This document shows, one piece after another, positions 1 through 45,631 of a stretch of DNA of 45,631 nucleotides. Both the position numbers and the translations under genes were made by a program. The stretch's first letter is position 1, and every line of letters starts with the position of its first letter. Origin of the DNA: a virus; IMG/VR virus record IMGVR_UViG_3300019742_000005, positions 1 to 45,631 of that record. One strand, 5' to 3'. A model generated the notes under the pieces. The model had not been told where the DNA came from. It was given only the letters and a program-made list of their open reading frames with translations, and made no database searches.

Positions 1-102
1 AAAACTTATAATAATCAAAATTTGTAAATAAAAACTCTTATAATAAAGAAAAAGAATAAAAAATTTTAAAAGTTATAAATTAATATATTCAATCGTAGAT
101 AC
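1..102 (-). repeat. Dispersed intergenic repeat, copy 1 (cut by window start)
   Basis: AT-rich intergenic element found five times in the window (also at 3596, 14205, 20298 and 35477). This copy has the same orientation as the 14205 copy and aligns with it closely. It ends in the conserved AATCGTAGATAC terminus at 91-102, and its left end lies outside the window. An early-type promoter follows directly. Confidence 0.85.
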
Positions 103-111
103 TTTATTTTA

Positions 112-134
112 TTTTAAGTTTATTGTACTATAAT
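112..134 (+). promoter_or_regulatory. Early-type promoter
   Basis: A TTTTAAGTTTATTG block is followed by TATAAT at 129-134, just downstream of repeat copy 1 and 24 nt before the dCMP deaminase start. The layout matches the other TTTAAG...TATAAT promoters in the window. Confidence 0.65.
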
Positions 135-157
135 ATCACAAAATAAAAAGGAATCAA

Positions 158-592
158 ATGAGCCAACATAAAATGTTTATGAATATTGCTAAAGAAATAG
201 CCAGTCAAACTAAATGTGTATCTAAAAAAGTAGGATGTATTATAGTAAAAGACGGTAGAATACTATCAACAGGTTATAATGGAACTCCTAGTAAATATAT
301 TAATTGTTCTGAGTATTGGAATAACGAATATACAAAAGACCATCACACTTGGTCAAATATCTATGAGATACACGCAGAAATGAATGCCATAATTTGGTCA
401 GCTAGACAAGGTATATCTATTGATAATTCCGTACTTTATTGTACCTATGAACCTTGTGTACAGTGTACTAAAAATATTGTAGCATCAGGAATAAAAGAGA
501 TATATTATGGAATTGATTATAATTCTAAAGATGAAAAGGAAACTACAGGAAATATATGTAGAGAATTGGGAATAAAAAAGGTTAAGGTATGA
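158..592 (+). CDS. dCMP deaminase
   Basis: Deoxycytidylate deaminase, which converts dCMP to dUMP and so feeds dTMP synthesis during phage DNA replication. The 144-aa protein has the zinc-dependent cytidine/deoxycytidylate deaminase signature. His72-Ala-Glu74 supplies the first zinc ligand and the proton-shuttling glutamate; Cys100 and Cys103 (PCVQC) supply the other two ligands. The N-terminal region with VGCIIV and GYNGTP is also typical of the family. T4-like phages commonly encode this enzyme (T4 cd). The start follows an AAAAGG site and an early-type promoter. The stop overlaps the next gene by 4 nt, so the two are translationally coupled. The family call is secure; substrate preference (dCMP rather than free cytidine) is inferred from the family and length. 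Confidence 0.95.
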   Translation: MSQHKMFMNIAKEIASQTKCVSKKVGCIIVKDGRILSTGYNGTPSKYINCSEYWNNEYTKDHHTWSNIYEIHAEMNAIIWSARQGISIDNSVLYCTYEPCVQCTKNIVASGIKEIYYGIDYNSKDEKETTGNICRELGIKKVKV

Positions 593-858
593 GAGAAAAA
601 CAAATTGAAGTAAGATTATCTTGGAGTTTTAAATGTGTATATATTGAAATTGACGGTAATAAGAGAGAAGAAACTAAATATAAAAACTATCCAAATATTG
701 AGAGTGAACCACATAAATTATTTGATATGATTTATGAATATGTTACTTATGAACTTTTAGAAATTATTGATGTAGAGATTATTAAGGATAATTTTGAAGA
801 TGGGAGACCTTGCACACCAAATCTTTTATTATTGGTTGATATAAAGTTTTTGGATTAA
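589..858 (+). CDS. Hypothetical protein (89 aa)
   Basis: I do not recognise a family. The protein is mixed-charge and soluble-looking with no membrane segment. Its start overlaps the deaminase stop by 4 nt, so it is in the same early operon. A new promoter follows at 861-887. Confidence 0.75.
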   Translation: MREKQIEVRLSWSFKCVYIEIDGNKREETKYKNYPNIESEPHKLFDMIYEYVTYELLEIIDVEIIKDNFEDGRPCTPNLLLLVDIKFLD

Positions 859-860
859 GT

Positions 861-887
861 AAGATTTAATAAACTTTCTAGTATAAT
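861..887 (+). promoter_or_regulatory. Early-type promoter
   Basis: TATAAT at 882-887 in the 57-nt gap ahead of the 916 gene, with an A/T-rich AAGATTTAATAAAC block upstream. Confidence 0.5.
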
Positions 888-915
888 TAGAAACATTAAA
901 ATAAAGGATAGAAAA

Positions 916-1206
916 ATGAAAATACAAATCACAACTTCAATATGGTCAAACAATTTGATAATACCAGCTAAAACCTTTGAGGTTAAGAGTATGTATGAAT
1001 TAAAAAATGCAGTTAATGAGGTTGTAAAGCTATTAGATGAAAATAATAAAAATCGTTCTAGTAGAGAACCAGGTTATCAACCTAAGTTCAATGTTTCTTA
1101 TACAATTACTAAGGGTGACTTCACCACAGCAACATTATCATATAAACAAATAATGGAAATATCTGATAAACCTAAATCAAGTTTTTTCAAAGATATTATC
1201 AATTAA
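916..1206 (+). CDS. Hypothetical protein (96 aa)
   Basis: Unrecognised small soluble protein with its own upstream promoter and AAAGGA site. It is the first of a run of closely spaced early genes. No signal peptide or metal motif is visible. Confidence 0.75.
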   Translation: MKIQITTSIWSNNLIIPAKTFEVKSMYELKNAVNEVVKLLDENNKNRSSREPGYQPKFNVSYTITKGDFTTATLSYKQIMEISDKPKSSFFKDIIN

Positions 1207-1223
1207 AAATTAAAGGATTTAAA

Positions 1224-1649
1224 ATGTTAAAACTAAATGAAAAAGAATCTACTTTTATATTAATTTGTAAAGGTTGGACTCCTAAAGGTTATAGAAATAA
1301 TAATGAGATTGAGTACAATATTCATTCTGATGAATATATCCTAAAAGAACACAATAAACTTGTATATTATTATACTAAACTTTACAAGATACCTTATAAT
1401 ATAGTTACTTTAGAGGATATTAATAATGAACTTTTAGAGGTTTTTGATAAAGTATATCCAAATAGTCATAGTATATTATCAAATCTTATGAATAGAGACA
1501 ATGTATCTATATATCATATTGATAGGTTATCCACTAGACAACAAATGTTTATACAACTTTATTATATGTTAATTGTATTATCAGTCAAAAAAGATGATAA
1601 AGATATTATAGAATTTGATTATAGTGGTGTTATAAAGGAAAATAAATGA
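1224..1649 (+). CDS. Hypothetical protein (141 aa)
   Basis: Unrecognised 141-aa protein rich in Tyr, Asn and Ile. It is preceded by AAAGGA, lies 17 nt after the previous gene and overlaps the next start by 4 nt (ATGA). It is part of the early operon. Confidence 0.75.
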   Translation: MLKLNEKESTFILICKGWTPKGYRNNNEIEYNIHSDEYILKEHNKLVYYYTKLYKIPYNIVTLEDINNELLEVFDKVYPNSHSILSNLMNRDNVSIYHIDRLSTRQQMFIQLYYMLIVLSVKKDDKDIIEFDYSGVIKENK

Positions 1650-1924
1650 ACAAAAGAATAGCAAGATTTACCACAAGACCTTCAAATGACGGTTCAAATT
1701 CTGATTTAATTATTGGCACTATTATATCACAAGGAGAACTTAAACCCAATACTGTTTATGAAATCCAAAAGTGTTTTCTTGGAGACGAACTAAAAATTGT
1801 TGAGGTTGGTGAAAGTTGGATAACAATACCTCAATGGAATCATACTATAGGAACTATTATAGCTTGGGGTAGAAGTATATTTTTAGCAAGTGAGGAATTA
1901 GATAGGATAGGGGATTTAAAATGA
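1646..1924 (+). CDS. Hypothetical protein (92 aa)
   Basis: Unrecognised protein. The sequence shows alternating beta-type hydrophobic patches (TVYEIQKCF, SWITIPQWN), consistent with a small beta-rich fold, but I make no functional call. It is coupled to its neighbours by 4-nt overlaps at both ends (ATGA at 1646 and 1921). Confidence 0.75.
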   Translation: MNKRIARFTTRPSNDGSNSDLIIGTIISQGELKPNTVYEIQKCFLGDELKIVEVGESWITIPQWNHTIGTIIAWGRSIFLASEELDRIGDLK

Positions 1925-2226
1925 CATTAAATGAGGTAATTTTTGAAGTATTACCAGGTAGATATTATGATAAAAATGAAAAGCCTATTAGATGTATGTT
2001 TTGTGGCAGTAAGGAATTTGAGAGAGCAAATATAGATGTTTGGGAGAATCATATTATGGAATATGAGTGTAGGTGTTAAAATTGTAATAAACTAGTATCT
2101 TATTGGAATACAGGTTTCTATGAAGCCACTACAGTAGATTCTCTTAATTTTAGAGTTTATAGTTTTATTAAAAATAAAGGAACAAAAATGTTAGAAAAAT
2201 TAAAATTGATATTCAAAAGAAAATAA
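1921..2226 (+). pseudogene. Zinc-knuckle phage protein interrupted by an in-frame TAA
   Basis: Reading from ATG 1921, the frame stays open for 101 codons except for one TAA at 2077-2079. The N-terminal part holds CMFC (Cys25, Cys28). The second knuckle reads C-R-C-stop-N-C, so the stop falls inside what should be the second CxxC. Downstream, NCNKLVSYWNTGFYE continues in the same frame and resembles the end of small zinc-ribbon proteins common in phages (CxxC...KLVxYW). A sense codon one base away from TAA (CAA, GAA or AAA) would restore the protein. It may be a nonsense-mutated gene, a sequencing error or a read-through product. The start overlaps the upstream stop by 4 nt. Confidence 0.65.
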
Positions 2227-2260
2227 CTAAAATAGTTAAAATATCTTAAAGGAAAATAAA

Positions 2261-2692
2261 ATGAACGAAAATATTAAAGTAGAATGTAGAGTAACAAATA
2301 AAAGAGTTCCAAAAGTAGTTGAGAATATTCCAACCAATCAATGGAAGGTTTCTATTAACTTTACTGATGTAATAAAGTCCGAATCAACTTTTGAATTTTT
2401 TGTACATAATGAAGAAGGTCTTGAATATGCACTTGCTTCTATTACAGTTTTAGAAGATATTAAAAAAAGACTTAGTGAAAATTGGAATAAATATTGTAAT
2501 AGAGGTTCTGATGAGTTTGATGATGTTATTGAGGAGTTGGGTTTGGAGGATTATGTATCAAGTGGTACTTTAATGAAATATCCAAACCACTACGAATATA
2601 AGGATATTATGGGTAGATACTCATCTTGCGAAATAATTTATTATGACGAAAATGGTGACGATTTTATATGTGATATTAAAATAAAAGGATAG
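2261..2692 (+). CDS. Hypothetical protein (143 aa)
   Basis: Unrecognised acidic protein preceded by AAAGGA. The C-terminal half (EIIYYDENGDDF) is strongly acidic. The next gene starts 2 nt after its stop, so the two are probably cotranslated. Confidence 0.75.
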   Translation: MNENIKVECRVTNKRVPKVVENIPTNQWKVSINFTDVIKSESTFEFFVHNEEGLEYALASITVLEDIKKRLSENWNKYCNRGSDEFDDVIEELGLEDYVSSGTLMKYPNHYEYKDIMGRYSSCEIIYYDENGDDFICDIKIKG

Positions 2693-2694
2693 TA

Positions 2695-3096
2695 ATGAAA
2701 TCAATTAAAATAACTCAATATCAAGCCAATGATGGTAGGATATTTGAAAGTGAAAAAGACTGTAAAAATTATGAGCTTTTTATAGAAAAATCAAACTTAG
2801 ATAAAGTTAATGAATATATTAATAATTTTCTAAAAGATATTAGTAATTATAATGAAGGTTCAAAAGATTATATAATAGAGTATAATGACTACTATATATG
2901 TTATGATATATCTAAAAAGTTTGACAAAGAGGGTATATACTATATTAAAATGGGTACTCGTAATGATATTGATAGGTATATTGAAATAGATGAAGATTTT
3001 ACTATTGATTATGATAAATGGAGTAAATTTGAAAAAGAATTTAAAGAAAAATTTAAAGGCTCTTTAGAAATACCTTATTGGTATTGGAGTAAATAA
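2695..3096 (+). CDS. Hypothetical protein with phage-type N-terminal motif (133 aa)
   Basis: The N-terminal YQANDGRIFESEKDCKNYE resembles a short module seen at the start of many small phage proteins (Y.A.DG..F.SE..A..YE). The function of that module is not known to me. The rest is acidic and aromatic, ending in YWYWSK. It directly precedes the metallophosphoesterase gene. Confidence 0.75.
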   Translation: MKSIKITQYQANDGRIFESEKDCKNYELFIEKSNLDKVNEYINNFLKDISNYNEGSKDYIIEYNDYYICYDISKKFDKEGIYYIKMGTRNDIDRYIEIDEDFTIDYDKWSKFEKEFKEKFKGSLEIPYWYWSK

Positions 3097-3110
3097 AAGG
3101 GATAAATAAA

Positions 3111-3593
3111 ATGGTATATTTTACAAGTGATTTACATATTTCACATAAAGGTATAATTAAATTTAGAGATAGGTTTAAAACAGCAGAAGAACACGATGAA
3201 TATATGTTTTCTAAAATTGAGGCTTTAAGTAAGAGAGATATTCTTATGGTTTTAGGTGATTTTATATTTGATTCTGAGGATTATGATAAGGTTATTGAAA
3301 GACTTTCTAAAGTTGAATGTAGAATTAAATTGGTTATGGGAAACCATGATTCAAGGGAACTTTATAAAGAGGATTGTGTTGAAATGCAATTACCTTTGTA
3401 TTCATATAAAAATATGTGGATTTCCCACTGTCCAATTCATCCACAGGAAATGAGAGGAAGGATAGGAAATTGTCATGGACACCTCCATTTAGAGAAATTA
3501 GACGACCCTAGATATTTTAATGTTAATATTGATGTTAATGATTATGAATTTGTAAAGTTGGATACTATTAAAGAACATTTTAAAAATATATAA
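3111..3593 (+). CDS. Calcineurin-like metallophosphoesterase
   Basis: Binuclear metal phosphoesterase of the calcineurin-like superfamily; cytoplasmic, substrate unknown. The 160-aa protein shows all family blocks in order: Asp7-x-His9 (SDLHIS), Gly49-Asp50, Gly77-Asn-His-Asp80, His106 (SHCPIH) and His122-Gly-His124 (HGHLH). The short length is typical of the small phage and bacterial members that act on phosphomonoesters, cyclic nucleotides or RNA ends. It is the last gene of the first early module, and repeat copy 2 begins right after its stop. Confidence 0.93.
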   Translation: MVYFTSDLHISHKGIIKFRDRFKTAEEHDEYMFSKIEALSKRDILMVLGDFIFDSEDYDKVIERLSKVECRIKLVMGNHDSRELYKEDCVEMQLPLYSYKNMWISHCPIHPQEMRGRIGNCHGHLHLEKLDDPRYFNVNIDVNDYEFVKLDTIKEHFKNI

Positions 3594-3595
3594 AA

Positions 3596-3722
3596 GTATC
3601 TGCGATGGTAATATATTAATTTATAACTTTTAAAATTTATTAATTCTTTTTCTTTATATAAGAGTTTTTATTTACAAATTTTACTTTTTATAAGTTTTTA
3701 ATATATTTTAATTTGTAGATGG
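3596..3722 (+). repeat. Dispersed intergenic repeat, copy 2
   Basis: About 127 bp, from GTATCTGCGAT at 3596 to GTAGATGG at 3715-3722, in the opposite orientation to copies 1 and 3. The core reads CTTTTTCTTTATATAAGAG and TTTTTATTTACAAATTTTA. An early-type promoter follows immediately. Confidence 0.85.
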
Positions 3723-3733
3723 TTTTAAGTTAA

Positions 3734-3755
3734 TTTAAGTTTAAAAGAGTATAAT
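3734..3755 (+). promoter_or_regulatory. Early-type promoter
   Basis: TTTAAGTTTAAAAGAG followed by TATAAT at 3750-3755. It is nearly identical to the promoter downstream of repeat copy 4 (20426-20447). Confidence 0.7.
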
Positions 3756-3777
3756 TATAAAAATTAAAGGAAGATAA

Positions 3778-4389
3778 ATGAGTAAAGATTTTAGAAAAAA
3801 TGAGAGTAGAATAGTCAAAGAACTTAGTATTATACAAGAAGTTATAGTTATATTAGCAGGTAACAAGGAGTATTATGACGAGAATATGTACTCAAAATTA
3901 GTATATGATTATATAGTACCAACTTATATGTTTCATCCTAATAGTTATACAGGATTAACTAGTCAATGTGTTAAACCAACCCCAGTTAAAATACTATCTA
4001 AATGGAGAGAAGATTATAGAGTTGTAAATAGCAAGAACATATACACTGAGTATACAGGTAAGGTATACTCAAATAACTACTTGTTTTTGACTTCTGAACT
4101 GTACTTAGACGATATTTGTAAAATCACTTCATTTTTAACACAATTACGCACTAAGAATATCAAGGTGAAAGACATTAAAGCTAAGTTTAAAGAATTAAAA
4201 GAAGAGATGTATGAAAAGTACTCAATTCAAGACTACACATATATCAAAACAACCAATACATCTTATTTAAATCACACTACAAATACCACTTCTACCTTAG
4301 AGTCAGATGATATACCAAGTGAACTCCATAGTTACATAAGAGTAGATAATGTTAGTAACTCTAAACAAATAAAAATAATAAATCGTTAA
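3778..4389 (+). CDS. Hypothetical protein (203 aa)
   Basis: Unrecognised 203-aa protein, first gene after repeat copy 2 and its promoter. The middle (KVKDIKAKFKELKEEM) is predicted helical and charged. The C-terminal part is Thr/Asn/Ser-rich (TTNTSYLNHTTNTTST) and probably disordered. Codons in this gene use C more often than the neighbouring early genes. Confidence 0.75.
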   Translation: MSKDFRKNESRIVKELSIIQEVIVILAGNKEYYDENMYSKLVYDYIVPTYMFHPNSYTGLTSQCVKPTPVKILSKWREDYRVVNSKNIYTEYTGKVYSNNYLFLTSELYLDDICKITSFLTQLRTKNIKVKDIKAKFKELKEEMYEKYSIQDYTYIKTTNTSYLNHTTNTTSTLESDDIPSELHSYIRVDNVSNSKQIKIINR

Positions 4390-4413
4390 CAAATTTAAAA
4401 TCAAAGGAAAAAG

Positions 4414-4803
4414 ATGAAATTTAACATAGATAACAAAACTTTAGTAAATCAACTAGAATATTCTGATTTATTTGAACTAGTTATTCAATGGGAATTAACA
4501 GACCCCAAACATTCTTTTATTGATACTGATTTTAATCAAAAACTTAAAGATTCCTTGGAATATACTAAATTATCTCTACTCGTAAATACCAATAATTTTA
4601 TAGAAACTTGCATATCTATATATGAAGATATTGGGGATAACGAGCAACAAGAGTTAATTAACAAAAAAGCTTTAAATGGCTTATATCATTTAGATGTAGA
4701 AAAGTTTAGAGATATAATGTTATGTAACTCCAATGAAAACAATCTATATCATTTTGATAATATACAAGAACAAATTATCAAAACTATATTAAATTTAGAA
4801 TAA
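4414..4803 (+). CDS. Hypothetical protein (129 aa)
   Basis: Unrecognised, mostly helical and acidic. It is preceded by AAAGGA and shares an operon with the genes either side. No membrane or metal-binding motif is seen. Confidence 0.75.
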   Translation: MKFNIDNKTLVNQLEYSDLFELVIQWELTDPKHSFIDTDFNQKLKDSLEYTKLSLLVNTNNFIETCISIYEDIGDNEQQELINKKALNGLYHLDVEKFRDIMLCNSNENNLYHFDNIQEQIIKTILNLE

Positions 4804-4814
4804 AGGAAAATAAA

Positions 4815-5093
4815 ATGAGAGAATTTAAGATAGAAGATTTCAAAGAATATACAAACTATCCAATGGGATTATGTAATAATTATAGCAGTGCTTCCGAAAA
4901 GGAGAATATGTTGGCTTATATATTAAGTAAGGTTATTGAAGCTAACGATTTGAATTTTATAGTAAAGACAAAACACCTACACCCAACTATGGTATCTGAT
5001 GGACTTTTAGAGGAGGTTGATAAATTTCGATATAAACTTACCTACAAAAGCTTAGTAATGATTTATAAACATCAATTGGATAGAGCTGTATGA
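4815..5093 (+). CDS. Hypothetical protein (92 aa)
   Basis: Unrecognised. The C-terminal half (LHPTMVSDGLLEEVDKF) looks like a small helical or winged-helix-like segment, but the similarity is too weak to call a DNA-binding role. AAAGGA lies 8 nt before the start. Confidence 0.7.
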   Translation: MREFKIEDFKEYTNYPMGLCNNYSSASEKENMLAYILSKVIEANDLNFIVKTKHLHPTMVSDGLLEEVDKFRYKLTYKSLVMIYKHQLDRAV

Positions 5094-5111
5094 AAAAATA
5101 AAAGGAAACTT

Positions 5112-5406
5112 ATGCAAGAAATTAAAATATTAGCTATGATAGAACTGCTAAAAATATGTAATGTCAATCCAAGTAAACAAAAATTGGAGTTCAAGATATT
5201 TATAAACAATCATTGATAATAGGTTGTTTATTTGGTTTACTGAGATTAGGATATTATTTAGAGGATGATATGATAAAGAGTTAAATAATTTTATAGTTAA
5301 TGAAAGTTTAACAAGAAGTGATATTATAAATATAGTTCCTATGCAATTTAATGATTGGTACGAATTATTTTACTTCAAACCTAGTATATTGGGTGATGAT
5401 GAATAA
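5112..5406 (+). pseudogene. Hypothetical phage gene broken by two frameshifts
   Basis: ATG 5112, behind AAAGGA, opens a 34-codon frame that ends at TGA. The neighbouring frame then continues with QDIYKQSLIIGCLFGLL up to MIKS-stop, and a third frame with ELNNFIVNESLTRSD to GDDE-stop at 5406. Adding one A in the AAAAA run near 5183 and one A in the AAGAG near 5278 restores one continuous protein of about 97 residues. Both lesions are single-base changes in A runs, so either true decay or homopolymer sequencing error is possible. The restored stop overlaps the start of the next gene. Confidence 0.55.
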
Positions 5407-5620
5407 AGGCTATATATTTTGGAGGGATTATTTCAGAGAACCCTCTATATACGAACTAAAAAGGGATAGTAGGTTATCTAGGTATAATCTATATTATAAA
5501 TACAGGGTTTATGATTATAATATGATTTATGGATTGACTGAGGGTAAATTTAAAAATAGCTATAGTAAAATAAAATACACAAGAGAGTATAAAAAGGATA
5601 GACGATGGGGTACAACCTAA
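5399..5620 (+). CDS. Hypothetical basic protein (73 aa)
   Basis: Unrecognised small Tyr/Arg/Lys-rich protein. I chose ATG 5399 (or 5396) because it overlaps the end of the preceding disrupted gene, as is usual here; an upstream ATG at 5351 lies inside that gene. A 19-codon frame at 5605-5664 follows but has no independent support. Confidence 0.6.
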   Translation: MNKGYIFWRDYFREPSIYELKRDSRLSRYNLYYKYRVYDYNMIYGLTEGKFKNSYSKIKYTREYKKDRRWGTT

Positions 5621-5640
5621 CTATATATGAAATTGAAGAT

Positions 5641-5665
5641 TTATTTGATAAAGCTGAGGTATAAT
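5641..5665 (+). promoter_or_regulatory. Possible early-type promoter
   Basis: TATAAT at 5660-5665, 28 nt before the 5693 start. There is no clear TTTAAG block upstream, so it is weaker than the others. Confidence 0.4.
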
Positions 5666-5692
5666 TACTCCATAAACAATAAAGGAAAATAG

Positions 5693-5920
5693 ATGATTGA
5701 AAATAAACTAACTAAAGGTATTAAATTAGACGATGAATTTATATCTAAAGAAGAAATCAAATATATGAGTTTTAATGCTTTTACAATGATTGTATCAATG
5801 ATAAAGGATATAGATGATTGTTATAAAGTAGCATCTTGGTTTGATGAAATAAATGTATATAAAGGTGAAAATTATATAGATGGTTTATCAATGAGCTTAA
5901 ATACAGGTAGAGATTATTAA
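5693..5920 (+). CDS. Hypothetical protein (75 aa)
   Basis: Unrecognised acidic protein with AAAGGA upstream. It ends 11 nt before the nucleotidyltransferase gene and is probably cotranscribed with it. Confidence 0.7.
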   Translation: MIENKLTKGIKLDDEFISKEEIKYMSFNAFTMIVSMIKDIDDCYKVASWFDEINVYKGENYIDGLSMSLNTGRDY

Positions 5921-5931
5921 AGGAACACAAA

Positions 5932-6963
5932 ATGATAAAAAAATATATCAAAGAATTTGAAAATAAAACTGGTGCAAAGGTTCTATATATTAGTACAAGT
6001 GGTTCAAAATTATATGGAACTAATACTAAAAATAGTGACACGGATTTTAAAGGAATATTTTTACCATCTAAAGAAAGTGTATTACTAAAAACTGATTTAG
6101 ACTCATATACCAAAGATACTAATAATTCAAAAATAAAGAATTCAACTGATGATGTTGATTTTTCTCTTCATTCAATATATCAATTCTTTAATCATTTAGT
6201 TAAATCAGAAACAGGTTCTATTGATTTACTTTTTTCTATGTTTAGAGAAGATACTATAGCCTACCAAGATAAAGAATTTGTAGATTTTATGAAGAGAAAC
6301 TATACAATGTTCCTTAATAAAAATATGAACTCTTTTATAGGATATTCTTTAGGACAAGTAAAGAAATACGGAATTAAAGGTATTAGATATGATAGTTTAA
6401 TTGGTTTTATAAAAGATATAGAAGTTGAATTTAAAGATACCGATAAATCTAAACAACTAAGAGATTTTAAAGATTCTATAGAAAATATTACTAAAAAATA
6501 TACACATATAAAAATTGTTATGGCTGATGGTGTAAAATCAAATAAAGTTAGAGAGAAGATACCTTATGTTAGTGTTCTTGGTAAATTGTTTCATTTTAAT
6601 TCAACTTTAGAAGATTTTATGAATAGAATAAAACATCAAGAAAATCAATTGGGAAATAGAACTAAAACAATAGCTGGGACTAATTCTAAGACAGATTTTA
6701 AAAGTTTGTCACATTCTTATAGAATAGCTATTGAGGTTAAAGAATTATTAGAAACAAATTTTATTGTATTTCCACTAAAAGAGGCTAATAAAATAAGAGA
6801 TATAAAACAAGGTAAATTAGATAAAATTGGCTCTGTAGAGGATATAATCAAAGAAATTGAAATAATCTTAAATGATGTTGATTTACTATTATTGAACTCA
6901 AAACTTCCTAAAGATTTAGATGAGGTTGGTATTCGTAAAGAGATTTTAAATTTTTTAAGATAA
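5932..6963 (+). CDS. Predicted nucleotidyltransferase (PF10127, YcgL-type)
   Basis: DNA polymerase beta-superfamily nucleotidyltransferase of the kind common in T4-like and other large phages and often linked with RNA repair. The 343-aa protein begins with the diagnostic SGSKLYGTNTKNSDTDFKG: Gly24-Ser25 and the catalytic Asp36-x-Asp38 pair. The helical second half, with KIPYVSVLGKLFHF-like segments, fits the family length. Substrate is unknown; tRNA or other RNA ends are the usual suggestion. The last codons (NFLR-stop) lie inside a 46-bp repeat that also carries the promoter for the next gene, so 3' coding and promoter sequence overlap. Confidence 0.88.
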   Translation: MIKKYIKEFENKTGAKVLYISTSGSKLYGTNTKNSDTDFKGIFLPSKESVLLKTDLDSYTKDTNNSKIKNSTDDVDFSLHSIYQFFNHLVKSETGSIDLLFSMFREDTIAYQDKEFVDFMKRNYTMFLNKNMNSFIGYSLGQVKKYGIKGIRYDSLIGFIKDIEVEFKDTDKSKQLRDFKDSIENITKKYTHIKIVMADGVKSNKVREKIPYVSVLGKLFHFNSTLEDFMNRIKHQENQLGNRTKTIAGTNSKTDFKSLSHSYRIAIEVKELLETNFIVFPLKEANKIRDIKQGKLDKIGSVEDIIKEIEIILNDVDLLLLNSKLPKDLDEVGIRKEILNFLR

Positions 6964-6994
6964 TGTTAAGTTTAATGTGGTATAATTCAATAAA
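6949..6994 (+). repeat. 46-bp promoter repeat, copy 1
   Basis: Direct repeat of the segment at 8380-8425, differing by eye at one base, which lies in the -10 hexamer (TATAAT here, TAAAAT there). In this copy the left part encodes the nucleotidyltransferase C-terminus. Confidence 0.85.
6965..6986 (+). promoter_or_regulatory. Early-type promoter
   Basis: GTTAAGTTTAATGTGG followed by TATAAT at 6981-6986, 21 nt before the 7008 start. Confidence 0.7.
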
Positions 6995-7007
6995 TAAAAG
7001 GAAACAA

Positions 7008-7853
7008 ATGAAATATAATTTACAAAATGTCAAAAAAGTGTTAGAACAAAATGGAATAAAGGTTGGATACACTTCAAGTCTTAATTTAAATGATATAAAC
7101 GGAAATAGTTATTCGGTTATGTCATATAAGGTATCTAAAGAGTCACAATCTAAGACAACTTGGGTTGAATCATTTACGAATATAGTAAATGATAAAAATA
7201 TTGATAGGGTTATTATCTATTATTTGGAATTATCCCAAGGTAAGGTGAGTGACTTTGAATGGGAGTCTATAGAACAAATTAGACTTATAAAAATACCAAA
7301 AAGTGTAGAGTTCAATGAAGATGTTGATATTCATTACCCAATAGAGTATAATAACCCTATTGAACTTGACTATGAATTAGATGGTTATTTAGAGATTGAT
7401 GTTATTGATATAAAAACTAAAGAAACTATAAAAATCAAAATAAAAGATTTATATGGTAATTTTGAAAACTATGGAGTCTATACAAGAGGTGATAGTATTA
7501 ATGATATTTTGGAAATAAAAGGTATTGTAAAAGGCAATAAGAAAGATATTTATTCATATTCTTATGTTAAGGAGTTTCACCAAAAGGGTAAGTTTGACGA
7601 TTATGATATAATCAGTTGTTCTTTAAACCAAAAGGGCGAATATACCAATATATATGATGGAACTTATGATGTATATAAAGATAGTTTTATGAACTTAGAA
7701 TTTATTGACGGTACAAATAACTTATATAGATATAACATTATAAGTCACTCTAAAAAGGTAAAAGAACGATTTTTATATAATGACTATGTATATTCAATTC
7801 AAACTGATTCCGATATGTTATGGATAAATGATATAGCTGTGGCAAAAATATGA
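7008..7853 (+). CDS. Hypothetical protein (281 aa)
   Basis: Unrecognised. I start it at ATG 7008, just after the promoter and the AAAAGGAAAC site; an in-frame ATG at 6963 would lie upstream of the promoter -10 box. The sequence is beta-rich and acidic, with alternating charged and hydrophobic residues from about residue 95 (IELDYELDGYLEID). No catalytic motif is visible. It overlaps the next gene by 4 nt. Confidence 0.75.
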   Translation: MKYNLQNVKKVLEQNGIKVGYTSSLNLNDINGNSYSVMSYKVSKESQSKTTWVESFTNIVNDKNIDRVIIYYLELSQGKVSDFEWESIEQIRLIKIPKSVEFNEDVDIHYPIEYNNPIELDYELDGYLEIDVIDIKTKETIKIKIKDLYGNFENYGVYTRGDSINDILEIKGIVKGNKKDIYSYSYVKEFHQKGKFDDYDIISCSLNQKGEYTNIYDGTYDVYKDSFMNLEFIDGTNNLYRYNIISHSKKVKERFLYNDYVYSIQTDSDMLWINDIAVAKI

Positions 7854-8380
7854 AAGAAAAGGAAATAGAAAGTTCTATAGAAAGAAGTATAGATTTAAAG
7901 ATTATAAAGATGTTGTTTAATTTTACAAATGAAGTAGTATCTAAGTTGAGAATATTAAGAGATAAGGATAAAGTGAGTTTAATAGACTTAGATATAGAAA
8001 TAGAAGTTCCTGCTGAGTTATTCACATATAGATATACAGATAATAAAACATATATTGATATAGGAGTAAAACCCTATCTAAAACATTTCTTTAAAAGGAG
8101 TAATTTTACATTTATATTACCTTATTGGAGTAAATATATTACAAGAAGTCATCAAGTGAGTATCCCTATATTATCAGGTGGTTTTATATTTATTGATAAA
8201 GATGTTTATCCAAAACCTAAAAAGGTTGATGAAAACAAGCTAATAAAAGAAATTAAAAAGTTAGAACAACTTTTATCTAATAAGCACTATATAGCAAATA
8301 ATACAATTGAGAATATAAAGTTGAAAGAAGATTTATTAAAATTAAAAAAATTATCTTTAGATGAAATCAATAAATTTTGA
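7850..8380 (+). CDS. Hypothetical protein (176 aa)
   Basis: Unrecognised. The N-terminal half is mixed helix and strand. The last 50 residues (ENKLIKEIKKLEQLLS and following) are strongly helical with heptad-like leucines, suggesting a short coiled coil. It is coupled to the upstream gene by ATGA, and the 46-bp promoter repeat starts at its stop codon. Confidence 0.75.
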   Translation: MKEKEIESSIERSIDLKIIKMLFNFTNEVVSKLRILRDKDKVSLIDLDIEIEVPAELFTYRYTDNKTYIDIGVKPYLKHFFKRSNFTFILPYWSKYITRSHQVSIPILSGGFIFIDKDVYPKPKKVDENKLIKEIKKLEQLLSNKHYIANNTIENIKLKEDLLKLKKLSLDEINKF

Positions 8381-8425
8381 ATTTTTTAAGATAATGTTAA
8401 GTTTAATGTGGTAAAATTCAATAAA
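8380..8425 (+). repeat. 46-bp promoter repeat, copy 2
   Basis: Second copy of the 6949-6994 segment, here wholly after the preceding stop codon. One base in the -10 hexamer differs. Confidence 0.85.
8396..8417 (+). promoter_or_regulatory. Early-type promoter (weaker -10)
   Basis: GTTAAGTTTAATGTGG followed by TAAAAT at 8412-8417. Same spacing as the 6965 promoter but with a poorer -10 box. Serves the 8434-10176 gene group. Confidence 0.6.
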
Positions 8426-8433
8426 GGATAGGT

Positions 8434-9282
8434 ATGAAACATAAAATTATAAATAATAATCATTTTATAGAATATAATGGAAATGGCTATGAAGTTCAGT
8501 ATAAAAAAGGTTCACTATTAGACATTCAAATCTACCTCAATATTATGGATAGATATAATATTGAATTCAATAATTTAGAGGATAGAGGTGAGTTTATATA
8601 TCTATGTAGTAAAATTGTACATTTTTTATTTAATATTAGTGCAGGATATAAAGATATTAAGCTAGAGATTGAACCTTTTGAATATAGTCTTTTTGAACAA
8701 ATTAGAGTTATATATAGCTATTCTGATTTCCAAGAGAGTTGTAACAAAAAGATTGATAAAAGAATCAGTGAAGATTTAGAGTTACTATTATCTACAAAGG
8801 TTATTGGTGATACTTTTTATTTCAAATATAATAACAAAGATGTAGCAGTACCTAAATCTACTAAATATCTACAAGATTTTATTGAATATGTATATCAATA
8901 TATGATTGAAAACACCGATAGTTCTTATAAATTTAAGGATATAACCAAAAACTATATCTATATGCAAGATAATAGAAGAGGTTCTTGGATATTACCTAAA
9001 TACAATGAAGATAAAATTATTGGAATTAATATAAATGGTGGTAGAGAGGGTGATGATTGGTGTTTAGAATACATATTTAAAGAGTTTGAACACTTAGCTA
9101 ATGATTGGAGTACCATTATTGATAAAGACGCCTATATACCCCTTTATGGTGTATTATGGTATAGTGATGGTTTTGATAAAATAATTGAATTGTCCAAAAA
9201 TTATATGAAAGATAATAAAGATGGATATTCGGATTTAGATTATATTAATAAGCAAAATTTAGAAAGGTATAGTTATGAATAA
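8434..9282 (+). CDS. Hypothetical protein (282 aa)
   Basis: Unrecognised 282-aa acidic protein with many Tyr and Trp residues and no visible catalytic motif. GGATAGG lies just before the start. It overlaps the next start by 8 nt and forms an operon with the following two genes. Confidence 0.75.
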   Translation: MKHKIINNNHFIEYNGNGYEVQYKKGSLLDIQIYLNIMDRYNIEFNNLEDRGEFIYLCSKIVHFLFNISAGYKDIKLEIEPFEYSLFEQIRVIYSYSDFQESCNKKIDKRISEDLELLLSTKVIGDTFYFKYNNKDVAVPKSTKYLQDFIEYVYQYMIENTDSSYKFKDITKNYIYMQDNRRGSWILPKYNEDKIIGININGGREGDDWCLEYIFKEFEHLANDWSTIIDKDAYIPLYGVLWYSDGFDKIIELSKNYMKDNKDGYSDLDYINKQNLERYSYE

Positions 9283-9511
9283 ACTTGAAAAGGAATATGA
9301 AGAGGTTTCAAAAAAAGTAAGACAACCACCTAACAAACCATCTATAGGTAGTTTTTATTTTTATATGCCAGAATGGATGATAGAAAGTTATATGAAAGAG
9401 TATAATATTATATTTGAGGATTTTCATAAATATATACTCAAACAATATAACGGTTGGCTTATATGTGATAATGGGGTAAATAATAAACCAAAATATAAGG
9501 TTCAATTATGA
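9275..9511 (+). CDS. Hypothetical protein (78 aa)
   Basis: Unrecognised small protein with charged N-terminus and aromatic middle (FYFYMPEWMIESY). It overlaps the genes on both sides by a few nucleotides. Confidence 0.7.
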   Translation: MNKLEKEYEEVSKKVRQPPNKPSIGSFYFYMPEWMIESYMKEYNIIFEDFHKYILKQYNGWLICDNGVNNKPKYKVQL

Positions 9512-10176
9512 ATAAATATAGATTTATAAATGTATTGGACTTAGAGACTAATGAGAATATAAATGTAGGTATTATGTTTGAGAGTGATAATAAACCTATA
9601 TTCAAGATTGTAGATATAGATTTGTATAAGGATATATTTAACTTTATTGATAAAAATCATCTAAATTTTTGTATAGATATAATTAAACAAAAATATGAGA
9701 ACGGTGAATTGTCTTTTTCTAAAATTAGCATATCGGACTCAATTTCTATTAGTAATGTAAGAGTTAATAAATATGATATTGATTATATTTTCAATAACTA
9801 TATAACAATTCTTAAATTAGGACATATAATTAAATTCGACAAACTTTTAGAAATTGAATCCGAAAATTACTACAAAGAATCAAATGAGAATAAACACAAT
9901 AAATTTTCAAAAATCTCATCAAAATCTCTGGAGTTGGTATATGATTATATTGAATTTATGGAAGATGAATATACTATTTCTATAGAGTCCAAAACAGGTG
10001 AAATATCTTTGTGTTATGGTTCAAAAGATTATAGTGCTAGTTTCTATTTTACTTCTAATAGTGAGATTGTATTTACATATTATGACGGTGATAATAAAAT
10101 ATCTTCAAAATTTAGATTCAAAAACCCTAAAGATATTAATAGAATATTTAAATTATATAGAGGATTTTTAAGCTAA
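9508..10176 (+). CDS. Hypothetical protein (222 aa)
   Basis: Unrecognised. The C-terminal third (TISIESKTGEISLCYG, SEIVFTYYDGDNKI) looks beta-rich. Coupled to the upstream gene by ATGA, and last in its operon. A promoter follows at 10176-10199. Confidence 0.75.
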   Translation: MNKYRFINVLDLETNENINVGIMFESDNKPIFKIVDIDLYKDIFNFIDKNHLNFCIDIIKQKYENGELSFSKISISDSISISNVRVNKYDIDYIFNNYITILKLGHIIKFDKLLEIESENYYKESNENKHNKFSKISSKSLELVYDYIEFMEDEYTISIESKTGEISLCYGSKDYSASFYFTSNSEIVFTYYDGDNKISSKFRFKNPKDINRIFKLYRGFLS

Positions 10177-10199
10177 TATTAAGAAAGTTAAGCTATAAT
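10176..10199 (+). promoter_or_regulatory. Early-type promoter
   Basis: AAGAAAGTTAAGC followed by TATAAT at 10194-10199, 31 nt before the 10230 start. Confidence 0.6.
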
Positions 10200-10229
10200 T
10201 AGGAACAAACAAACAAAAAAGGATTTAAT

Positions 10230-10988
10230 ATGGCAAGATATATAATTTTAGAAGAGGTTTCATTACCTACAACAGACCAAGAGAATAACCCTATTGATTA
10301 TAGAGAAAGATGTTCTCATTGCGACAGAGACCTAATTCACTATGTTGTACTCAAAGATAATCAAAAAAATACAGAAAGAGTACTTGGTAGAGCTTGTGTA
10401 GAGAAGTTTTGTGGTTCTTCTATAAAAGAGATTAAAGATAAGATTAAGGATGAAATCCAAGAAGAAGAGAGTATAGCTAGAGGTATTAGAATTAAAGCTA
10501 GAGAAAATGTAAATATCAAAACATTTGCTGAGGTCAACGAGGATATATTTACATATATTGAAGAGAATAAAGAATCTAATTCATTTATCCTCGCTTGTTA
10601 TAAAATGATACAAGAAAAGGGTACTTTAACCAACACAATGTTATCTTGGGTTATGGTGGCTAAAAATAGTAGATACTCCAATAAAACGCCTATTAAAGTA
10701 AAAGATAAAACTGTAAATGTTTTTTTATATAAATTTAAAGCTAATGGTTTTGAAGGTTCTAATAGTCTATTTGCTATTGATGAAAATAATGAGATTATAG
10801 AGATATTTTTTAGTTCGTTAAATAAAGTTGGCTCACTACTTCAAGAAAAAGGTATATTGACTAAAGACTCTACTAAAATATCAGGGTACAAAGTCCAAGA
10901 TAAATTAAGCTTTGAAAATCCTATACAATTAAATATAAGTGGTTCTTATGATGGCTATAAGTTGAAGAGAGTAAAGATTTCAAAATAA
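10230..10988 (+). CDS. Zinc-motif protein (252 aa)
   Basis: The N-terminal 65 residues carry a four-cysteine metal-binding pattern: Cys28-x2-Cys31 (RCSHCDR) and, about 30 residues later, GRACVEKFCG (Cys56 and Cys61). This resembles short zinc modules in phage and bacterial proteins that bind nucleic acid or partners. The middle is charged and helical, with LLS-x-VMVAKNSRYSN downstream. It has its own promoter, and the next gene is also separately promoted. I make no functional call beyond likely zinc binding. Confidence 0.75.
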   Translation: MARYIILEEVSLPTTDQENNPIDYRERCSHCDRDLIHYVVLKDNQKNTERVLGRACVEKFCGSSIKEIKDKIKDEIQEEESIARGIRIKARENVNIKTFAEVNEDIFTYIEENKESNSFILACYKMIQEKGTLTNTMLSWVMVAKNSRYSNKTPIKVKDKTVNVFLYKFKANGFEGSNSLFAIDENNEIIEIFFSSLNKVGSLLQEKGILTKDSTKISGYKVQDKLSFENPIQLNISGSYDGYKLKRVKISK

Positions 10989-11007
10989 TTATGTAAAGTT
11001 ATATATT

Positions 11008-11032
11008 AACTTTCTTAGTATTATGCTATAAT
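11008..11032 (+). promoter_or_regulatory. Early-type promoter
   Basis: TATAAT at 11027-11032, 26 nt before the 11058 start, with AACTTTCTTAGTATTATGC upstream. Confidence 0.55.
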
Positions 11033-11057
11033 TAGGAGTAAATAAAAAGGAAATATT

Positions 11058-11870
11058 ATGAAAATACAAACACCAATGACATTATTAAAAGATAGTTTTG
11101 ATACACTAAATACTTTAATATGTAAGCCAATAGATTTAAATAAATCAAGTCCAAAAGGATACTATTCTTATGAGTCCAAAGGAGTTGAGAGTGATTTTGT
11201 TAGGATTTATAAATTAGATGATTTAAACTCTTTTGGGTTTATTTTTAATGGTTTAGACGGTAAATCAGGAACTATTTTAGTAAATTGGAAATATAGTGAT
11301 AAGTATCTCCAAAGAATATTTAATTTTGAGGACTTTAAAATTAGACTAAAATCTTTTAATAAAACTTTAAAAATATTAAAATCATCAAAACTTATTAATA
11401 ACACAAGCACAATAAAAGAAACTTTTATCTCTATGTTTGATATTCAAGAAGGAGTAAGAGAACTTAATGAGGTTGTTGATGAGGCTCTTATAGAAATTAA
11501 TACAGAACTTAAAGGTATAAGAGATAAACTTTCGTCTTCTAAATTAACCCTTAGTGAGCAAAAAGAAGATTTGTCAATAGTAAAAGAAGAATATCAAATT
11601 ATTAAGAAACATAATGAAACTCTTTTGGGTATTGATAAGTTAGAGGAAGAATTAAAGGAGAAGAAATTAATCCTTGAAGATAGGCTAAAACCTAAATTTG
11701 ATGAATTAACAGCTTTGAATAAAATTATAACATTATTACCATATAATATACACAAACTTGAAAGTGAATTTAATAGTTTATCAAATGATATTATTAAAAA
11801 ATATCCACGACATATCAGAAAAGCCATCCAAAGAAAATTAAAAGGATTATATAATAATAAAATTAAGTGA
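11058..11870 (+). CDS. Coiled-coil protein (270 aa)
   Basis: Unrecognised family. The first 115 residues are mixed. From about residue 135 to 240 the protein is almost entirely charged helix (LKGIRDKLSSSKLTLSEQ, LDKLEEELKEKKLILED), a long coiled coil. The C-terminal tail is basic (HIRKAIQRKLKGLYNNK), which could bind nucleic acid. It has its own early-type promoter. Confidence 0.78.
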   Translation: MKIQTPMTLLKDSFDTLNTLICKPIDLNKSSPKGYYSYESKGVESDFVRIYKLDDLNSFGFIFNGLDGKSGTILVNWKYSDKYLQRIFNFEDFKIRLKSFNKTLKILKSSKLINNTSTIKETFISMFDIQEGVRELNEVVDEALIEINTELKGIRDKLSSSKLTLSEQKEDLSIVKEEYQIIKKHNETLLGIDKLEEELKEKKLILEDRLKPKFDELTALNKIITLLPYNIHKLESEFNSLSNDIIKKYPRHIRKAIQRKLKGLYNNKIK

Positions 11871-11895
11871 TAGAGATATTGAGGGTAATAAATAT

Positions 11896-12297
11896 TTGAT
11901 AGGTGAACTAATAAAAAGATTTACATACGATAAATCAGTTATGAATGGAACTGTTGGATGTATATTAAATTTATTAGATGAAACTATAGAACTAAATATT
12001 GATAAGATTGAAAAGGAAATTAAAGAAATATTTTACGAATATTATGAGAATACTTTTCAAAATCAATATCGATTAAAGAATTATGATTTATATTTAAAGA
12101 GAGTGAATGAAATTGAATATACTCTAAATCTCACTAAATGGAGAGATAAATATTCTTTTATAGATTCAAGAGATAGAACTACTATAGGATATTATAATTT
12201 TGGTATAAAAGATAAATTACAGTCAATTGATAATTATATTGAAGATATAAAATTATCACAAGAGTATAAAGAGTATATAAATCCTCAAAGGAGGTAA
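11896..12297 (+). CDS. Hypothetical protein (133 aa), start uncertain
   Basis: Unrecognised helical protein. No ATG precedes the conserved-looking N-terminus. The frame is open from 11842, TTG at 11896 is the first usual start and ATG at 11941 the next. A good AAAAGGA site at about 11840 is followed by ATA codons at 11851-11859 in this frame, so an ATA start or a lost ATG is possible and would add about 15 residues. It ends one base before the next ATG. Confidence 0.6.
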   Translation: MIGELIKRFTYDKSVMNGTVGCILNLLDETIELNIDKIEKEIKEIFYEYYENTFQNQYRLKNYDLYLKRVNEIEYTLNLTKWRDKYSFIDSRDRTTIGYYNFGIKDKLQSIDNYIEDIKLSQEYKEYINPQRR

Positions 12298-12298
12298 A

Positions 12299-12976
12299 AT
12301 GCAAGGAACTTGGTTAGAGAATACACCATTATATAGTAAATATGGTGATAAGAGACGAAAACAGACTAGAAAGCATTCACAAAAAGATAAGTTCAAACCT
12401 CTTATAAAGAAATTTCATTATAAAGATATGCTTGATAAGTTAGGAACTTATAAAGATACTATAGATAAATATAGCTATGTTGTTCAAGATGAGGTTATAA
12501 AACATTCACAAAAAGTTGAGGTATATAAGGTAAATATAAAAAGATATTATAAAATTCCTAATACAGTACCTTGGGAATATAATATATCATCTTCAATAAG
12601 ATATGCTTATGAATTTGACAAATCTTGGTATGATTCATATACAAATCAAATTATTGATGATATAGGGGAGGTAAATATAATAAAGTTTGAATATTTTACA
12701 TTTATTCATTTTAATCCACCTTTAATGACTCCTATAAAATACACTAAAAGTTCATATTTTGGTCATAAAAGTTCTATATGGTTTTATGATAAACCTATTG
12801 ATAGTAATTGGCATAATAAATATGGTTTTTGGAGTACAAGAAGAAGAAAGTTCTATCAAAATTTAGCCAATAGAAGAGATAGAAGATTATCTAAGAATTA
12901 TTGTATTAGAGGTGATTGGGATAAAGTTGTAAAATCTCATAGTTCTTCAAGGAGTATTAACCGGGATGTTTGGTAA
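12299..12976 (+). CDS. Basic, aromatic-rich hypothetical protein (225 aa)
   Basis: Unrecognised. Preceded by a strong AGGAGG site. The protein is very rich in Lys, Arg, Tyr and Trp, with a basic N-terminus (KRRKQTRKHSQKDK) and basic C-terminus (RRRKFYQNLANRRDRR), suggesting nucleic-acid binding. That is an inference from composition only. Confidence 0.75.
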   Translation: MQGTWLENTPLYSKYGDKRRKQTRKHSQKDKFKPLIKKFHYKDMLDKLGTYKDTIDKYSYVVQDEVIKHSQKVEVYKVNIKRYYKIPNTVPWEYNISSSIRYAYEFDKSWYDSYTNQIIDDIGEVNIIKFEYFTFIHFNPPLMTPIKYTKSSYFGHKSSIWFYDKPIDSNWHNKYGFWSTRRRKFYQNLANRRDRRLSKNYCIRGDWDKVVKSHSSSRSINRDVW

Positions 12977-12990
12977 AAATTTAAGCTAGG

Positions 12991-13012
12991 TTTAAGAAAT
13001 TTTAGGTATAAT
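12991..13012 (+). promoter_or_regulatory. Early-type promoter
   Basis: TTTAAGAAATTTTAGG followed by TATAAT at 13007-13012, 28 nt before the 13041 start. Confidence 0.65.
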
Positions 13013-13040
13013 TAAGGGATAAATAAAAAAGGATAAAAAA

Positions 13041-13319
13041 ATGAAAGATTTAGAATTATTAGATAATTTAGATTATAGCACTTTAAGTATAGACAAAGAT
13101 ATTGAGGTTTATAAAAATCTTGTATCTTTGTCTGATAGTAATCTAAAACCAGAAGTTGAGTTATGGAGAAAGCATGTAATGTACTCTAAGATTATTAGAG
13201 CATTAGAATATAATTCTAAACAAATAGAATATGAACTATGGAATACACATAATGATATTTATGCAGGAAGTGAGGGTTTAACTAAAGCTTTAGAGAGTTT
13301 GAAAGCTTTGGTTGAATAA
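13041..13319 (+). CDS. Hypothetical protein (92 aa)
   Basis: Unrecognised helical acidic protein with AAAAAGGA upstream. After its stop a short open stretch in another frame (GDYSDSYISKYFHNF, ending at 13402) has no start codon and may be a frameshifted tail. Confidence 0.7.
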   Translation: MKDLELLDNLDYSTLSIDKDIEVYKNLVSLSDSNLKPEVELWRKHVMYSKIIRALEYNSKQIEYELWNTHNDIYAGSEGLTKALESLKALVE

Positions 13320-13404
13320 GGGTGATTATAGTGATAGTTATATATCTAAATATTTTCATAATTTTAATATCAATATATTAGAAGATAGATATTTTAAATA
13401 ATAA

Positions 13405-13692
13405 ATGGCAATATCTGTACCTGATTTAGAGGATACTTTGGTATATTTGAATATATTTCCTAAAGGGTATTTTTATATGAAAGAGGACGACCTCATTATT
13501 GATGACCATTTAGATAGAACTAGCTTAGTTTCTCTGGACTCCTCAAATGATAGATACTTAAAATTTTATGTTATGGATTCTAGTACTGATGGATGGATTT
13601 ACTATTTATGGAATCATTATGGTGAGTTTGACTATTGGCTAGAAAATGGTGATAATATAGAAATAGAGGGTAATATAACCTACACTACTTAA
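13405..13692 (+). CDS. Hypothetical protein (95 aa)
   Basis: Unrecognised acidic protein with a mostly beta pattern (RYLKFYVMDSSTDGWIYY). Its ribosome binding site is weak. It is followed after 17 nt by the interrupted ASCH-like gene. Confidence 0.6.
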   Translation: MAISVPDLEDTLVYLNIFPKGYFYMKEDDLIIDDHLDRTSLVSLDSSNDRYLKFYVMDSSTDGWIYYLWNHYGEFDYWLENGDNIEIEGNITYTT

Positions 13693-13709
13693 AAATAAAG
13701 GAAAATTAG

Positions 13710-14204
13710 ATGAAATCAATGGAATTAACCACAAGTCAAATGAAAGCTTTAGATAATGGAGCAAATATCTTAATTTTTCATATACCAATAGATATAAGAG
13801 AAAAGTCCATTTGTCAAGATTATATGGATAAAGTTATTGAGTTATATTTACCTGCTTAAAAAGGAGATAATGTTTGGATTAAAGAAGAGTATACTATTCT
13901 AATTAACAGAATAAATATACCAAATGAAATTCGATATAAATCAAAACACTACAATTCAAGAGTAATATATAATAAATCTAGTGATATGAGTAAAGAACAA
14001 AGTAGATGCAGTTTTGATATTTCTAATATTAGGGTTACTAAAATACAAGATGTTCCATTTTTTGATATACCTAAAATAACAGCTAGAGAAGAACTTCTAT
14101 ATAGTTTTTATGACACTCAAATGTATGAACAAAATCTTGATATGAGGTTTGAAGATAATCACTATGTATTTTTGGTTGATATTGAGAACATTAATATAAA
14201 ATAA
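13710..14204 (+). pseudogene. ASCH-like phage protein interrupted by an in-frame TAA
   Basis: From ATG 13710 (AAAGGA upstream) the frame runs 164 codons with one TAA at 13857-13859. The parts either side belong together: after the stop, KGDNVWIKEEYTI matches the 'GDxxWxKE' segment of a widespread phage family, and SKEQSRCSFDISNIRV plus KIQDV matches its 'SR...I.dv.V.riQDI' segment. This family resembles ASCH-type proteins annotated as phage morphogenetic or hypothetical. CAA to TAA would explain the stop. The downstream ATG 13986 could start only the C-terminal 72 residues. Nonsense mutation, read-through or sequencing error are all open. Confidence 0.6.
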
Positions 14205-14330
14205 CCATCTACGGTTGAAACTATAATAAAAACTTATAAAAAGTAAAATTTGTAAATAAAAACTCTTATAATAAAGAAAAAGAATAATAAATTTTAAAAA
14301 CTATAAATTATTATATTCAATCGTAGATAC
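14205..14330 (-). repeat. Dispersed intergenic repeat, copy 3
   Basis: 126 bp from CCATCTAC (14205-14212) to CGTAGATAC (14322-14330). Same orientation as copy 1 and very similar over its whole length. Confidence 0.88.
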
Positions 14331-14359
14331 TTATTTCAAAAAATAAAAAAGGAAAACAA

Positions 14360-14557
14360 ATGGACAAATTAGATTTAAATGAATTAGAATTTGATATTTC
14401 TGGCGTAAATCTAAATAGAAATATTAGGATAAATAATATAGATTATAGCAAAAGAGACTCGTATACTATAGCTATGAAGTTATTATTGGCATCAAAAGAT
14501 ATATTAGATTATTTGGAAAGAGATATAGATGATGGTTTAAGATATACTCAAAGATAA
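14360..14557 (+). CDS. Hypothetical protein (65 aa)
   Basis: Unrecognised small acidic protein just after repeat copy 3, with AAAAAAGGA upstream and no obvious TATAAT. It is followed by the capsid-gene leader hairpin. Confidence 0.65.
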   Translation: MDKLDLNELEFDISGVNLNRNIRINNIDYSKRDSYTIAMKLLLASKDILDYLERDIDDGLRYTQR

Positions 14558-14600
14558 TTATTAAAAACATATAACTAGAACAAAACTCATACCCTATATT

Positions 14601-14634
14601 AAATTCCTTTTATAAATAACTATAAAAGGAATTT
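14601..14634 (+). promoter_or_regulatory. T4-type late promoter inside an RBS-masking hairpin
   Basis: A perfect 14-bp inverted repeat (14601-14614 and 14621-14634, 6-nt loop) contains TATAAATA at 14611-14618. The right arm contains the AAAAGGA ribosome binding site of the capsid-like gene. Transcripts entering from upstream would fold and hide the site; transcripts from the late promoter start inside the hairpin and would not. T4 uses this arrangement for genes such as e and soc. Confidence 0.75.
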
Positions 14635-14637
14635 AAA

Positions 14638-15543
14638 ATGGCAATATTTGTACCAAACACGGAGACACTTTTAGGAGTTGTTAATGATATATTAGTTAAG
14701 GAGTCAATAGCCTATAGAGTTGGTGACATTCAACCTCTTATTAATGGTTCTATTGGAGTGGTATTTGGAAGTCAAAGAGACCATATTCTTGATAAACTTG
14801 AAGTATTTAGAGAAACTGCTATACCAGAAGTAACTACTATTAGAAGTGCTTTGACACAAGAAGTTTATGAAACTTTATGTGACCTCTATAAAGAAGATGC
14901 TTATGAACATATAGCTAGATATATGGTAGATGATTTGATTTATAAGATAGATGAAAGATTTATAACGATGCTTAGAGATAGAGCTAAACAGCTTACACCC
15001 CTTAGTTTTCCTGTACAAGATTATAAAAATAGACTTAGTTCAATTTCGGAAGTTATTATGCTTAGTGTTAATAAATCCCTAAGTGACTTTGCATTAAGTG
15101 ATAATAGGTCTCCTAGAGGTTTTGCTATAGTTTCTAGTGATATAGCCTCTATTTTATCGGTTACTACAACAATGGGTGAAAATGATTATGAAAATAGTTC
15201 ATCGGATTCGTCACCATCTTTTATAGGAACATTTGCTGGATGTGATTATTATGTTGATTATACTCACGATAATAGTGTAGGTGATAATATAATACTAGGA
15301 ACAAAGAGTTCAAATAAAACTAAAGGTTCTGCTATTATATCGCCCTTTAAAAGTAATTGGGATGAAACTAATGACGCAGAAACTGGAGATGTTGTATATT
15401 TTTTACATGATAGAACAGGAATGACAATAAATCCTGTGGATAATAAGTATTGGAATGATGGAGCAGGTGAAAGCCAATACATAGGAAAAATATCAGTTGA
15501 TTTAGATAATATTTTGAAATATTTGTTGTTTAAAGAAGCTTAG
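14638..15543 (+). CDS. Capsid-like protein with gp23/gp24-type C-terminal region (301 aa)
   Basis: Probable head protein related to the T4 major capsid/vertex family. The C-terminal half reads RGFAIVSSDIASILSV, then FIGTFAGCDYYVDYTHD, IILGTKSS, SAIISPF and RTGMTINP. The order and spacing match the T4 gp23 end (I-S-R-V-L motif, 'GVLGGKYRVYIDQYA', 'APYVALTP', 'RYGIGINP'). The N-terminal half has no long gp23-like region: T4 gp23 is about 520 residues and gp24 about 430, while this is 301. It may be a vertex, minor capsid or diverged paralogue. A late promoter and hairpin directly upstream support a structural, late-expressed role. Confidence 0.6.
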   Translation: MAIFVPNTETLLGVVNDILVKESIAYRVGDIQPLINGSIGVVFGSQRDHILDKLEVFRETAIPEVTTIRSALTQEVYETLCDLYKEDAYEHIARYMVDDLIYKIDERFITMLRDRAKQLTPLSFPVQDYKNRLSSISEVIMLSVNKSLSDFALSDNRSPRGFAIVSSDIASILSVTTTMGENDYENSSSDSSPSFIGTFAGCDYYVDYTHDNSVGDNIILGTKSSNKTKGSAIISPFKSNWDETNDAETGDVVYFLHDRTGMTINPVDNKYWNDGAGESQYIGKISVDLDNILKYLLFKEA

Positions 15544-15566
15544 AATAAATTTATAAAGGAATAAAA

Positions 15567-16349
15567 ATGAAATATATGGGAAGCAAGAGTAGGATAGCTA
15601 AATATCTTATTCCTATAATTACAAAAGATTTAAAAGAAGACCAATACTATGTTGAGCCTTTTGTAGGTGGATGTAATATGATTGATAAAATTGACCATCC
15701 TCTTAGAATAGGTGCTGATTTTAATGAATATTTAATAGCTATGTGGAAAGAATTGCAAAATGGTTGGATTCCTCCTGAGTTTATTGAGAGAGATTTTTAT
15801 TCAAAATGTAGAGATAAATATAATCAAGGTGTGTATAAAAATGAAGAAAAACATATTATTGGATATGTTGGCTTCAATGGTTCTTACGGTGGTAGATTTT
15901 TTGATGGAGGTTATGCAGGTAAATCAATGACCAAAAGTAATAAAGAAAGAAATTATCCTTTAGAATCATATAATAATATAACTAAACAATTACATAAGAT
16001 AAGAGATATTAAGTTCTTATATAGTAGTTATAATACATTAAATATACCCTCTAATTCTATTATCTATTGTGATATTCCTTATAAAAATTCAAAGGAGTAT
16101 AAGAGTTCTAAAGGTTTTAATCACGAGGATTTCTACAATTGGGCAAGAGAAATGGTAAAGCAAGGTCATAAAGTTTTTATTAGTGAGTATTATATGCCTG
16201 ATGATTTTGTATGTATATGGGAAAAGGAAGTTAGTTCTAGTTTATCTGCAAACGGTAAGCAAGGTGGTAATAAAAAATCAACTGAAAAACTCTTTATCCA
16301 TAAATCACAATATAAAGAACCAAACGAAATAAACCTAAACGAATTTTAA
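15567..16349 (+). CDS. D12-class N6-adenine DNA methyltransferase (Dam-like), DIPY variant, LNEF tail
   Basis: Transfers a methyl group from SAM to adenine N6 in DNA. The N-terminal MKYMGSKSRIAKY and the SAM motif I VEPFVGGCN (29-37) are typical of D12/Dam-type enzymes. Motif IV is CDIPY (Asp169-Ile-Pro-Tyr172) instead of the usual DPPY; Asp, Pro and Tyr are kept, so activity is plausible. The last residues are EINLNEF, the variant form of the LDEF tail shared with six other methyltransferases here. The gene follows the capsid-like gene by 23 nt and lacks a clear promoter of its own. No restriction enzyme is adjacent. Confidence 0.9.
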   Translation: MKYMGSKSRIAKYLIPIITKDLKEDQYYVEPFVGGCNMIDKIDHPLRIGADFNEYLIAMWKELQNGWIPPEFIERDFYSKCRDKYNQGVYKNEEKHIIGYVGFNGSYGGRFFDGGYAGKSMTKSNKERNYPLESYNNITKQLHKIRDIKFLYSSYNTLNIPSNSIIYCDIPYKNSKEYKSSKGFNHEDFYNWAREMVKQGHKVFISEYYMPDDFVCIWEKEVSSSLSANGKQGGNKKSTEKLFIHKSQYKEPNEINLNEF

Positions 16350-16363
16350 AAAAGGAATAAAAA

Positions 16364-16717
16364 ATGATAGACACTGCTACAATGATGGCAACAATACCAT
16401 TCTTTAAACTTATTGACACCAAAGCCGATAAGTTTTTTGATGATATTAAAACCTCACAAAAAGAACCAAAAACTCTTCAAGATTTAACAATAATTAATGA
16501 TGATTTAATGAAATTAATCAGAGAGATTGTTGATGATTTAAATAAAGAAGAGAAAATTCAACAACAAGCCAAAACTATAGTTCAATCAAGATTTATTTTG
16601 GATATTTTCAAAGAGGTTTCTGATAAATATAATCTAAATTTTGAATCTATTTTTGATTATCTTGAACCTGATGCTAGAAAACTATTCAAAAAAGCTTCAC
16701 AAAATATTATACATTGA
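16364..16717 (+). CDS. Hypothetical helical protein (117 aa)
   Basis: Unrecognised, almost wholly helical and charged. It lies between a methyltransferase and the gp32 region. T4 has small regulators (gp33, dsbA, gp59) near gene 32, but I see no motif that identifies this protein with any of them. Confidence 0.72.
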   Translation: MIDTATMMATIPFFKLIDTKADKFFDDIKTSQKEPKTLQDLTIINDDLMKLIREIVDDLNKEEKIQQQAKTIVQSRFILDIFKEVSDKYNLNFESIFDYLEPDARKLFKKASQNIIH

Positions 16718-16727
16718 AAGGAAATAG

Positions 16728-17192
16728 GTGTTCAAAGATTATATACTAACGGACGAAATAACTCAAAAAGGTTCTATAGAACCTGCAAATATATCCATTA
16801 TGATTAAAAATATGACAGAATTTTCAGATTATCAAAAGTATGGACATACTGTGCTATTACATAAACAAGCTTATATGATTCCAAGCTATATCAAAGAGAT
16901 TATAGAAAGAAATACATTTACTAATTTAGAAAATCTTATGCCTATTGAGTATCTAATGGATATTGTGGGAAATAGTTATAATTATATAGAAAATAAGTTT
17001 AGTATTGTTAAAATCCCTAGGGTTAAAAAAAGATTTATTAAAATAATAGATAAGGAGTTGAATGATGTAATGTTTAATGAGAGATTAGTTAAAACAACTG
17101 TGAAAGCTAAGGAAATGATGGAATTAATAGATAATGAACTTATAGAAGATTATATGCAAATTTCTGAATCAAAATATTTGGTTTGGTATTAA
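16728..17192 (+). CDS. Hypothetical protein (154 aa), GTG start
   Basis: Unrecognised. The start is GTG 16728, placed 4 nt after an AAAGGAAATAG site. The protein is largely helical, with a basic patch (IPRVKKRFIKIIDKEL). Its position just upstream of the gp32 operon suggests a replication or late-transcription role, but nothing in the sequence proves it. Confidence 0.72.
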   Translation: MFKDYILTDEITQKGSIEPANISIMIKNMTEFSDYQKYGHTVLLHKQAYMIPSYIKEIIERNTFTNLENLMPIEYLMDIVGNSYNYIENKFSIVKIPRVKKRFIKIIDKELNDVMFNERLVKTTVKAKEMMELIDNELIEDYMQISESKYLVWY

Positions 17193-17211
17193 AATAAAAG
17201 GAGAATAAAAG

Positions 17212-17604
17212 ATGGAAAGAAGAGAAGCTTTAAAGGGTATAGGAGTATTGAGTACATTACTAATAGCACCTACTATGGTATTTGGAGATGAGGTAGATGA
17301 GTTTGTATATTTGCATTATAAACCAGTTAATGATGACGGTGGAGTACTTATATATAGTAATGAAACTTATAATAAGTTGCTAGATAAATGTGGTGATGAT
17401 AATGCTATAGATGGTTATATTAGACTTTTAGGAGATAAATCAGAATTTAGATACTCATTTTTGACAAAAGATGAGTTTAATAGCTTAGATAAAAGGAATT
17501 GTAATTTAACTTATGCCAATTTTTGTTCCAAGGGTTATAAATTTCTATCTATAAAAGAGATAAAAAATAAATCAAAATACATTAGTAAAAAGCTAATATT
17601 TTAA
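17212..17604 (+). CDS. Exported protein with Tat-like signal peptide (130 aa)
   Basis: The N-terminus MERREALKGIGVLS has a twin-arginine pair (residues 3-4) in a context like RRxxLK. A hydrophobic stretch (GVLSTLLIAPTMVFG) and a plausible cleavage site before DEVDE follow. This suggests export to the periplasm by the host Tat or possibly Sec pathway. The mature part (about 105 residues) has three or four cysteines and no family I recognise. Signal peptides are rare among T4-type core genes, so this may be an envelope-acting accessory gene. AAAAGGAG lies upstream. Confidence 0.72.
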   Translation: MERREALKGIGVLSTLLIAPTMVFGDEVDEFVYLHYKPVNDDGGVLIYSNETYNKLLDKCGDDNAIDGYIRLLGDKSEFRYSFLTKDEFNSLDKRNCNLTYANFCSKGYKFLSIKEIKNKSKYISKKLIF

Positions 17605-17627
17605 ATAAAATTTCTATAAAATACAAT
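17601..17627 (+). promoter_or_regulatory. Possible promoter for gp32-like gene
   Basis: TACAAT at 17622-17627 after an A/T-rich stretch, followed by an A-rich leader to the 17674 start. T4 gene 32 is autoregulated through its leader; I see no clear pseudoknot here. Confidence 0.4.
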
Positions 17628-17673
17628 ATGAATTTAAAGAATTCAAAAACTAAAACAAATTAAAAGGTACTAT

Positions 17674-18732
17674 ATGAACACAAACACACTAGATACACTA
17701 GACTTCGGCGATGACTTAAACTTCGATGTAATTGAGACAAAATTAGGAGTTACACAACAAGAAAAAAAGAATTATGTAGATGAAAGATTTTGGAAACTTT
17801 CAATGAATGAAAATAAAGTGGGTAATGCTATTATCCAACTACTTCCGACAATGGAAATTGATGAGAATGGTAAGTTTGAAGTTTCTACAAATGCTTCTAT
17901 TCTAACCTATGAAAATTGGAATGCTTATGATGATGTTACTAAGAAAAAAAGACCTTTTACTTGTACATCACCATCTACAATTGGATTACCTTGCCCTGTT
18001 AATGACCTTAGAAATGCTATTTACGCACAAGATACTACAGAATCACAAGACGAAGCTAAGTTATGGTGGCCTAAGACTACATACATTACAAATATTAAAG
18101 TAATTAAAGACCCTGCTAATCCTCAGAATGAAGGTAAAATCTTCTTATGGAAGCATAAAAAAGAAATTGCTGATATTATCAATGAAGCTACTAATCCTGA
18201 CCAATCTTTAATTGATATGGGTGAATTACCTAAAAAGATGTACAATCCTTTAAGAGGTGATACAGCAGAAGACCAAGGTGTAAATGGTATTAATTATAGT
18301 TATTATATTAGATTGAATCTTTCGGGTTCACCTATTCCTAGTTATAAAAATACTAAAATAGAAAGAGCTAAATCTTCTTATAAATCATCCGATGAGGTTA
18401 AACATGAACTTCAAAATAATTGTTATTCACTAAAAGAGTTTCTACTTCCTGAAAATATTGAGTCTTATGAAGAAATTCAAAAAAGACTTACTTGGATGTT
18501 AGCTAAATATAAATCTAAAACAATGTCAGAAAGTACATTTAATGCTGTTGTTGATGAATTATTTGGAGTTAATAAGGTAGCTAAAGTAGAGACTCCCGCT
18601 GTACAAGCTGAACAAATTAATCCTAGTCCTATTGAAGATGTTAGTACTCCTTTTGAAGAACCTACACCTAAGGCACAAGTTGAAGAAAAACCAGCTGACG
18701 ATATGGATTTAGGTTTTTTAGATGATATTTAG
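17674..18732 (+). CDS. 32: T4 gp32-like single-stranded DNA-binding protein
   Basis: Binds and protects ssDNA at the fork and recruits replication partners. The 352-aa protein has DERFWKLSMNENKVG near residue 36, where gp32 has its conserved 'FWKL' segment. YITNIKVIKDPANP and NEGKIFLWKHKKEI match the gp32 core, and GINYSYYIRLNLSG follows. The tail is low-complexity and acidic (about 300-352), ending DMDLGFLDDI, as in gp32 where the acidic tail contacts partners. The zinc site looks degenerate. Of the T4 ligands His64, Cys77, Cys87 and Cys90, only two cysteines (Cys97, Cys107) align: CPVC reads CPVN here, and the histidine is not evident. It sits upstream of rnh, as in T4. Confidence 0.93.
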   Translation: MNTNTLDTLDFGDDLNFDVIETKLGVTQQEKKNYVDERFWKLSMNENKVGNAIIQLLPTMEIDENGKFEVSTNASILTYENWNAYDDVTKKKRPFTCTSPSTIGLPCPVNDLRNAIYAQDTTESQDEAKLWWPKTTYITNIKVIKDPANPQNEGKIFLWKHKKEIADIINEATNPDQSLIDMGELPKKMYNPLRGDTAEDQGVNGINYSYYIRLNLSGSPIPSYKNTKIERAKSSYKSSDEVKHELQNNCYSLKEFLLPENIESYEEIQKRLTWMLAKYKSKTMSESTFNAVVDELFGVNKVAKVETPAVQAEQINPSPIEDVSTPFEEPTPKAQVEEKPADDMDLGFLDDI

Positions 18733-18799
18733 AAACCCTAATTTAAGGAGCTAAAATCCCACAAATGATAACTATATTATGAGTATGAACAAAAATAAA

Positions 18800-18868
18800 A
18801 TAAAGTCTCTTTTGAGGCTTTATCCAAATCTTTCTAAAAGTTATTAAAGATATTTTTCAGAAAGATTT
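18800..18868 (+). terminator. Two hairpins downstream of the gp32-like gene
   Basis: First hairpin: 18800-18809 pairs with 18814-18823 (10 bp, one G-U, TTTT loop). Second: AAATCTTTCT (18826-18835) pairs perfectly with AGAAAGATTT (18859-18868) across a 23-nt loop. The first could terminate or attenuate transcription so that gp32 is made in excess over downstream genes, although no strong T-run follows. The second could stabilise or process the mRNA. They fill most of the 156-nt gap. Confidence 0.5.
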
Positions 18869-18888
18869 CAAAAGCCAAAAGGAAATAA

Positions 18889-19161
18889 ATGAATAAAATT
18901 AAACTACCTAGACACAAAGCAAGTCTACAAATCACTCATAATCAACATAAAGACTTTTATGAAGATATTGAAGAATATATATCTAATTTAGCCCTATTGG
19001 ATGATGACCTTATGGATGATTATGGAGATATATTACAAAAATGTATAGATAATGATTCTATATGGGAAATGACTTGGTATCCTGATACACCTATAGGAAG
19101 TTACAAAACATTTAGTGATACTTTTGAGGGTTTATTTACTGAGGATATAGAATATGAATAA
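18889..19161 (+). CDS. Conserved T4-like phage protein of unknown function (90 aa)
   Basis: Small acidic protein. The order LQITHNQHKDFYEDIEEY, then KCIDNDSIWEMTWYPDTP, matches a hypothetical protein I recognise from T4-like phages (...HK.YYE..EEY...KCIE.DSIW...WYPDTPVG...). Its role is unknown. It precedes rnh and overlaps it by 8 nt, supporting a replication-linked function by association only. Confidence 0.8.
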   Translation: MNKIKLPRHKASLQITHNQHKDFYEDIEEYISNLALLDDDLMDDYGDILQKCIDNDSIWEMTWYPDTPIGSYKTFSDTFEGLFTEDIEYE

Positions 19162-20278
19162 AATAACAATCATAGACTTCTCTCACCTTTGTATGAGAAT
19201 GCTTCATATATCTGTATTAGAAACTACCCCAAAAGTTAAAGATGGATTATTTATAACAAAAGAATATGAATCATATCTTAAACACCTCATCTTTAACTCA
19301 ATCTCAATTATTAAAAGTAAATTAGAGGGTGAAATTGTTATAGCTATGGATTCAAAAGGAAATTGGCGTAAAGATATTTATCCTGATTATAAAGGTCAAA
19401 GAAAAAAAGTAAAAGACGATTCTAAAATTAATTTCAAAGATTTTTATGGAATTGTTAATGATATTTTGGAAGTTATGATTGAATCTTTTCCTTTTAAAGT
19501 TCTTAAAGTAGATAAAGCAGAGGCTGATGATATAGCAGGTGTAATAGCTCAAAGATTTGGAGATGAAATTGATATAACTCTTGTGACATCTGATAAAGAT
19601 TGGTTTCAAGTTATGGTAGAGAATCCAAAAGTAAAAGTTTACGACCCAATGAAAAGAGAATTTAAAAAATTAGATGAATTTGATTGTAAAATTTTAAATA
19701 CTAAATGGGGAGATATTTCAAGATTCACTCTTAGACACGCATTAAAAGGTGATACAGGAGATAATATCAAAAAAATCAATAAAGATACTGTATTTAGTCC
19801 TAAATTTTTAGGTTATCTTAAGGAAAATGATTGTAAAATCAAAGAAGTAAAGGACTTTAATAATTTTGAAAATAGAGGAATGTTATTAGAGAATTTTAAT
19901 ACCTTTAAAAAAGTAACAAGTGGTAAACTTAAAGGTAAAGATTCTGATATAAAAGATGTCTATAAAGATGTTAGATTAATGGGAGTTGAAAAGATTATAG
20001 AGGATGAAAATTCTTTAGAAACTTATATTAATTCTCACGAACTATATGAAGGGAGATTAGAATTAAATCTAAATCTAGTTGATTTTAATAGAATTCCTCA
20101 ATATTTAAAAGATAATATTGTAAAAGATTTTAAAGAAACTAAAGTAACATATAATCCTGAAAAGATAAAGGAATATTTTATAGATGAAGGATTAGCTGAT
20201 TTGGCAAGAAAAGCTAATAGTTTTTTTGATTCAAGATTTGAAATTGAGTATACAACTTATGATGATTTTGAGTTCTAG
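19154..20278 (+). CDS. rnh: T4-type RNase H (5'-3' exonuclease, FEN-1 family)
   Basis: Removes RNA primers and flaps from lagging-strand fragments. The 374-aa protein has the FEN-1/T4 RNase H acidic sites in order: IIDFSH (Asp8), AMDSKGNWRKDIYPDYKGQR, KAEADDIAG and VTSDKDWFQV, then LKGDTGDNI in the helix-hairpin-helix region. T4 RNase H is about 305 aa; this one is longer at the C-terminus, which ends acidic and aromatic (TTYDDFEF). That ending recalls, without matching, the LDEF tails of the methyltransferases. It lies downstream of gp32 in T4-like order, and repeat copy 4 follows. Confidence 0.92.
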   Translation: MNKITIIDFSHLCMRMLHISVLETTPKVKDGLFITKEYESYLKHLIFNSISIIKSKLEGEIVIAMDSKGNWRKDIYPDYKGQRKKVKDDSKINFKDFYGIVNDILEVMIESFPFKVLKVDKAEADDIAGVIAQRFGDEIDITLVTSDKDWFQVMVENPKVKVYDPMKREFKKLDEFDCKILNTKWGDISRFTLRHALKGDTGDNIKKINKDTVFSPKFLGYLKENDCKIKEVKDFNNFENRGMLLENFNTFKKVTSGKLKGKDSDIKDVYKDVRLMGVEKIIEDENSLETYINSHELYEGRLELNLNLVDFNRIPQYLKDNIVKDFKETKVTYNPEKIKEYFIDEGLADLARKANSFFDSRFEIEYTTYDDFEF

Positions 20279-20297
20279 TTTTTGGTTCTAGTTAGGA

Positions 20298-20414
20298 GTA
20301 TCTACGATTGAATATAATAATATAAATTTTTTAATTCTTTTTCTTTATTATAAGGATTTTTATTTACAAATTTTACTTTTTATAAGTTTTTATTATATTT
20401 TAATTAGTAGATGG
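20298..20414 (+). repeat. Dispersed intergenic repeat, copy 4
   Basis: 117 bp from GTATCTACGATTGAATATA (20298) to GTAGATGG (20407-20414). Same orientation as copy 2, and an almost identical promoter follows it. Confidence 0.88.
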
Positions 20415-20425
20415 TTTTATGTTAT

Positions 20426-20447
20426 ATTAAGTTTAAAAGAGTATAAT
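20426..20447 (+). promoter_or_regulatory. Early-type promoter
   Basis: ATTAAGTTTAAAAGAG followed by TATAAT at 20442-20447, matching the promoter after repeat copy 2. Confidence 0.7.
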
Positions 20448-20465
20448 ATTATTAAAAGGAAATAA

Positions 20466-20699
20466 ATGAAAGATAAAGGAATATTTTATGACTGTAATAT
20501 ACCTCCTGATAGAGATGGCTATAATCTTATTGAATTAAGTGAAGACATTTACAAATATGAAAAGATTGTAAATATTACAAGAGTTGAGATTATTGGTGAA
20601 AAAGGAAGAGAGTTTTCAAAGTGGTTAAATAATTCACATTATGAGATAATGGTTCAAGATGATGGTAGAACTATTAAATTAATTGAGAAAACTAATTGA
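20466..20699 (+). CDS. Hypothetical protein (77 aa)
   Basis: Unrecognised small protein between two early-type promoters. The pattern KIVNITRVEIIGEKG suggests beta strands. AAAAGGA lies upstream. Confidence 0.7.
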   Translation: MKDKGIFYDCNIPPDRDGYNLIELSEDIYKYEKIVNITRVEIIGEKGREFSKWLNNSHYEIMVQDDGRTIKLIEKTN

Positions 20700-20724
20700 T
20701 TTTTATTATATAATTTTATGTTAG

Positions 20725-20746
20725 ATTAAGTTTAGAAGGGTATAAT
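20725..20746 (+). promoter_or_regulatory. Early-type promoter
   Basis: ATTAAGTTTAGAAGGG followed by TATAAT at 20741-20746. A 6-codon frame (20765-20785, MKYFND) with a good AAAGG site follows; its stop overlaps the primase ATG, so primase translation may be coupled to this leader. Confidence 0.65.
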
Positions 20747-20777
20747 GTTATTGAAAGGTATAAGATGAAATATTTTA

Positions 20778-21806
20778 ATGATTGAAGATATAGATAAAAG
20801 ATACTTTCTACAAGTATCACCAACACAAGATATAGGTTATATTAAACCAACAGATATTTCTAAATCTTGTGATATTTGTGGAGAGGGTAAATCTTATGGT
20901 AGAGAATATAGACTACATCTTTATATGAAATCTTCATACGAAATACCTGCTGTTAAATGTTTTAATTGTGGATACTCTTCTAATCTTTATGGATACCTTA
21001 AAGAAAATCATTCAAGTGAATTTATGAATTATATGAAAGAGAAAAGAGATGAGACTTTTAATGACCTAACAACTATTAAAGATTCATATAATGATTTAGA
21101 AATTTCAAAAGAAACTAAAGAAATTATAGAAATCCCTATAATCAAACAAAACACCCTATTAGAACCTTTTAATCTTATAGACCCTATACCTAACCTTAGT
21201 AAACTAAATGAAGCCTCTATAAGCTATTTAAAAGGTAGAGGATTAGAACCTAAAGATGATTGGTTATATGCAGAAAAAGGCACTAAATTTATGTTTAATG
21301 ATGTAGAAATATATCTAAATGATTATATAATAGTTCCTTTAACATATAAAAATAAATGGTATGGTTTTCAAGCTATTGGGTATATTGAGAAAAGATTTTT
21401 TGTATATTTATTAGATGGAAATGATGGTTATAAAGTTTGGAATTGGTTTAATATAAATCCAAATGAACCCGTATACATTTTTGAAAGTATTTACGATGCT
21501 ATGAGTTCAGGATTAGATAATGTTATAGCACAATTAGGAAGTTCTTTAGGAGAGGATAGACTAAAGGAACTTAAAGAACCTATATTTGTTTTAGATAATC
21601 ATAATATAGATGAAACAGCTAATAGAGAAACTTTGAATTACATAAAAGCCGGTTATAAAGTTTTTATATGGAGTACAAAGATACCTCTAAAATTTAAGGA
21701 TACAAATGATTTATTAAAAGCAGGGGTAAATATGGATAAAATAAAGAAGTTGATTCTTGGTAATATTTTTCAGGGATTTGAGGCTGAGGTTAGGTTGGGT
21801 TTATGA
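20778..21806 (+). CDS. 61: T4 gp61-like DNA primase
   Basis: Makes RNA primers for lagging-strand synthesis. The 342-aa length equals T4 gp61. An N-terminal zinc finger has Cys31-x2-Cys34 and Cys61-x2-Cys64 (CDICGEGKSYG, KCFNCGYSS). The TOPRIM core has YIFESIYDAMS (Glu236, Asp240) and FVLDNHNID (Asp273 to Asp278). NDYIIVPLTYKNKWYGFQ matches the gp61 segment before TOPRIM. The start ATG 20778 is poorly spaced from its AAAGG site, which instead serves a hexapeptide frame overlapping this ATG. The stop overlaps the next gene by 4 nt, so a methyltransferase is co-translated with primase. Confidence 0.92.
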   Translation: MIEDIDKRYFLQVSPTQDIGYIKPTDISKSCDICGEGKSYGREYRLHLYMKSSYEIPAVKCFNCGYSSNLYGYLKENHSSEFMNYMKEKRDETFNDLTTIKDSYNDLEISKETKEIIEIPIIKQNTLLEPFNLIDPIPNLSKLNEASISYLKGRGLEPKDDWLYAEKGTKFMFNDVEIYLNDYIIVPLTYKNKWYGFQAIGYIEKRFFVYLLDGNDGYKVWNWFNINPNEPVYIFESIYDAMSSGLDNVIAQLGSSLGEDRLKELKEPIFVLDNHNIDETANRETLNYIKAGYKVFIWSTKIPLKFKDTNDLLKAGVNMDKIKKLILGNIFQGFEAEVRLGL

Positions 21807-22621
21807 GTAATACATTTTTTAGATATTCAGGAACTAAGTTAAAATATACTAAACAAATAAATAGATATATTAATCAAAGTTCTAGTAATATTTATGTTGA
21901 GCCTTTTGTTGGTTCTGGTGCTGTTTTATTTAATCTTGAAAAAGAATTTAATGAGTATATTGTAAATGATATTGATAGAAACATTACAAGAATTTATAAA
22001 ACATTTAAGGAAATTAATTATAATGATTATTTAAAAGAGATTGAATTTATAGAGTCTAAATTTGGTTCTATAAAGGACTCAAAAGAGAGTTATTATAATT
22101 TTAGAAATTGGTTTAATGATGAATTTTGGAACACCAATACAACCAAAGAGGGTATATATTTACATTTTTTGGCTAACTCGTGTATCAATTCTTTTCTAAG
22201 ATTTAGTAAAAATGGTATGAATCAAAGTTATGGTAAAAGATTTTATAAATTAGATTTAGAATCTTTTGATAAAATTAAGAGTGTTCTAGGTAAAACTAAA
22301 ATATTTAATTTGAATTATAGAGATATATTTAAGAAATATCCAAATGCTTTATATTTTCTTGACCCTCCATACTTTAGTCAAAAATCATCATATTCGGGGT
22401 TTATATCCAATGATTTAATTGAGTTTTTGAAGTTAATAGAAGATAAAGAATATATTTATACTGATATTCTAAATGAGTTTAATAATTCTTTAGAAAATAG
22501 AGAATTAATTAGAGAGATGGTATCTACATCACCAAATAGAAAGATAGAAAAGAATGGAAATATAGAATATATTTTTAGTTCAATTATATTGGATGATGGG
22601 GATATTTTAGATGAATTTTAA
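21803..22621 (+). CDS. D12-class N6-adenine DNA methyltransferase (Dam-like), LDEF tail
   Basis: SAM-dependent adenine-N6 methyltransferase. FRYSGTKLKYTKQINRYI at the start and motif I VEPFVGSGAVLFN (about 33-45) are typical of D12 enzymes. Motif IV is FLDPPYFSQ, the canonical DPPY. The C-terminus ends DGDILDEF, the shared methyltransferase tail. It overlaps the primase stop by 4 nt and is followed by a C5 methyltransferase, so primase and three modification enzymes form one operon. The target sequence cannot be read from the protein; GATC-type specificity is only a possibility for this class. Confidence 0.93.
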   Translation: MSNTFFRYSGTKLKYTKQINRYINQSSSNIYVEPFVGSGAVLFNLEKEFNEYIVNDIDRNITRIYKTFKEINYNDYLKEIEFIESKFGSIKDSKESYYNFRNWFNDEFWNTNTTKEGIYLHFLANSCINSFLRFSKNGMNQSYGKRFYKLDLESFDKIKSVLGKTKIFNLNYRDIFKKYPNALYFLDPPYFSQKSSYSGFISNDLIEFLKLIEDKEYIYTDILNEFNNSLENRELIREMVSTSPNRKIEKNGNIEYIFSSIILDDGDILDEF

Positions 22622-22631
22622 AGGAGAGAAA

Positions 22632-23630
22632 ATGAAAAATAACAAACCAACTTTTGTTGATATATTTGCAGGTGCAGGTGGATTATCATGTGGATTAGAG
22701 ATGGCTGAATTTAAAGGTATATGTGCCTTAGAAATTAATGAATACGCTTGTGAAACATATAGTTCAAATTTTACTCACCCTATTATATGTGGAGATGTAA
22801 CAAAACAATCAATAAAGGATGAACTATATACTAATATAGAAAATTATTTTGGTTGTAATGATATTCAAGGTAAAGTTGATTTAATATCAGGGGGATTTCC
22901 ATGTCAGGGGTTCAGTATGTCAGGTAAAAGAGTTATAGAAGACCCTAGAAATTCACTATATAAAGAGCTTAAGGATATTGTAAATCACATTAAACCTAAA
23001 TTTATCCTTATGGAAAATGTTGTTGGGTTGAGGTCAATGTTAGGTGGGAAAGTAGAGGAGAAGATATTAGATGATTTTAGAGAAATTGGTTATAATATTG
23101 AAGTTAAAACACTAAATTCAGCTGATTATGGTGTCCCTCAAACAAGAAAAAGAGTGATATTTATAGGTAATAGAATAGGTGATGATATTATATATCCTAG
23201 AGCTTTATATTCAAAAGATGAATATAAAACGGTTAGAGACTCTATTGAAGATTTAATGGATAAAGATGAAACTTTTTGTGAAAATCATATCAAAACTAAA
23301 CACAAACCTCAAATGATAGAAAGATTAAAAGCTATTGAACCCGGTAAAAGTTTGTATAAAAATTATTCTGACGCTTGGAAGAAGATTGAATGGGATAAAC
23401 CGTCTTGTACAATTAAAGAAAACCATGGTGGAGTTAATGTTCACCCTGAATTAGGTCGTGTTATTACTCCTAGAGAAATGGCTAGACTTCAATCCTTTCC
23501 TGATGAATTTAAATTTAAAGGTGCTAAAAAGTGGCAACTTATACAACTTGGAAATGCAGTTCCTCCTTTAATGGCAAAAGCTATAGGGGAAGAAATTATA
23601 AAGAGTTTAGACTATGATTCAACTTTATAA
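22632..23630 (+). CDS. DNA cytosine-5 methyltransferase, without LDEF tail
   Basis: Methylates cytosine C5. All main motifs are present: I VDIFAGAGGLSCG, IV GGFPCQGFSMSG with catalytic Cys in PCQ, VI MENV, VIII QTRKRVIF, IX LARLQSFPDEF-type and X QLGNAVPP. At 332 aa it is a standard-length monospecific enzyme. I start it at ATG 22632, with AAGGAG just upstream; ATG 22611 lies inside the previous gene without a good site. It has no intein, unlike the other two C5 enzymes here. Its tail (SLDYDSTL) lacks the LDEF tag, and its end overlaps the next gene by 17 nt. Confidence 0.95.
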   Translation: MKNNKPTFVDIFAGAGGLSCGLEMAEFKGICALEINEYACETYSSNFTHPIICGDVTKQSIKDELYTNIENYFGCNDIQGKVDLISGGFPCQGFSMSGKRVIEDPRNSLYKELKDIVNHIKPKFILMENVVGLRSMLGGKVEEKILDDFREIGYNIEVKTLNSADYGVPQTRKRVIFIGNRIGDDIIYPRALYSKDEYKTVRDSIEDLMDKDETFCENHIKTKHKPQMIERLKAIEPGKSLYKNYSDAWKKIEWDKPSCTIKENHGGVNVHPELGRVITPREMARLQSFPDEFKFKGAKKWQLIQLGNAVPPLMAKAIGEEIIKSLDYDSTL

Positions 23631-24396
23631 TGGCGATTGTTTGGAAGTTATGGATAAACTTATAGAGGATGGTATAAAGGTTGATTCTATAATTTGTGAC
23701 CCTCCTTATGGAACTACAAATTGTTCTTGGGATTCTATTATACCCTTTGAAGAGATGTGGAGTAGATTAAATAAGTTGATTAAACCAAATGGTGCTATTG
23801 TTTTATTTGGTTCAGAGCCTTTTAGTTCTGCTTTAAGGATGTCCAATCTAAAGATTTATAAGTATGATTGGAAGTGGAGAAAATCTAAAGCTAATGGTTT
23901 TTTAAATGTTAAGAAAATGCCATTGAAAGATTTAGAGGATATATGTGTATTTTATAATAAATTACCTCTTTATCACCCACAAGGAGTTATTAGGGTAAAT
24001 AAGATTATAACCAATAATAAAGGTAAAAAAGATAACTCTAAACATTCAAGTGGACATAATGGTGGTTCTATGAAATCAGACAAATACATTCAAAAGTATA
24101 AAAACTATCCAAAACAAGTACTAGATTTTAAAATAGAACCTAAACCTCTACACAATACTCAAAAACCAATACCCTTAATGGAATACCTAATAAAAACATA
24201 TACTAATCAAGATGAGTTAGTTTTAGATTTTACCATGGGTTCAGGAACAACTGGTGTAGCTTGTAAACAATTAAATAGAAAATTTATAGGGATTGAGTTG
24301 GATAAAGATTATTTTGATATAGCTCAAAATAGAATAAACGAAAGTATTTTAGGTTCTAGTTTAGAAATAAAAGAAGATAATTTAGACGAATTCTAA
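23614..24396 (+). CDS. Beta-class amino DNA methyltransferase (N6A or N4C), LDEF tail
   Basis: SAM-dependent amino-methyltransferase in the DPPY-first (beta) order: motif IV CDPPYGTTNCSWD (Asp29-Pro-Pro-Tyr32) near the N-terminus, SAM motif I FTMGSGTTGVACK near the C-terminus, and HNTQKP between. The region between (about 95-170) is the target-recognition part. It shares most of its N- and C-terminal sequence with the 30202 enzyme, but the recognition part differs completely. That suggests a duplication followed by specificity change. It ends EDNLDEF. A late promoter begins 3 nt after its stop. Confidence 0.93.
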   Translation: MIQLYNGDCLEVMDKLIEDGIKVDSIICDPPYGTTNCSWDSIIPFEEMWSRLNKLIKPNGAIVLFGSEPFSSALRMSNLKIYKYDWKWRKSKANGFLNVKKMPLKDLEDICVFYNKLPLYHPQGVIRVNKIITNNKGKKDNSKHSSGHNGGSMKSDKYIQKYKNYPKQVLDFKIEPKPLHNTQKPIPLMEYLIKTYTNQDELVLDFTMGSGTTGVACKQLNRKFIGIELDKDYFDIAQNRINESILGSSLEIKEDNLDEF

Positions 24397-24398
24397 AT

Positions 24399-24406
24399 TA
24401 TAAATA
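24399..24406 (+). promoter_or_regulatory. T4-type late promoter
   Basis: TATAAATA immediately after the preceding stop, 16 nt before the TTG start of the intein-containing C5 methyltransferase. Confidence 0.65.
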
Positions 24407-24422
24407 AAACAAAAGGAATAAA

Positions 24423-26735
24423 TTGCTATTCAAAGAAAACAAACTAAACAATATACTATCCCTATTTGACGGATTATCTTGTGGACAACTTGCTATAAAT
24501 CATTTAGGAATTGAATATAATAATTACTATGCTTCAGAAGTTGATAAATATGCTATGGCTGTTACAAATTATCGTTATCCAAATACAATACACTTAGGTG
24601 ATATAAAAAATATTATTCCTAAAGAACTTCCTGAAATTGATTTATTGATAGGTGGAAGTCCTTGTTTTGTAGCTGGAACTAAGGTTATATGTAAGAATAA
24701 AATTAAGAATATTGAAGATATAGAAATTGGTGATGAGGTTCTTACTCATAAAAATAGATACAGAAAAGTTTTAGCTATAGGTGGTGATGGTATAAAAGAA
24801 ATACACTCTCTTAAAGCTCATGGGATAGAAGATATTAAATGTACAGATAATCATCCATTTTTTGTAAGAGAATTTAATAAAGATAGTAGTTTTTCAGAAC
24901 CAAAAAAGGTTCAATTAAAAGACTTAAAAGAAAATATCCATTATCTAAAATTAGCAAATCCAAATAATACCTTAGAAATTCCTTTGAATTTAACTAAAAA
25001 TGATTATACTATTATAGACGACGAAATATGGCTACCTATAAGACAAATAAAACCTTTAGATTATTCTGAAAAAATCTATAATATAGAGGTAGAAGAAGAC
25101 CATACATATACAGCCAATAATGTAGTCACTTTTAATTGTCAATCATTCAGTTTCGCAGGTAAAAGAAACGGTATGACAACTAAAGAAGCCTTAGAAATCC
25201 TCTCATTAGAACACTACCTAGAACTAAAAGAACAAAACTTTGAATTTGAGGGTCAATCATATTTATTTTGGGAATATATGAGAATACTCAAAGCCACTAA
25301 ACCTAAATTCTTTCTATTAGAGAATGTAAAGATGACTCAAAAATGGCAAAAGGTTCTAACTGATGCTATTGGTGTTGAACCTATTCTTATTAATTCTGCT
25401 CTTGTTACGGCTCAAAATAGACAAAGATTATATTGGGTAGGTGAAAGACAAGAGGATGGAAAATATAAAGTTGTACCTATTGAACAACCAAAAGATAAAG
25501 GTATTATTCTTAGAGATATTTTAGATTATTCAATTGAAGATTTTTATCCAAAAGATAAAGAAATTACAAAAATAGATAATCATACCTCAAATGTAGGTAT
25601 TAAATGTGTAGCAGGATTTAAAGGTACAAAAAAATGGTTAGAGGATGGTAAAAATCTTCAAAGAAATTTTAGTCAAGGTGAGAGGATTTATTCAGAAGAT
25701 GGTAAAAGTATTACTCTAAGTTCTAATTCAGGTGGTACAGCAGGTAAAGGTTCAATGATTGTAGAGATTAAAGGAAATTGGAAACCTATATTTAAAAAGA
25801 ATTATTGTCAATGGGATTTAAATGGTAAAGGTAATGATTCACAAGACCAAAGAGCTTATTATATGGATGGAAAACACGGTACTATACCATCAAGCTCAAC
25901 TTCATCTAAATGTAAAGTTCTTATTGACGATATTCCAAAAGATATTAAAACTGGTGAATGTAAACTAAAAGAATATAATGAAAATTCGATATGCCATCAT
26001 ATAGCTGATGCAACTGATATTAAAGGTTTTGAATCAGTTAAGAGAGTATATTCCGAAACTGGTAAGTCACCTACTTTAACTTGTAATGGTGGAGGTAATA
26101 GAGAGGTTAAGGTTCTTATTGATGATACAATTCCATCTTTAGAAAATTGGTTAGGAACAAAAGAAGAATATTATGAATTATATCCTAAAATTCTTTGTGG
26201 AGCTTCAAGAGGTCGATATGTTGAGGGTGATAAAGGTGAAACTGAACAAATGCTTGAAATTAGACAAGATGAAAAGACTAATTGTATAACAACAGTCCAA
26301 AAGGATAATTATGTTACTTATGGTTTAGATAAAGGTGATAGAGTGCCATTGAAAGATATTAAAAATGAGTCCTGTACTAAAAATAATAAAGCCTATTGTT
26401 TAACTGCTAGATATGATGGGGCTGTTGCTTGGAACTCGTGCCAAAGAAAACAAAGAACTATGATACCTATTGAGGAAACTGATGAGATAAGCCCTAATGT
26501 ATATAATGGAGTTCGTTATAGAAAATTAACACCACTAGAAACAGAAAGATTACAAACGATGCCGGATGATTATTCTTTAGTACCTTATGGAGATAGAATG
26601 ATGAGTAATTCACAAAGATTCAAAATGATAGGAAATTCCTTCAGCAGAGATGTTATTAGTCATATTATTAGTTTTATGTTTGAGAAAAAGAAACCTAAAA
26701 GTTTAATTGAAGAGATTGATTTGGACGAGTTTTAA
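24423..26735 (+). CDS. Intein-containing, multi-module cytosine-5 DNA methyltransferase, LDEF tail
   Basis: C5 methyltransferase of the type with DNMT3-like motifs: I ILSLFDGLSCGQLA, IV GGSP|CQSFSFAG, VI LLENVKM, VIII SALVTAQNRQRLYW, X MIGNSFSRDV. An intein of 158 residues (81-238) separates the proline and cysteine of motif IV. Splicing would give a 612-aa enzyme and restore PCQ. Between motifs VIII and IX lie about four tandem similar segments (IYSEDGKSITLSSNSGG, RAYYMDGKHGTIPSSS, RVYSETGKSPTLTCNGG, AYCLTARYDGA). They resemble repeated target-recognition modules, so several target sequences are possible. The start is TTG 24423 after AAAAGGA. The C-terminus is EEIDLDEF. Confidence 0.93.
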   Translation: MLFKENKLNNILSLFDGLSCGQLAINHLGIEYNNYYASEVDKYAMAVTNYRYPNTIHLGDIKNIIPKELPEIDLLIGGSPCFVAGTKVICKNKIKNIEDIEIGDEVLTHKNRYRKVLAIGGDGIKEIHSLKAHGIEDIKCTDNHPFFVREFNKDSSFSEPKKVQLKDLKENIHYLKLANPNNTLEIPLNLTKNDYTIIDDEIWLPIRQIKPLDYSEKIYNIEVEEDHTYTANNVVTFNCQSFSFAGKRNGMTTKEALEILSLEHYLELKEQNFEFEGQSYLFWEYMRILKATKPKFFLLENVKMTQKWQKVLTDAIGVEPILINSALVTAQNRQRLYWVGERQEDGKYKVVPIEQPKDKGIILRDILDYSIEDFYPKDKEITKIDNHTSNVGIKCVAGFKGTKKWLEDGKNLQRNFSQGERIYSEDGKSITLSSNSGGTAGKGSMIVEIKGNWKPIFKKNYCQWDLNGKGNDSQDQRAYYMDGKHGTIPSSSTSSKCKVLIDDIPKDIKTGECKLKEYNENSICHHIADATDIKGFESVKRVYSETGKSPTLTCNGGGNREVKVLIDDTIPSLENWLGTKEEYYELYPKILCGASRGRYVEGDKGETEQMLEIRQDEKTNCITTVQKDNYVTYGLDKGDRVPLKDIKNESCTKNNKAYCLTARYDGAVAWNSCQRKQRTMIPIEETDEISPNVYNGVRYRKLTPLETERLQTMPDDYSLVPYGDRMMSNSQRFKMIGNSFSRDVISHIISFMFEKKKPKSLIEEIDLDEF
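24663..25136 (+). other. Mini-intein in C5 methyltransferase (158 aa)
   Basis: Begins CFVAGTKVICKNK (block A, Cys1) and has a block B-type TDNHPFF (His in TxxH). The end shows EKIYNIEVEEDHTYTANN (block F) and VVTFN followed by Cys (block G). No LAGLIDADG or HNH endonuclease is present. The penultimate residue is Phe rather than the usual His; terminal Asn and +1 Cys are intact. The +1 Cys is the methyltransferase's catalytic cysteine. Confidence 0.92.
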
Positions 26736-26753
26736 GTAAACTTTAGATATAAT
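26731..26753 (+). promoter_or_regulatory. Early-type promoter
   Basis: TTTAAGTAAACTTTAGA followed by TATAAT at 26748-26753. It overlaps the stop codon of the upstream methyltransferase. Confidence 0.55.
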
Positions 26754-26767
26754 AAAGGATAAAAGTT

Positions 26768-26775
26768 TATAAATA
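26768..26775 (+). promoter_or_regulatory. T4-type late promoter
   Basis: TATAAATA partly overlapping the left arm of the following hairpin, about 195 nt upstream of the primase-helicase start, so a long leader is implied. Confidence 0.55.
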
Positions 26776-26794
26776 CCTCTAACTATAGAGGTAT
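26773..26794 (+). terminator. Hairpin at start of the primase-helicase leader
   Basis: ATACCTCTA (26773-26781) pairs perfectly with TAGAGGTAT (26786-26794) around a 4-nt loop; AGTATTTT follows. It could end transcripts from the methyltransferase operon or act as an operator beside the promoters. Confidence 0.5.
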
Positions 26795-26820
26795 AGTATT
26801 TTAAAGGTCTTTAGAAGCCA

Positions 26821-26916
26821 TGTTTGTAAATTCATCTGCTGGTTTGGACTTCATTTGTCCATTCCAGAATTTTATGAAGAGCTTTAAGATACTATTTTAA
26901 GATGAATTTACAAACA
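26821..26916 (+). other. Structured leader or origin-like inverted repeat
   Basis: A perfect 17-bp inverted repeat (26821-26837 with 26900-26916) encloses a second, nested hairpin in which 26839-26842 and 26845-26849 pair with 26857-26861 and 26864-26867 across a TTCATTT loop. No gene occupies 26736-26970. It may be a regulatory RNA structure in the helicase leader or a protein-binding site such as a replication origin. Confidence 0.65.
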
Positions 26917-26970
26917 AAAATTCTAAATCTTTTCATCTACTCTTTAGAAATAAAAATTTGGAGAAAATAG

Positions 26971-29739
26971 ATGAAGGATATTGATGTAAAAATCAAAGAG
27001 GATAGACCAAAGATACAAGATTGTTATAGTTTAAGTGTTGGTGTGAACCCATTTAAAAGAAAATGTGGGATTATTAGATTTGAAACATTTAAGGAACTCA
27101 TAGATAAATTAGAAGGAGCTAAAAAACCAATACCTGCTAGTAAATCAAATAAGTTTATGAATAATTGGATTTCAGGTGATTTAGTAAAACCAAAAAATAA
27201 TTATATGTATTTCAAACAAGATAATTTTATAGTCAATGGTAGATTAGTAATACTTGATATTGATGATGGATTAAGTATAGAACAAGCTATATCAATATTA
27301 TCTATTGAAAAACTTAATTACTATCTATATAATTCAACCAATAATGGTAAATTTGGTAAAGAAAAATACAGAATCATTATACCATTAAATGAATCTATAA
27401 CAGATTTCAAAAGACTGACTACTTTATATAAGTCAATGAATGAGATGTTTAATGGAAAATTAGATAAATCTTGTCTTCATGTATGTAGAATTTATTATAA
27501 ACCTGAAAATTGGACGCCTCATATTGATAATAAAACTCCCATAACTGTTTCTCTTTGGAATATTGATAAAAATGATTTAGATGTGGACGCAACAATAGAA
27601 AGATTTAAAGATATGATTCCCATTGAAATCCCTAAAACTGCTATTAGGACAGGTGAAACACTTAACCCTTTGAATAAATTTCAATTGGCAAAGAATGGAG
27701 TTCAAATATCAGAAGATTCAAGAGATTCACTATCAAACATATTAGTTAATTCATTTGATTATATGTATTCTAAAAGTAGAAGAAATAAGCTAGTAAGATT
27801 GGCTGTTAATTTACTCCATGCTGGTAACAGTTTAGATGGAGTTGTTTACTATATGAATAAATCTAATTATTTTGAAAAACACACAGATAGACATCCTAAA
27901 CAATTTTTAGATATTGCATTTGATATATTTCAAAATGAGGGTTCGTCCATTTGGCACACAGTTACAAAAAAATATAAAGAGGATATAGATATGAAAGTAA
28001 AATCACATAAAGAGATATTTAATAAGAGTATTCATTTAGAGGAGGGTAAAATTTCTAACTTGAAAGAATTTAAGGATAATGATATATTCCCAAATGGTCA
28101 AGTATCATTATTAAGTTCACCAACAAATTCAGGTAAAACATTCTTTGTATTAAATGATTATAAAGATAGATTACCAGAAAATGAATGTGTTGTTTTAATA
28201 GTTCCTTTTGTAAACCTTAGGGATGAGTTAGAAAATTATGGAGCTTACATATATAGAAGTCAAGAAACTTTTAATTATCAAGAAGCAAAGAAAGCCAAAG
28301 CTATTGTAGTAGTATATAATTCAGGTGTAGACGCTATTTTATCTATGTGTGGTTCAAATTGTCATGTATTTATTGATGAAGCTCATAACTTCTACAGTTC
28401 TTTTTCTTATAGATTCTTTGCGTTAAATGAATTGTTTCATTTTAATATAACCAATAAAGAAAACATTAAAAAAGTTGTTTTAATGAGTGGTACATATAAT
28501 AGTTCTTATTATAAAAATGATTTTATTGATAATAAAATAGAGGTTACATCTAATAGAGAATCTAAGAATATTCAAATTATAGATACAAAAGATACATACG
28601 GTGTTCTTCTAAAAAATATAGAAAATTCAAAAGGTTCAAAACAAATTATATTTATCAACCACAAAATTAAAGGTTCTCTTATTAAAGACAAATTAAAAGA
28701 GATAAATATAAGTTCGATGCTGTATAATGCAGATACAAAAGAAAGTAAAGAAGTTCTATATTTAACTAAGAATAATAAAATACCTAATAATGTAGATATA
28801 GTTATAATGACTCAAAGTGGAGTAGAGGGTATATCTATTTTAGATGAAGTAAAGAATATACATATTTTAGGATTTTTAGGTACTGATGAAATAGAACAAT
28901 TAAGTAATAGACCTAGAAGAAATTCGGCAGATGTATTTATGTATATAGATTTATTACCGAGCTATGATAGTTTAACAAAAGATATAAACTTAGAAACTAA
29001 AGAAGAAACAAGACTAGAAGAGATGACTGATTATATGCTTTATGGTATAAATAATAATCAAATTCCTCATTCAAAAGAGGATGAAAGAAGAAATGTACAT
29101 ATTACAAGAGATTTAAGTAATGGTATCTTTTATAAAACACCCTTATTAATGGCTTCTTATAAGTACCAAGATGATTTAAATATAGAAAAGGGTAACTTAA
29201 ATATAATGTATTTTGGAGAGCTTTTAAAGGTTAAATATAGATTTAATGTATCTTTTATAAGAGAAACTTCAAAGGCGTCTAAATCTTTAAATTTTACAAG
29301 AGAAGAAAAGATTAAGTATGATTTAAACAGATTTAATAAAGAGGAGTCAAAAGATATAGAATTAGTTAAAAGATTAATAAAACAAGGTAAATTAACAAAT
29401 GAGGATGTTTATAAAACAATAGATATATGTCCAACTAATAAAGACCCTTTTAAAATGATATTAGATACACATTTATATAAGAACAATAAAATAGAAAATG
29501 ATTTTATTAAAAGTAAATATGTAATTGGAGAACTTTATACTAATGAACAAATTAAAATTAAATTTAAGGAGTATGTAGATTATAAAAATGAGTATAATAT
29601 AGAATCAAGAAAAGAGAAATTTAGTATAAATAACTATAAGAGATTGGTTAAATACTTGTTTAAAACAGAAATTAAAAGAGTATGGAACAAAGATAGAACT
29701 AAACTTAATACTCTTTTATATATAGAAAATATTATATAG
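26971..29739 (+). CDS. Primase-like / SF2 helicase fusion protein (922 aa)
   Basis: Large replication protein. The N-terminal 240 residues resemble archaeo-eukaryotic-type primase or plasmid-replication domains: VILDIDDG near 96-101 and KEKYRIIIPL near 130-138 are spaced like their catalytic segments. From about residue 375 an SF2 helicase core follows. It has Walker A SPTNSGKT (about 382-389), Walker B VFIDEAHNF (about 466), motif III VLMSGTY (about 503), IIFINHK (motif IV) and QLSNRPRRN (motif VI, about 641). This order is like viral replication-origin-binding helicases. The C-terminal 200 residues are charged and unassigned. The phage also has a gp61-type primase, so this is a second priming or origin system or acts on another substrate. 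The 5' leader holds an inverted repeat. Confidence 0.78.
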   Translation: MKDIDVKIKEDRPKIQDCYSLSVGVNPFKRKCGIIRFETFKELIDKLEGAKKPIPASKSNKFMNNWISGDLVKPKNNYMYFKQDNFIVNGRLVILDIDDGLSIEQAISILSIEKLNYYLYNSTNNGKFGKEKYRIIIPLNESITDFKRLTTLYKSMNEMFNGKLDKSCLHVCRIYYKPENWTPHIDNKTPITVSLWNIDKNDLDVDATIERFKDMIPIEIPKTAIRTGETLNPLNKFQLAKNGVQISEDSRDSLSNILVNSFDYMYSKSRRNKLVRLAVNLLHAGNSLDGVVYYMNKSNYFEKHTDRHPKQFLDIAFDIFQNEGSSIWHTVTKKYKEDIDMKVKSHKEIFNKSIHLEEGKISNLKEFKDNDIFPNGQVSLLSSPTNSGKTFFVLNDYKDRLPENECVVLIVPFVNLRDELENYGAYIYRSQETFNYQEAKKAKAIVVVYNSGVDAILSMCGSNCHVFIDEAHNFYSSFSYRFFALNELFHFNITNKENIKKVVLMSGTYNSSYYKNDFIDNKIEVTSNRESKNIQIIDTKDTYGVLLKNIENSKGSKQIIFINHKIKGSLIKDKLKEINISSMLYNADTKESKEVLYLTKNNKIPNNVDIVIMTQSGVEGISILDEVKNIHILGFLGTDEIEQLSNRPRRNSADVFMYIDLLPSYDSLTKDINLETKEETRLEEMTDYMLYGINNNQIPHSKEDERRNVHITRDLSNGIFYKTPLLMASYKYQDDLNIEKGNLNIMYFGELLKVKYRFNVSFIRETSKASKSLNFTREEKIKYDLNRFNKEESKDIELVKRLIKQGKLTNEDVYKTIDICPTNKDPFKMILDTHLYKNNKIENDFIKSKYVIGELYTNEQIKIKFKEYVDYKNEYNIESRKEKFSINNYKRLVKYLFKTEIKRVWNKDRTKLNTLLYIENII

Positions 29740-29744
29740 TTACA

Positions 29745-29802
29745 TTTTTTGTTACATTATATCTTATCTATAGGAATAAAGTTTTAAAAAAGTAACAAAA
29801 AA
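29745..29802. other. Inverted repeat after the primase-helicase gene
   Basis: TTTTTTGTTAC (29745-29755) pairs with GTAACAAAAAA (29792-29802) across 36 nt. It could be a bidirectional termination or processing signal; it lies in the 145-nt gap before the next gene. Confidence 0.45.
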
Positions 29803-29820
29803 AATATATAAATTCATCTA

Positions 29821-29844
29821 GGTAAGGTTCTTTAGAACTTTGCC
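29821..29844 (+). other. RNA hairpin upstream of late promoter
   Basis: GGTAAGGTTC (29821-29830) pairs with GAACTTTGCC (29835-29844) using two G-U pairs and a 4-nt TTTA loop. AAATTCATCT just before it also occurs in the 26821 inverted repeat. Confidence 0.45.
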
Positions 29845-29858
29845 CCATTTCAATCAAA

Positions 29859-29866
29859 TATAAATA
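29859..29866 (+). promoter_or_regulatory. T4-type late promoter
   Basis: TATAAATA, 18 nt before the 29885 start, with AAAAAGGA downstream. Confidence 0.6.
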
Positions 29867-29884
29867 AACAAAAAGGAACTAAAA

Positions 29885-30202
29885 ATGAGACTAAAAAGAA
29901 AAGAAATAGTTAAATCAATCGCAACAGAAGAACTAGACTTAATTATCAAAAAATCCCAATTATCAAGAGCAATTCACCTCAAAGAAAAATATAAAATAAA
30001 CGACAGATTTATTGTGAGTATAATCCATTTAGAGGAAAAACTAGATAAACTTTATGAGCTAGAATGGGAAGATGATTATTTAACTGGTTGGATACAAGAA
30101 TTAGAAACAGGTATTGAATTTACTAAACAAAATATGATGGTAGAGGGTGTAGTATTATATGATGGTAGGTTTGATGATTGGAAATGGGAAGTAGAGGATT
30201 AA
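29885..30202 (+). CDS. Hypothetical protein (105 aa)
   Basis: Unrecognised, charged helical N-terminal half and acidic, tryptophan-containing end (FDDWKWEVED). It is behind a late promoter, and its stop shares one base with the start of the following methyltransferase (TAATG), so the two are coupled. It may be a partner of that enzyme, but this rests on position only. Confidence 0.75.
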   Translation: MRLKRKEIVKSIATEELDLIIKKSQLSRAIHLKEKYKINDRFIVSIIHLEEKLDKLYELEWEDDYLTGWIQELETGIEFTKQNMMVEGVVLYDGRFDDWKWEVED

Positions 30203-30966
30203 TGATTGATTTATATAATGGTGATTGTTTGGAAATTATGGATAAATTAATTGAAAAGAATATTAAGGTTGATTCTATAATTACAGATATTCCTTATGGA
30301 ACTACAAATTGCTCTTGGGATTCAATTATTCCTTTTGATGAGATGTGGTTAAGATTAAATAAATTGATTAAACCTAATGGAGCTATTGTATTGTTTGGAA
30401 GTGAGCCTTTTAGTTCTGCTTTAAGAATGAGTAATATTGATGATTATAAATATGATTGGAAATGGAATAAAAAACAAGGTGGTAATCCATTAAACTCAAA
30501 AATACAACCTTTAAAAATACATGAAGATATAATGATTTTTAATAAACACAATTATAATCCAATTATGAGAGTTGGCAAAATGAGAACAAAGGGAGGTGTA
30601 AATAAACAACCTCTTCAAGTAGGTGATATAGATGTAACATATCCTTCATATAAAAATAATCTATACTTTCCAACTTCAATATTAGAAATCACAAATGCTG
30701 ATAGAACTAATAGAGTACATCCAACACAAAAGCCAATTAAATTAATGGAATATTTAATCAAAACCTATACAAATGAAAATGAAACTATCCTAGATTTTAC
30801 TATGGGAAGTGGTTCAACTTTGGTAGCTTGTAAAAATTTAAATAGAAAAGGTATAGGAATTGAGTTAGATAAAGGTTATTTTAAAATAGCTCAAAAGAGA
30901 GTTAATGAAGCTATAAAAGGCTCTAGTTTAGAAATATTAGAAGATATTAACTTAGACGAGTTCTAA
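30202..30966 (+). CDS. Beta-class amino DNA methyltransferase, DIPY variant, LDEF tail
   Basis: Paralogue of the 23614 enzyme. Motif IV here is TDIPYGTTNCSWD (Asp29-Ile-Pro-Tyr32), where the sister has DPPY. Motif I FTMGSGSTLVACK and HPTQKP are intact. The first 85 and last 80 residues are largely shared with the sister, but the middle (about 90-165) is unrelated, as expected for a different target sequence. I start it at ATG 30202, which overlaps the upstream stop and follows AGAGGA; ATG 30178 lies inside the upstream gene. It ends EDINLDEF. A late promoter starts 2 nt after the stop. Confidence 0.92.
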   Translation: MIDLYNGDCLEIMDKLIEKNIKVDSIITDIPYGTTNCSWDSIIPFDEMWLRLNKLIKPNGAIVLFGSEPFSSALRMSNIDDYKYDWKWNKKQGGNPLNSKIQPLKIHEDIMIFNKHNYNPIMRVGKMRTKGGVNKQPLQVGDIDVTYPSYKNNLYFPTSILEITNADRTNRVHPTQKPIKLMEYLIKTYTNENETILDFTMGSGSTLVACKNLNRKGIGIELDKGYFKIAQKRVNEAIKGSSLEILEDINLDEF

Positions 30967-30968
30967 TT

Positions 30969-30976
30969 TATAAATA
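30969..30976 (+). promoter_or_regulatory. T4-type late promoter
   Basis: TATAAATA directly after the methyltransferase stop; the TTTATAAATAATCA context recurs at 34703. Confidence 0.65.
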
Positions 30977-30994
30977 ATCAAAAAGGAACTAAAA

Positions 30995-31399
30995 ATGAAT
31001 CAACCAATAACCGAAAATATCAAATATACAGCCCTACAATTACTCAGAGAAACACAAGCAGAATTAACAAGGATAAATTTTTTAGAAGTTATATCATTAA
31101 TGAGTCCAAATAACCCAAATATAAAAGAAATATATAGTTATGAGGAAAGTCTAAATGATATTACAAATAAGATAGGAGAGTTTATCCAAAAAAATAAAAA
31201 TAAGGTTGATTTTGAAGTTCAGGAAGAACCTAATGAAAATGAGGATGAAGTTCCTAAAGAAGAGATAGAAGATAATTCAAAGAATACTAAAGAAGAGATT
31301 CCGAAAGATTCTAATGATGATAAAAAACCTAAAGATAAACCTAATGAAAAAATTGAAGAGAATGTTTATGTTGTTGATAGTTCTGTTTCGGGTTTATAG
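30995..31399 (+). CDS. Acidic, partly disordered protein (134 aa)
   Basis: Unrecognised. The first 65 residues are helical. Residues 70-120 are Glu/Lys/Asp/Pro-rich and repetitive (EEPNENEDEVPKEEIED, SNDDKKPKDKPNEK) and should be disordered. Late promoter upstream. It lies between two methyltransferase genes and could be a late structural or DNA-mimic-like protein; the acidity is seen, the role is not known. Confidence 0.75.
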   Translation: MNQPITENIKYTALQLLRETQAELTRINFLEVISLMSPNNPNIKEIYSYEESLNDITNKIGEFIQKNKNKVDFEVQEEPNENEDEVPKEEIEDNSKNTKEEIPKDSNDDKKPKDKPNEKIEENVYVVDSSVSGL

Positions 31400-31421
31400 A
31401 TTAAATAAAAAAAGGAAATAA

Positions 31422-32426
31422 ATGATTAAATCAAAATTAGGAATACCTTATATGGGTTCTAAAAGAAGTCTAGCTAAACCAATATTAGATTTTATAATAG
31501 AACAAAATCCAAATGCTAAGTATTTCTATGACCTTTTTGGAGGTGGTGGTTCTATGAGTTTTGAAGCTCTTCAAAGAAAACAGTTCAAAGAAGTATATTA
31601 TAATGAATTAAATACATCTATAGTTAGTCTACTTAATAAAATAAAAGAAGATGGTGTAACAGATGAGTTTTATGAGTGGGTTAGTAGAGAGGATTTTAAA
31701 GAATATAAGAATGATAGTGATTGGAAATCGGGACTTATTCAAACTTGTTGGAGTTTTGGTTCTAATCAAAAAGGTTATCTATATGGTATTCCTAAAGAAA
31801 ATAATAAAAGATTGATGCACAATATAATTGTTAATAGATGTATTAAATCATTAAATATTATAAATGGTAAATATAATTTAAGTATAGAATTAGGCTCAAT
31901 GGATGAAAGTATTAATAATAGAAGGTTAAGAGTACAAAGTTCCATATTTGATATGTTAGATGATGATAATATAGAAGGTGTTGGGAGTTTTATGATTGTT
32001 AAAAATAGTACAAGAAATGTTAGTCAACACCTACAAAATATAGATAAATTGAAGAAAATAGAAAATCTATATAATTTAAAGAACCTAGAGATTTCAAATC
32101 AATCTGCTTTTGATGTAAAAATAAATACTCCAATAGAAGAAACTATAATTTACCTTGACCCTCCATATATAAAAACTGGACAATATAAAGAAAAATTAAA
32201 TCATGATGAATTATACGAGTATATAGAAAATAGTCCATATAAAATCTACATGAGTTCTTACGAAAGCCATTTACCATCTGTATTTCAAATCAATCATAGA
32301 AGTACATTGTCAGCTAAGAATAACAACAAAAAAGTAGTTGAAAAGCTTTTTACTAACACTAAACCTATATTAAATAATTCATCATATAACTATTATTTAG
32401 ATTGTGATATATTAGATGAATTCTAA
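31422..32426 (+). CDS. D12-class N6-adenine DNA methyltransferase, LDEF tail
   Basis: Third Dam/D12-type enzyme. LGIPYMGSKRSLAKPI at the start, SAM motif I FYDLFGGGGSMSFEAL (about 35-50), and motif IV IIYLDPPYIKTGQY with canonical DPPY. At 334 aa it is longer than the other two D12 enzymes; the extra length lies in the recognition region between motifs I and IV. It ends DCDILDEF, like the 21803 enzyme (DGDILDEF) although the bodies differ. AAAAAAAGGA precedes the start. A late promoter begins at its stop. Confidence 0.93.
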   Translation: MIKSKLGIPYMGSKRSLAKPILDFIIEQNPNAKYFYDLFGGGGSMSFEALQRKQFKEVYYNELNTSIVSLLNKIKEDGVTDEFYEWVSREDFKEYKNDSDWKSGLIQTCWSFGSNQKGYLYGIPKENNKRLMHNIIVNRCIKSLNIINGKYNLSIELGSMDESINNRRLRVQSSIFDMLDDDNIEGVGSFMIVKNSTRNVSQHLQNIDKLKKIENLYNLKNLEISNQSAFDVKINTPIEETIIYLDPPYIKTGQYKEKLNHDELYEYIENSPYKIYMSSYESHLPSVFQINHRSTLSAKNNNKKVVEKLFTNTKPILNNSSYNYYLDCDILDEF

Positions 32427-32428
32427 AA

Positions 32429-32436
32429 TATAAATA
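32429..32436 (+). promoter_or_regulatory. T4-type late promoter
   Basis: TATAAATA right after the preceding stop, 16 nt before the intein-containing C5 methyltransferase. The usual AAAAAGGA site reads AAAAATGA here, so translation may be weak. Confidence 0.6.
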
Positions 32437-32452
32437 AACAAAAATGAAATAA

Positions 32453-34702
32453 ATGAATTTTAAATGGAGTATTAAAGAATTAGATAATATACCTAGACAA
32501 GATATAAAGGTATTTAGCTGTTTCAGTGGAGGTGGAGGGAGTTCACTCGGATATAAATTAAATGGTTACAATGTTTTAGGTAATATAGAAATAGATAAAA
32601 AACAAAACAAAAACTATATAGCTAATCTAAACCCTAAATATAATTATAATATGGACATTAGAGATGTTGTTAAAATGGCTAAGAATAAAGAACTACCTAA
32701 TGAATTATATGAGTTGGATATACTTGACGGAAGTCCACCTTGTTTTGATGGTGATACCCATGTTCTTACCGATAAGGGATATACTAAAATAAAAGATATA
32801 TGTGTTGGTAACAATGTTATTACTCATACTAATACATATAAAAAGGTATTATCCACAATGAACAAAAAAGCTACCGACTATTATGAACTTAAAATTCAAG
32901 GTTCGGAGTTATTAAAGGTTACAAAAGAACATCCTTTTTATGTTAGAACAATGACAAGAAAATATAATAAAGAGTTTAAAAAGGATACAAGATTTTTTAG
33001 TGAGCCATATTGGAAGTCTGTGGAGGCTTTAACAATAACAAAAAATTCTTGCAATTCAATATTATCACAAGACTATGTTGGGGTAGCTATTAACCAAGAA
33101 AGTAGATTACCTGTTTGGGAAGGAGTCACCTATCTTCATCCAACACAAGGTAAAATGGTGAAACTAAAGAAACAAGATATTGATTTTACACAAAAAAGTT
33201 TTTGGTATTTAGTTGGTAGATATTTAGGTGATGGTTGGTTGAGGATGAATGAATATGAAACAAAGAAAAAGAATAGGTATGAAGTCTATATATGTACAGG
33301 AAAACATGAGAAGGATTTATTTATAAAAGAAATGGATAAAAATCAATTCAAATATAATATGTATGAGGAGAGAACCACTTATAGATTTGTAATAAGCTCC
33401 AAAGAATTGACCATATACCTTTCACAATTTGGTAAAGGTGCTGAGGGTAAAAAACTTACATCTGATATAGTAGACCTACCTATAGATTTACAAAAGGAGT
33501 TTTTAAGGGGATATTTAGATGCAGACGGTCATTTTGATAAAAATAAAAATAAACAAACAGTGGTTAGTATATCCAAAGTACTCATATTAGGTATACAGCA
33601 ATGTATATATAAATCGTATAAAGTACCTACTACATTTATGACTAGAGTACCTTTTAAAGAACAACATTATATAGAAGGTAGACCTGTTAATCAAAATATT
33701 TCATACTCAATAGCATTTAATTATAAAACAACAAAACAACAACATAGTTTTTATGAAGATGGGTATATTTGGACACCATATAGAAAAAAAGAACTTATAT
33801 ATAAGGAACTTGATGTATATAATATAAGTGTTGAAAAAGATGAAAGTTATACAGTTAATAACCTAATATGTCATAATTGTTCTACATTTTCAATGTCGGG
33901 TCTTAGAGGAAAGATGTGGGGTAAAGAAAAGAAGTTCAGAGAGGGTCAAAAAGAACAAACATTAGATGATTTATTTTTTATCTTTGGTGATTTATTAAAT
34001 GAACTGAAACCTAAAATAGTAATAGGTGAAAATGTAAAAGGTATAATTCAGGGTTCGGCTAAAGAGAACTATGCAGAACCAATAATTGAAATGTATCAAA
34101 AGATGGGATATAGAGCTAAGTATTTTGTTATAAATTCAAAAAATACAAATGTACCTCAATCAAGAACTAGGGTATTTTTTATAGGTGTAAGAAATGATAT
34201 TTGCACACAAGATGAATTTAATGAGTTAGATAATCTGTTAGTTTTTGATGAGAAAGAAATACCTTTCAGTGAGGTTTCAAAAGTAGCTGATATAAATGAA
34301 AGTGAACTAAAAGAGATAACTAAAGGAACACAACAAAGGTATTTTTGGGATAATAAAATAGATACTGATAGGACTTTTGCTGATACCAATAAAAGAATCT
34401 ATAATAAAAGTAGTAATTTTGGTGATGTTATTATACATAATGATATTCCTTTTCCAACATTAAGGGCAAGTGGTTCATATATGTACCATCATAAACCTTT
34501 TCATATATCTAAAGAGGAATTAATACTTATTCAATCATTTCCTTATGATTATAATTTTATACCAAATACAAATGGAAATGTTCATTATATATTAGGAATG
34601 TCAGTACCTCCATTAATGACTAAAGCTATATCAAATGTTTTAGTGGAATACTTTATAAAAAAGACCATTAAAGTAGATATTATAGATTTAGATGAATTCT
34701 AA
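32453..34702 (+). CDS. Intein-containing cytosine-5 DNA methyltransferase, LDEF tail
   Basis: C5 methyltransferase with motif I VFSCFSGGGGSSLGY, motif IV DGSPP|CSTFSMSG, VI GENVKG, VIII VPQSRTRVFFIG, IX IQSFPYDYNF and X ILGMSVPP. A 379-residue intein (97-475) sits between the second proline and catalytic cysteine. After splicing the enzyme is about 370 aa, a normal length. The motif reads PPCS, not the common PCQ. It is not closely similar to the 24423 enzyme outside motifs, so the same insertion site in both is notable. It ends IIDLDEF. The ribosome binding site is unusually poor. Confidence 0.93.
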   Translation: MNFKWSIKELDNIPRQDIKVFSCFSGGGGSSLGYKLNGYNVLGNIEIDKKQNKNYIANLNPKYNYNMDIRDVVKMAKNKELPNELYELDILDGSPPCFDGDTHVLTDKGYTKIKDICVGNNVITHTNTYKKVLSTMNKKATDYYELKIQGSELLKVTKEHPFYVRTMTRKYNKEFKKDTRFFSEPYWKSVEALTITKNSCNSILSQDYVGVAINQESRLPVWEGVTYLHPTQGKMVKLKKQDIDFTQKSFWYLVGRYLGDGWLRMNEYETKKKNRYEVYICTGKHEKDLFIKEMDKNQFKYNMYEERTTYRFVISSKELTIYLSQFGKGAEGKKLTSDIVDLPIDLQKEFLRGYLDADGHFDKNKNKQTVVSISKVLILGIQQCIYKSYKVPTTFMTRVPFKEQHYIEGRPVNQNISYSIAFNYKTTKQQHSFYEDGYIWTPYRKKELIYKELDVYNISVEKDESYTVNNLICHNCSTFSMSGLRGKMWGKEKKFREGQKEQTLDDLFFIFGDLLNELKPKIVIGENVKGIIQGSAKENYAEPIIEMYQKMGYRAKYFVINSKNTNVPQSRTRVFFIGVRNDICTQDEFNELDNLLVFDEKEIPFSEVSKVADINESELKEITKGTQQRYFWDNKIDTDRTFADTNKRIYNKSSNFGDVIIHNDIPFPTLRASGSYMYHHKPFHISKEELILIQSFPYDYNFIPNTNGNVHYILGMSVPPLMTKAISNVLVEYFIKKTIKVDIIDLDEF
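32741..33877 (+). other. Full-length intein with LAGLIDADG endonuclease (379 aa)
   Basis: Begins CFDGDTHVLTDKGYTKI (block A), block B-type TKEHPFYV, and ends YNISVEKDESYTVNN, LICHN followed by Cys (blocks F and G, His-Asn-Cys intact). The middle has two LAGLIDADG motifs: WYLVGRYLGDGWLR and LRGYLDADGHFDK. The acidic residues needed for cleavage are present, so the intein may still home. The +1 Cys is the methyltransferase nucleophile. Confidence 0.94.
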
Positions 34703-34704
34703 TT

Positions 34705-34712
34705 TATAAATA
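34705..34712 (+). promoter_or_regulatory. T4-type late promoter
   Basis: TATAAATA 3 nt after the methyltransferase stop, in the same TTTATAAATAATCA context as 30969. Confidence 0.65.
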
Positions 34713-34730
34713 ATCACAAAGGAGTTCAAA

Positions 34731-35165
34731 ATGAGTCTATACAAACAAATAGTTCAAGAAAAATTATCAGAAAAATATATAAAAGAGGGTGAGGATGATA
34801 TTAGTAAATTTTTATCACATTCTCTTTATATTATTTCACAAACACATATTTGGCATTGGATGACTAAAAATGGTCAAACCCATGAATCAATAGGTGAATT
34901 TTATAAATCTCTTCAAGATACTATAGATAATACAGCCGAAAGATTTATAGGTAAATATAATCCTAATCAATCGGGTGCTTATACTCATAAGTTAGTATAT
35001 AATTTAGAGAATTCTATAATTTTAGATACGATAGATACTTATGATAATTTAGTGAATGATATAATATCAAGATTTGATAAGATTGATGATGCTTCTATAG
35101 TGGATTCATTGGTAGATATAAAAGAGCTTATAGATACTCTTAGATTTAAATTGAGACTTGGTTAG
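34731..35165 (+). CDS. Dps/ferritin-like phage protein (DUF5856-like, 144 aa)
   Basis: Helical protein with FLSHSLYIISQTHIWHW followed by GQTHESIGEFYKSLQD and IDNTAERFIG. This pattern, H-x2-W-H-W then H-x7-FY-x5-D, resembles a family of ferritin/Dps-like proteins found in T4-like and other large phages. It may bind metal or be a virion-associated protein; function is not established. It has its own late promoter and ends just before the large non-coding region. Confidence 0.6.
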   Translation: MSLYKQIVQEKLSEKYIKEGEDDISKFLSHSLYIISQTHIWHWMTKNGQTHESIGEFYKSLQDTIDNTAERFIGKYNPNQSGAYTHKLVYNLENSIILDTIDTYDNLVNDIISRFDKIDDASIVDSLVDIKELIDTLRFKLRLG

Positions 35166-35189
35166 TTTTAAGTAACTATTAGCTATAAT
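35166..35189 (+). promoter_or_regulatory. Early-type promoter without an obvious gene
   Basis: TTTTAAGTAACTATTAG followed by TATAAT at 35184-35189, overlapping the end of the preceding gene's stop region. No + strand gene starts for more than 600 bp, so it may drive a non-coding RNA or long leader. Confidence 0.5.
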
Positions 35190-35476
35190 ACAACAACTAA
35201 AAAGATTAACTAAAGTGTTTTGTTAGTTTTTCTTTTTAATATCTTTTTTAAATATGAAAGTGGATTTAAAATACATCTATCTTTTTTAATATTTTCATAG
35301 TTAAAACTTTTTTAAAATAATTCTCCATTTAAAGATACCTCCGTTTAACCCCCTTTTACATTTTCATATATAAGTTTAATTCAATTGTCTATAGTTCTAT
35401 TTAATTAAAAAGAATTCTAACTAACATTAAACACTATCTATAGTTTACAGTTGCATAAAACCTAAAATAAAAAAGA
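35190..35476. other. Non-coding stretch with reversed base skew
   Basis: I see no + strand gene from 35190 to 35817. The + strand here is poor in G and relatively rich in C (TTTAACCCCCTTTTACA), opposite to the + strand genes, as if it were formerly or actually transcribed leftwards. On the minus strand, a GGAGG site (complement of 35337-35341) precedes a 20-codon frame at about 35311-35249. Support is too thin to call a gene. Confidence 0.45.
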
Positions 35477-35615
35477 GTATCTACGATGAGAATATATTAA
35501 TTTATAACTTTTAAAATTTATTATTCTTTTTCTTTATTATAAGAGTTTTTATTTACAAATTTCACTTTTTATAAGTTTTTATTATATTTAAACTATTATA
35601 TTCAATCGTAGATAC
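35477..35615 (+). repeat. Dispersed intergenic repeat, copy 5
   Basis: 139 bp. The most complete palindromic version: it starts GTATCTACGAT (35477) and ends ATCGTAGATAC (to 35615), so both termini carry the GTATCTAC inverted repeat. The core is the same as in copies 2 and 4. It lies inside the 652-bp gap; 35616-35785 beyond it holds no gene I can support. Confidence 0.9.
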
Positions 35616-35785
35616 TCTTTATAAATTTCAAATATAAATCATACAATAATCCACATTAACTTAAATTATCTACTATAGTTAATATAATTTAATCACTCAT
35701 AAACCACCCTTAAACCTCTTTAAATTATCTAACCTATACTCATTACTAAACACTCCACAACAAAGCTTTATGCCAACCATAGAAC

Positions 35786-35809
35786 CCTTTTATAAATATA
35801 TCTAAAAGG
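35786..35809 (+). promoter_or_regulatory. T4-type late promoter inside an RBS-masking hairpin
   Basis: CCTTTTA (35786-35792) pairs with TAAAAGG (35803-35809). TATAAATA (35791-35798) begins at the end of the left arm and runs into the loop, and the right arm contains the ribosome binding site for the 35818 gene. Same logic as at 14601-14634, with a shorter stem. Confidence 0.65.
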
Positions 35810-35817
35810 AATTAAAT

Positions 35818-36594
35818 ATGCCAAATAATATCATTAAATCATTTGCTAAAAAATCAAACAAATCTGTCAAAGAGGTTGAAAAACTTTGGGATAAATCCAA
35901 GGGAATAGCTGAGGAAGATGGCCACAAAGAGGAATATGACTATATTGTAGGAATTTTAAAAAGAATGCTTAATTTAAATGAAACTTTATCATTTAGTGAG
36001 TTCGTTTTGGAACAACTACAAATTCAAGAGATAACTACCTCATCATCTATCCCAAGTTCACCCCAATCACTATTCATAAGAGATGACAAAGATAATAATA
36101 TTATAGATGATTATACCGAAAAATTCTTAGTTCTTGAATACTTAAATTCTAATATAATGGATGAAGGAATAACTGATTACTTTGCTAAACAAGGATTAAA
36201 ATTGATTCAAGGTAAAGGATTAGTTAATTATATGGCTCAATTTATGACAAATACGGGTAAGCTTATTCTAGCTAGTCTAAAAGGTGATACCAAAAAAATG
36301 AAAGAAATTCTTAAGAAAGTAAATCAATCCGATGTATTGGACTTTTTATTGAAACTTGATGCAGTTACTTTAGGATTGGTTAGCTCAAAAATTATGTTAA
36401 TTGATAACATAACTGGTTGGGGATTGATGGATAAATTAAAAAATGCCGTTAAATCTGCTGAACAAAAATTGAAAGATTTCTATAAAGCTGTTGGTGATGT
36501 TAAAAAATCTATAGGAGATGTATTAGATGGTTCTAGGCAAAGGGATATGTTAAGGATTGTGGATAAGATTGAGAAAAATATACCTAATATTTAG
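35818..36594 (+). CDS. Late virion or internal-head-like protein (258 aa)
   Basis: The first 55 residues (IIKSFAKKSNKSVKEVEKLW, EEYDYIVGILKRML) match a small helical module (..kk.gks..evE.lWd.ak......Y..i.gilk.ml) that I recognise from many phage virion-type proteins. Next comes LSFSEFVLEQ, which resembles the TFSEY segment at the start of the 36628 and 37792 proteins. The rest is helical with a hydrophobic stretch (VLDFLLKLDAVTLGLVSS). A late promoter hidden in a hairpin is directly upstream, so I infer a structural or packaged protein. Confidence 0.65.
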   Translation: MPNNIIKSFAKKSNKSVKEVEKLWDKSKGIAEEDGHKEEYDYIVGILKRMLNLNETLSFSEFVLEQLQIQEITTSSSIPSSPQSLFIRDDKDNNIIDDYTEKFLVLEYLNSNIMDEGITDYFAKQGLKLIQGKGLVNYMAQFMTNTGKLILASLKGDTKKMKEILKKVNQSDVLDFLLKLDAVTLGLVSSKIMLIDNITGWGLMDKLKNAVKSAEQKLKDFYKAVGDVKKSIGDVLDGSRQRDMLRIVDKIEKNIPNI

Positions 36595-36657
36595 ATATAT
36601 AAATAAATTAAAACAAGGAGAGTAAAAATGAAATTAGATATGACATTTAGTGAGTAT
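36595..36657 (+). repeat. 63-bp direct repeat, copy 1 (promoter, RBS and N-terminus)
   Basis: Repeated at 37758-37821 with very few differences. It covers the late promoter, the AAGGAGAG site and the first ten codons (MKLDMTFSEY). It marks a partial gene duplication or recombination unit. Confidence 0.88.
36598..36605 (+). promoter_or_regulatory. T4-type late promoter
   Basis: TATAAATA 4 nt after the preceding stop, inside the 63-bp repeat; AAGGAG lies downstream of it. Confidence 0.65.
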
Positions 36658-37174
36658 ATGAAGATTAGATGAAACTTATATAAACCTTTTTACTAAAGAG
36701 GATAAGATTAGGTATATTGATAATATATGGGATATGTTACAAAAAACTTATGCTCCTATGGGTGGAATAAAAGGTTCTGGTTTTAATTCTAAGGAAGATT
36801 TAATTAAGAATATAAATATGATTAAATTGTATAGAGAAAAGGGTAAAATACTATGTGGATTTTTGTATAAAGATAGAGGTATGAGAAAAAGAGTTGCTAC
36901 ATTTACAGATGGTTCTAGGGAAGCAATAGTACAATTGAAGAAAATGCTGACAGAGGACTTTAAAAGAAGTATTGTTGAGGTATCACACAATATGCTTAGA
37001 TTTATGGAGAGAAAATTACCTGAAATGATAAAAACTTATGCGATACCGTCTGATAAAGTTCAAGCTATTATAAATAAAGATATTGAAATAGTTGATGAAT
37101 TTAAATATAAAAGAAAAGTGGGAAATGAGTATATTACCAAAATTCTAATAGGTACTGAAAAGAAAATCTACTAA
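36628..37174 (+). pseudogene. Conserved virion-type gene with N-terminal frameshift
   Basis: ATG 36628 (behind a late promoter and AAGGAG) reads MKLDMTFSEYMKIR then stops at 36672. The other frame, open from before this point, continues as LDETYINLFTKEDKIRY, IWDMLQKTYAPMGGIKGSGF and on to 37174. Removing one base near 36660-36663 joins both. The body (IWD.LQ..YAP.GGIKGSGF, KILCGFLYKDRGMRKRV, ATFTDGSREA) resembles a domain frequent in phage virion proteins. The isolated frame from ATG 36734 has no ribosome binding site, so the disrupted full gene is the better description. Confidence 0.6.
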
Positions 37175-37692
37175 CCTAAATAGTTTAAATCACCCTTTAT
37201 TTTCTTTATTATAAAGGGTATACCATCTTCTATTATATTGTTAAATCTATGTCCACCTCTCTTAAAAACCTCTACCTCAGCTTTATCTTTAAATAATTCT
37301 AATGTGTCTTTATATGGTATTAACTCATCATCTATATTTAATAATATACTATGTTGAAACCCTGATATATTATCAAATTTCTTATCAAAAGTAACATTTT
37401 TGGTATTTGTTGATTTAGTATAATCTATCATAGGGTTTATTGACACTAAAGGTATATTATATTCTTTAGCAAAATACTTAGACACAAAACCACCCATACT
37501 AGAGGCTACTATCAAATTTATATCATTGACTTTTAGAAAATTATCAATAGATTTTCCATCAAAATACCCCTCATATATTGTAGGTATATGATAAACTTCA
37601 ACATTTAACTCTTTATTTAACTCATTTTTTAGAATAGTAGGTTTATTTGATTTATGACCTCTATATCCGTTTATATACAATATTTTATACAT
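37171..37692 (-). CDS. YqiA-like alpha/beta hydrolase (173 aa)
   Basis: The only convincing minus-strand gene. Alpha/beta hydrolase of the YqiA/UPF0227 esterase type: ILYINGYRGHKSNK at the N-terminus, nucleophile elbow ASSMGG (Ser65), acid in NIDDELIPY (about 119) and base in KRGGHRFN (about 147). Family members are small esterases of unclear physiological substrate. AAAAGGA lies upstream of ATG 37692. Upstream are both an early-type and a late-type promoter on the minus strand. It converges with the + strand gene and overlaps its stop by 4 nt. It looks like an inserted accessory gene (moron). Confidence 0.85.
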   Translation of the reverse strand: MYKILYINGYRGHKSNKPTILKNELNKELNVEVYHIPTIYEGYFDGKSIDNFLKVNDINLIVASSMGGFVSKYFAKEYNIPLVSINPMIDYTKSTNTKNVTFDKKFDNISGFQHSILLNIDDELIPYKDTLELFKDKAEVEVFKRGGHRFNNIIEDGIPFIIKKIKGDLNYLG

Positions 37693-37711
37693 ATTTGTAT
37701 CCTTTTTATTT

Positions 37712-37719
37712 TATTTATA
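37712..37719 (-). promoter_or_regulatory. T4-type late promoter (minus strand)
   Basis: TATAAATA on the minus strand, 19 nt upstream of the hydrolase ATG. Confidence 0.5.
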
Positions 37720-37723
37720 AGTA

Positions 37724-37751
37724 ATTGTACCAAAATAAAGCTTAAAGTAAA
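37724..37751 (-). promoter_or_regulatory. Early-type promoter (minus strand)
   Basis: On the minus strand, CTTTAAGCTTTATTTTGG is followed by TACAAT (complement of 37724-37729), matching the early-promoter layout. Serves the hydrolase gene. Confidence 0.55.
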
Positions 37752-37757
37752 ATAAAA

Positions 37758-37821
37758 ATATATAAATAGATTAAAACAAGGAGAGTAAAAAATGAAATTA
37801 GATATGACATTTAGTGAGTAT
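37758..37821 (+). repeat. 63-bp direct repeat, copy 2
   Basis: Second copy of 36595-36657 (one A longer before the ATG). It supplies promoter, ribosome binding site and N-terminus of the 37792 gene. Confidence 0.88.
37761..37768 (+). promoter_or_regulatory. T4-type late promoter
   Basis: TATAAATA within the 63-bp repeat, 23 nt upstream of ATG 37792. Confidence 0.65.
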
Positions 37822-38244
37822 TTTAAAAAATCACAAGAGGTTAATGAGGCTAATAAAGGTACTTATAAGGAATTTTTTAAAGGTATGTTAAAAAAATATA
37901 AGATAAAAAGCCCTAGTGAGTTAAGTAAAGAAGATAAGGTTAAGTTCTATGATGAGATTGATGCTGGATGGGATGCTGAGAATGAGACTGATTTAGATGA
38001 GTCTAAATTAAATGAAAAATGGTGGATGAATAAAGAAGTGGCTTCTTACGAATTTAAAAATGCTGATAAGGATTTTTTTGAGATATGGGATGATAAAATG
38101 GTTATAGCTTATCCTAAAAAGGTAGCTCAAAGAGGAATTACATTTAAAACTTTGGATGAGTTGAATAAATATCTAGCTAAATATTTTGATTATTCGGTAA
38201 CGGAAGAAGATTATAAAAAGATACAATCTAAGTTAGGAATATAA
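37792..38244 (+). CDS. Conserved virion-type protein with TFSEY leader (150 aa)
   Basis: The N-terminus MKLDMTFSEYFKKSQE is shared with the 36628 gene and resembles the short capsid-targeting leaders of T4-like internal head proteins (consensus like TF.EF...xE). Next comes a module I know from phage virion-type proteins: YKEFFKGMLKKYKIKSPSE followed by LSKEDKVKFYDEIDAGW. The rest ends in a small alpha/beta-looking domain. Late promoter and strong AAGGAGAG site upstream. Packaging into the head is inferred. Confidence 0.65.
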   Translation: MKLDMTFSEYFKKSQEVNEANKGTYKEFFKGMLKKYKIKSPSELSKEDKVKFYDEIDAGWDAENETDLDESKLNEKWWMNKEVASYEFKNADKDFFEIWDDKMVIAYPKKVAQRGITFKTLDELNKYLAKYFDYSVTEEDYKKIQSKLGI

Positions 38245-38260
38245 GACAAGGAGATTAATA

Positions 38261-38866
38261 TAAATGATTTAAATTTTGTCGATTTTACTAAGCTTAAACT
38301 TGACTTAAATGAAAAGATTACTACAAGTTATAATGATAAGAAGAATATAAAAAATATTCTTGATATTATGGAAAGGGATATTAATAGAGGTTGGGGTGAT
38401 GCTAAACTATTTAAATTCACTAAAAATGAATTAATGGGGCAGCAAACCAAAGACCCTCAAGGAATATATTTTTGGGACTGATTTAGGAAATGTTATTTGG
38501 AGTATTGATAAGGAATTTAGTGGTTTACCTATAATAGAAATTGATGGAGTTAAACAAACAAATCCTGATATTTTGGATACCTTTAAGAAGTATGATTTTG
38601 TTGATAATGAAAAAGCTTTGAAAGAAGTTCAAAAAGAGAGAGAAAGATTTGATAAACCTTTATGGAGGATTATTAAAATGTATGACTTGAAACATGTAGA
38701 AGTTAGAAGTGCTTATGAAAATATTTTTGATGATTATAATCTTATTAGAACATCTAGTGAGGTTACTGAAAATATGATTGAGGATATAGGACTTTTGGAC
38801 GATGTTAAGTCGATTGAGGTTAATTTTATCAAGGGTGCTAATTTGATTAAGATTGAGATGGTTTAA
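38261..38866 (+). pseudogene. Hypothetical late gene with a frameshift and no standard start
   Basis: AAGGAG (38249-38254) is followed at normal spacing by ATA 38261, in frame with NDLNFVDFTKLKLDLNEK and on to IYFWD-stop at 38481. In the other frame, FGTDLGNVIWSIDKEF continues to 38866. Deleting one T from the TTTTT at about 38469-38473 joins them (IYF-GTDLGNV). The start codon would be ATA, perhaps a changed ATG. The protein, about 200 residues if repaired, is unrecognised. The last 97 codons alone (ATG 38573) have no ribosome binding site. A terminator follows directly. Confidence 0.55.
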
Positions 38867-38893
38867 GAACTCCCTAAAGGAGTTCTTTTTAAT
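38865..38893 (+). terminator. Rho-independent terminator
   Basis: AAGAACTCC (38865-38873) pairs with GGAGTTCTT (38879-38887), 9 bp with a 5-nt loop, followed by a T-run. It overlaps the stop of the preceding gene and closes the late virion operon. Confidence 0.8.
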
Positions 38894-38894
38894 T

Positions 38895-38902
38895 TATAAA
38901 TA
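38895..38902 (+). promoter_or_regulatory. T4-type late promoter
   Basis: TATAAATA directly after the terminator; drives the terminase-paralogue, HNH and terminase operon. Confidence 0.65.
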
Positions 38903-38920
38903 ATATAAAAAGGAGCTAAC

Positions 38921-39700
38921 TTGATTAGCAAAAAATACAACGAAATACTCACAAATATACTTAAAATAGAGAATAAAAACACACAAAACTTTAATACAAT
39001 AATACTAAGGGATTATCAACTCAATACCATTGAAAGTCTAAAAATACATAATACTATAATTAAATCCCCTAGACAATCAGGTGCTACTAAAATAGGTTTA
39101 ATATGGATTATAGACACTATTATAAATTCCATAGAATTAGGTAAAAACCCTAGGATAGGTATTAAAACTCATAACGCTAATATATCTAAAAAACATATAA
39201 GAATTATAGAAGACTTATCGGTAATATATGATATACCTTTTACGGATTATATTGAGATATTTGACGAAAGAAACTTACAAAATATAGGATATGATTATAT
39301 ATTTGTAGATGACTATGAAACTATAGAATCTAGTGATATATATTCTATATTGAACTACAAAAAAGCTAAAATCTTATTAACTTGTACTGACTATAGACAT
39401 TTTAAGGATATAAAATCTTTTAAAAATATAGAGGTGGATTGGAAAGATGTCCCTAGATATAAAGATGGAGTTTTACTAAAACCTTATGAATTTAAAAGTT
39501 ATGCTATATCTAAATTTGGCCATAAAAATGCCTATGATATGTTTGGAATACCGTCTATAACTAAGATAAATAATATTTTATTAAAATCTGAAAATTCTAA
39601 AAAGATGAAAGACGCTGATATAAAACCTAGCCAATTATTTAACTATTTTTTGGATGGGTTATGTGTTGATGATTTGATTGATATTAAGAGAGGGTTTTAG
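38921..39700 (+). CDS. Degenerate terminase-ATPase paralogue (259 aa)
   Basis: Resembles only the N-terminal packaging-ATPase domain of gp17-type terminases; the nuclease domain is absent. LRDYQLNTIESL corresponds to the adenine-binding YQ motif. SPRQSGATK (49-57) aligns with the terminase P-loop PRQ-SGKT but has Ala55 in place of the catalytic lysine. YIFVDDYE (127-133) aligns with Walker B FVDE, with Asp for the Glu. ILLTCTD matches the coupling motif. EVDWKDVPRYKDG aligns with EADWKEVPRFKKNG of the neighbouring terminase. I infer loss of ATP hydrolysis and a regulatory, dominant or structural role, or a relic of a homing event. Start is TTG 38921 after AAAAAGGAG. Confidence 0.72.
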   Translation: MISKKYNEILTNILKIENKNTQNFNTIILRDYQLNTIESLKIHNTIIKSPRQSGATKIGLIWIIDTIINSIELGKNPRIGIKTHNANISKKHIRIIEDLSVIYDIPFTDYIEIFDERNLQNIGYDYIFVDDYETIESSDIYSILNYKKAKILLTCTDYRHFKDIKSFKNIEVDWKDVPRYKDGVLLKPYEFKSYAISKFGHKNAYDMFGIPSITKINNILLKSENSKKMKDADIKPSQLFNYFLDGLCVDDLIDIKRGF

Positions 39701-39702
39701 AT

Positions 39703-41283
39703 ATGGATATTAAAGCTGAATTGATGAAACTTAATGTTAGAGATGAAAATACACTGGATGAATATATAGAGTTTTGTGTAATTAATTCCAATAAAGATGA
39801 TTATGATTGTGTTCACCATATTATACCTAAAGCAAAAAGTCTATTTCCACAATATAAAAACTTAAAGAATAATAGTTGGAACGCTTCATACCTATCCTAT
39901 AAAAATCATTTTATAGCTCATTGGTTATTACTTAAAGCCATAAAAGAAAAATCTATTTCATTTGCATTCTTTTCTATGAAAAATAAAGATTTGGTAAATG
40001 GAAGAATTGATAAAGATACTATTGAGATGTATGCGAGTGAATATGAGGAGTTTTATAAAGACCACAAAGAGATGTTAAAAGATTTGTCAAGAGATATAGT
40101 ATCTTGTCTTGATTTAGATGGTAATAAAGTTAGAGTCTCATCTAAAGAATACCAAGATAACAAAAATAAATATGTTTCATTCTCTAACAATATGGTTAAT
40201 GTATTTGATTCAGAACAGAATAAAACTGTAAGAATATACACTAAAGATTATAACAAGGATATTCATTTTGTTTGGAGTAAAGGTAAATCTCGATTTTACA
40301 ATAAACAGCTCAAAACTTTTGAATTTATGGATGCCAAGGATAAAAAAGATTATCATATACATTCAAATAAAGGTGTGTTTATACTGAGAGATAATAAAGT
40401 TATAGGTATAAAGATTAGAGAAATAATTGATTGTGATGTTTTATTAGATGATAGTGATGTTAGCAAATTTTATAATCCTATCGATTTTGATATTTACATA
40501 GATTTAATTGATAGAGGTATATATAGAGTTGATGAGTTTAGTATCTTTTATAATATATATACTAAAAAAATAGGAATATATAAAGGTAAAAAACCTCATC
40601 TATTAAAAACAAAATATAATAAAATAAAATGTTTCGATAGAACTACTGGTAGGAGTGTAAAAATACAGGGTTTAGATTTTGATAAAAAATTATACCTAAT
40701 AAAATATAAAGGTATATATTTCAAAGATATTGATAGTAGATTATACTATACAAAAGATGTCTTGTATGAAAGCCAATCGTATGTATTTATCAAGAATGAG
40801 AGAAAAAAAAGAAGTCCTAATAGAACCCCTACAATAAAAGGGCAAGTATCATGTAAAGATATTGATGGAAAATTCTACAAAGTATCAAAGCAAGAGTTCG
40901 ATAGTAGAGACGATTTATTTGGAGTTAATAAAGGATATATTAATTGTATTAGTTTAGAGACAAATAAATATGTAAAAATAACATCAAAACATTATAAAGA
41001 AAATAAACATTTATATAAAGTAAAGACTGGTGTTAAAAATAAAGGTACTATAACAGTATATATTTATGATAAGGATAGAAATTTAATTCATATAACAGAT
41101 GATGCCTTTAATCGCTATTGTGATAAACATAGACTACCACAAAAAGCTTTATATAAATCAATGAAAGATGGAGTAGGAATATATACTAAAGTAAATGGTA
41201 AACATTATATAAACAAACACCCAGAGTTACATAAGTTTATTGGCTGGACAGCAAGTTATACAAAATATGAGGATGTATTATGA
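39703..41283 (+). CDS. HNH homing endonuclease-like protein with tandem modules (526 aa)
   Basis: The N-terminus has an HNH-type site: CVHHIIPKAKSLFPQY (His38-His39), then SWNASYLSYKNHFIAHW (Asn60, His69, His73). Behind it are at least five related segments of about 45 residues. Examples are CLDLDGNKVRVSSKEY, VFDSEQNKTVRIYTKDY, CFDRTTGRSVKIQGLDF, CKDIDGKFYKVSKQEF and CISLETNKYVKITSKHY; they look like repeated DNA-binding modules. The gene sits between the terminase paralogue and the terminase, overlapping the latter's start by 4 nt. That position is typical of free-standing homing endonucleases that protect a neighbouring essential gene. A role in terminase-gene homing is inferred. Confidence 0.75.
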   Translation: MDIKAELMKLNVRDENTLDEYIEFCVINSNKDDYDCVHHIIPKAKSLFPQYKNLKNNSWNASYLSYKNHFIAHWLLLKAIKEKSISFAFFSMKNKDLVNGRIDKDTIEMYASEYEEFYKDHKEMLKDLSRDIVSCLDLDGNKVRVSSKEYQDNKNKYVSFSNNMVNVFDSEQNKTVRIYTKDYNKDIHFVWSKGKSRFYNKQLKTFEFMDAKDKKDYHIHSNKGVFILRDNKVIGIKIREIIDCDVLLDDSDVSKFYNPIDFDIYIDLIDRGIYRVDEFSIFYNIYTKKIGIYKGKKPHLLKTKYNKIKCFDRTTGRSVKIQGLDFDKKLYLIKYKGIYFKDIDSRLYYTKDVLYESQSYVFIKNERKKRSPNRTPTIKGQVSCKDIDGKFYKVSKQEFDSRDDLFGVNKGYINCISLETNKYVKITSKHYKENKHLYKVKTGVKNKGTITVYIYDKDRNLIHITDDAFNRYCDKHRLPQKALYKSMKDGVGIYTKVNGKHYINKHPELHKFIGWTASYTKYEDVL

Positions 41284-44123
41284 ATTTAGATTTTTTAGAT
41301 TTAAGTGGTAAAGTTGGAGTTTTTGACCAATTGAAAATAGCTAATGGTGGTGAAGAACTTACCGACTCAATGAAAGATAAATTTTTGAATATGATTGATA
41401 TTGAAAAGGATGATAAAGGGTATTATTTAGATAGTGAGGATAAGCAAATATCCTATGATGGAAGAAAAGGAATGAAGAAAGCTGATGTGATGTTAAATCT
41501 ATCAGCTATTCATATCAATGAAATTCAAGTTAGTGCAAAGAATTTTAAATACTTTAGAAAAAACTATTGTAAAATTCTTAATAAAGGCTTCTATTCAAGA
41601 CCTGACCCTAGACCCTATCAAGAGAGAGCAGAGGACGCTATATTATCAGGTGACGATATAGTAATGTTATTTCCTCGACAATGTGTTAGTGGAGATACTT
41701 TGATATATGTAGATAACACTATAAAACCTATAAAACAATTATTTTTATCTTTGGATGTAAGTATAGATGAAGAAAATGATATATTTAAAGAGTCTAAAAA
41801 AGTTTTAGAGATTGTTAAAACTAAGGGTATAAATTCAAATCCTTTGATAAAGATGGTTCATAAAACAATTCCTTTAAACAAATATAAGATAATATTATCT
41901 AATAAAATGGAATTAGAGTGTTCTGAAAATCATATTATTATAGACGAAAATTACAATGAAATACAAGCAAGAAATTCATTAGGTATTAATATAATAACAG
42001 AGAAAGGTATATTTAAGGTAATAGAATGTACTAACTTGAATATTAAGGAAGAGTTTTATGATTTAACTATAGATTCATACGATAGTTTATTTTATACAAA
42101 TGGTATATTAAGTCATAATAGTGGGAAAACAGTAACTATAGCAACATATCTTTTACATAATGGAATATTTCGTGAAAATATTACTATCGGTATTGCTGTT
42201 AATACATTAAAGTTGGCTAAAGAGGTTTTATCAAAGATAAAAGAGATATATTTAGAATTACCTATTTGGATGATGCCGGGTCTTAGAGTATGGAATAGAA
42301 CAGAGATAGAATTTGATAATAGAACTAAGATAGTTGCAACAATTGCGTCAGGTACAAGCTTTAAAGGTCATAGTTTATCGTTGTGTTTCGTAGATGAAAC
42401 CAGTTTTCTGGGATATTCTAACAACGGGAATTATAACCCTGAGGTATGGGAGGCGTTCCAAGATGATACTGCTCCCGCGTTGTCTGCTGTACCTGGTTCG
42501 CAAATTATTTATGCCTCTACAAGTAACGGAATAAATCATTTCTATCACATGGTTATGGGTGCTAAAAAACATAAAATAGAGATATTGGATGATAAGAGTT
42601 TAATAGAGTTAGAAGATGGTTTAAGGATGACAACAAAAGAGATTTATAATAAAGGTCAAAATTATTATCCGAAAGAGATTAAATCCTTAAAAAAAGAAAG
42701 TGAAAATAAATATATACTCACATATCATAAAGGTATTAATGGTATGCGTTTGGTTGAAGCTGATTGGAAGGAAGTACCTAGATTTAAAAAGAATGGTAAC
42801 TTAAAAACAAATGATGAATTTAAACAAGAAATAATTGAGAAAAAAGATGAGTTACATTTTCAACAAAACTATGGAAATTGTGTAGGATATGATACAAATA
42901 TAAATATAGAATCATTGAACTATATATCAATAGGAGAGCTATATGATAATCAAGATGATATTAATATTTGTAAAGTTCTTAAGTCACCTTTAAAGGTTCT
43001 CACTCCAAAAGGATATAGAAGTTTTATTGGTATTCAAAAATATAACAAAAAAACTTATAAGGTAACTACAAATAACAAATCAATAGAAGTGGCAGAGCTT
43101 CATAAATTTGTGGTAGATAATATAGAGATTTACTGTAAAGATTTGGACATTGGTTCAAAGCTAGAGACTATCGGTGGTTATGATTATGTGACTGATATTG
43201 AGATTCTAGGTACTAAAGATGTATATGATTTAATGAGTGTTGAGGGCGAAATATATTATACAAATGATATATTAAGTCATAACAGTTTCCTAGGCTCTTC
43301 CGACACCCTAATCAGCACAGACGCATTAAAATCAATACAACCCTCAGAAGACGAACATATAACCTTCGACAAATTATTCCAAGGTTTACGGACATTCAAC
43401 GACCCAATAGCAGGACATCATTACATAGTTACTTGTGACCCCAAGAAAAAAGGTACAGACCCAGCTGGAATTCAAGTCATAGATGTAACGAAGTTACCTT
43501 TTGTCCAAGTAGCTACGGCACAGCTTGACGAAGATTTTATGACACTTCCTGAAAAGTTGTTTATTCTAGGTAATGAATATAATCAAGCTATGGTAGTTTC
43601 AGAGAATAATATAGGGGAGTCTATACCGGCTACTTTATTCTATCAATATGAATATGAGGGTGAAGTATTCACGGAAAGGGATTCAAATGGAGTTTATAAA
43701 AAAGAGATGGGTTTTAGAACAAAAGTAAATACAAAAATACAAATATTAACATTAATGAAAAAATTTATAGAATCAGGAGATTTAATTATACAAGATAGGA
43801 AAACTCTTGATGAACTTTTTAATTTTGTAAAAAAGCCTAATGGAACATATTCAGCAGATGGTTCAAATACAGATGATTTAGTTATGTCATTAGCTATAAC
43901 ATTTGCACCTTTTATTGATTTTAAAAATTGGGACAACTTCAAGGGTTTTATAGAGTATATAGAAAGGAAAAAAGAAGTTGAAGAAAAAGAGGATGATGAT
44001 TTTGTAGAATTTTTAGATTTAGGTTTTAGTTCTGATTTAGGAATTTCGGAAGAGGTTACAGGATTTACAAAAGATTTATGGGGTAATGAATCATATAATG
44101 ATTTAGGAGGTTCATTTGGATGA
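41280..44123 (+). CDS. 17: gp17-like large terminase subunit with two inteins
   Basis: DNA-packaging motor ATPase and nuclease. The precursor is 947 aa; removal of two inteins (135-280 and 534-668) leaves 666 aa, near T4 gp17 (610). ATPase: RPYQERAE (Q motif), Walker A MLFPRQ|SGKT split by intein A, Walker B LCFVDETSF, coupling motif YASTSNG. Intein B lies at QQNYGN|SFLGSSDTLIS, the conserved segment between ATPase and nuclease domains. Nuclease: IVTCDPKKKGTD (first Asp), VVSENNIGES (Glu) and NTDDLVMSLA (last Asp). The ATG overlaps the HNH stop. Packaging must therefore await two splicing events. Confidence 0.95.
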   Translation: MNLDFLDLSGKVGVFDQLKIANGGEELTDSMKDKFLNMIDIEKDDKGYYLDSEDKQISYDGRKGMKKADVMLNLSAIHINEIQVSAKNFKYFRKNYCKILNKGFYSRPDPRPYQERAEDAILSGDDIVMLFPRQCVSGDTLIYVDNTIKPIKQLFLSLDVSIDEENDIFKESKKVLEIVKTKGINSNPLIKMVHKTIPLNKYKIILSNKMELECSENHIIIDENYNEIQARNSLGINIITEKGIFKVIECTNLNIKEEFYDLTIDSYDSLFYTNGILSHNSGKTVTIATYLLHNGIFRENITIGIAVNTLKLAKEVLSKIKEIYLELPIWMMPGLRVWNRTEIEFDNRTKIVATIASGTSFKGHSLSLCFVDETSFLGYSNNGNYNPEVWEAFQDDTAPALSAVPGSQIIYASTSNGINHFYHMVMGAKKHKIEILDDKSLIELEDGLRMTTKEIYNKGQNYYPKEIKSLKKESENKYILTYHKGINGMRLVEADWKEVPRFKKNGNLKTNDEFKQEIIEKKDELHFQQNYGNCVGYDTNINIESLNYISIGELYDNQDDINICKVLKSPLKVLTPKGYRSFIGIQKYNKKTYKVTTNNKSIEVAELHKFVVDNIEIYCKDLDIGSKLETIGGYDYVTDIEILGTKDVYDLMSVEGEIYYTNDILSHNSFLGSSDTLISTDALKSIQPSEDEHITFDKLFQGLRTFNDPIAGHHYIVTCDPKKKGTDPAGIQVIDVTKLPFVQVATAQLDEDFMTLPEKLFILGNEYNQAMVVSENNIGESIPATLFYQYEYEGEVFTERDSNGVYKKEMGFRTKVNTKIQILTLMKKFIESGDLIIQDRKTLDELFNFVKKPNGTYSADGSNTDDLVMSLAITFAPFIDFKNWDNFKGFIEYIERKKEVEEKEDDDFVEFLDLGFSSDLGISEEVTGFTKDLWGNESYNDLGGSFG
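41682..42119 (+). other. Mini-intein A in terminase Walker A (146 aa)
   Basis: Starts CVSGDTLIYVDN (Cys1), with a block B-like LECSENHIII, block F EEFYDLTIDSYDSLFYTN, and ends GILSHN followed by Ser (His-Asn-Ser). No endonuclease domain. It is inserted within the P-loop between Gln134 and Ser281, a frequent intein site in ATPases. Confidence 0.93.
42879..43283 (+). other. Mini-intein B in terminase linker (135 aa)
   Basis: Starts CVGYDTNINIES and ends DILSHN followed by Ser. Block B is degenerate (VAELHKFV keeps the His), and block F is KDVYDLMSVEGEIYYTN. No endonuclease domain. The N-terminal block lacks the usual GT after Cys, but the terminal residues are intact. Insertion is between Asn533 and Ser669. 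Confidence 0.9.
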
Positions 44124-44132
44124 TTAAAGATA

Positions 44133-44156
44133 GTTTAAGTTTGTGTTGGATATAAT
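44133..44156 (+). promoter_or_regulatory. Early-type promoter
   Basis: GTTTAAGTTTGTGTTGGA followed by TATAAT at 44151-44156, the standard early layout, just after the terminase gene. Confidence 0.7.
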
Positions 44157-44187
44157 TCTAATATAAACTAAAAAGGAAAATAAAATT

Positions 44188-44247
44188 ATGAGTATACAAA
44201 TAGACGATACACCAAAAGTATGTTTAAGGAGAACTAGATGCCAATAG
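44188..44247 (+). CDS. Possible 19-aa leader peptide
   Basis: ATG 44188 follows AAAAAGGA at good spacing and encodes MSIQIDDTPKVCLRRTRCQ. It overlaps the start of the next gene by 10 nt. It may be a translational leader or the remains of a longer protein. Confidence 0.4.
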   Translation: MSIQIDDTPKVCLRRTRCQ

Positions 44248-44543
44248 AAGAAGCAACTGGTGGAATTATAGGAGATTTAATATTAACTAAAGCTGGGTTA
44301 ATGTTAGGTGTAGTTGGAGTAGTTATTATAGGGTTAAGTCTTGGTGTTAGTATAATATTTTCTGATAGTGAGGAAGATTTTATAGAAGCTAAGAAAAATA
44401 AACAATCCATTAAGTGTATAGGGTTATTTAATTCCTATACAATTGACTACGACAAATATGAAGTAAAAGATAAAACAATCATAATGAAAAGAAATATATT
44501 TAATAAGAAATTCTTTATAGCTGATTGTGATATACTGATGTAA
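44238..44543 (+). CDS. Small membrane protein (101 aa)
   Basis: Unrecognised. One hydrophobic segment at about 17-41 (LMLGVVGVVIIGLSLGVSII) is a clear membrane span, after a short acidic N-terminus; a charged cytoplasmic-type domain follows. AAGGAGA lies just upstream. It is a separate early transcription unit after the late terminase operon. A host-envelope role is only a guess. Confidence 0.72.
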   Translation: MPIEEATGGIIGDLILTKAGLMLGVVGVVIIGLSLGVSIIFSDSEEDFIEAKKNKQSIKCIGLFNSYTIDYDKYEVKDKTIIMKRNIFNKKFFIADCDILM

Positions 44544-44577
44544 ATGGAATTGATGATGGTAATGGAGATAAACTTCA

Positions 44578-44602
44578 AGTTGCCACTTTTAGGTAGTATA
44601 AT
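44578..44602 (+). promoter_or_regulatory. Early-type promoter
   Basis: TATAAT at 44597-44602 with CACTTTTAGGTAG upstream, 19 nt before the 44621 start. Confidence 0.55.
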
Positions 44603-44620
44603 GAATAAAAAAGGAAAACA

Positions 44621-45010
44621 ATGAAAAAAATAACAATACTAATAGCAACACAATCAGCTCAAAAAGATAAATTCTTGTCTAATATTTTAAAAGAGGATAT
44701 TTATACATTCTACCCCGAATCAGGTAAACATCCATTAGAGCAAAGAGATTTAGCTGATGAACTAACTAAGGATTATAAAGATAAAGAAAATAATATAATT
44801 ATTGATACTTTTAGTGACCATATTTTAAATAGAATTAGAAAGCTTGTATGTGATTCTATAATCGATTATAAAGATGTTGAGGTAATTTATATTTATGATA
44901 ATAAATTAACTAAGGTAAATATCAGCAAATGTGGTAGATTTATAAAACCTTTTCCTAAAGGTTTTTATGATGCGACTTTGGAAGATATTTATGGGTTATG
45001 GGATTGTTAG
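44621..45010 (+). CDS. AAA-ATPase C-terminal-like protein (129 aa)
   Basis: HPLEQRDLADELTKDYK, then NNIIIDTFSDHILNRIR, resembles the end of OLD/DUF3696-type AAA ATPases (HP..Q..L.DL..., then TxSxHxLxRLR). The C-terminal FPKGFYDATLEDIYGL also fits that family. The N-terminal Walker A part is missing, so this cannot hydrolyse ATP alone. It may partner another protein, mimic or inhibit a host ATPase, or be a domain fragment. It has its own early promoter and overlaps a methyltransferase gene downstream. Confidence 0.55.
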   Translation: MKKITILIATQSAQKDKFLSNILKEDIYTFYPESGKHPLEQRDLADELTKDYKDKENNIIIDTFSDHILNRIRKLVCDSIIDYKDVEVIYIYDNKLTKVNISKCGRFIKPFPKGFYDATLEDIYGLWDC

Positions 45011-45631
45011 TGAATAAAACAAAACAAAAAGAACTAGGTGCTTTTTATACATCTAATATAATAGTTAAGTATATGGTGGATAATACATTAAATAAAATAG
45101 AAATAACAAAAGATACACGGATATTAGAACCCTCTTGTGGTGATGGAAATTTTTTATTATATATTAAAGAGTATCTATTAAATCTTAACTTTAGCTTAAA
45201 TGAAATAGAAGATATGGTCTATGGAGTTGATATAGATAAAGAGACTGTAGAGAAGTGTATAGCTAATATAGGCTTTTCTAAAAATATAAAATGTAATAAT
45301 ACTCTTTTGATGGATTTTAATTTAAAGTTTGATGTGGTGATTGGTAATCCTCCGTATTTAAGAGTCCAAGGTATAGATAAAGAAGTTTCTACACAATACA
45401 AAAAGGAATTTAAAAGTGCTACGGGTTCTTACGACCTTTATGTACTTTTTGTAGAAAAAGGTCTATCACTACTAGCAAAAGACGGTATTCTCAACTTTAT
45501 TATGCCTTATAAATGGATAAACTCTAGTTTTGGTAAAGGGCTACGAGAGATAAGCAAAGATAAAGTATCTAAATTTATCTCTTTTGGAGCGTATCAAGTC
45601 TTTAATGCCTCCACCTATACATCTTTGGTGT
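44998..45631 (+). CDS. N6-adenine DNA methyltransferase, Eco57I/TaqI type (partial, 3' end outside window)
   Basis: Ninth methyltransferase, gamma class. KQKELGAFYTSNIIVKYM is the typical start; SAM motif I ILEPSCGDGNFLLYI and motif IV VVIGNPPYLRVQG (NPPY) are intact. YDLYVLFVEKGLSLL and LNFIMPYKWINSSFGKG follow as in Eco57I-like enzymes. Such proteins can be methyltransferase only or carry an endonuclease or specificity domain in the missing part. The start is ATG 44998 or GTG 45010; both overlap the upstream stop. The window ends before the C-terminus, so presence of an LDEF tail cannot be judged. Confidence 0.9.
   Translation, partial: MGLLVNKTKQKELGAFYTSNIIVKYMVDNTLNKIEITKDTRILEPSCGDGNFLLYIKEYLLNLNFSLNEIEDMVYGVDIDKETVEKCIANIGFSKNIKCNNTLLMDFNLKFDVVIGNPPYLRVQGIDKEVSTQYKKEFKSATGSYDLYVLFVEKGLSLLAKDGILNFIMPYKWINSSFGKGLREISKDKVSKFISFGAYQVFNASTYTSLV

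Follow-up and report, generated by a model that had tools for sequence, protein, structure and literature searches.

A shared C-terminal LDEF tag on phage DNA methyltransferases resembles the clamp-binding tails of T4-type polymerases

Clamp-binding tails and DNA-modifying enzymes

The protection of newly made phage DNA from host restriction is usually put down to the simple abundance of methylases. DNMT1, the eukaryotic maintenance methyltransferase, is recruited to PCNA via a PIP box, and an interaction between T4 alpha-glucosyltransferase and the sliding clamp gp45 was reportedly described by Sommer in 2004. The interaction has since been confirmed, the enzyme co-purifying with gp45, and the ratio of alpha to beta glucosylation is set by expression and enzyme activity rather than by clamp binding (PMC13216743). 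In T4, the C-termini of gp43, gp55 and gp33 are hydrophobic and acidic, bind gp45 and are interchangeable, with the gp55 epitope located behind a divergent linker (reviewed in PMC2988020). The pocket of RB69 gp45 consists of Tyr39, Ile107, Phe109, Trp199 and Val217, and Arg32 and Lys204 contact acidic groups (structure 1b8h; PMC3012046).

The locus described here encodes a short tag, LDEF or a close variant, on seven DNA methyltransferases. Like the gp43/gp55/gp33 epitope, this tag is found at the extreme C-terminus, is hydrophobic and acidic, and has a divergent linker in front of its L-[DE]-x-aromatic core. Unlike that epitope, it is carried by methyltransferases rather than by a polymerase or late-transcription factors, it stops at Phe, and its binding is predicted from sequence. 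The alpha-glucosyltransferase resembles the proposed arrangement in that a T4 enzyme that modifies DNA is held on the sliding clamp. However, it is a glucosyltransferase with no clamp-type motif at its C-terminus (KEQFDIITK), whereas the motif here is short and common to three methyltransferase families. It stands as a precedent for a modifying enzyme on the T4 clamp. The bacterial beta-clamp motif QLxLF is likewise short, linear and C-terminal, but it belongs to a different clamp, LDEF has no Gln, and none of the seven tails fits the definition Q-phi-x-[LM]-[FL] (PMC11139829). The PIP consensus (Qxxhxxaa) is also absent, as the tails have neither Gln at position 1 nor two adjacent aromatics; the likeness to DNMT1 would lie in replication-coupled methylation through clamp recruitment, if the tag works in this way, in an unrelated enzyme context. 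In the literature searched, coverage of which was incomplete, no report was found of clamp-binding motifs on phage methyltransferases.

Methyltransferases of the window and their tag

The window, the whole 45.6-kb stretch of viral DNA that was analysed (45,631 nucleotides, 64 genes), encodes eight methyltransferases, each with a Pfam domain above the gathering score (D12, N6_N4 or C5) and each on the plus strand; genes are referred to below by their first coordinate. The seven C-termini listed in the original prediction were confirmed, six of them ending in LDEF and one in LNEF. Three belong to D12-class adenine methyltransferases. The enzyme at 15567..16349 (MethyltransfD12, E=1.7e-13) has the variant tail NEINLNEF (tag and stop at 16335-16349, DNA site CTAAACGAATTTTAA), and those at 21803..22621 (D12, E=7.8e-26) and 31422..32426 (D12, 2.2e-15) end in DDGDILDEF (tag and stop at 22607-22621) and DCDILDEF (32412-32426); the alignment of 31422 to its best phage homologs stops at about residue 312 of 334. 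Two are beta-class N6/N4 methyltransferases, at 23614..24396 (N6_N4_Mtase, E=3e-31; tail IKEDNLDEF, tag and stop at 24382-24396) and at 30202..30966 (N6_N4_Mtase, 3.7e-31; tail LEDINLDEF, 30952-30966), the second counted from its first ATG (the mechanical ORF begins at TTG 30178). The remaining two are C5 enzymes with an intein at the catalytic Cys. In 24423..26735 (DNA_methylase, 4.3e-35; Intein_splicing/Hint) this is a mini-intein at about aa 81-238 (GGSP-CFVAGTK...VVTFN-CQSF), and the tail is EEIDLDEF (tag and stop at 26721-26735). In 32453..34702 (DNA_methylase, 2.5e-35; LAGLIDADG_3, Intein_splicing) it is a LAGLIDADG intein at about aa 96-475 (GSPP-CFDGDTH...LICHN-CSTF), and the tail is DIIDLDEF (34688-34702). 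The eighth enzyme, a C5 cytosine methyltransferase at 22611..23630 (DNA_methylase, E=1.1e-75), falls outside the earlier list and is untagged, ending in SLDYDSTL (EIIKSLDYDSTL); its 3' end overlaps the start of 23614.

As a DNA pattern on both strands, L[D/N]EF followed by a stop occurs seven times in the window against 0.13 expected, all seven at the ends of methyltransferase genes, and 0 of 100 shuffled sequences reach that number. The enrichment on methyltransferases that the original prediction had proposed to check was borne out: the tag is present in 7 of 8 methyltransferases versus 0 of 56 other window genes (P = 1.3e-8 for seven tags all landing by chance on eight methyltransferases among 64 genes), and LDEF was found on unrelated proteins neither in the window nor in phage G001. 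LDEF as a common chance ending is ruled out, with only 2 of 5190 ORF tails elsewhere carrying it, both on T4-type RNase H.

Across the seven DNA sites, the tag is written in six synonymous codon spellings; therefore, it is the peptide that is conserved and not a copied block of DNA, and DNA-level copying of the tag is ruled out on this ground. The carriers had been assigned to three unrelated folds, which is incorrect, as D12, beta-class amino and C5 enzymes are all SAM-dependent methyltransferases, of different families. The two beta-class enzymes are paralogs with 64% identity, so that the seven tags do not represent seven independent events.

As proposed, the tag lies at the extreme C-terminus of all seven carriers behind variable linkers, which differ in every one. 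In the AF2 model of 30202, the domain closes with a helix (residues 224-239) and residues 242-251 have pLDDT <50, as do tail residues 267-272 of 21803. The tails lie outside the catalytic domain, and in these two modelled enzymes they are predicted to be disordered.

Resemblance to gp43 tails

Most of fifty gp43 tails follow the consensus [STN]L[DE]x[FWL], with examples in T4 (SLDFLFG), NCTC12673 (TLDEWL), CP220 (TLEEW), Va1 (SLDDW) and IMG/VR phages (NLEDFMI and SLEDFFG); the gp43 proteins of the nearest cultured relatives end in SLDDW, TLEEW or TLDEWL. A position-specific scoring matrix (PSSM) was built from 31 distinct gp43 5-mers only, leaving this lineage out. Of the 64 window genes, the eight that score best include all seven tagged methyltransferases (P=1.0e-7), the remaining one being the RNase H at 19154, with a score of 7.5. 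The tail of 23614 scores 10.5 (joint rank 1), the weakest tagged tails are ILDEF at 6.6 and NLNEF of 15567 at 5.8 (rank 8 of 64), and the untagged 22611 scores 2.8; in non-T4 contigs, 0.4% of tails score at least 6.

The gp43 motif usually runs one to three residues past F, whereas LDEF stops there; the gp43 proteins of Va1 and CP220 likewise terminate at an aromatic residue. In G001, gp43 ends in LIDDEEW, which is similar to the tag but is not LDEF. When methyltransferase tails were compared with the gp43 tail of their own phage against those of other phages, the permutation P was about 0.06.

Tails on enzymes of other phages

Three beta-class methyltransferases of G001 carry the tails DLDEF, NLDEF and SFDEF. 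Related tails are found on further modification enzymes of T4-like phages, namely a D12 enzyme (L136, TLEDFLY), a C5 enzyme (L209, NLDKFFNS), the Dam of RB43/RB16-type phages (TLDDLM), enzymes of Phynn (TIEDFM) and Va1 (PNDEW, on a homolog 43% identical to 21803), and a methyltransferase-like protein ending in SLESFFD in a phage (L294) whose gp43 ends in SLEDFFS. Such tails are absent from T4 Dam, from the three NCTC12673 methyltransferases and from most D12 enzymes on other T4-like contigs, and the tag was not found in about 80 close homologs of 30202 from other phages.

The wider methyltransferase comparison includes loci fetched because their methyltransferases resembled the tagged ones, and its group of other contigs appears to hold repeat copies of G001 (L083-L085). 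The sole unbiased test of methyltransferase tails is therefore the subset fetched only via gp43 or RNase H homology, in which 2 of 12 methyltransferases versus 17 of 1901 other ORFs score at least 7 (P=0.006); about 13 of those 17 ORFs resemble gp41 helicase or RNase H.

Replication genes of the window and alternative explanations

This 45.6-kb fragment lacks genes for gp43 and gp45; G001 codes for the clamp loader gp44 and gp43, and the relative NCTC12673 has an annotated gp45. A PDB family search with the NCTC12673 clamp gave no meaningful match, while T4 gp45 matched 1czd, 1b77 and 1b8h. The window does contain a T4 gp32-like ssDNA-binding protein (17674..18732, plus strand; phrog_224, 3.5e-42) and a T4-type RNase H/5'-3' exonuclease (19154..20278, plus strand; phrog_107, 1e-42) with the tail TTYDDFEF, whose orthologs end in SSSLDDFF (L003) and ISLFDDWM (NCTC12673). 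When gp32 and terminase were each scanned singly against viral sequences, one relative or none came back. A T4-type late promoter, TATAAATA, lies at 24399..24406 (plus strand), 24 nt ahead of 24423, with equivalent sites ahead of 14638, 29885, 30995, 32453 and 34731. Such a promoter is found 20-35 nt upstream of 10 of 58 plus-strand genes (shifted controls: mean 0.45, maximum 3).

The original prediction had offered the tag as a docking motif for the clamp, gp32 or another hub, or else as a sorting or stability signal. The gp45-like clamp is supported by the gp43 motif match and by the related tails on other T4-like modification enzymes, and the other options fared less well. It is unlikely that the tail docks instead on another replisome partner, such as gp32 or a protein that binds SSB tails, by mimicking the acidic tail of bacterial SSB with its terminal Phe. 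An acidic tail ending in Phe-COOH is what such docking would want, the tail of the gp32-like protein is itself acidic and hydrophobic (MDLGFLDDI, not LDEF; ALDFLDDL in L003), [IL][DN]EF ends occur on many T4-type RNase H proteins, and the C-terminal domain of T4 RNase H binds gp32 (PMC3012046). However, the match to the gp43 tail is position-specific, the tag lacks the Pro of the Pro-Phe found in SSB, and the DEF ends of RNase H adjoin a conserved helix-like stretch (NYFIEKKLKNL), whereas the methyltransferase tails are appended.

A signal for stability, degradation, packaging or sorting on late-expressed modification enzymes would also sit at the extreme C-terminus of neighbouring genes, several of them behind late promoters, but genes 30995, 34731, 35818 and 37792 have the same promoters and no tag, and similar tails occur on polymerase, helicase, RNase H and modification enzymes in other phages, making this reading quite improbable. 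Least credible of all is a functionless hitch-hiking, in which recombination or gene conversion spread 3' ends among the methyltransferase genes. These genes do form a cluster, which includes the beta-class paralogs, yet the codon spellings, the unrelated upstream sequence and the different families argue against it, as do the intact tags on the three G001 enzymes and the related tails in remote phages.

Proposed function of the tag

Clamp docking is thus the preferred reading: judged from sequence, LDEF quite likely forms the centre of a C-terminal epitope, like those of T4 gp43, gp55 and gp33, that brings the methyltransferases to gp45 behind the fork. Given its close likeness to the tail with which the gp43 of relatives grips the clamp, the phage probably methylates its own DNA directly behind the replication machine; gp45 binding, the timing of methylation and its protective purpose are what we infer from this likeness. 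The short, acidic, disordered linker would hold Leu-Asp-Glu-Phe-COOH clear of the catalytic domain, Leu and the terminal Phe would insert in the hydrophobic pocket of a gp45-like clamp, and the acidic residues would face its basic residues. Several methyltransferases with different recognition sequences could then be parked on clamps, which are loaded only at replicating DNA, and they would methylate the new strand in the wake of the fork, before it meets host restriction enzymes.

If this is true, a clamp-docking tag on most methylases would make modification an integral part of the replisome, as with DNMT1 in animals, and replisome-linked proteins of T4-like phages could be flagged by sequence alone. 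The four residues also offer a handle for deletion or transfer, including in culturable RB43-type phages. More tentatively, we would put it at somewhat less than an even call that this reflects a general phage strategy, in which unrelated methyltransferases, and a glucosyltransferase, repeatedly gain a short C-terminal motif fitting the replicating clamp, either the phage's own gp45 (LDEF/LEDF/LDDL) or the host beta-clamp (QLKLF-like), with fork-coupled methylation as counter-restriction and, here, seven enzymes on one clamp. Beta-class methyltransferase homologs of non-T4 phages often end in QLKLF, QSQLKIF or YKLF at the same position.

Tagged methyltransferases

The original prediction attributed a common C-terminal L[D/N]EF to seven methyltransferases of D12, beta and C5 type. 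On re-reading of the window all seven C-termini proved exact, and Pfam likewise assigned three D12 enzymes (genes starting at 15567, 21803 and 31422), two N6_N4 enzymes (23614 and 30202) and two C5 enzymes (24423 and 32453). An eighth methyltransferase by Pfam, the C5 enzyme at 22611-23630, lacks the tag. The DNA pattern for L[DN]EF followed by a stop codon has seven matches in the window, in six different spellings, each ending a tagged gene, while 0.13 matches are expected by chance and no shuffle reaches seven. From residue composition, 0.004 tags are expected among the 64 window genes, and the chance that all seven fall on the eight methyltransferases is 1.3e-8.

Within the tagged set (INDEPENDENCE), the beta-class pair are paralogs (64% identical), and the D12 trio and the C5 enzymes are mutually remote, either about 27-30% identical or, inteins aside, without a match. 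In AlphaFold2 models of two of the seven enzymes, pLDDT falls below 50 in the tail, at residues 242-251 of 30202 and at residues 267-272 of 21803, the tag itself, with the domains modelled better. In both tagged C5 enzymes (24423-26735 and 32453-34702) the PC motif has an intein precisely at its catalytic cysteine, a mini-intein in one and a LAGLIDADG intein in the other, so methyltransferase activity should need protein splicing.

Resemblance to polymerase tails

In T4, the DNA polymerase gp43 ends in ASLDFLFG and the late-transcription factor gp55 in SLDFLYEAND. The corresponding tails in Campylobacter phage NCTC12673 are TLDEWL and ELDIWEN, with SLFDDWM on RNase H, and gp43 ends in TLEEW in CP220 and SLDDW in Va1. 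Among 50 distinct gp43 tails, for the most part from IMG/VR contigs, [STN]L[DE]x[FWL] is the majority form, and one subgroup shows a shifted version, FDxLF. When a 5-mer matrix built from 31 gp43 motifs, excluding the window's lineage, was used to rank the 64 window genes, the top eight were the seven tagged methyltransferases and RNase H (P=1.0e-7); a score of 6 is reached by 0.4% of ORFs in non-T4 contigs. Beyond gp43, matches are chiefly gp41-like helicases, RNase H and methyltransferases, supporting the specificity of the matrix. The helicase tail KKSFEGFKF recurs in L104, L108, L126 and other T4-like contigs, and in T4 the clamp and clamp loader need the last 20 residues of gp41 to stimulate it (PMC3012046).

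Methyltransferase tails in other phages

About 80 beta-class homologs from other phages (50-68% identity) end at or just past the common domain without LDEF, with two exceptions in contig G001/L006. This AT-rich T4-like fragment, encoding gp44, gp41 and gp43, has three beta-class methyltransferases with the tails DLDEF, NLDEF and SFDEF. In loci retrieved solely through homology to gp43 or RNase H, 2/12 methyltransferases score at least 7, against 17/1901 other ORFs (P=0.006). One is a D12 enzyme (L136) adjoining gp43, with TLEDFLY beside the gp43 tail TLEAFFM; the other is a C5 enzyme (L209) ending in NLDKFFNS. The latter adjoins a T4-type beta-glucosyltransferase (L209 12240-13412) ending in NDLTQFFT, and both tails look polymerase-like.

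RB43/RB16-type Dam ends in TLDDLM, its counterparts in L282/L283 in NLEDFM, Phynn Dam in TIEDFM and GAP161 Dam in TLNDLM. In L294, a methyltransferase-like protein (weak PHROG match to DNA methyltransferase) ends in SLESFFD and gp43 in SLEDFFS. The Va1 homolog of the D12 enzyme 21803 ends in PNDEW. Such tails are not universal on methyltransferases of T4-like phages: no gp43-like tail was seen on T4 Dam, the three NCTC12673 methyltransferases or most cyanophage-like D12 enzymes, and the D12 relatives in L284, L285, L287, L288 and L306 end exactly at the domain end. Likeness of methyltransferase tails to gp43 of the same phage, compared with other gp43s, gave P about 0.06. Close to the RB43-type Dam gene, a DprA-like protein (L277 352-933, L283 372-953) ends in TLDFLW or TLDMFL and is a possible further clamp client.

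In non-T4 phages, beta-class homologs often end in QLKLF, QSQLKIF, YKLF or similar. Ends of the QLKLF, QSQLKIF or QLEMF kind (L007 9995-10720, L031 9995-10723, L049 5783-6547, L038 8606-9319) resemble bacterial beta-clamp binding motifs. A terminal [LFYIV][KRSDTNE][LI]F, a post hoc pattern, is found on 10/66 methyltransferases versus 0/1073 other ORFs, and Q-phi-x-[LM]-[FL], the published clamp consensus slightly widened, lies close to the end of 6/66 versus 9/1073 (P=1e-4); relatedness inflates both comparisons. These ends suggest host beta-clamp docking by this family in other phages.

Proposed clamp docking

The hydrophobic and acidic C-termini of T4 gp43, gp55 and gp33 bind the sliding clamp gp45 and are interchangeable, with a highly divergent linker before the gp55 epitope (PMC2988020). 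In RB69, the clamp has a hydrophobic pocket whose two basic residues contact the acidic groups (PMC3012046). A precedent for clamp-tethered DNA modification is the alpha-glucosyltransferase of T4, which co-purifies with gp45 (PMC13216743). Based on these observations, we propose that LDEF is a clamp-docking tag, a reading well supported by the tail comparisons, that would keep the methyltransferases behind the fork, tethered to loaded clamps, and so couple methylation to replication. The tail sequences, their gp43-like motif, the predicted disorder and the recurrence in other phages are observed, and from them clamp binding, replication coupling and purpose are inferred. The biological gain may be modest, as the alpha:beta ratio is mostly set by expression and enzyme activity rather than clamp binding (PMC13216743).

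Late promoters and genome context

Late transcription in T4 requires gp55 and the gp45 clamp. In the window, the T4-type late promoter TATAAATA lies 20-35 nt upstream of the start codon in 10/58 plus-strand genes (0.45 expected), for example at 14611, 24399, 29859, 30969, 32429 and 34705, with a spacing of 24-27 nt in nine genes and 31 nt in the tenth. These genes include 24423, 32453 and the one immediately upstream of 30202, and the placement fits T4-type late transcription.

The window, a complete IMG/VR record of 45,631 bases, is probably a fragment of a genome, and its T4-type genes encode a gp23-like capsid protein, a gp32-like SSB, RNase H/exonuclease, primase and terminase. Judged by gp32 and terminase, Vibrio phage Va1 and Campylobacter phages come closest among cultured relatives. 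Between the two methyltransferase clusters sits a 922-aa protein (26971-29739), of helicase/primase type by reading, with a weak PHROG match only. The terminase large subunit region (38921-44123) is interrupted: a fragment (38921-39700) is followed by an HNH/homing endonuclease (39703-41283) and then by the main ORF of 947 aa, and in related Campylobacter phages, too, the terminase comes with a Hint domain or with an intron-associated endonuclease.

Follow-up and report, generated by a model that had tools for sequence, protein, structure and literature searches.

In the genome record of an uncultured bacterial virus, two genes for C5 cytosine methyltransferases are each split by an intein at the same bond of motif IV, where the catalytic Cys follows a Pro. 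The two are very probably ordinary class 1 inteins, separately acquired, at a Pro/Cys site of motif IV that is favoured in phage C5 methyltransferases. Active-centre inteins have been described in DNA methyltransferases, terminases and thymidylate synthase of phages (PMC5050341), and a methylase intein is also described in PMC9957025; we found no description of the C5 Pro-Cys site in the open literature. The inteins themselves are of a known kind, but it is unusual to find two of them together, and one is an atypical mini-intein. More surprising still is a C-terminal tail common to most of the methyltransferases of the same stretch of DNA.

Results

The window, meaning the whole analysed stretch of 45,631 nucleotides (IMG/VR record IMGVR_UViG_3300019742_000005), is a linear virus record of 45.6 kb with 26% G+C. 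Its T4-like genes encode a gp32-like ssDNA-binding protein, a T4 RNase H-like exonuclease, a gp23-like capsid protein and a T4-type large terminase, and its terminase and ssDNA-binding protein place Vibrio phage Va1 and Campylobacter phages nearest to it among cultured phages. Eight DNA methyltransferases (three D12 adenine, two N4/N6 and three C5) lie within 15.5-34.7 kb, and two of the C5 genes, here called A and B, hold the inteins:

15567, 21803 and 31422: D12 adenine methyltransferases
23614 and 30178: N4/N6 methyltransferases, 67% identical to each other
22611, 24423 and 32453: C5 methyltransferases
22611..23630, + strand: third C5 methyltransferase, motif IV uninterrupted (GGFPCQGFSMSG), without the common C-terminal tail
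24423..26735, + strand: C5 cytosine methyltransferase A precursor, 770 aa (TTG start as listed), extein 612 aa, Pfam DNA_methylase E 4e-35
24663..25136, + strand: intein A, class 1-like mini-intein, 158 aa, endonuclease domain absent, ends Phe-Asn
32453..34702, + strand: C5 cytosine methyltransferase B precursor, 749 aa, extein 370 aa, Pfam DNA_methylase E 2.5e-35
32741..33877, + strand: intein B, full-length class 1-like, 379 aa, LAGLIDADG endonuclease, ends His-Asn

The position and domain content of the inteins, the recurrence of their site and their separate relationships are all read from sequence. Both methyltransferase frames are open throughout, and the junctions (marked by a slash) are IGGSP/CFVAGT...VVTFN/CQSFSF for intein A and DGSPP/CFDGDT...LICHN/CSTFSM for intein B, each insertion separating the motif IV Pro from the catalytic Cys. 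Excision leaves contiguous C5 enzymes of 612 and 370 aa with GGSPCQSFSFAG and GSPPCSTFSMSG, in which SAM motif I, the PC of motif IV, the ENV of motif VI and the QxRxR of motif VIII are all present (Pfam and alignments with relatives). The insertion position is exact because intein-free relatives, such as L022 (ELYELDILDGSPPCSSFSMSG / ELDILDGSPPCSSFSMSG), read through the site without a gap. The initial annotation had placed the end of both inteins right before the motif IV Cys, and the junctions and intein-free relatives bear this out. Its sizes, 158 aa without endonuclease and 379 aa with LAGLIDADG, agree with the boundaries and with Pfam, and the exteins are, as it held, clearly different C5 enzymes (about 30% identity over 138 aa). 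The third C5 enzyme is indeed intein-free, with its start at the ATG at 22611 and not at 22632, which is an internal in-frame ATG.

Intein A carries Cys1, a Cys at +1 and the block B TxxH (CTDNHPF). Pfam finds a Hint/intein domain and no LAGLIDADG in precursor A, and the AlphaFold2 model of the intein is a complete Hint fold (pLDDT 87.5), whose closest solved structures are the mini-inteins gp41-1 (best, E 9e-10), DnaB and Prp8 (Foldseek, PDB); the AlphaFold2 model of the whole precursor has a pLDDT of 46, too poor for use. At the C terminus, where class 1 inteins usually end His-Asn, the Asn is retained and the penultimate His is replaced by Phe. Class 1 membership holds but is weakened by this Phe; the penultimate His is not strictly defining, because natural class 1 phage inteins without it splice (PMC5050341). 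The C5 genes L113, L120, L130, L136 and L138 on other viral contigs align with host gene A as orthologues of the same enzyme type, and their inteins retain the endonuclease and end His-Asn. Intein A, having lost its endonuclease, is probably fixed, and given the absent penultimate His its splicing might be slow or poor.

In intein B the class 1 residues are complete: Cys1 (CFDGDT), TKEH for TxxH, and His-Asn followed by the +1 Cys (CHN/C). Pfam matches a Hint/intein domain and LAGLIDADG_3 (E 9e-7), and both acidic LAGLIDADG motifs (YLGDG and YLDADG) are seen by eye in the alignment. Judged from motifs only, the endonuclease appears intact and the intein may be mobile.

One alternative holds that one or both inteins no longer splice and that the genes are decaying, to which the non-canonical Phe and the absent endonuclease of intein A would lend themselves. 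Against it, no stop codon interrupts either frame in more than 2.2 kb, the methyltransferase motifs on both sides are intact, both C-terminal tails are retained and the predicted Hint fold of intein A is complete; we regard it as extremely unlikely.

The window holds four inteins in total, all at conserved motifs. The two others are mini-inteins in the large terminase gene (41280-44123), at 41682-42119 (146 aa) and 42879-43283 (135 aa), one just before Walker A SGKT and the other before SFLGSSDT; both end SHN with Ser at +1. Two ORFs (window 38921-39700 and 39703-41283) directly precede the terminase gene: a short one that is terminase-like, with SPRQSGAT and a weak match to phrog_2, and one for an HNH-type endonuclease. 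Together they may represent a mobile endonuclease accompanied by an incomplete copy of the terminase.

The Pro/Cys bond of motif IV in phage C5 methyltransferases is, on sequence comparison, an intein hot spot. A tblastn search of cultured phages with intein B returned 71 records. The P/C junction before the motif IV Cys recurs in Erwinia, Dickeya and Yersinia jumbo phages, in phage P1 Dmt, in Mannheimia phage 587AP2, in Lactobacillus phage Nyseid, in Propionibacterium phage B22 and in EBPR siphovirus 2, and the junction in Pseudomonas phage Lana is D/C. An IMG/VR scan with junction alignment gave at least 80 loci, nearly all C5 enzymes split before the motif IV Cys, and thereby adds at least about 75 viral contigs with related inteins before this Cys. 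P/S junctions returned by a regular expression in the IMG/VR loci were an artefact of HNCQS, the true junction being P/C. Related inteins are also present before this Cys in about 130 plasmid records, mostly P1-like. In phage P1 itself (L014) a LAGLIDADG intein precedes the C5 catalytic Cys of Dmt, and the record annotates Dmt only. The initial annotation had proposed searching C5 enzymes for inteins at PC, and its premise that inteins favour conserved active-site motifs fits the wide recurrence found.

Occupancy is patchy among bacterial orthologues of extein A, as expected of a mobile element: GGSPCQ.[FWLI]S is uninterrupted in 74 of 80 bacterial relatives of methyltransferase A and an intein is present in one of the 80, by a scan with extein motifs upstream of the site. 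A close relative of the phage with an empty site did not appear in the viral scans (no match for extein A, one distant match for extein B). Mannheimia phage 587AP2 and L013 were excluded as controls, their frames being broken after the intein. In 587AP2 (L010:2264-4584) the C5 frame ends shortly beyond its intein, and the remaining methyltransferase part and an HNH endonuclease are annotated as separate genes.

Across 90 distinct related inteins, 311 to 380 aa in length, position -1 is Pro in 74 and Asp in 14, position +1 is Cys in 89 and the penultimate residue is His in 86. Intein A is the outlier, the sole mini-intein and the sole one with a penultimate Phe, in a sample gathered partly by full-length similarity, so that mini-inteins may be under-counted. 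None of 50 other viral records that carry such an intein has a second one by full-length match. A pair at this site in one contig is thus unusual, which is the part of the initial annotation's emphasis on a same-site pair that stands; the shared site itself is explained by the widespread hot spot.

The initial annotation had also suggested homing between the paralogues and had called for comparison of the intein sequences and DNA flanks. The comparison spoke against homing between A and B, and separate acquisition is favoured by the sequence relationships. One intein copied from one C5 gene into the other within the phage lineage, with later loss of the endonuclease from A, would account for the shared site, the shared broad intein family (39% identity over the N-terminal splicing region) and the GSPC-type motif common to both target genes. 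However, at the DNA level the two inteins have a local score of 38 and the shuffle maximum is 39, leaving no similarity above shuffling. Their 48-bp target sites match at only 24 of 48 bases, and the third C5 gene is empty although its site is closer to that of A (33/48). The nearest relatives of each intein are in other phages, and A and B are not each other's closest relatives: intein A groups with the inteins of the GGSP-type C5 genes L120, L113, L130, L138 and L115, and intein B with L106, L116 and L104, both in a FastTree tree of 88 inteins and in a more careful IQ-TREE tree of 33. Forcing A and B together as sisters costs 26 log units, with a borderline p-AU of 0.041 from trees of 141 columns in which deep branches are weak. 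By BLAST, the best intein-bearing relatives of extein A are L120, L136, L130 and L113, and those of intein A include L120, L113, L136 and L130. For extein B they are L133, L021 and jumbo phages, and for intein B they are L101-L107. From these relatives we infer that A travelled with orthologues of its own gene and that B switched host gene type. Homing between the paralogues is therefore very unlikely. Separate acquisition has its own weak points, in that two independent arrivals are a somewhat unlikely coincidence where double occupancy is rare and that the AU value is borderline, and ordinary splicing has to accommodate an intein A without the penultimate His kept in 86 of 90 relatives.

During protein splicing an intein moves the N-extein onto the +1 Cys and then frees that Cys. 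Under the preferred reading of two ordinary, separately acquired inteins, each would be translated together with its host protein and would excise itself in four steps: an N-S shift at Cys1, transfer to the +1 Cys, Asn cyclisation and an S-N shift. The +1 Cys left free after splicing would be the catalytic nucleophile. That the +1 splicing nucleophile is also the methylation nucleophile had been pointed out from the sequence, and it holds; for this reason the unspliced methyltransferases should be inactive, which we regard as a strong inference. The site would be retained for two reasons: it is so conserved that a homing endonuclease can recognise it across many C5 genes, and losing the intein imprecisely would destroy the enzyme; a regulatory role would not be needed.

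Splicing might instead gate methylation, as the initial annotation also suggested, with slow or conditional splicing (redox, temperature or host state) delaying C5 methylation to late infection and the inteins kept as a switch. Activity must indeed await splicing, the +1 Cys being the catalytic Cys. A Pro stands at -1, the penultimate His is absent from intein A, and inteins interrupt two conserved motifs of this phage's large terminase as well. The penultimate residue can greatly change splicing rate, and one phage intein favours a non-His residue (PMC5050341). Yet the intein of that paper spliced faster, not slower, with its natural non-His residue, and the -1 Pro is imposed by the motif and present in 74 of the 90 relatives. 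Uninterrupted orthologues are the rule, so that a switch is not needed for the role of the enzyme, and a conserved regulatory feature was not found. We consider a switch unlikely.

The methyltransferases of the window have a second feature in common. Among the 157 window ORFs of at least 50 aa, exactly seven have [DN]EF as their last residues, and each encodes a methyltransferase; the seven span three classes (D12, N4/N6 and C5). The tail peptides are NEINLNEF, DGDILDEF, KEDNLDEF, EEIDLDEF, EDINLDEF, DCDILDEF and DIIDLDEF, with the common pattern [LN][DN]EF:

16323-16346, 22595-22618, 24370-24393, 26709-26732, 30940-30963, 32400-32423 and 34676-34699: [LN][DN]EF tails
26709..26732, + strand: EEIDLDEF, the C-terminal end of methyltransferase A and possibly a peptide for clamp docking; orthologues in other phages lack it
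34676..34699, + strand: tail DIIDLDEF of methyltransferase B, C-terminal end

The eighth methyltransferase of the window (22611) lacks the tail. Chance was rejected as the source of the common tail, which is found in 7 of 8 methyltransferases and 0 of 44 other listed ORFs (Fisher p = 6e-8, a guide only, the pattern having been picked after seeing the data).

In T4, gp43 (the DNA polymerase), gp55 (the late sigma factor) and gp33 each bind the gp45 sliding clamp through a hydrophobic, acidic C-terminus, and these ends can replace one another (PMC2988020). The methyltransferase tails are likewise hydrophobic and acidic, NLDEF or IDLDEF set beside the gp43 ends NTLDEWL, SLEDFFG and LIDDEEW. Among the best 80 viral relatives kept for the N4/N6 enzymes, the tail occurs only in those on one 26.8-kb contig, G001 (L270/L271). 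Its three such enzymes end ...TDNLDEF, ...LIDLDEF and ...NLDSFDEF, and its family B DNA polymerase ends KENLIDDEEW. Campylobacter phage NCTC12673 has such an end on one ORF only, that of the gp43 polymerase (NTLDEWL); its gp55 ends ESELDIWEN. On cyanophage-like T4-like contigs gp43 ends SLEDFFG (L273-L287) or ATLEDFFG, and the D12 Dam ends STLEDFFG, PSLDDFFG or NTLDGFFS; L274:4974-5855 is one locus at which Dam ends like the polymerase of its own contig. The tail pattern is present in 38 of 56 distinct Dam ORFs and 20 of 28 polymerase-query matches, compared with 7 of 361 other ORFs, and three of these seven resemble another methyltransferase by an NPPF motif (the tested fragment had no Pfam match). 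The dam gene of cyanophage Syn19 is flanked by the clamp-loader genes gp44 and gp62.

Docking on the sliding clamp is the simplest reading of the common tail on these sequence likenesses. No clamp gene was identified in the 45.6-kb window. We give an even chance to the proposal that methyltransferases of T4-like phages dock on the clamp by this tail and so would mark new DNA as it is made. That the C5 enzymes of the window would additionally be switched on only by protein splicing is improbable. A search of the open literature found no report of clamp docking by phage methyltransferases, nor of a coupling of phage DNA methylation to replication by this route.

On G001, a related T4-like contig, the clamp-loader (L270:13156-16198) gp44 gene is split into two ORFs at Walker B DE/CD, and the halves carry apparent split-intein parts with a free-standing endonuclease ORF between them, a fractured-gene arrangement.

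Discussion

The inteins in the C5 methyltransferases of P1 (Dmt), the Erwinia, Dickeya and Yersinia jumbo phages, Nyseid, B22 and EBPR siphovirus 2 have the same insertion point as A and B, and there too the +1 Cys is the motif IV nucleophile. Those inteins have a Hint plus LAGLIDADG-type architecture, are about 310-380 aa long, end His-Asn and occur, as far as seen, one per phage. The window phage differs from these cultured phages in its 158-aa mini-intein A ending Phe-Asn and in having two C5 genes split in one contig. The inteins of mycobacteriophages (Kelley et al. 2016, PMC5050341; PMC9957025) are likewise phage-borne class 1 inteins in active centres, including those of DNA methyltransferases, with a variable penultimate residue as here, but the methylases listed in PMC5050341 are of N4/N6 type and C5 enzymes are absent from the list.

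Related inteins also stand before a Cys in host enzymes unrelated to C5 methyltransferases, namely the thymidylate synthase of Aeromonas phage PS1 (L011) and the class III ribonucleotide reductase of Lactococcus phage P1048 (L009). More broadly they occur in class III ribonucleotide reductase of Lactococcus phages and in an N4-type methylase of mycobacteriophages. In the PS1 enzyme (L011:2501-3511) the intein precedes the catalytic Cys motif at LTP/CH; thymidylate synthase and the C5 enzymes are unrelated, both use a Cys nucleophile on a pyrimidine, and both hold related inteins at a similar P/C motif.

The catalytic Pro-Cys of C5 methyltransferases is a recurrent phage intein site, even in Dmt of the laboratory phage P1, for which no intein is annotated, and any effect of splicing on DNA methylation could therefore be looked for in standard E. 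coli. In A and B separate invasions have very probably ended at the same motif, which makes the pair a clear case of such convergence. If it is true that the tail binds the sliding clamp, phage DNA methylation would be coupled to replication.
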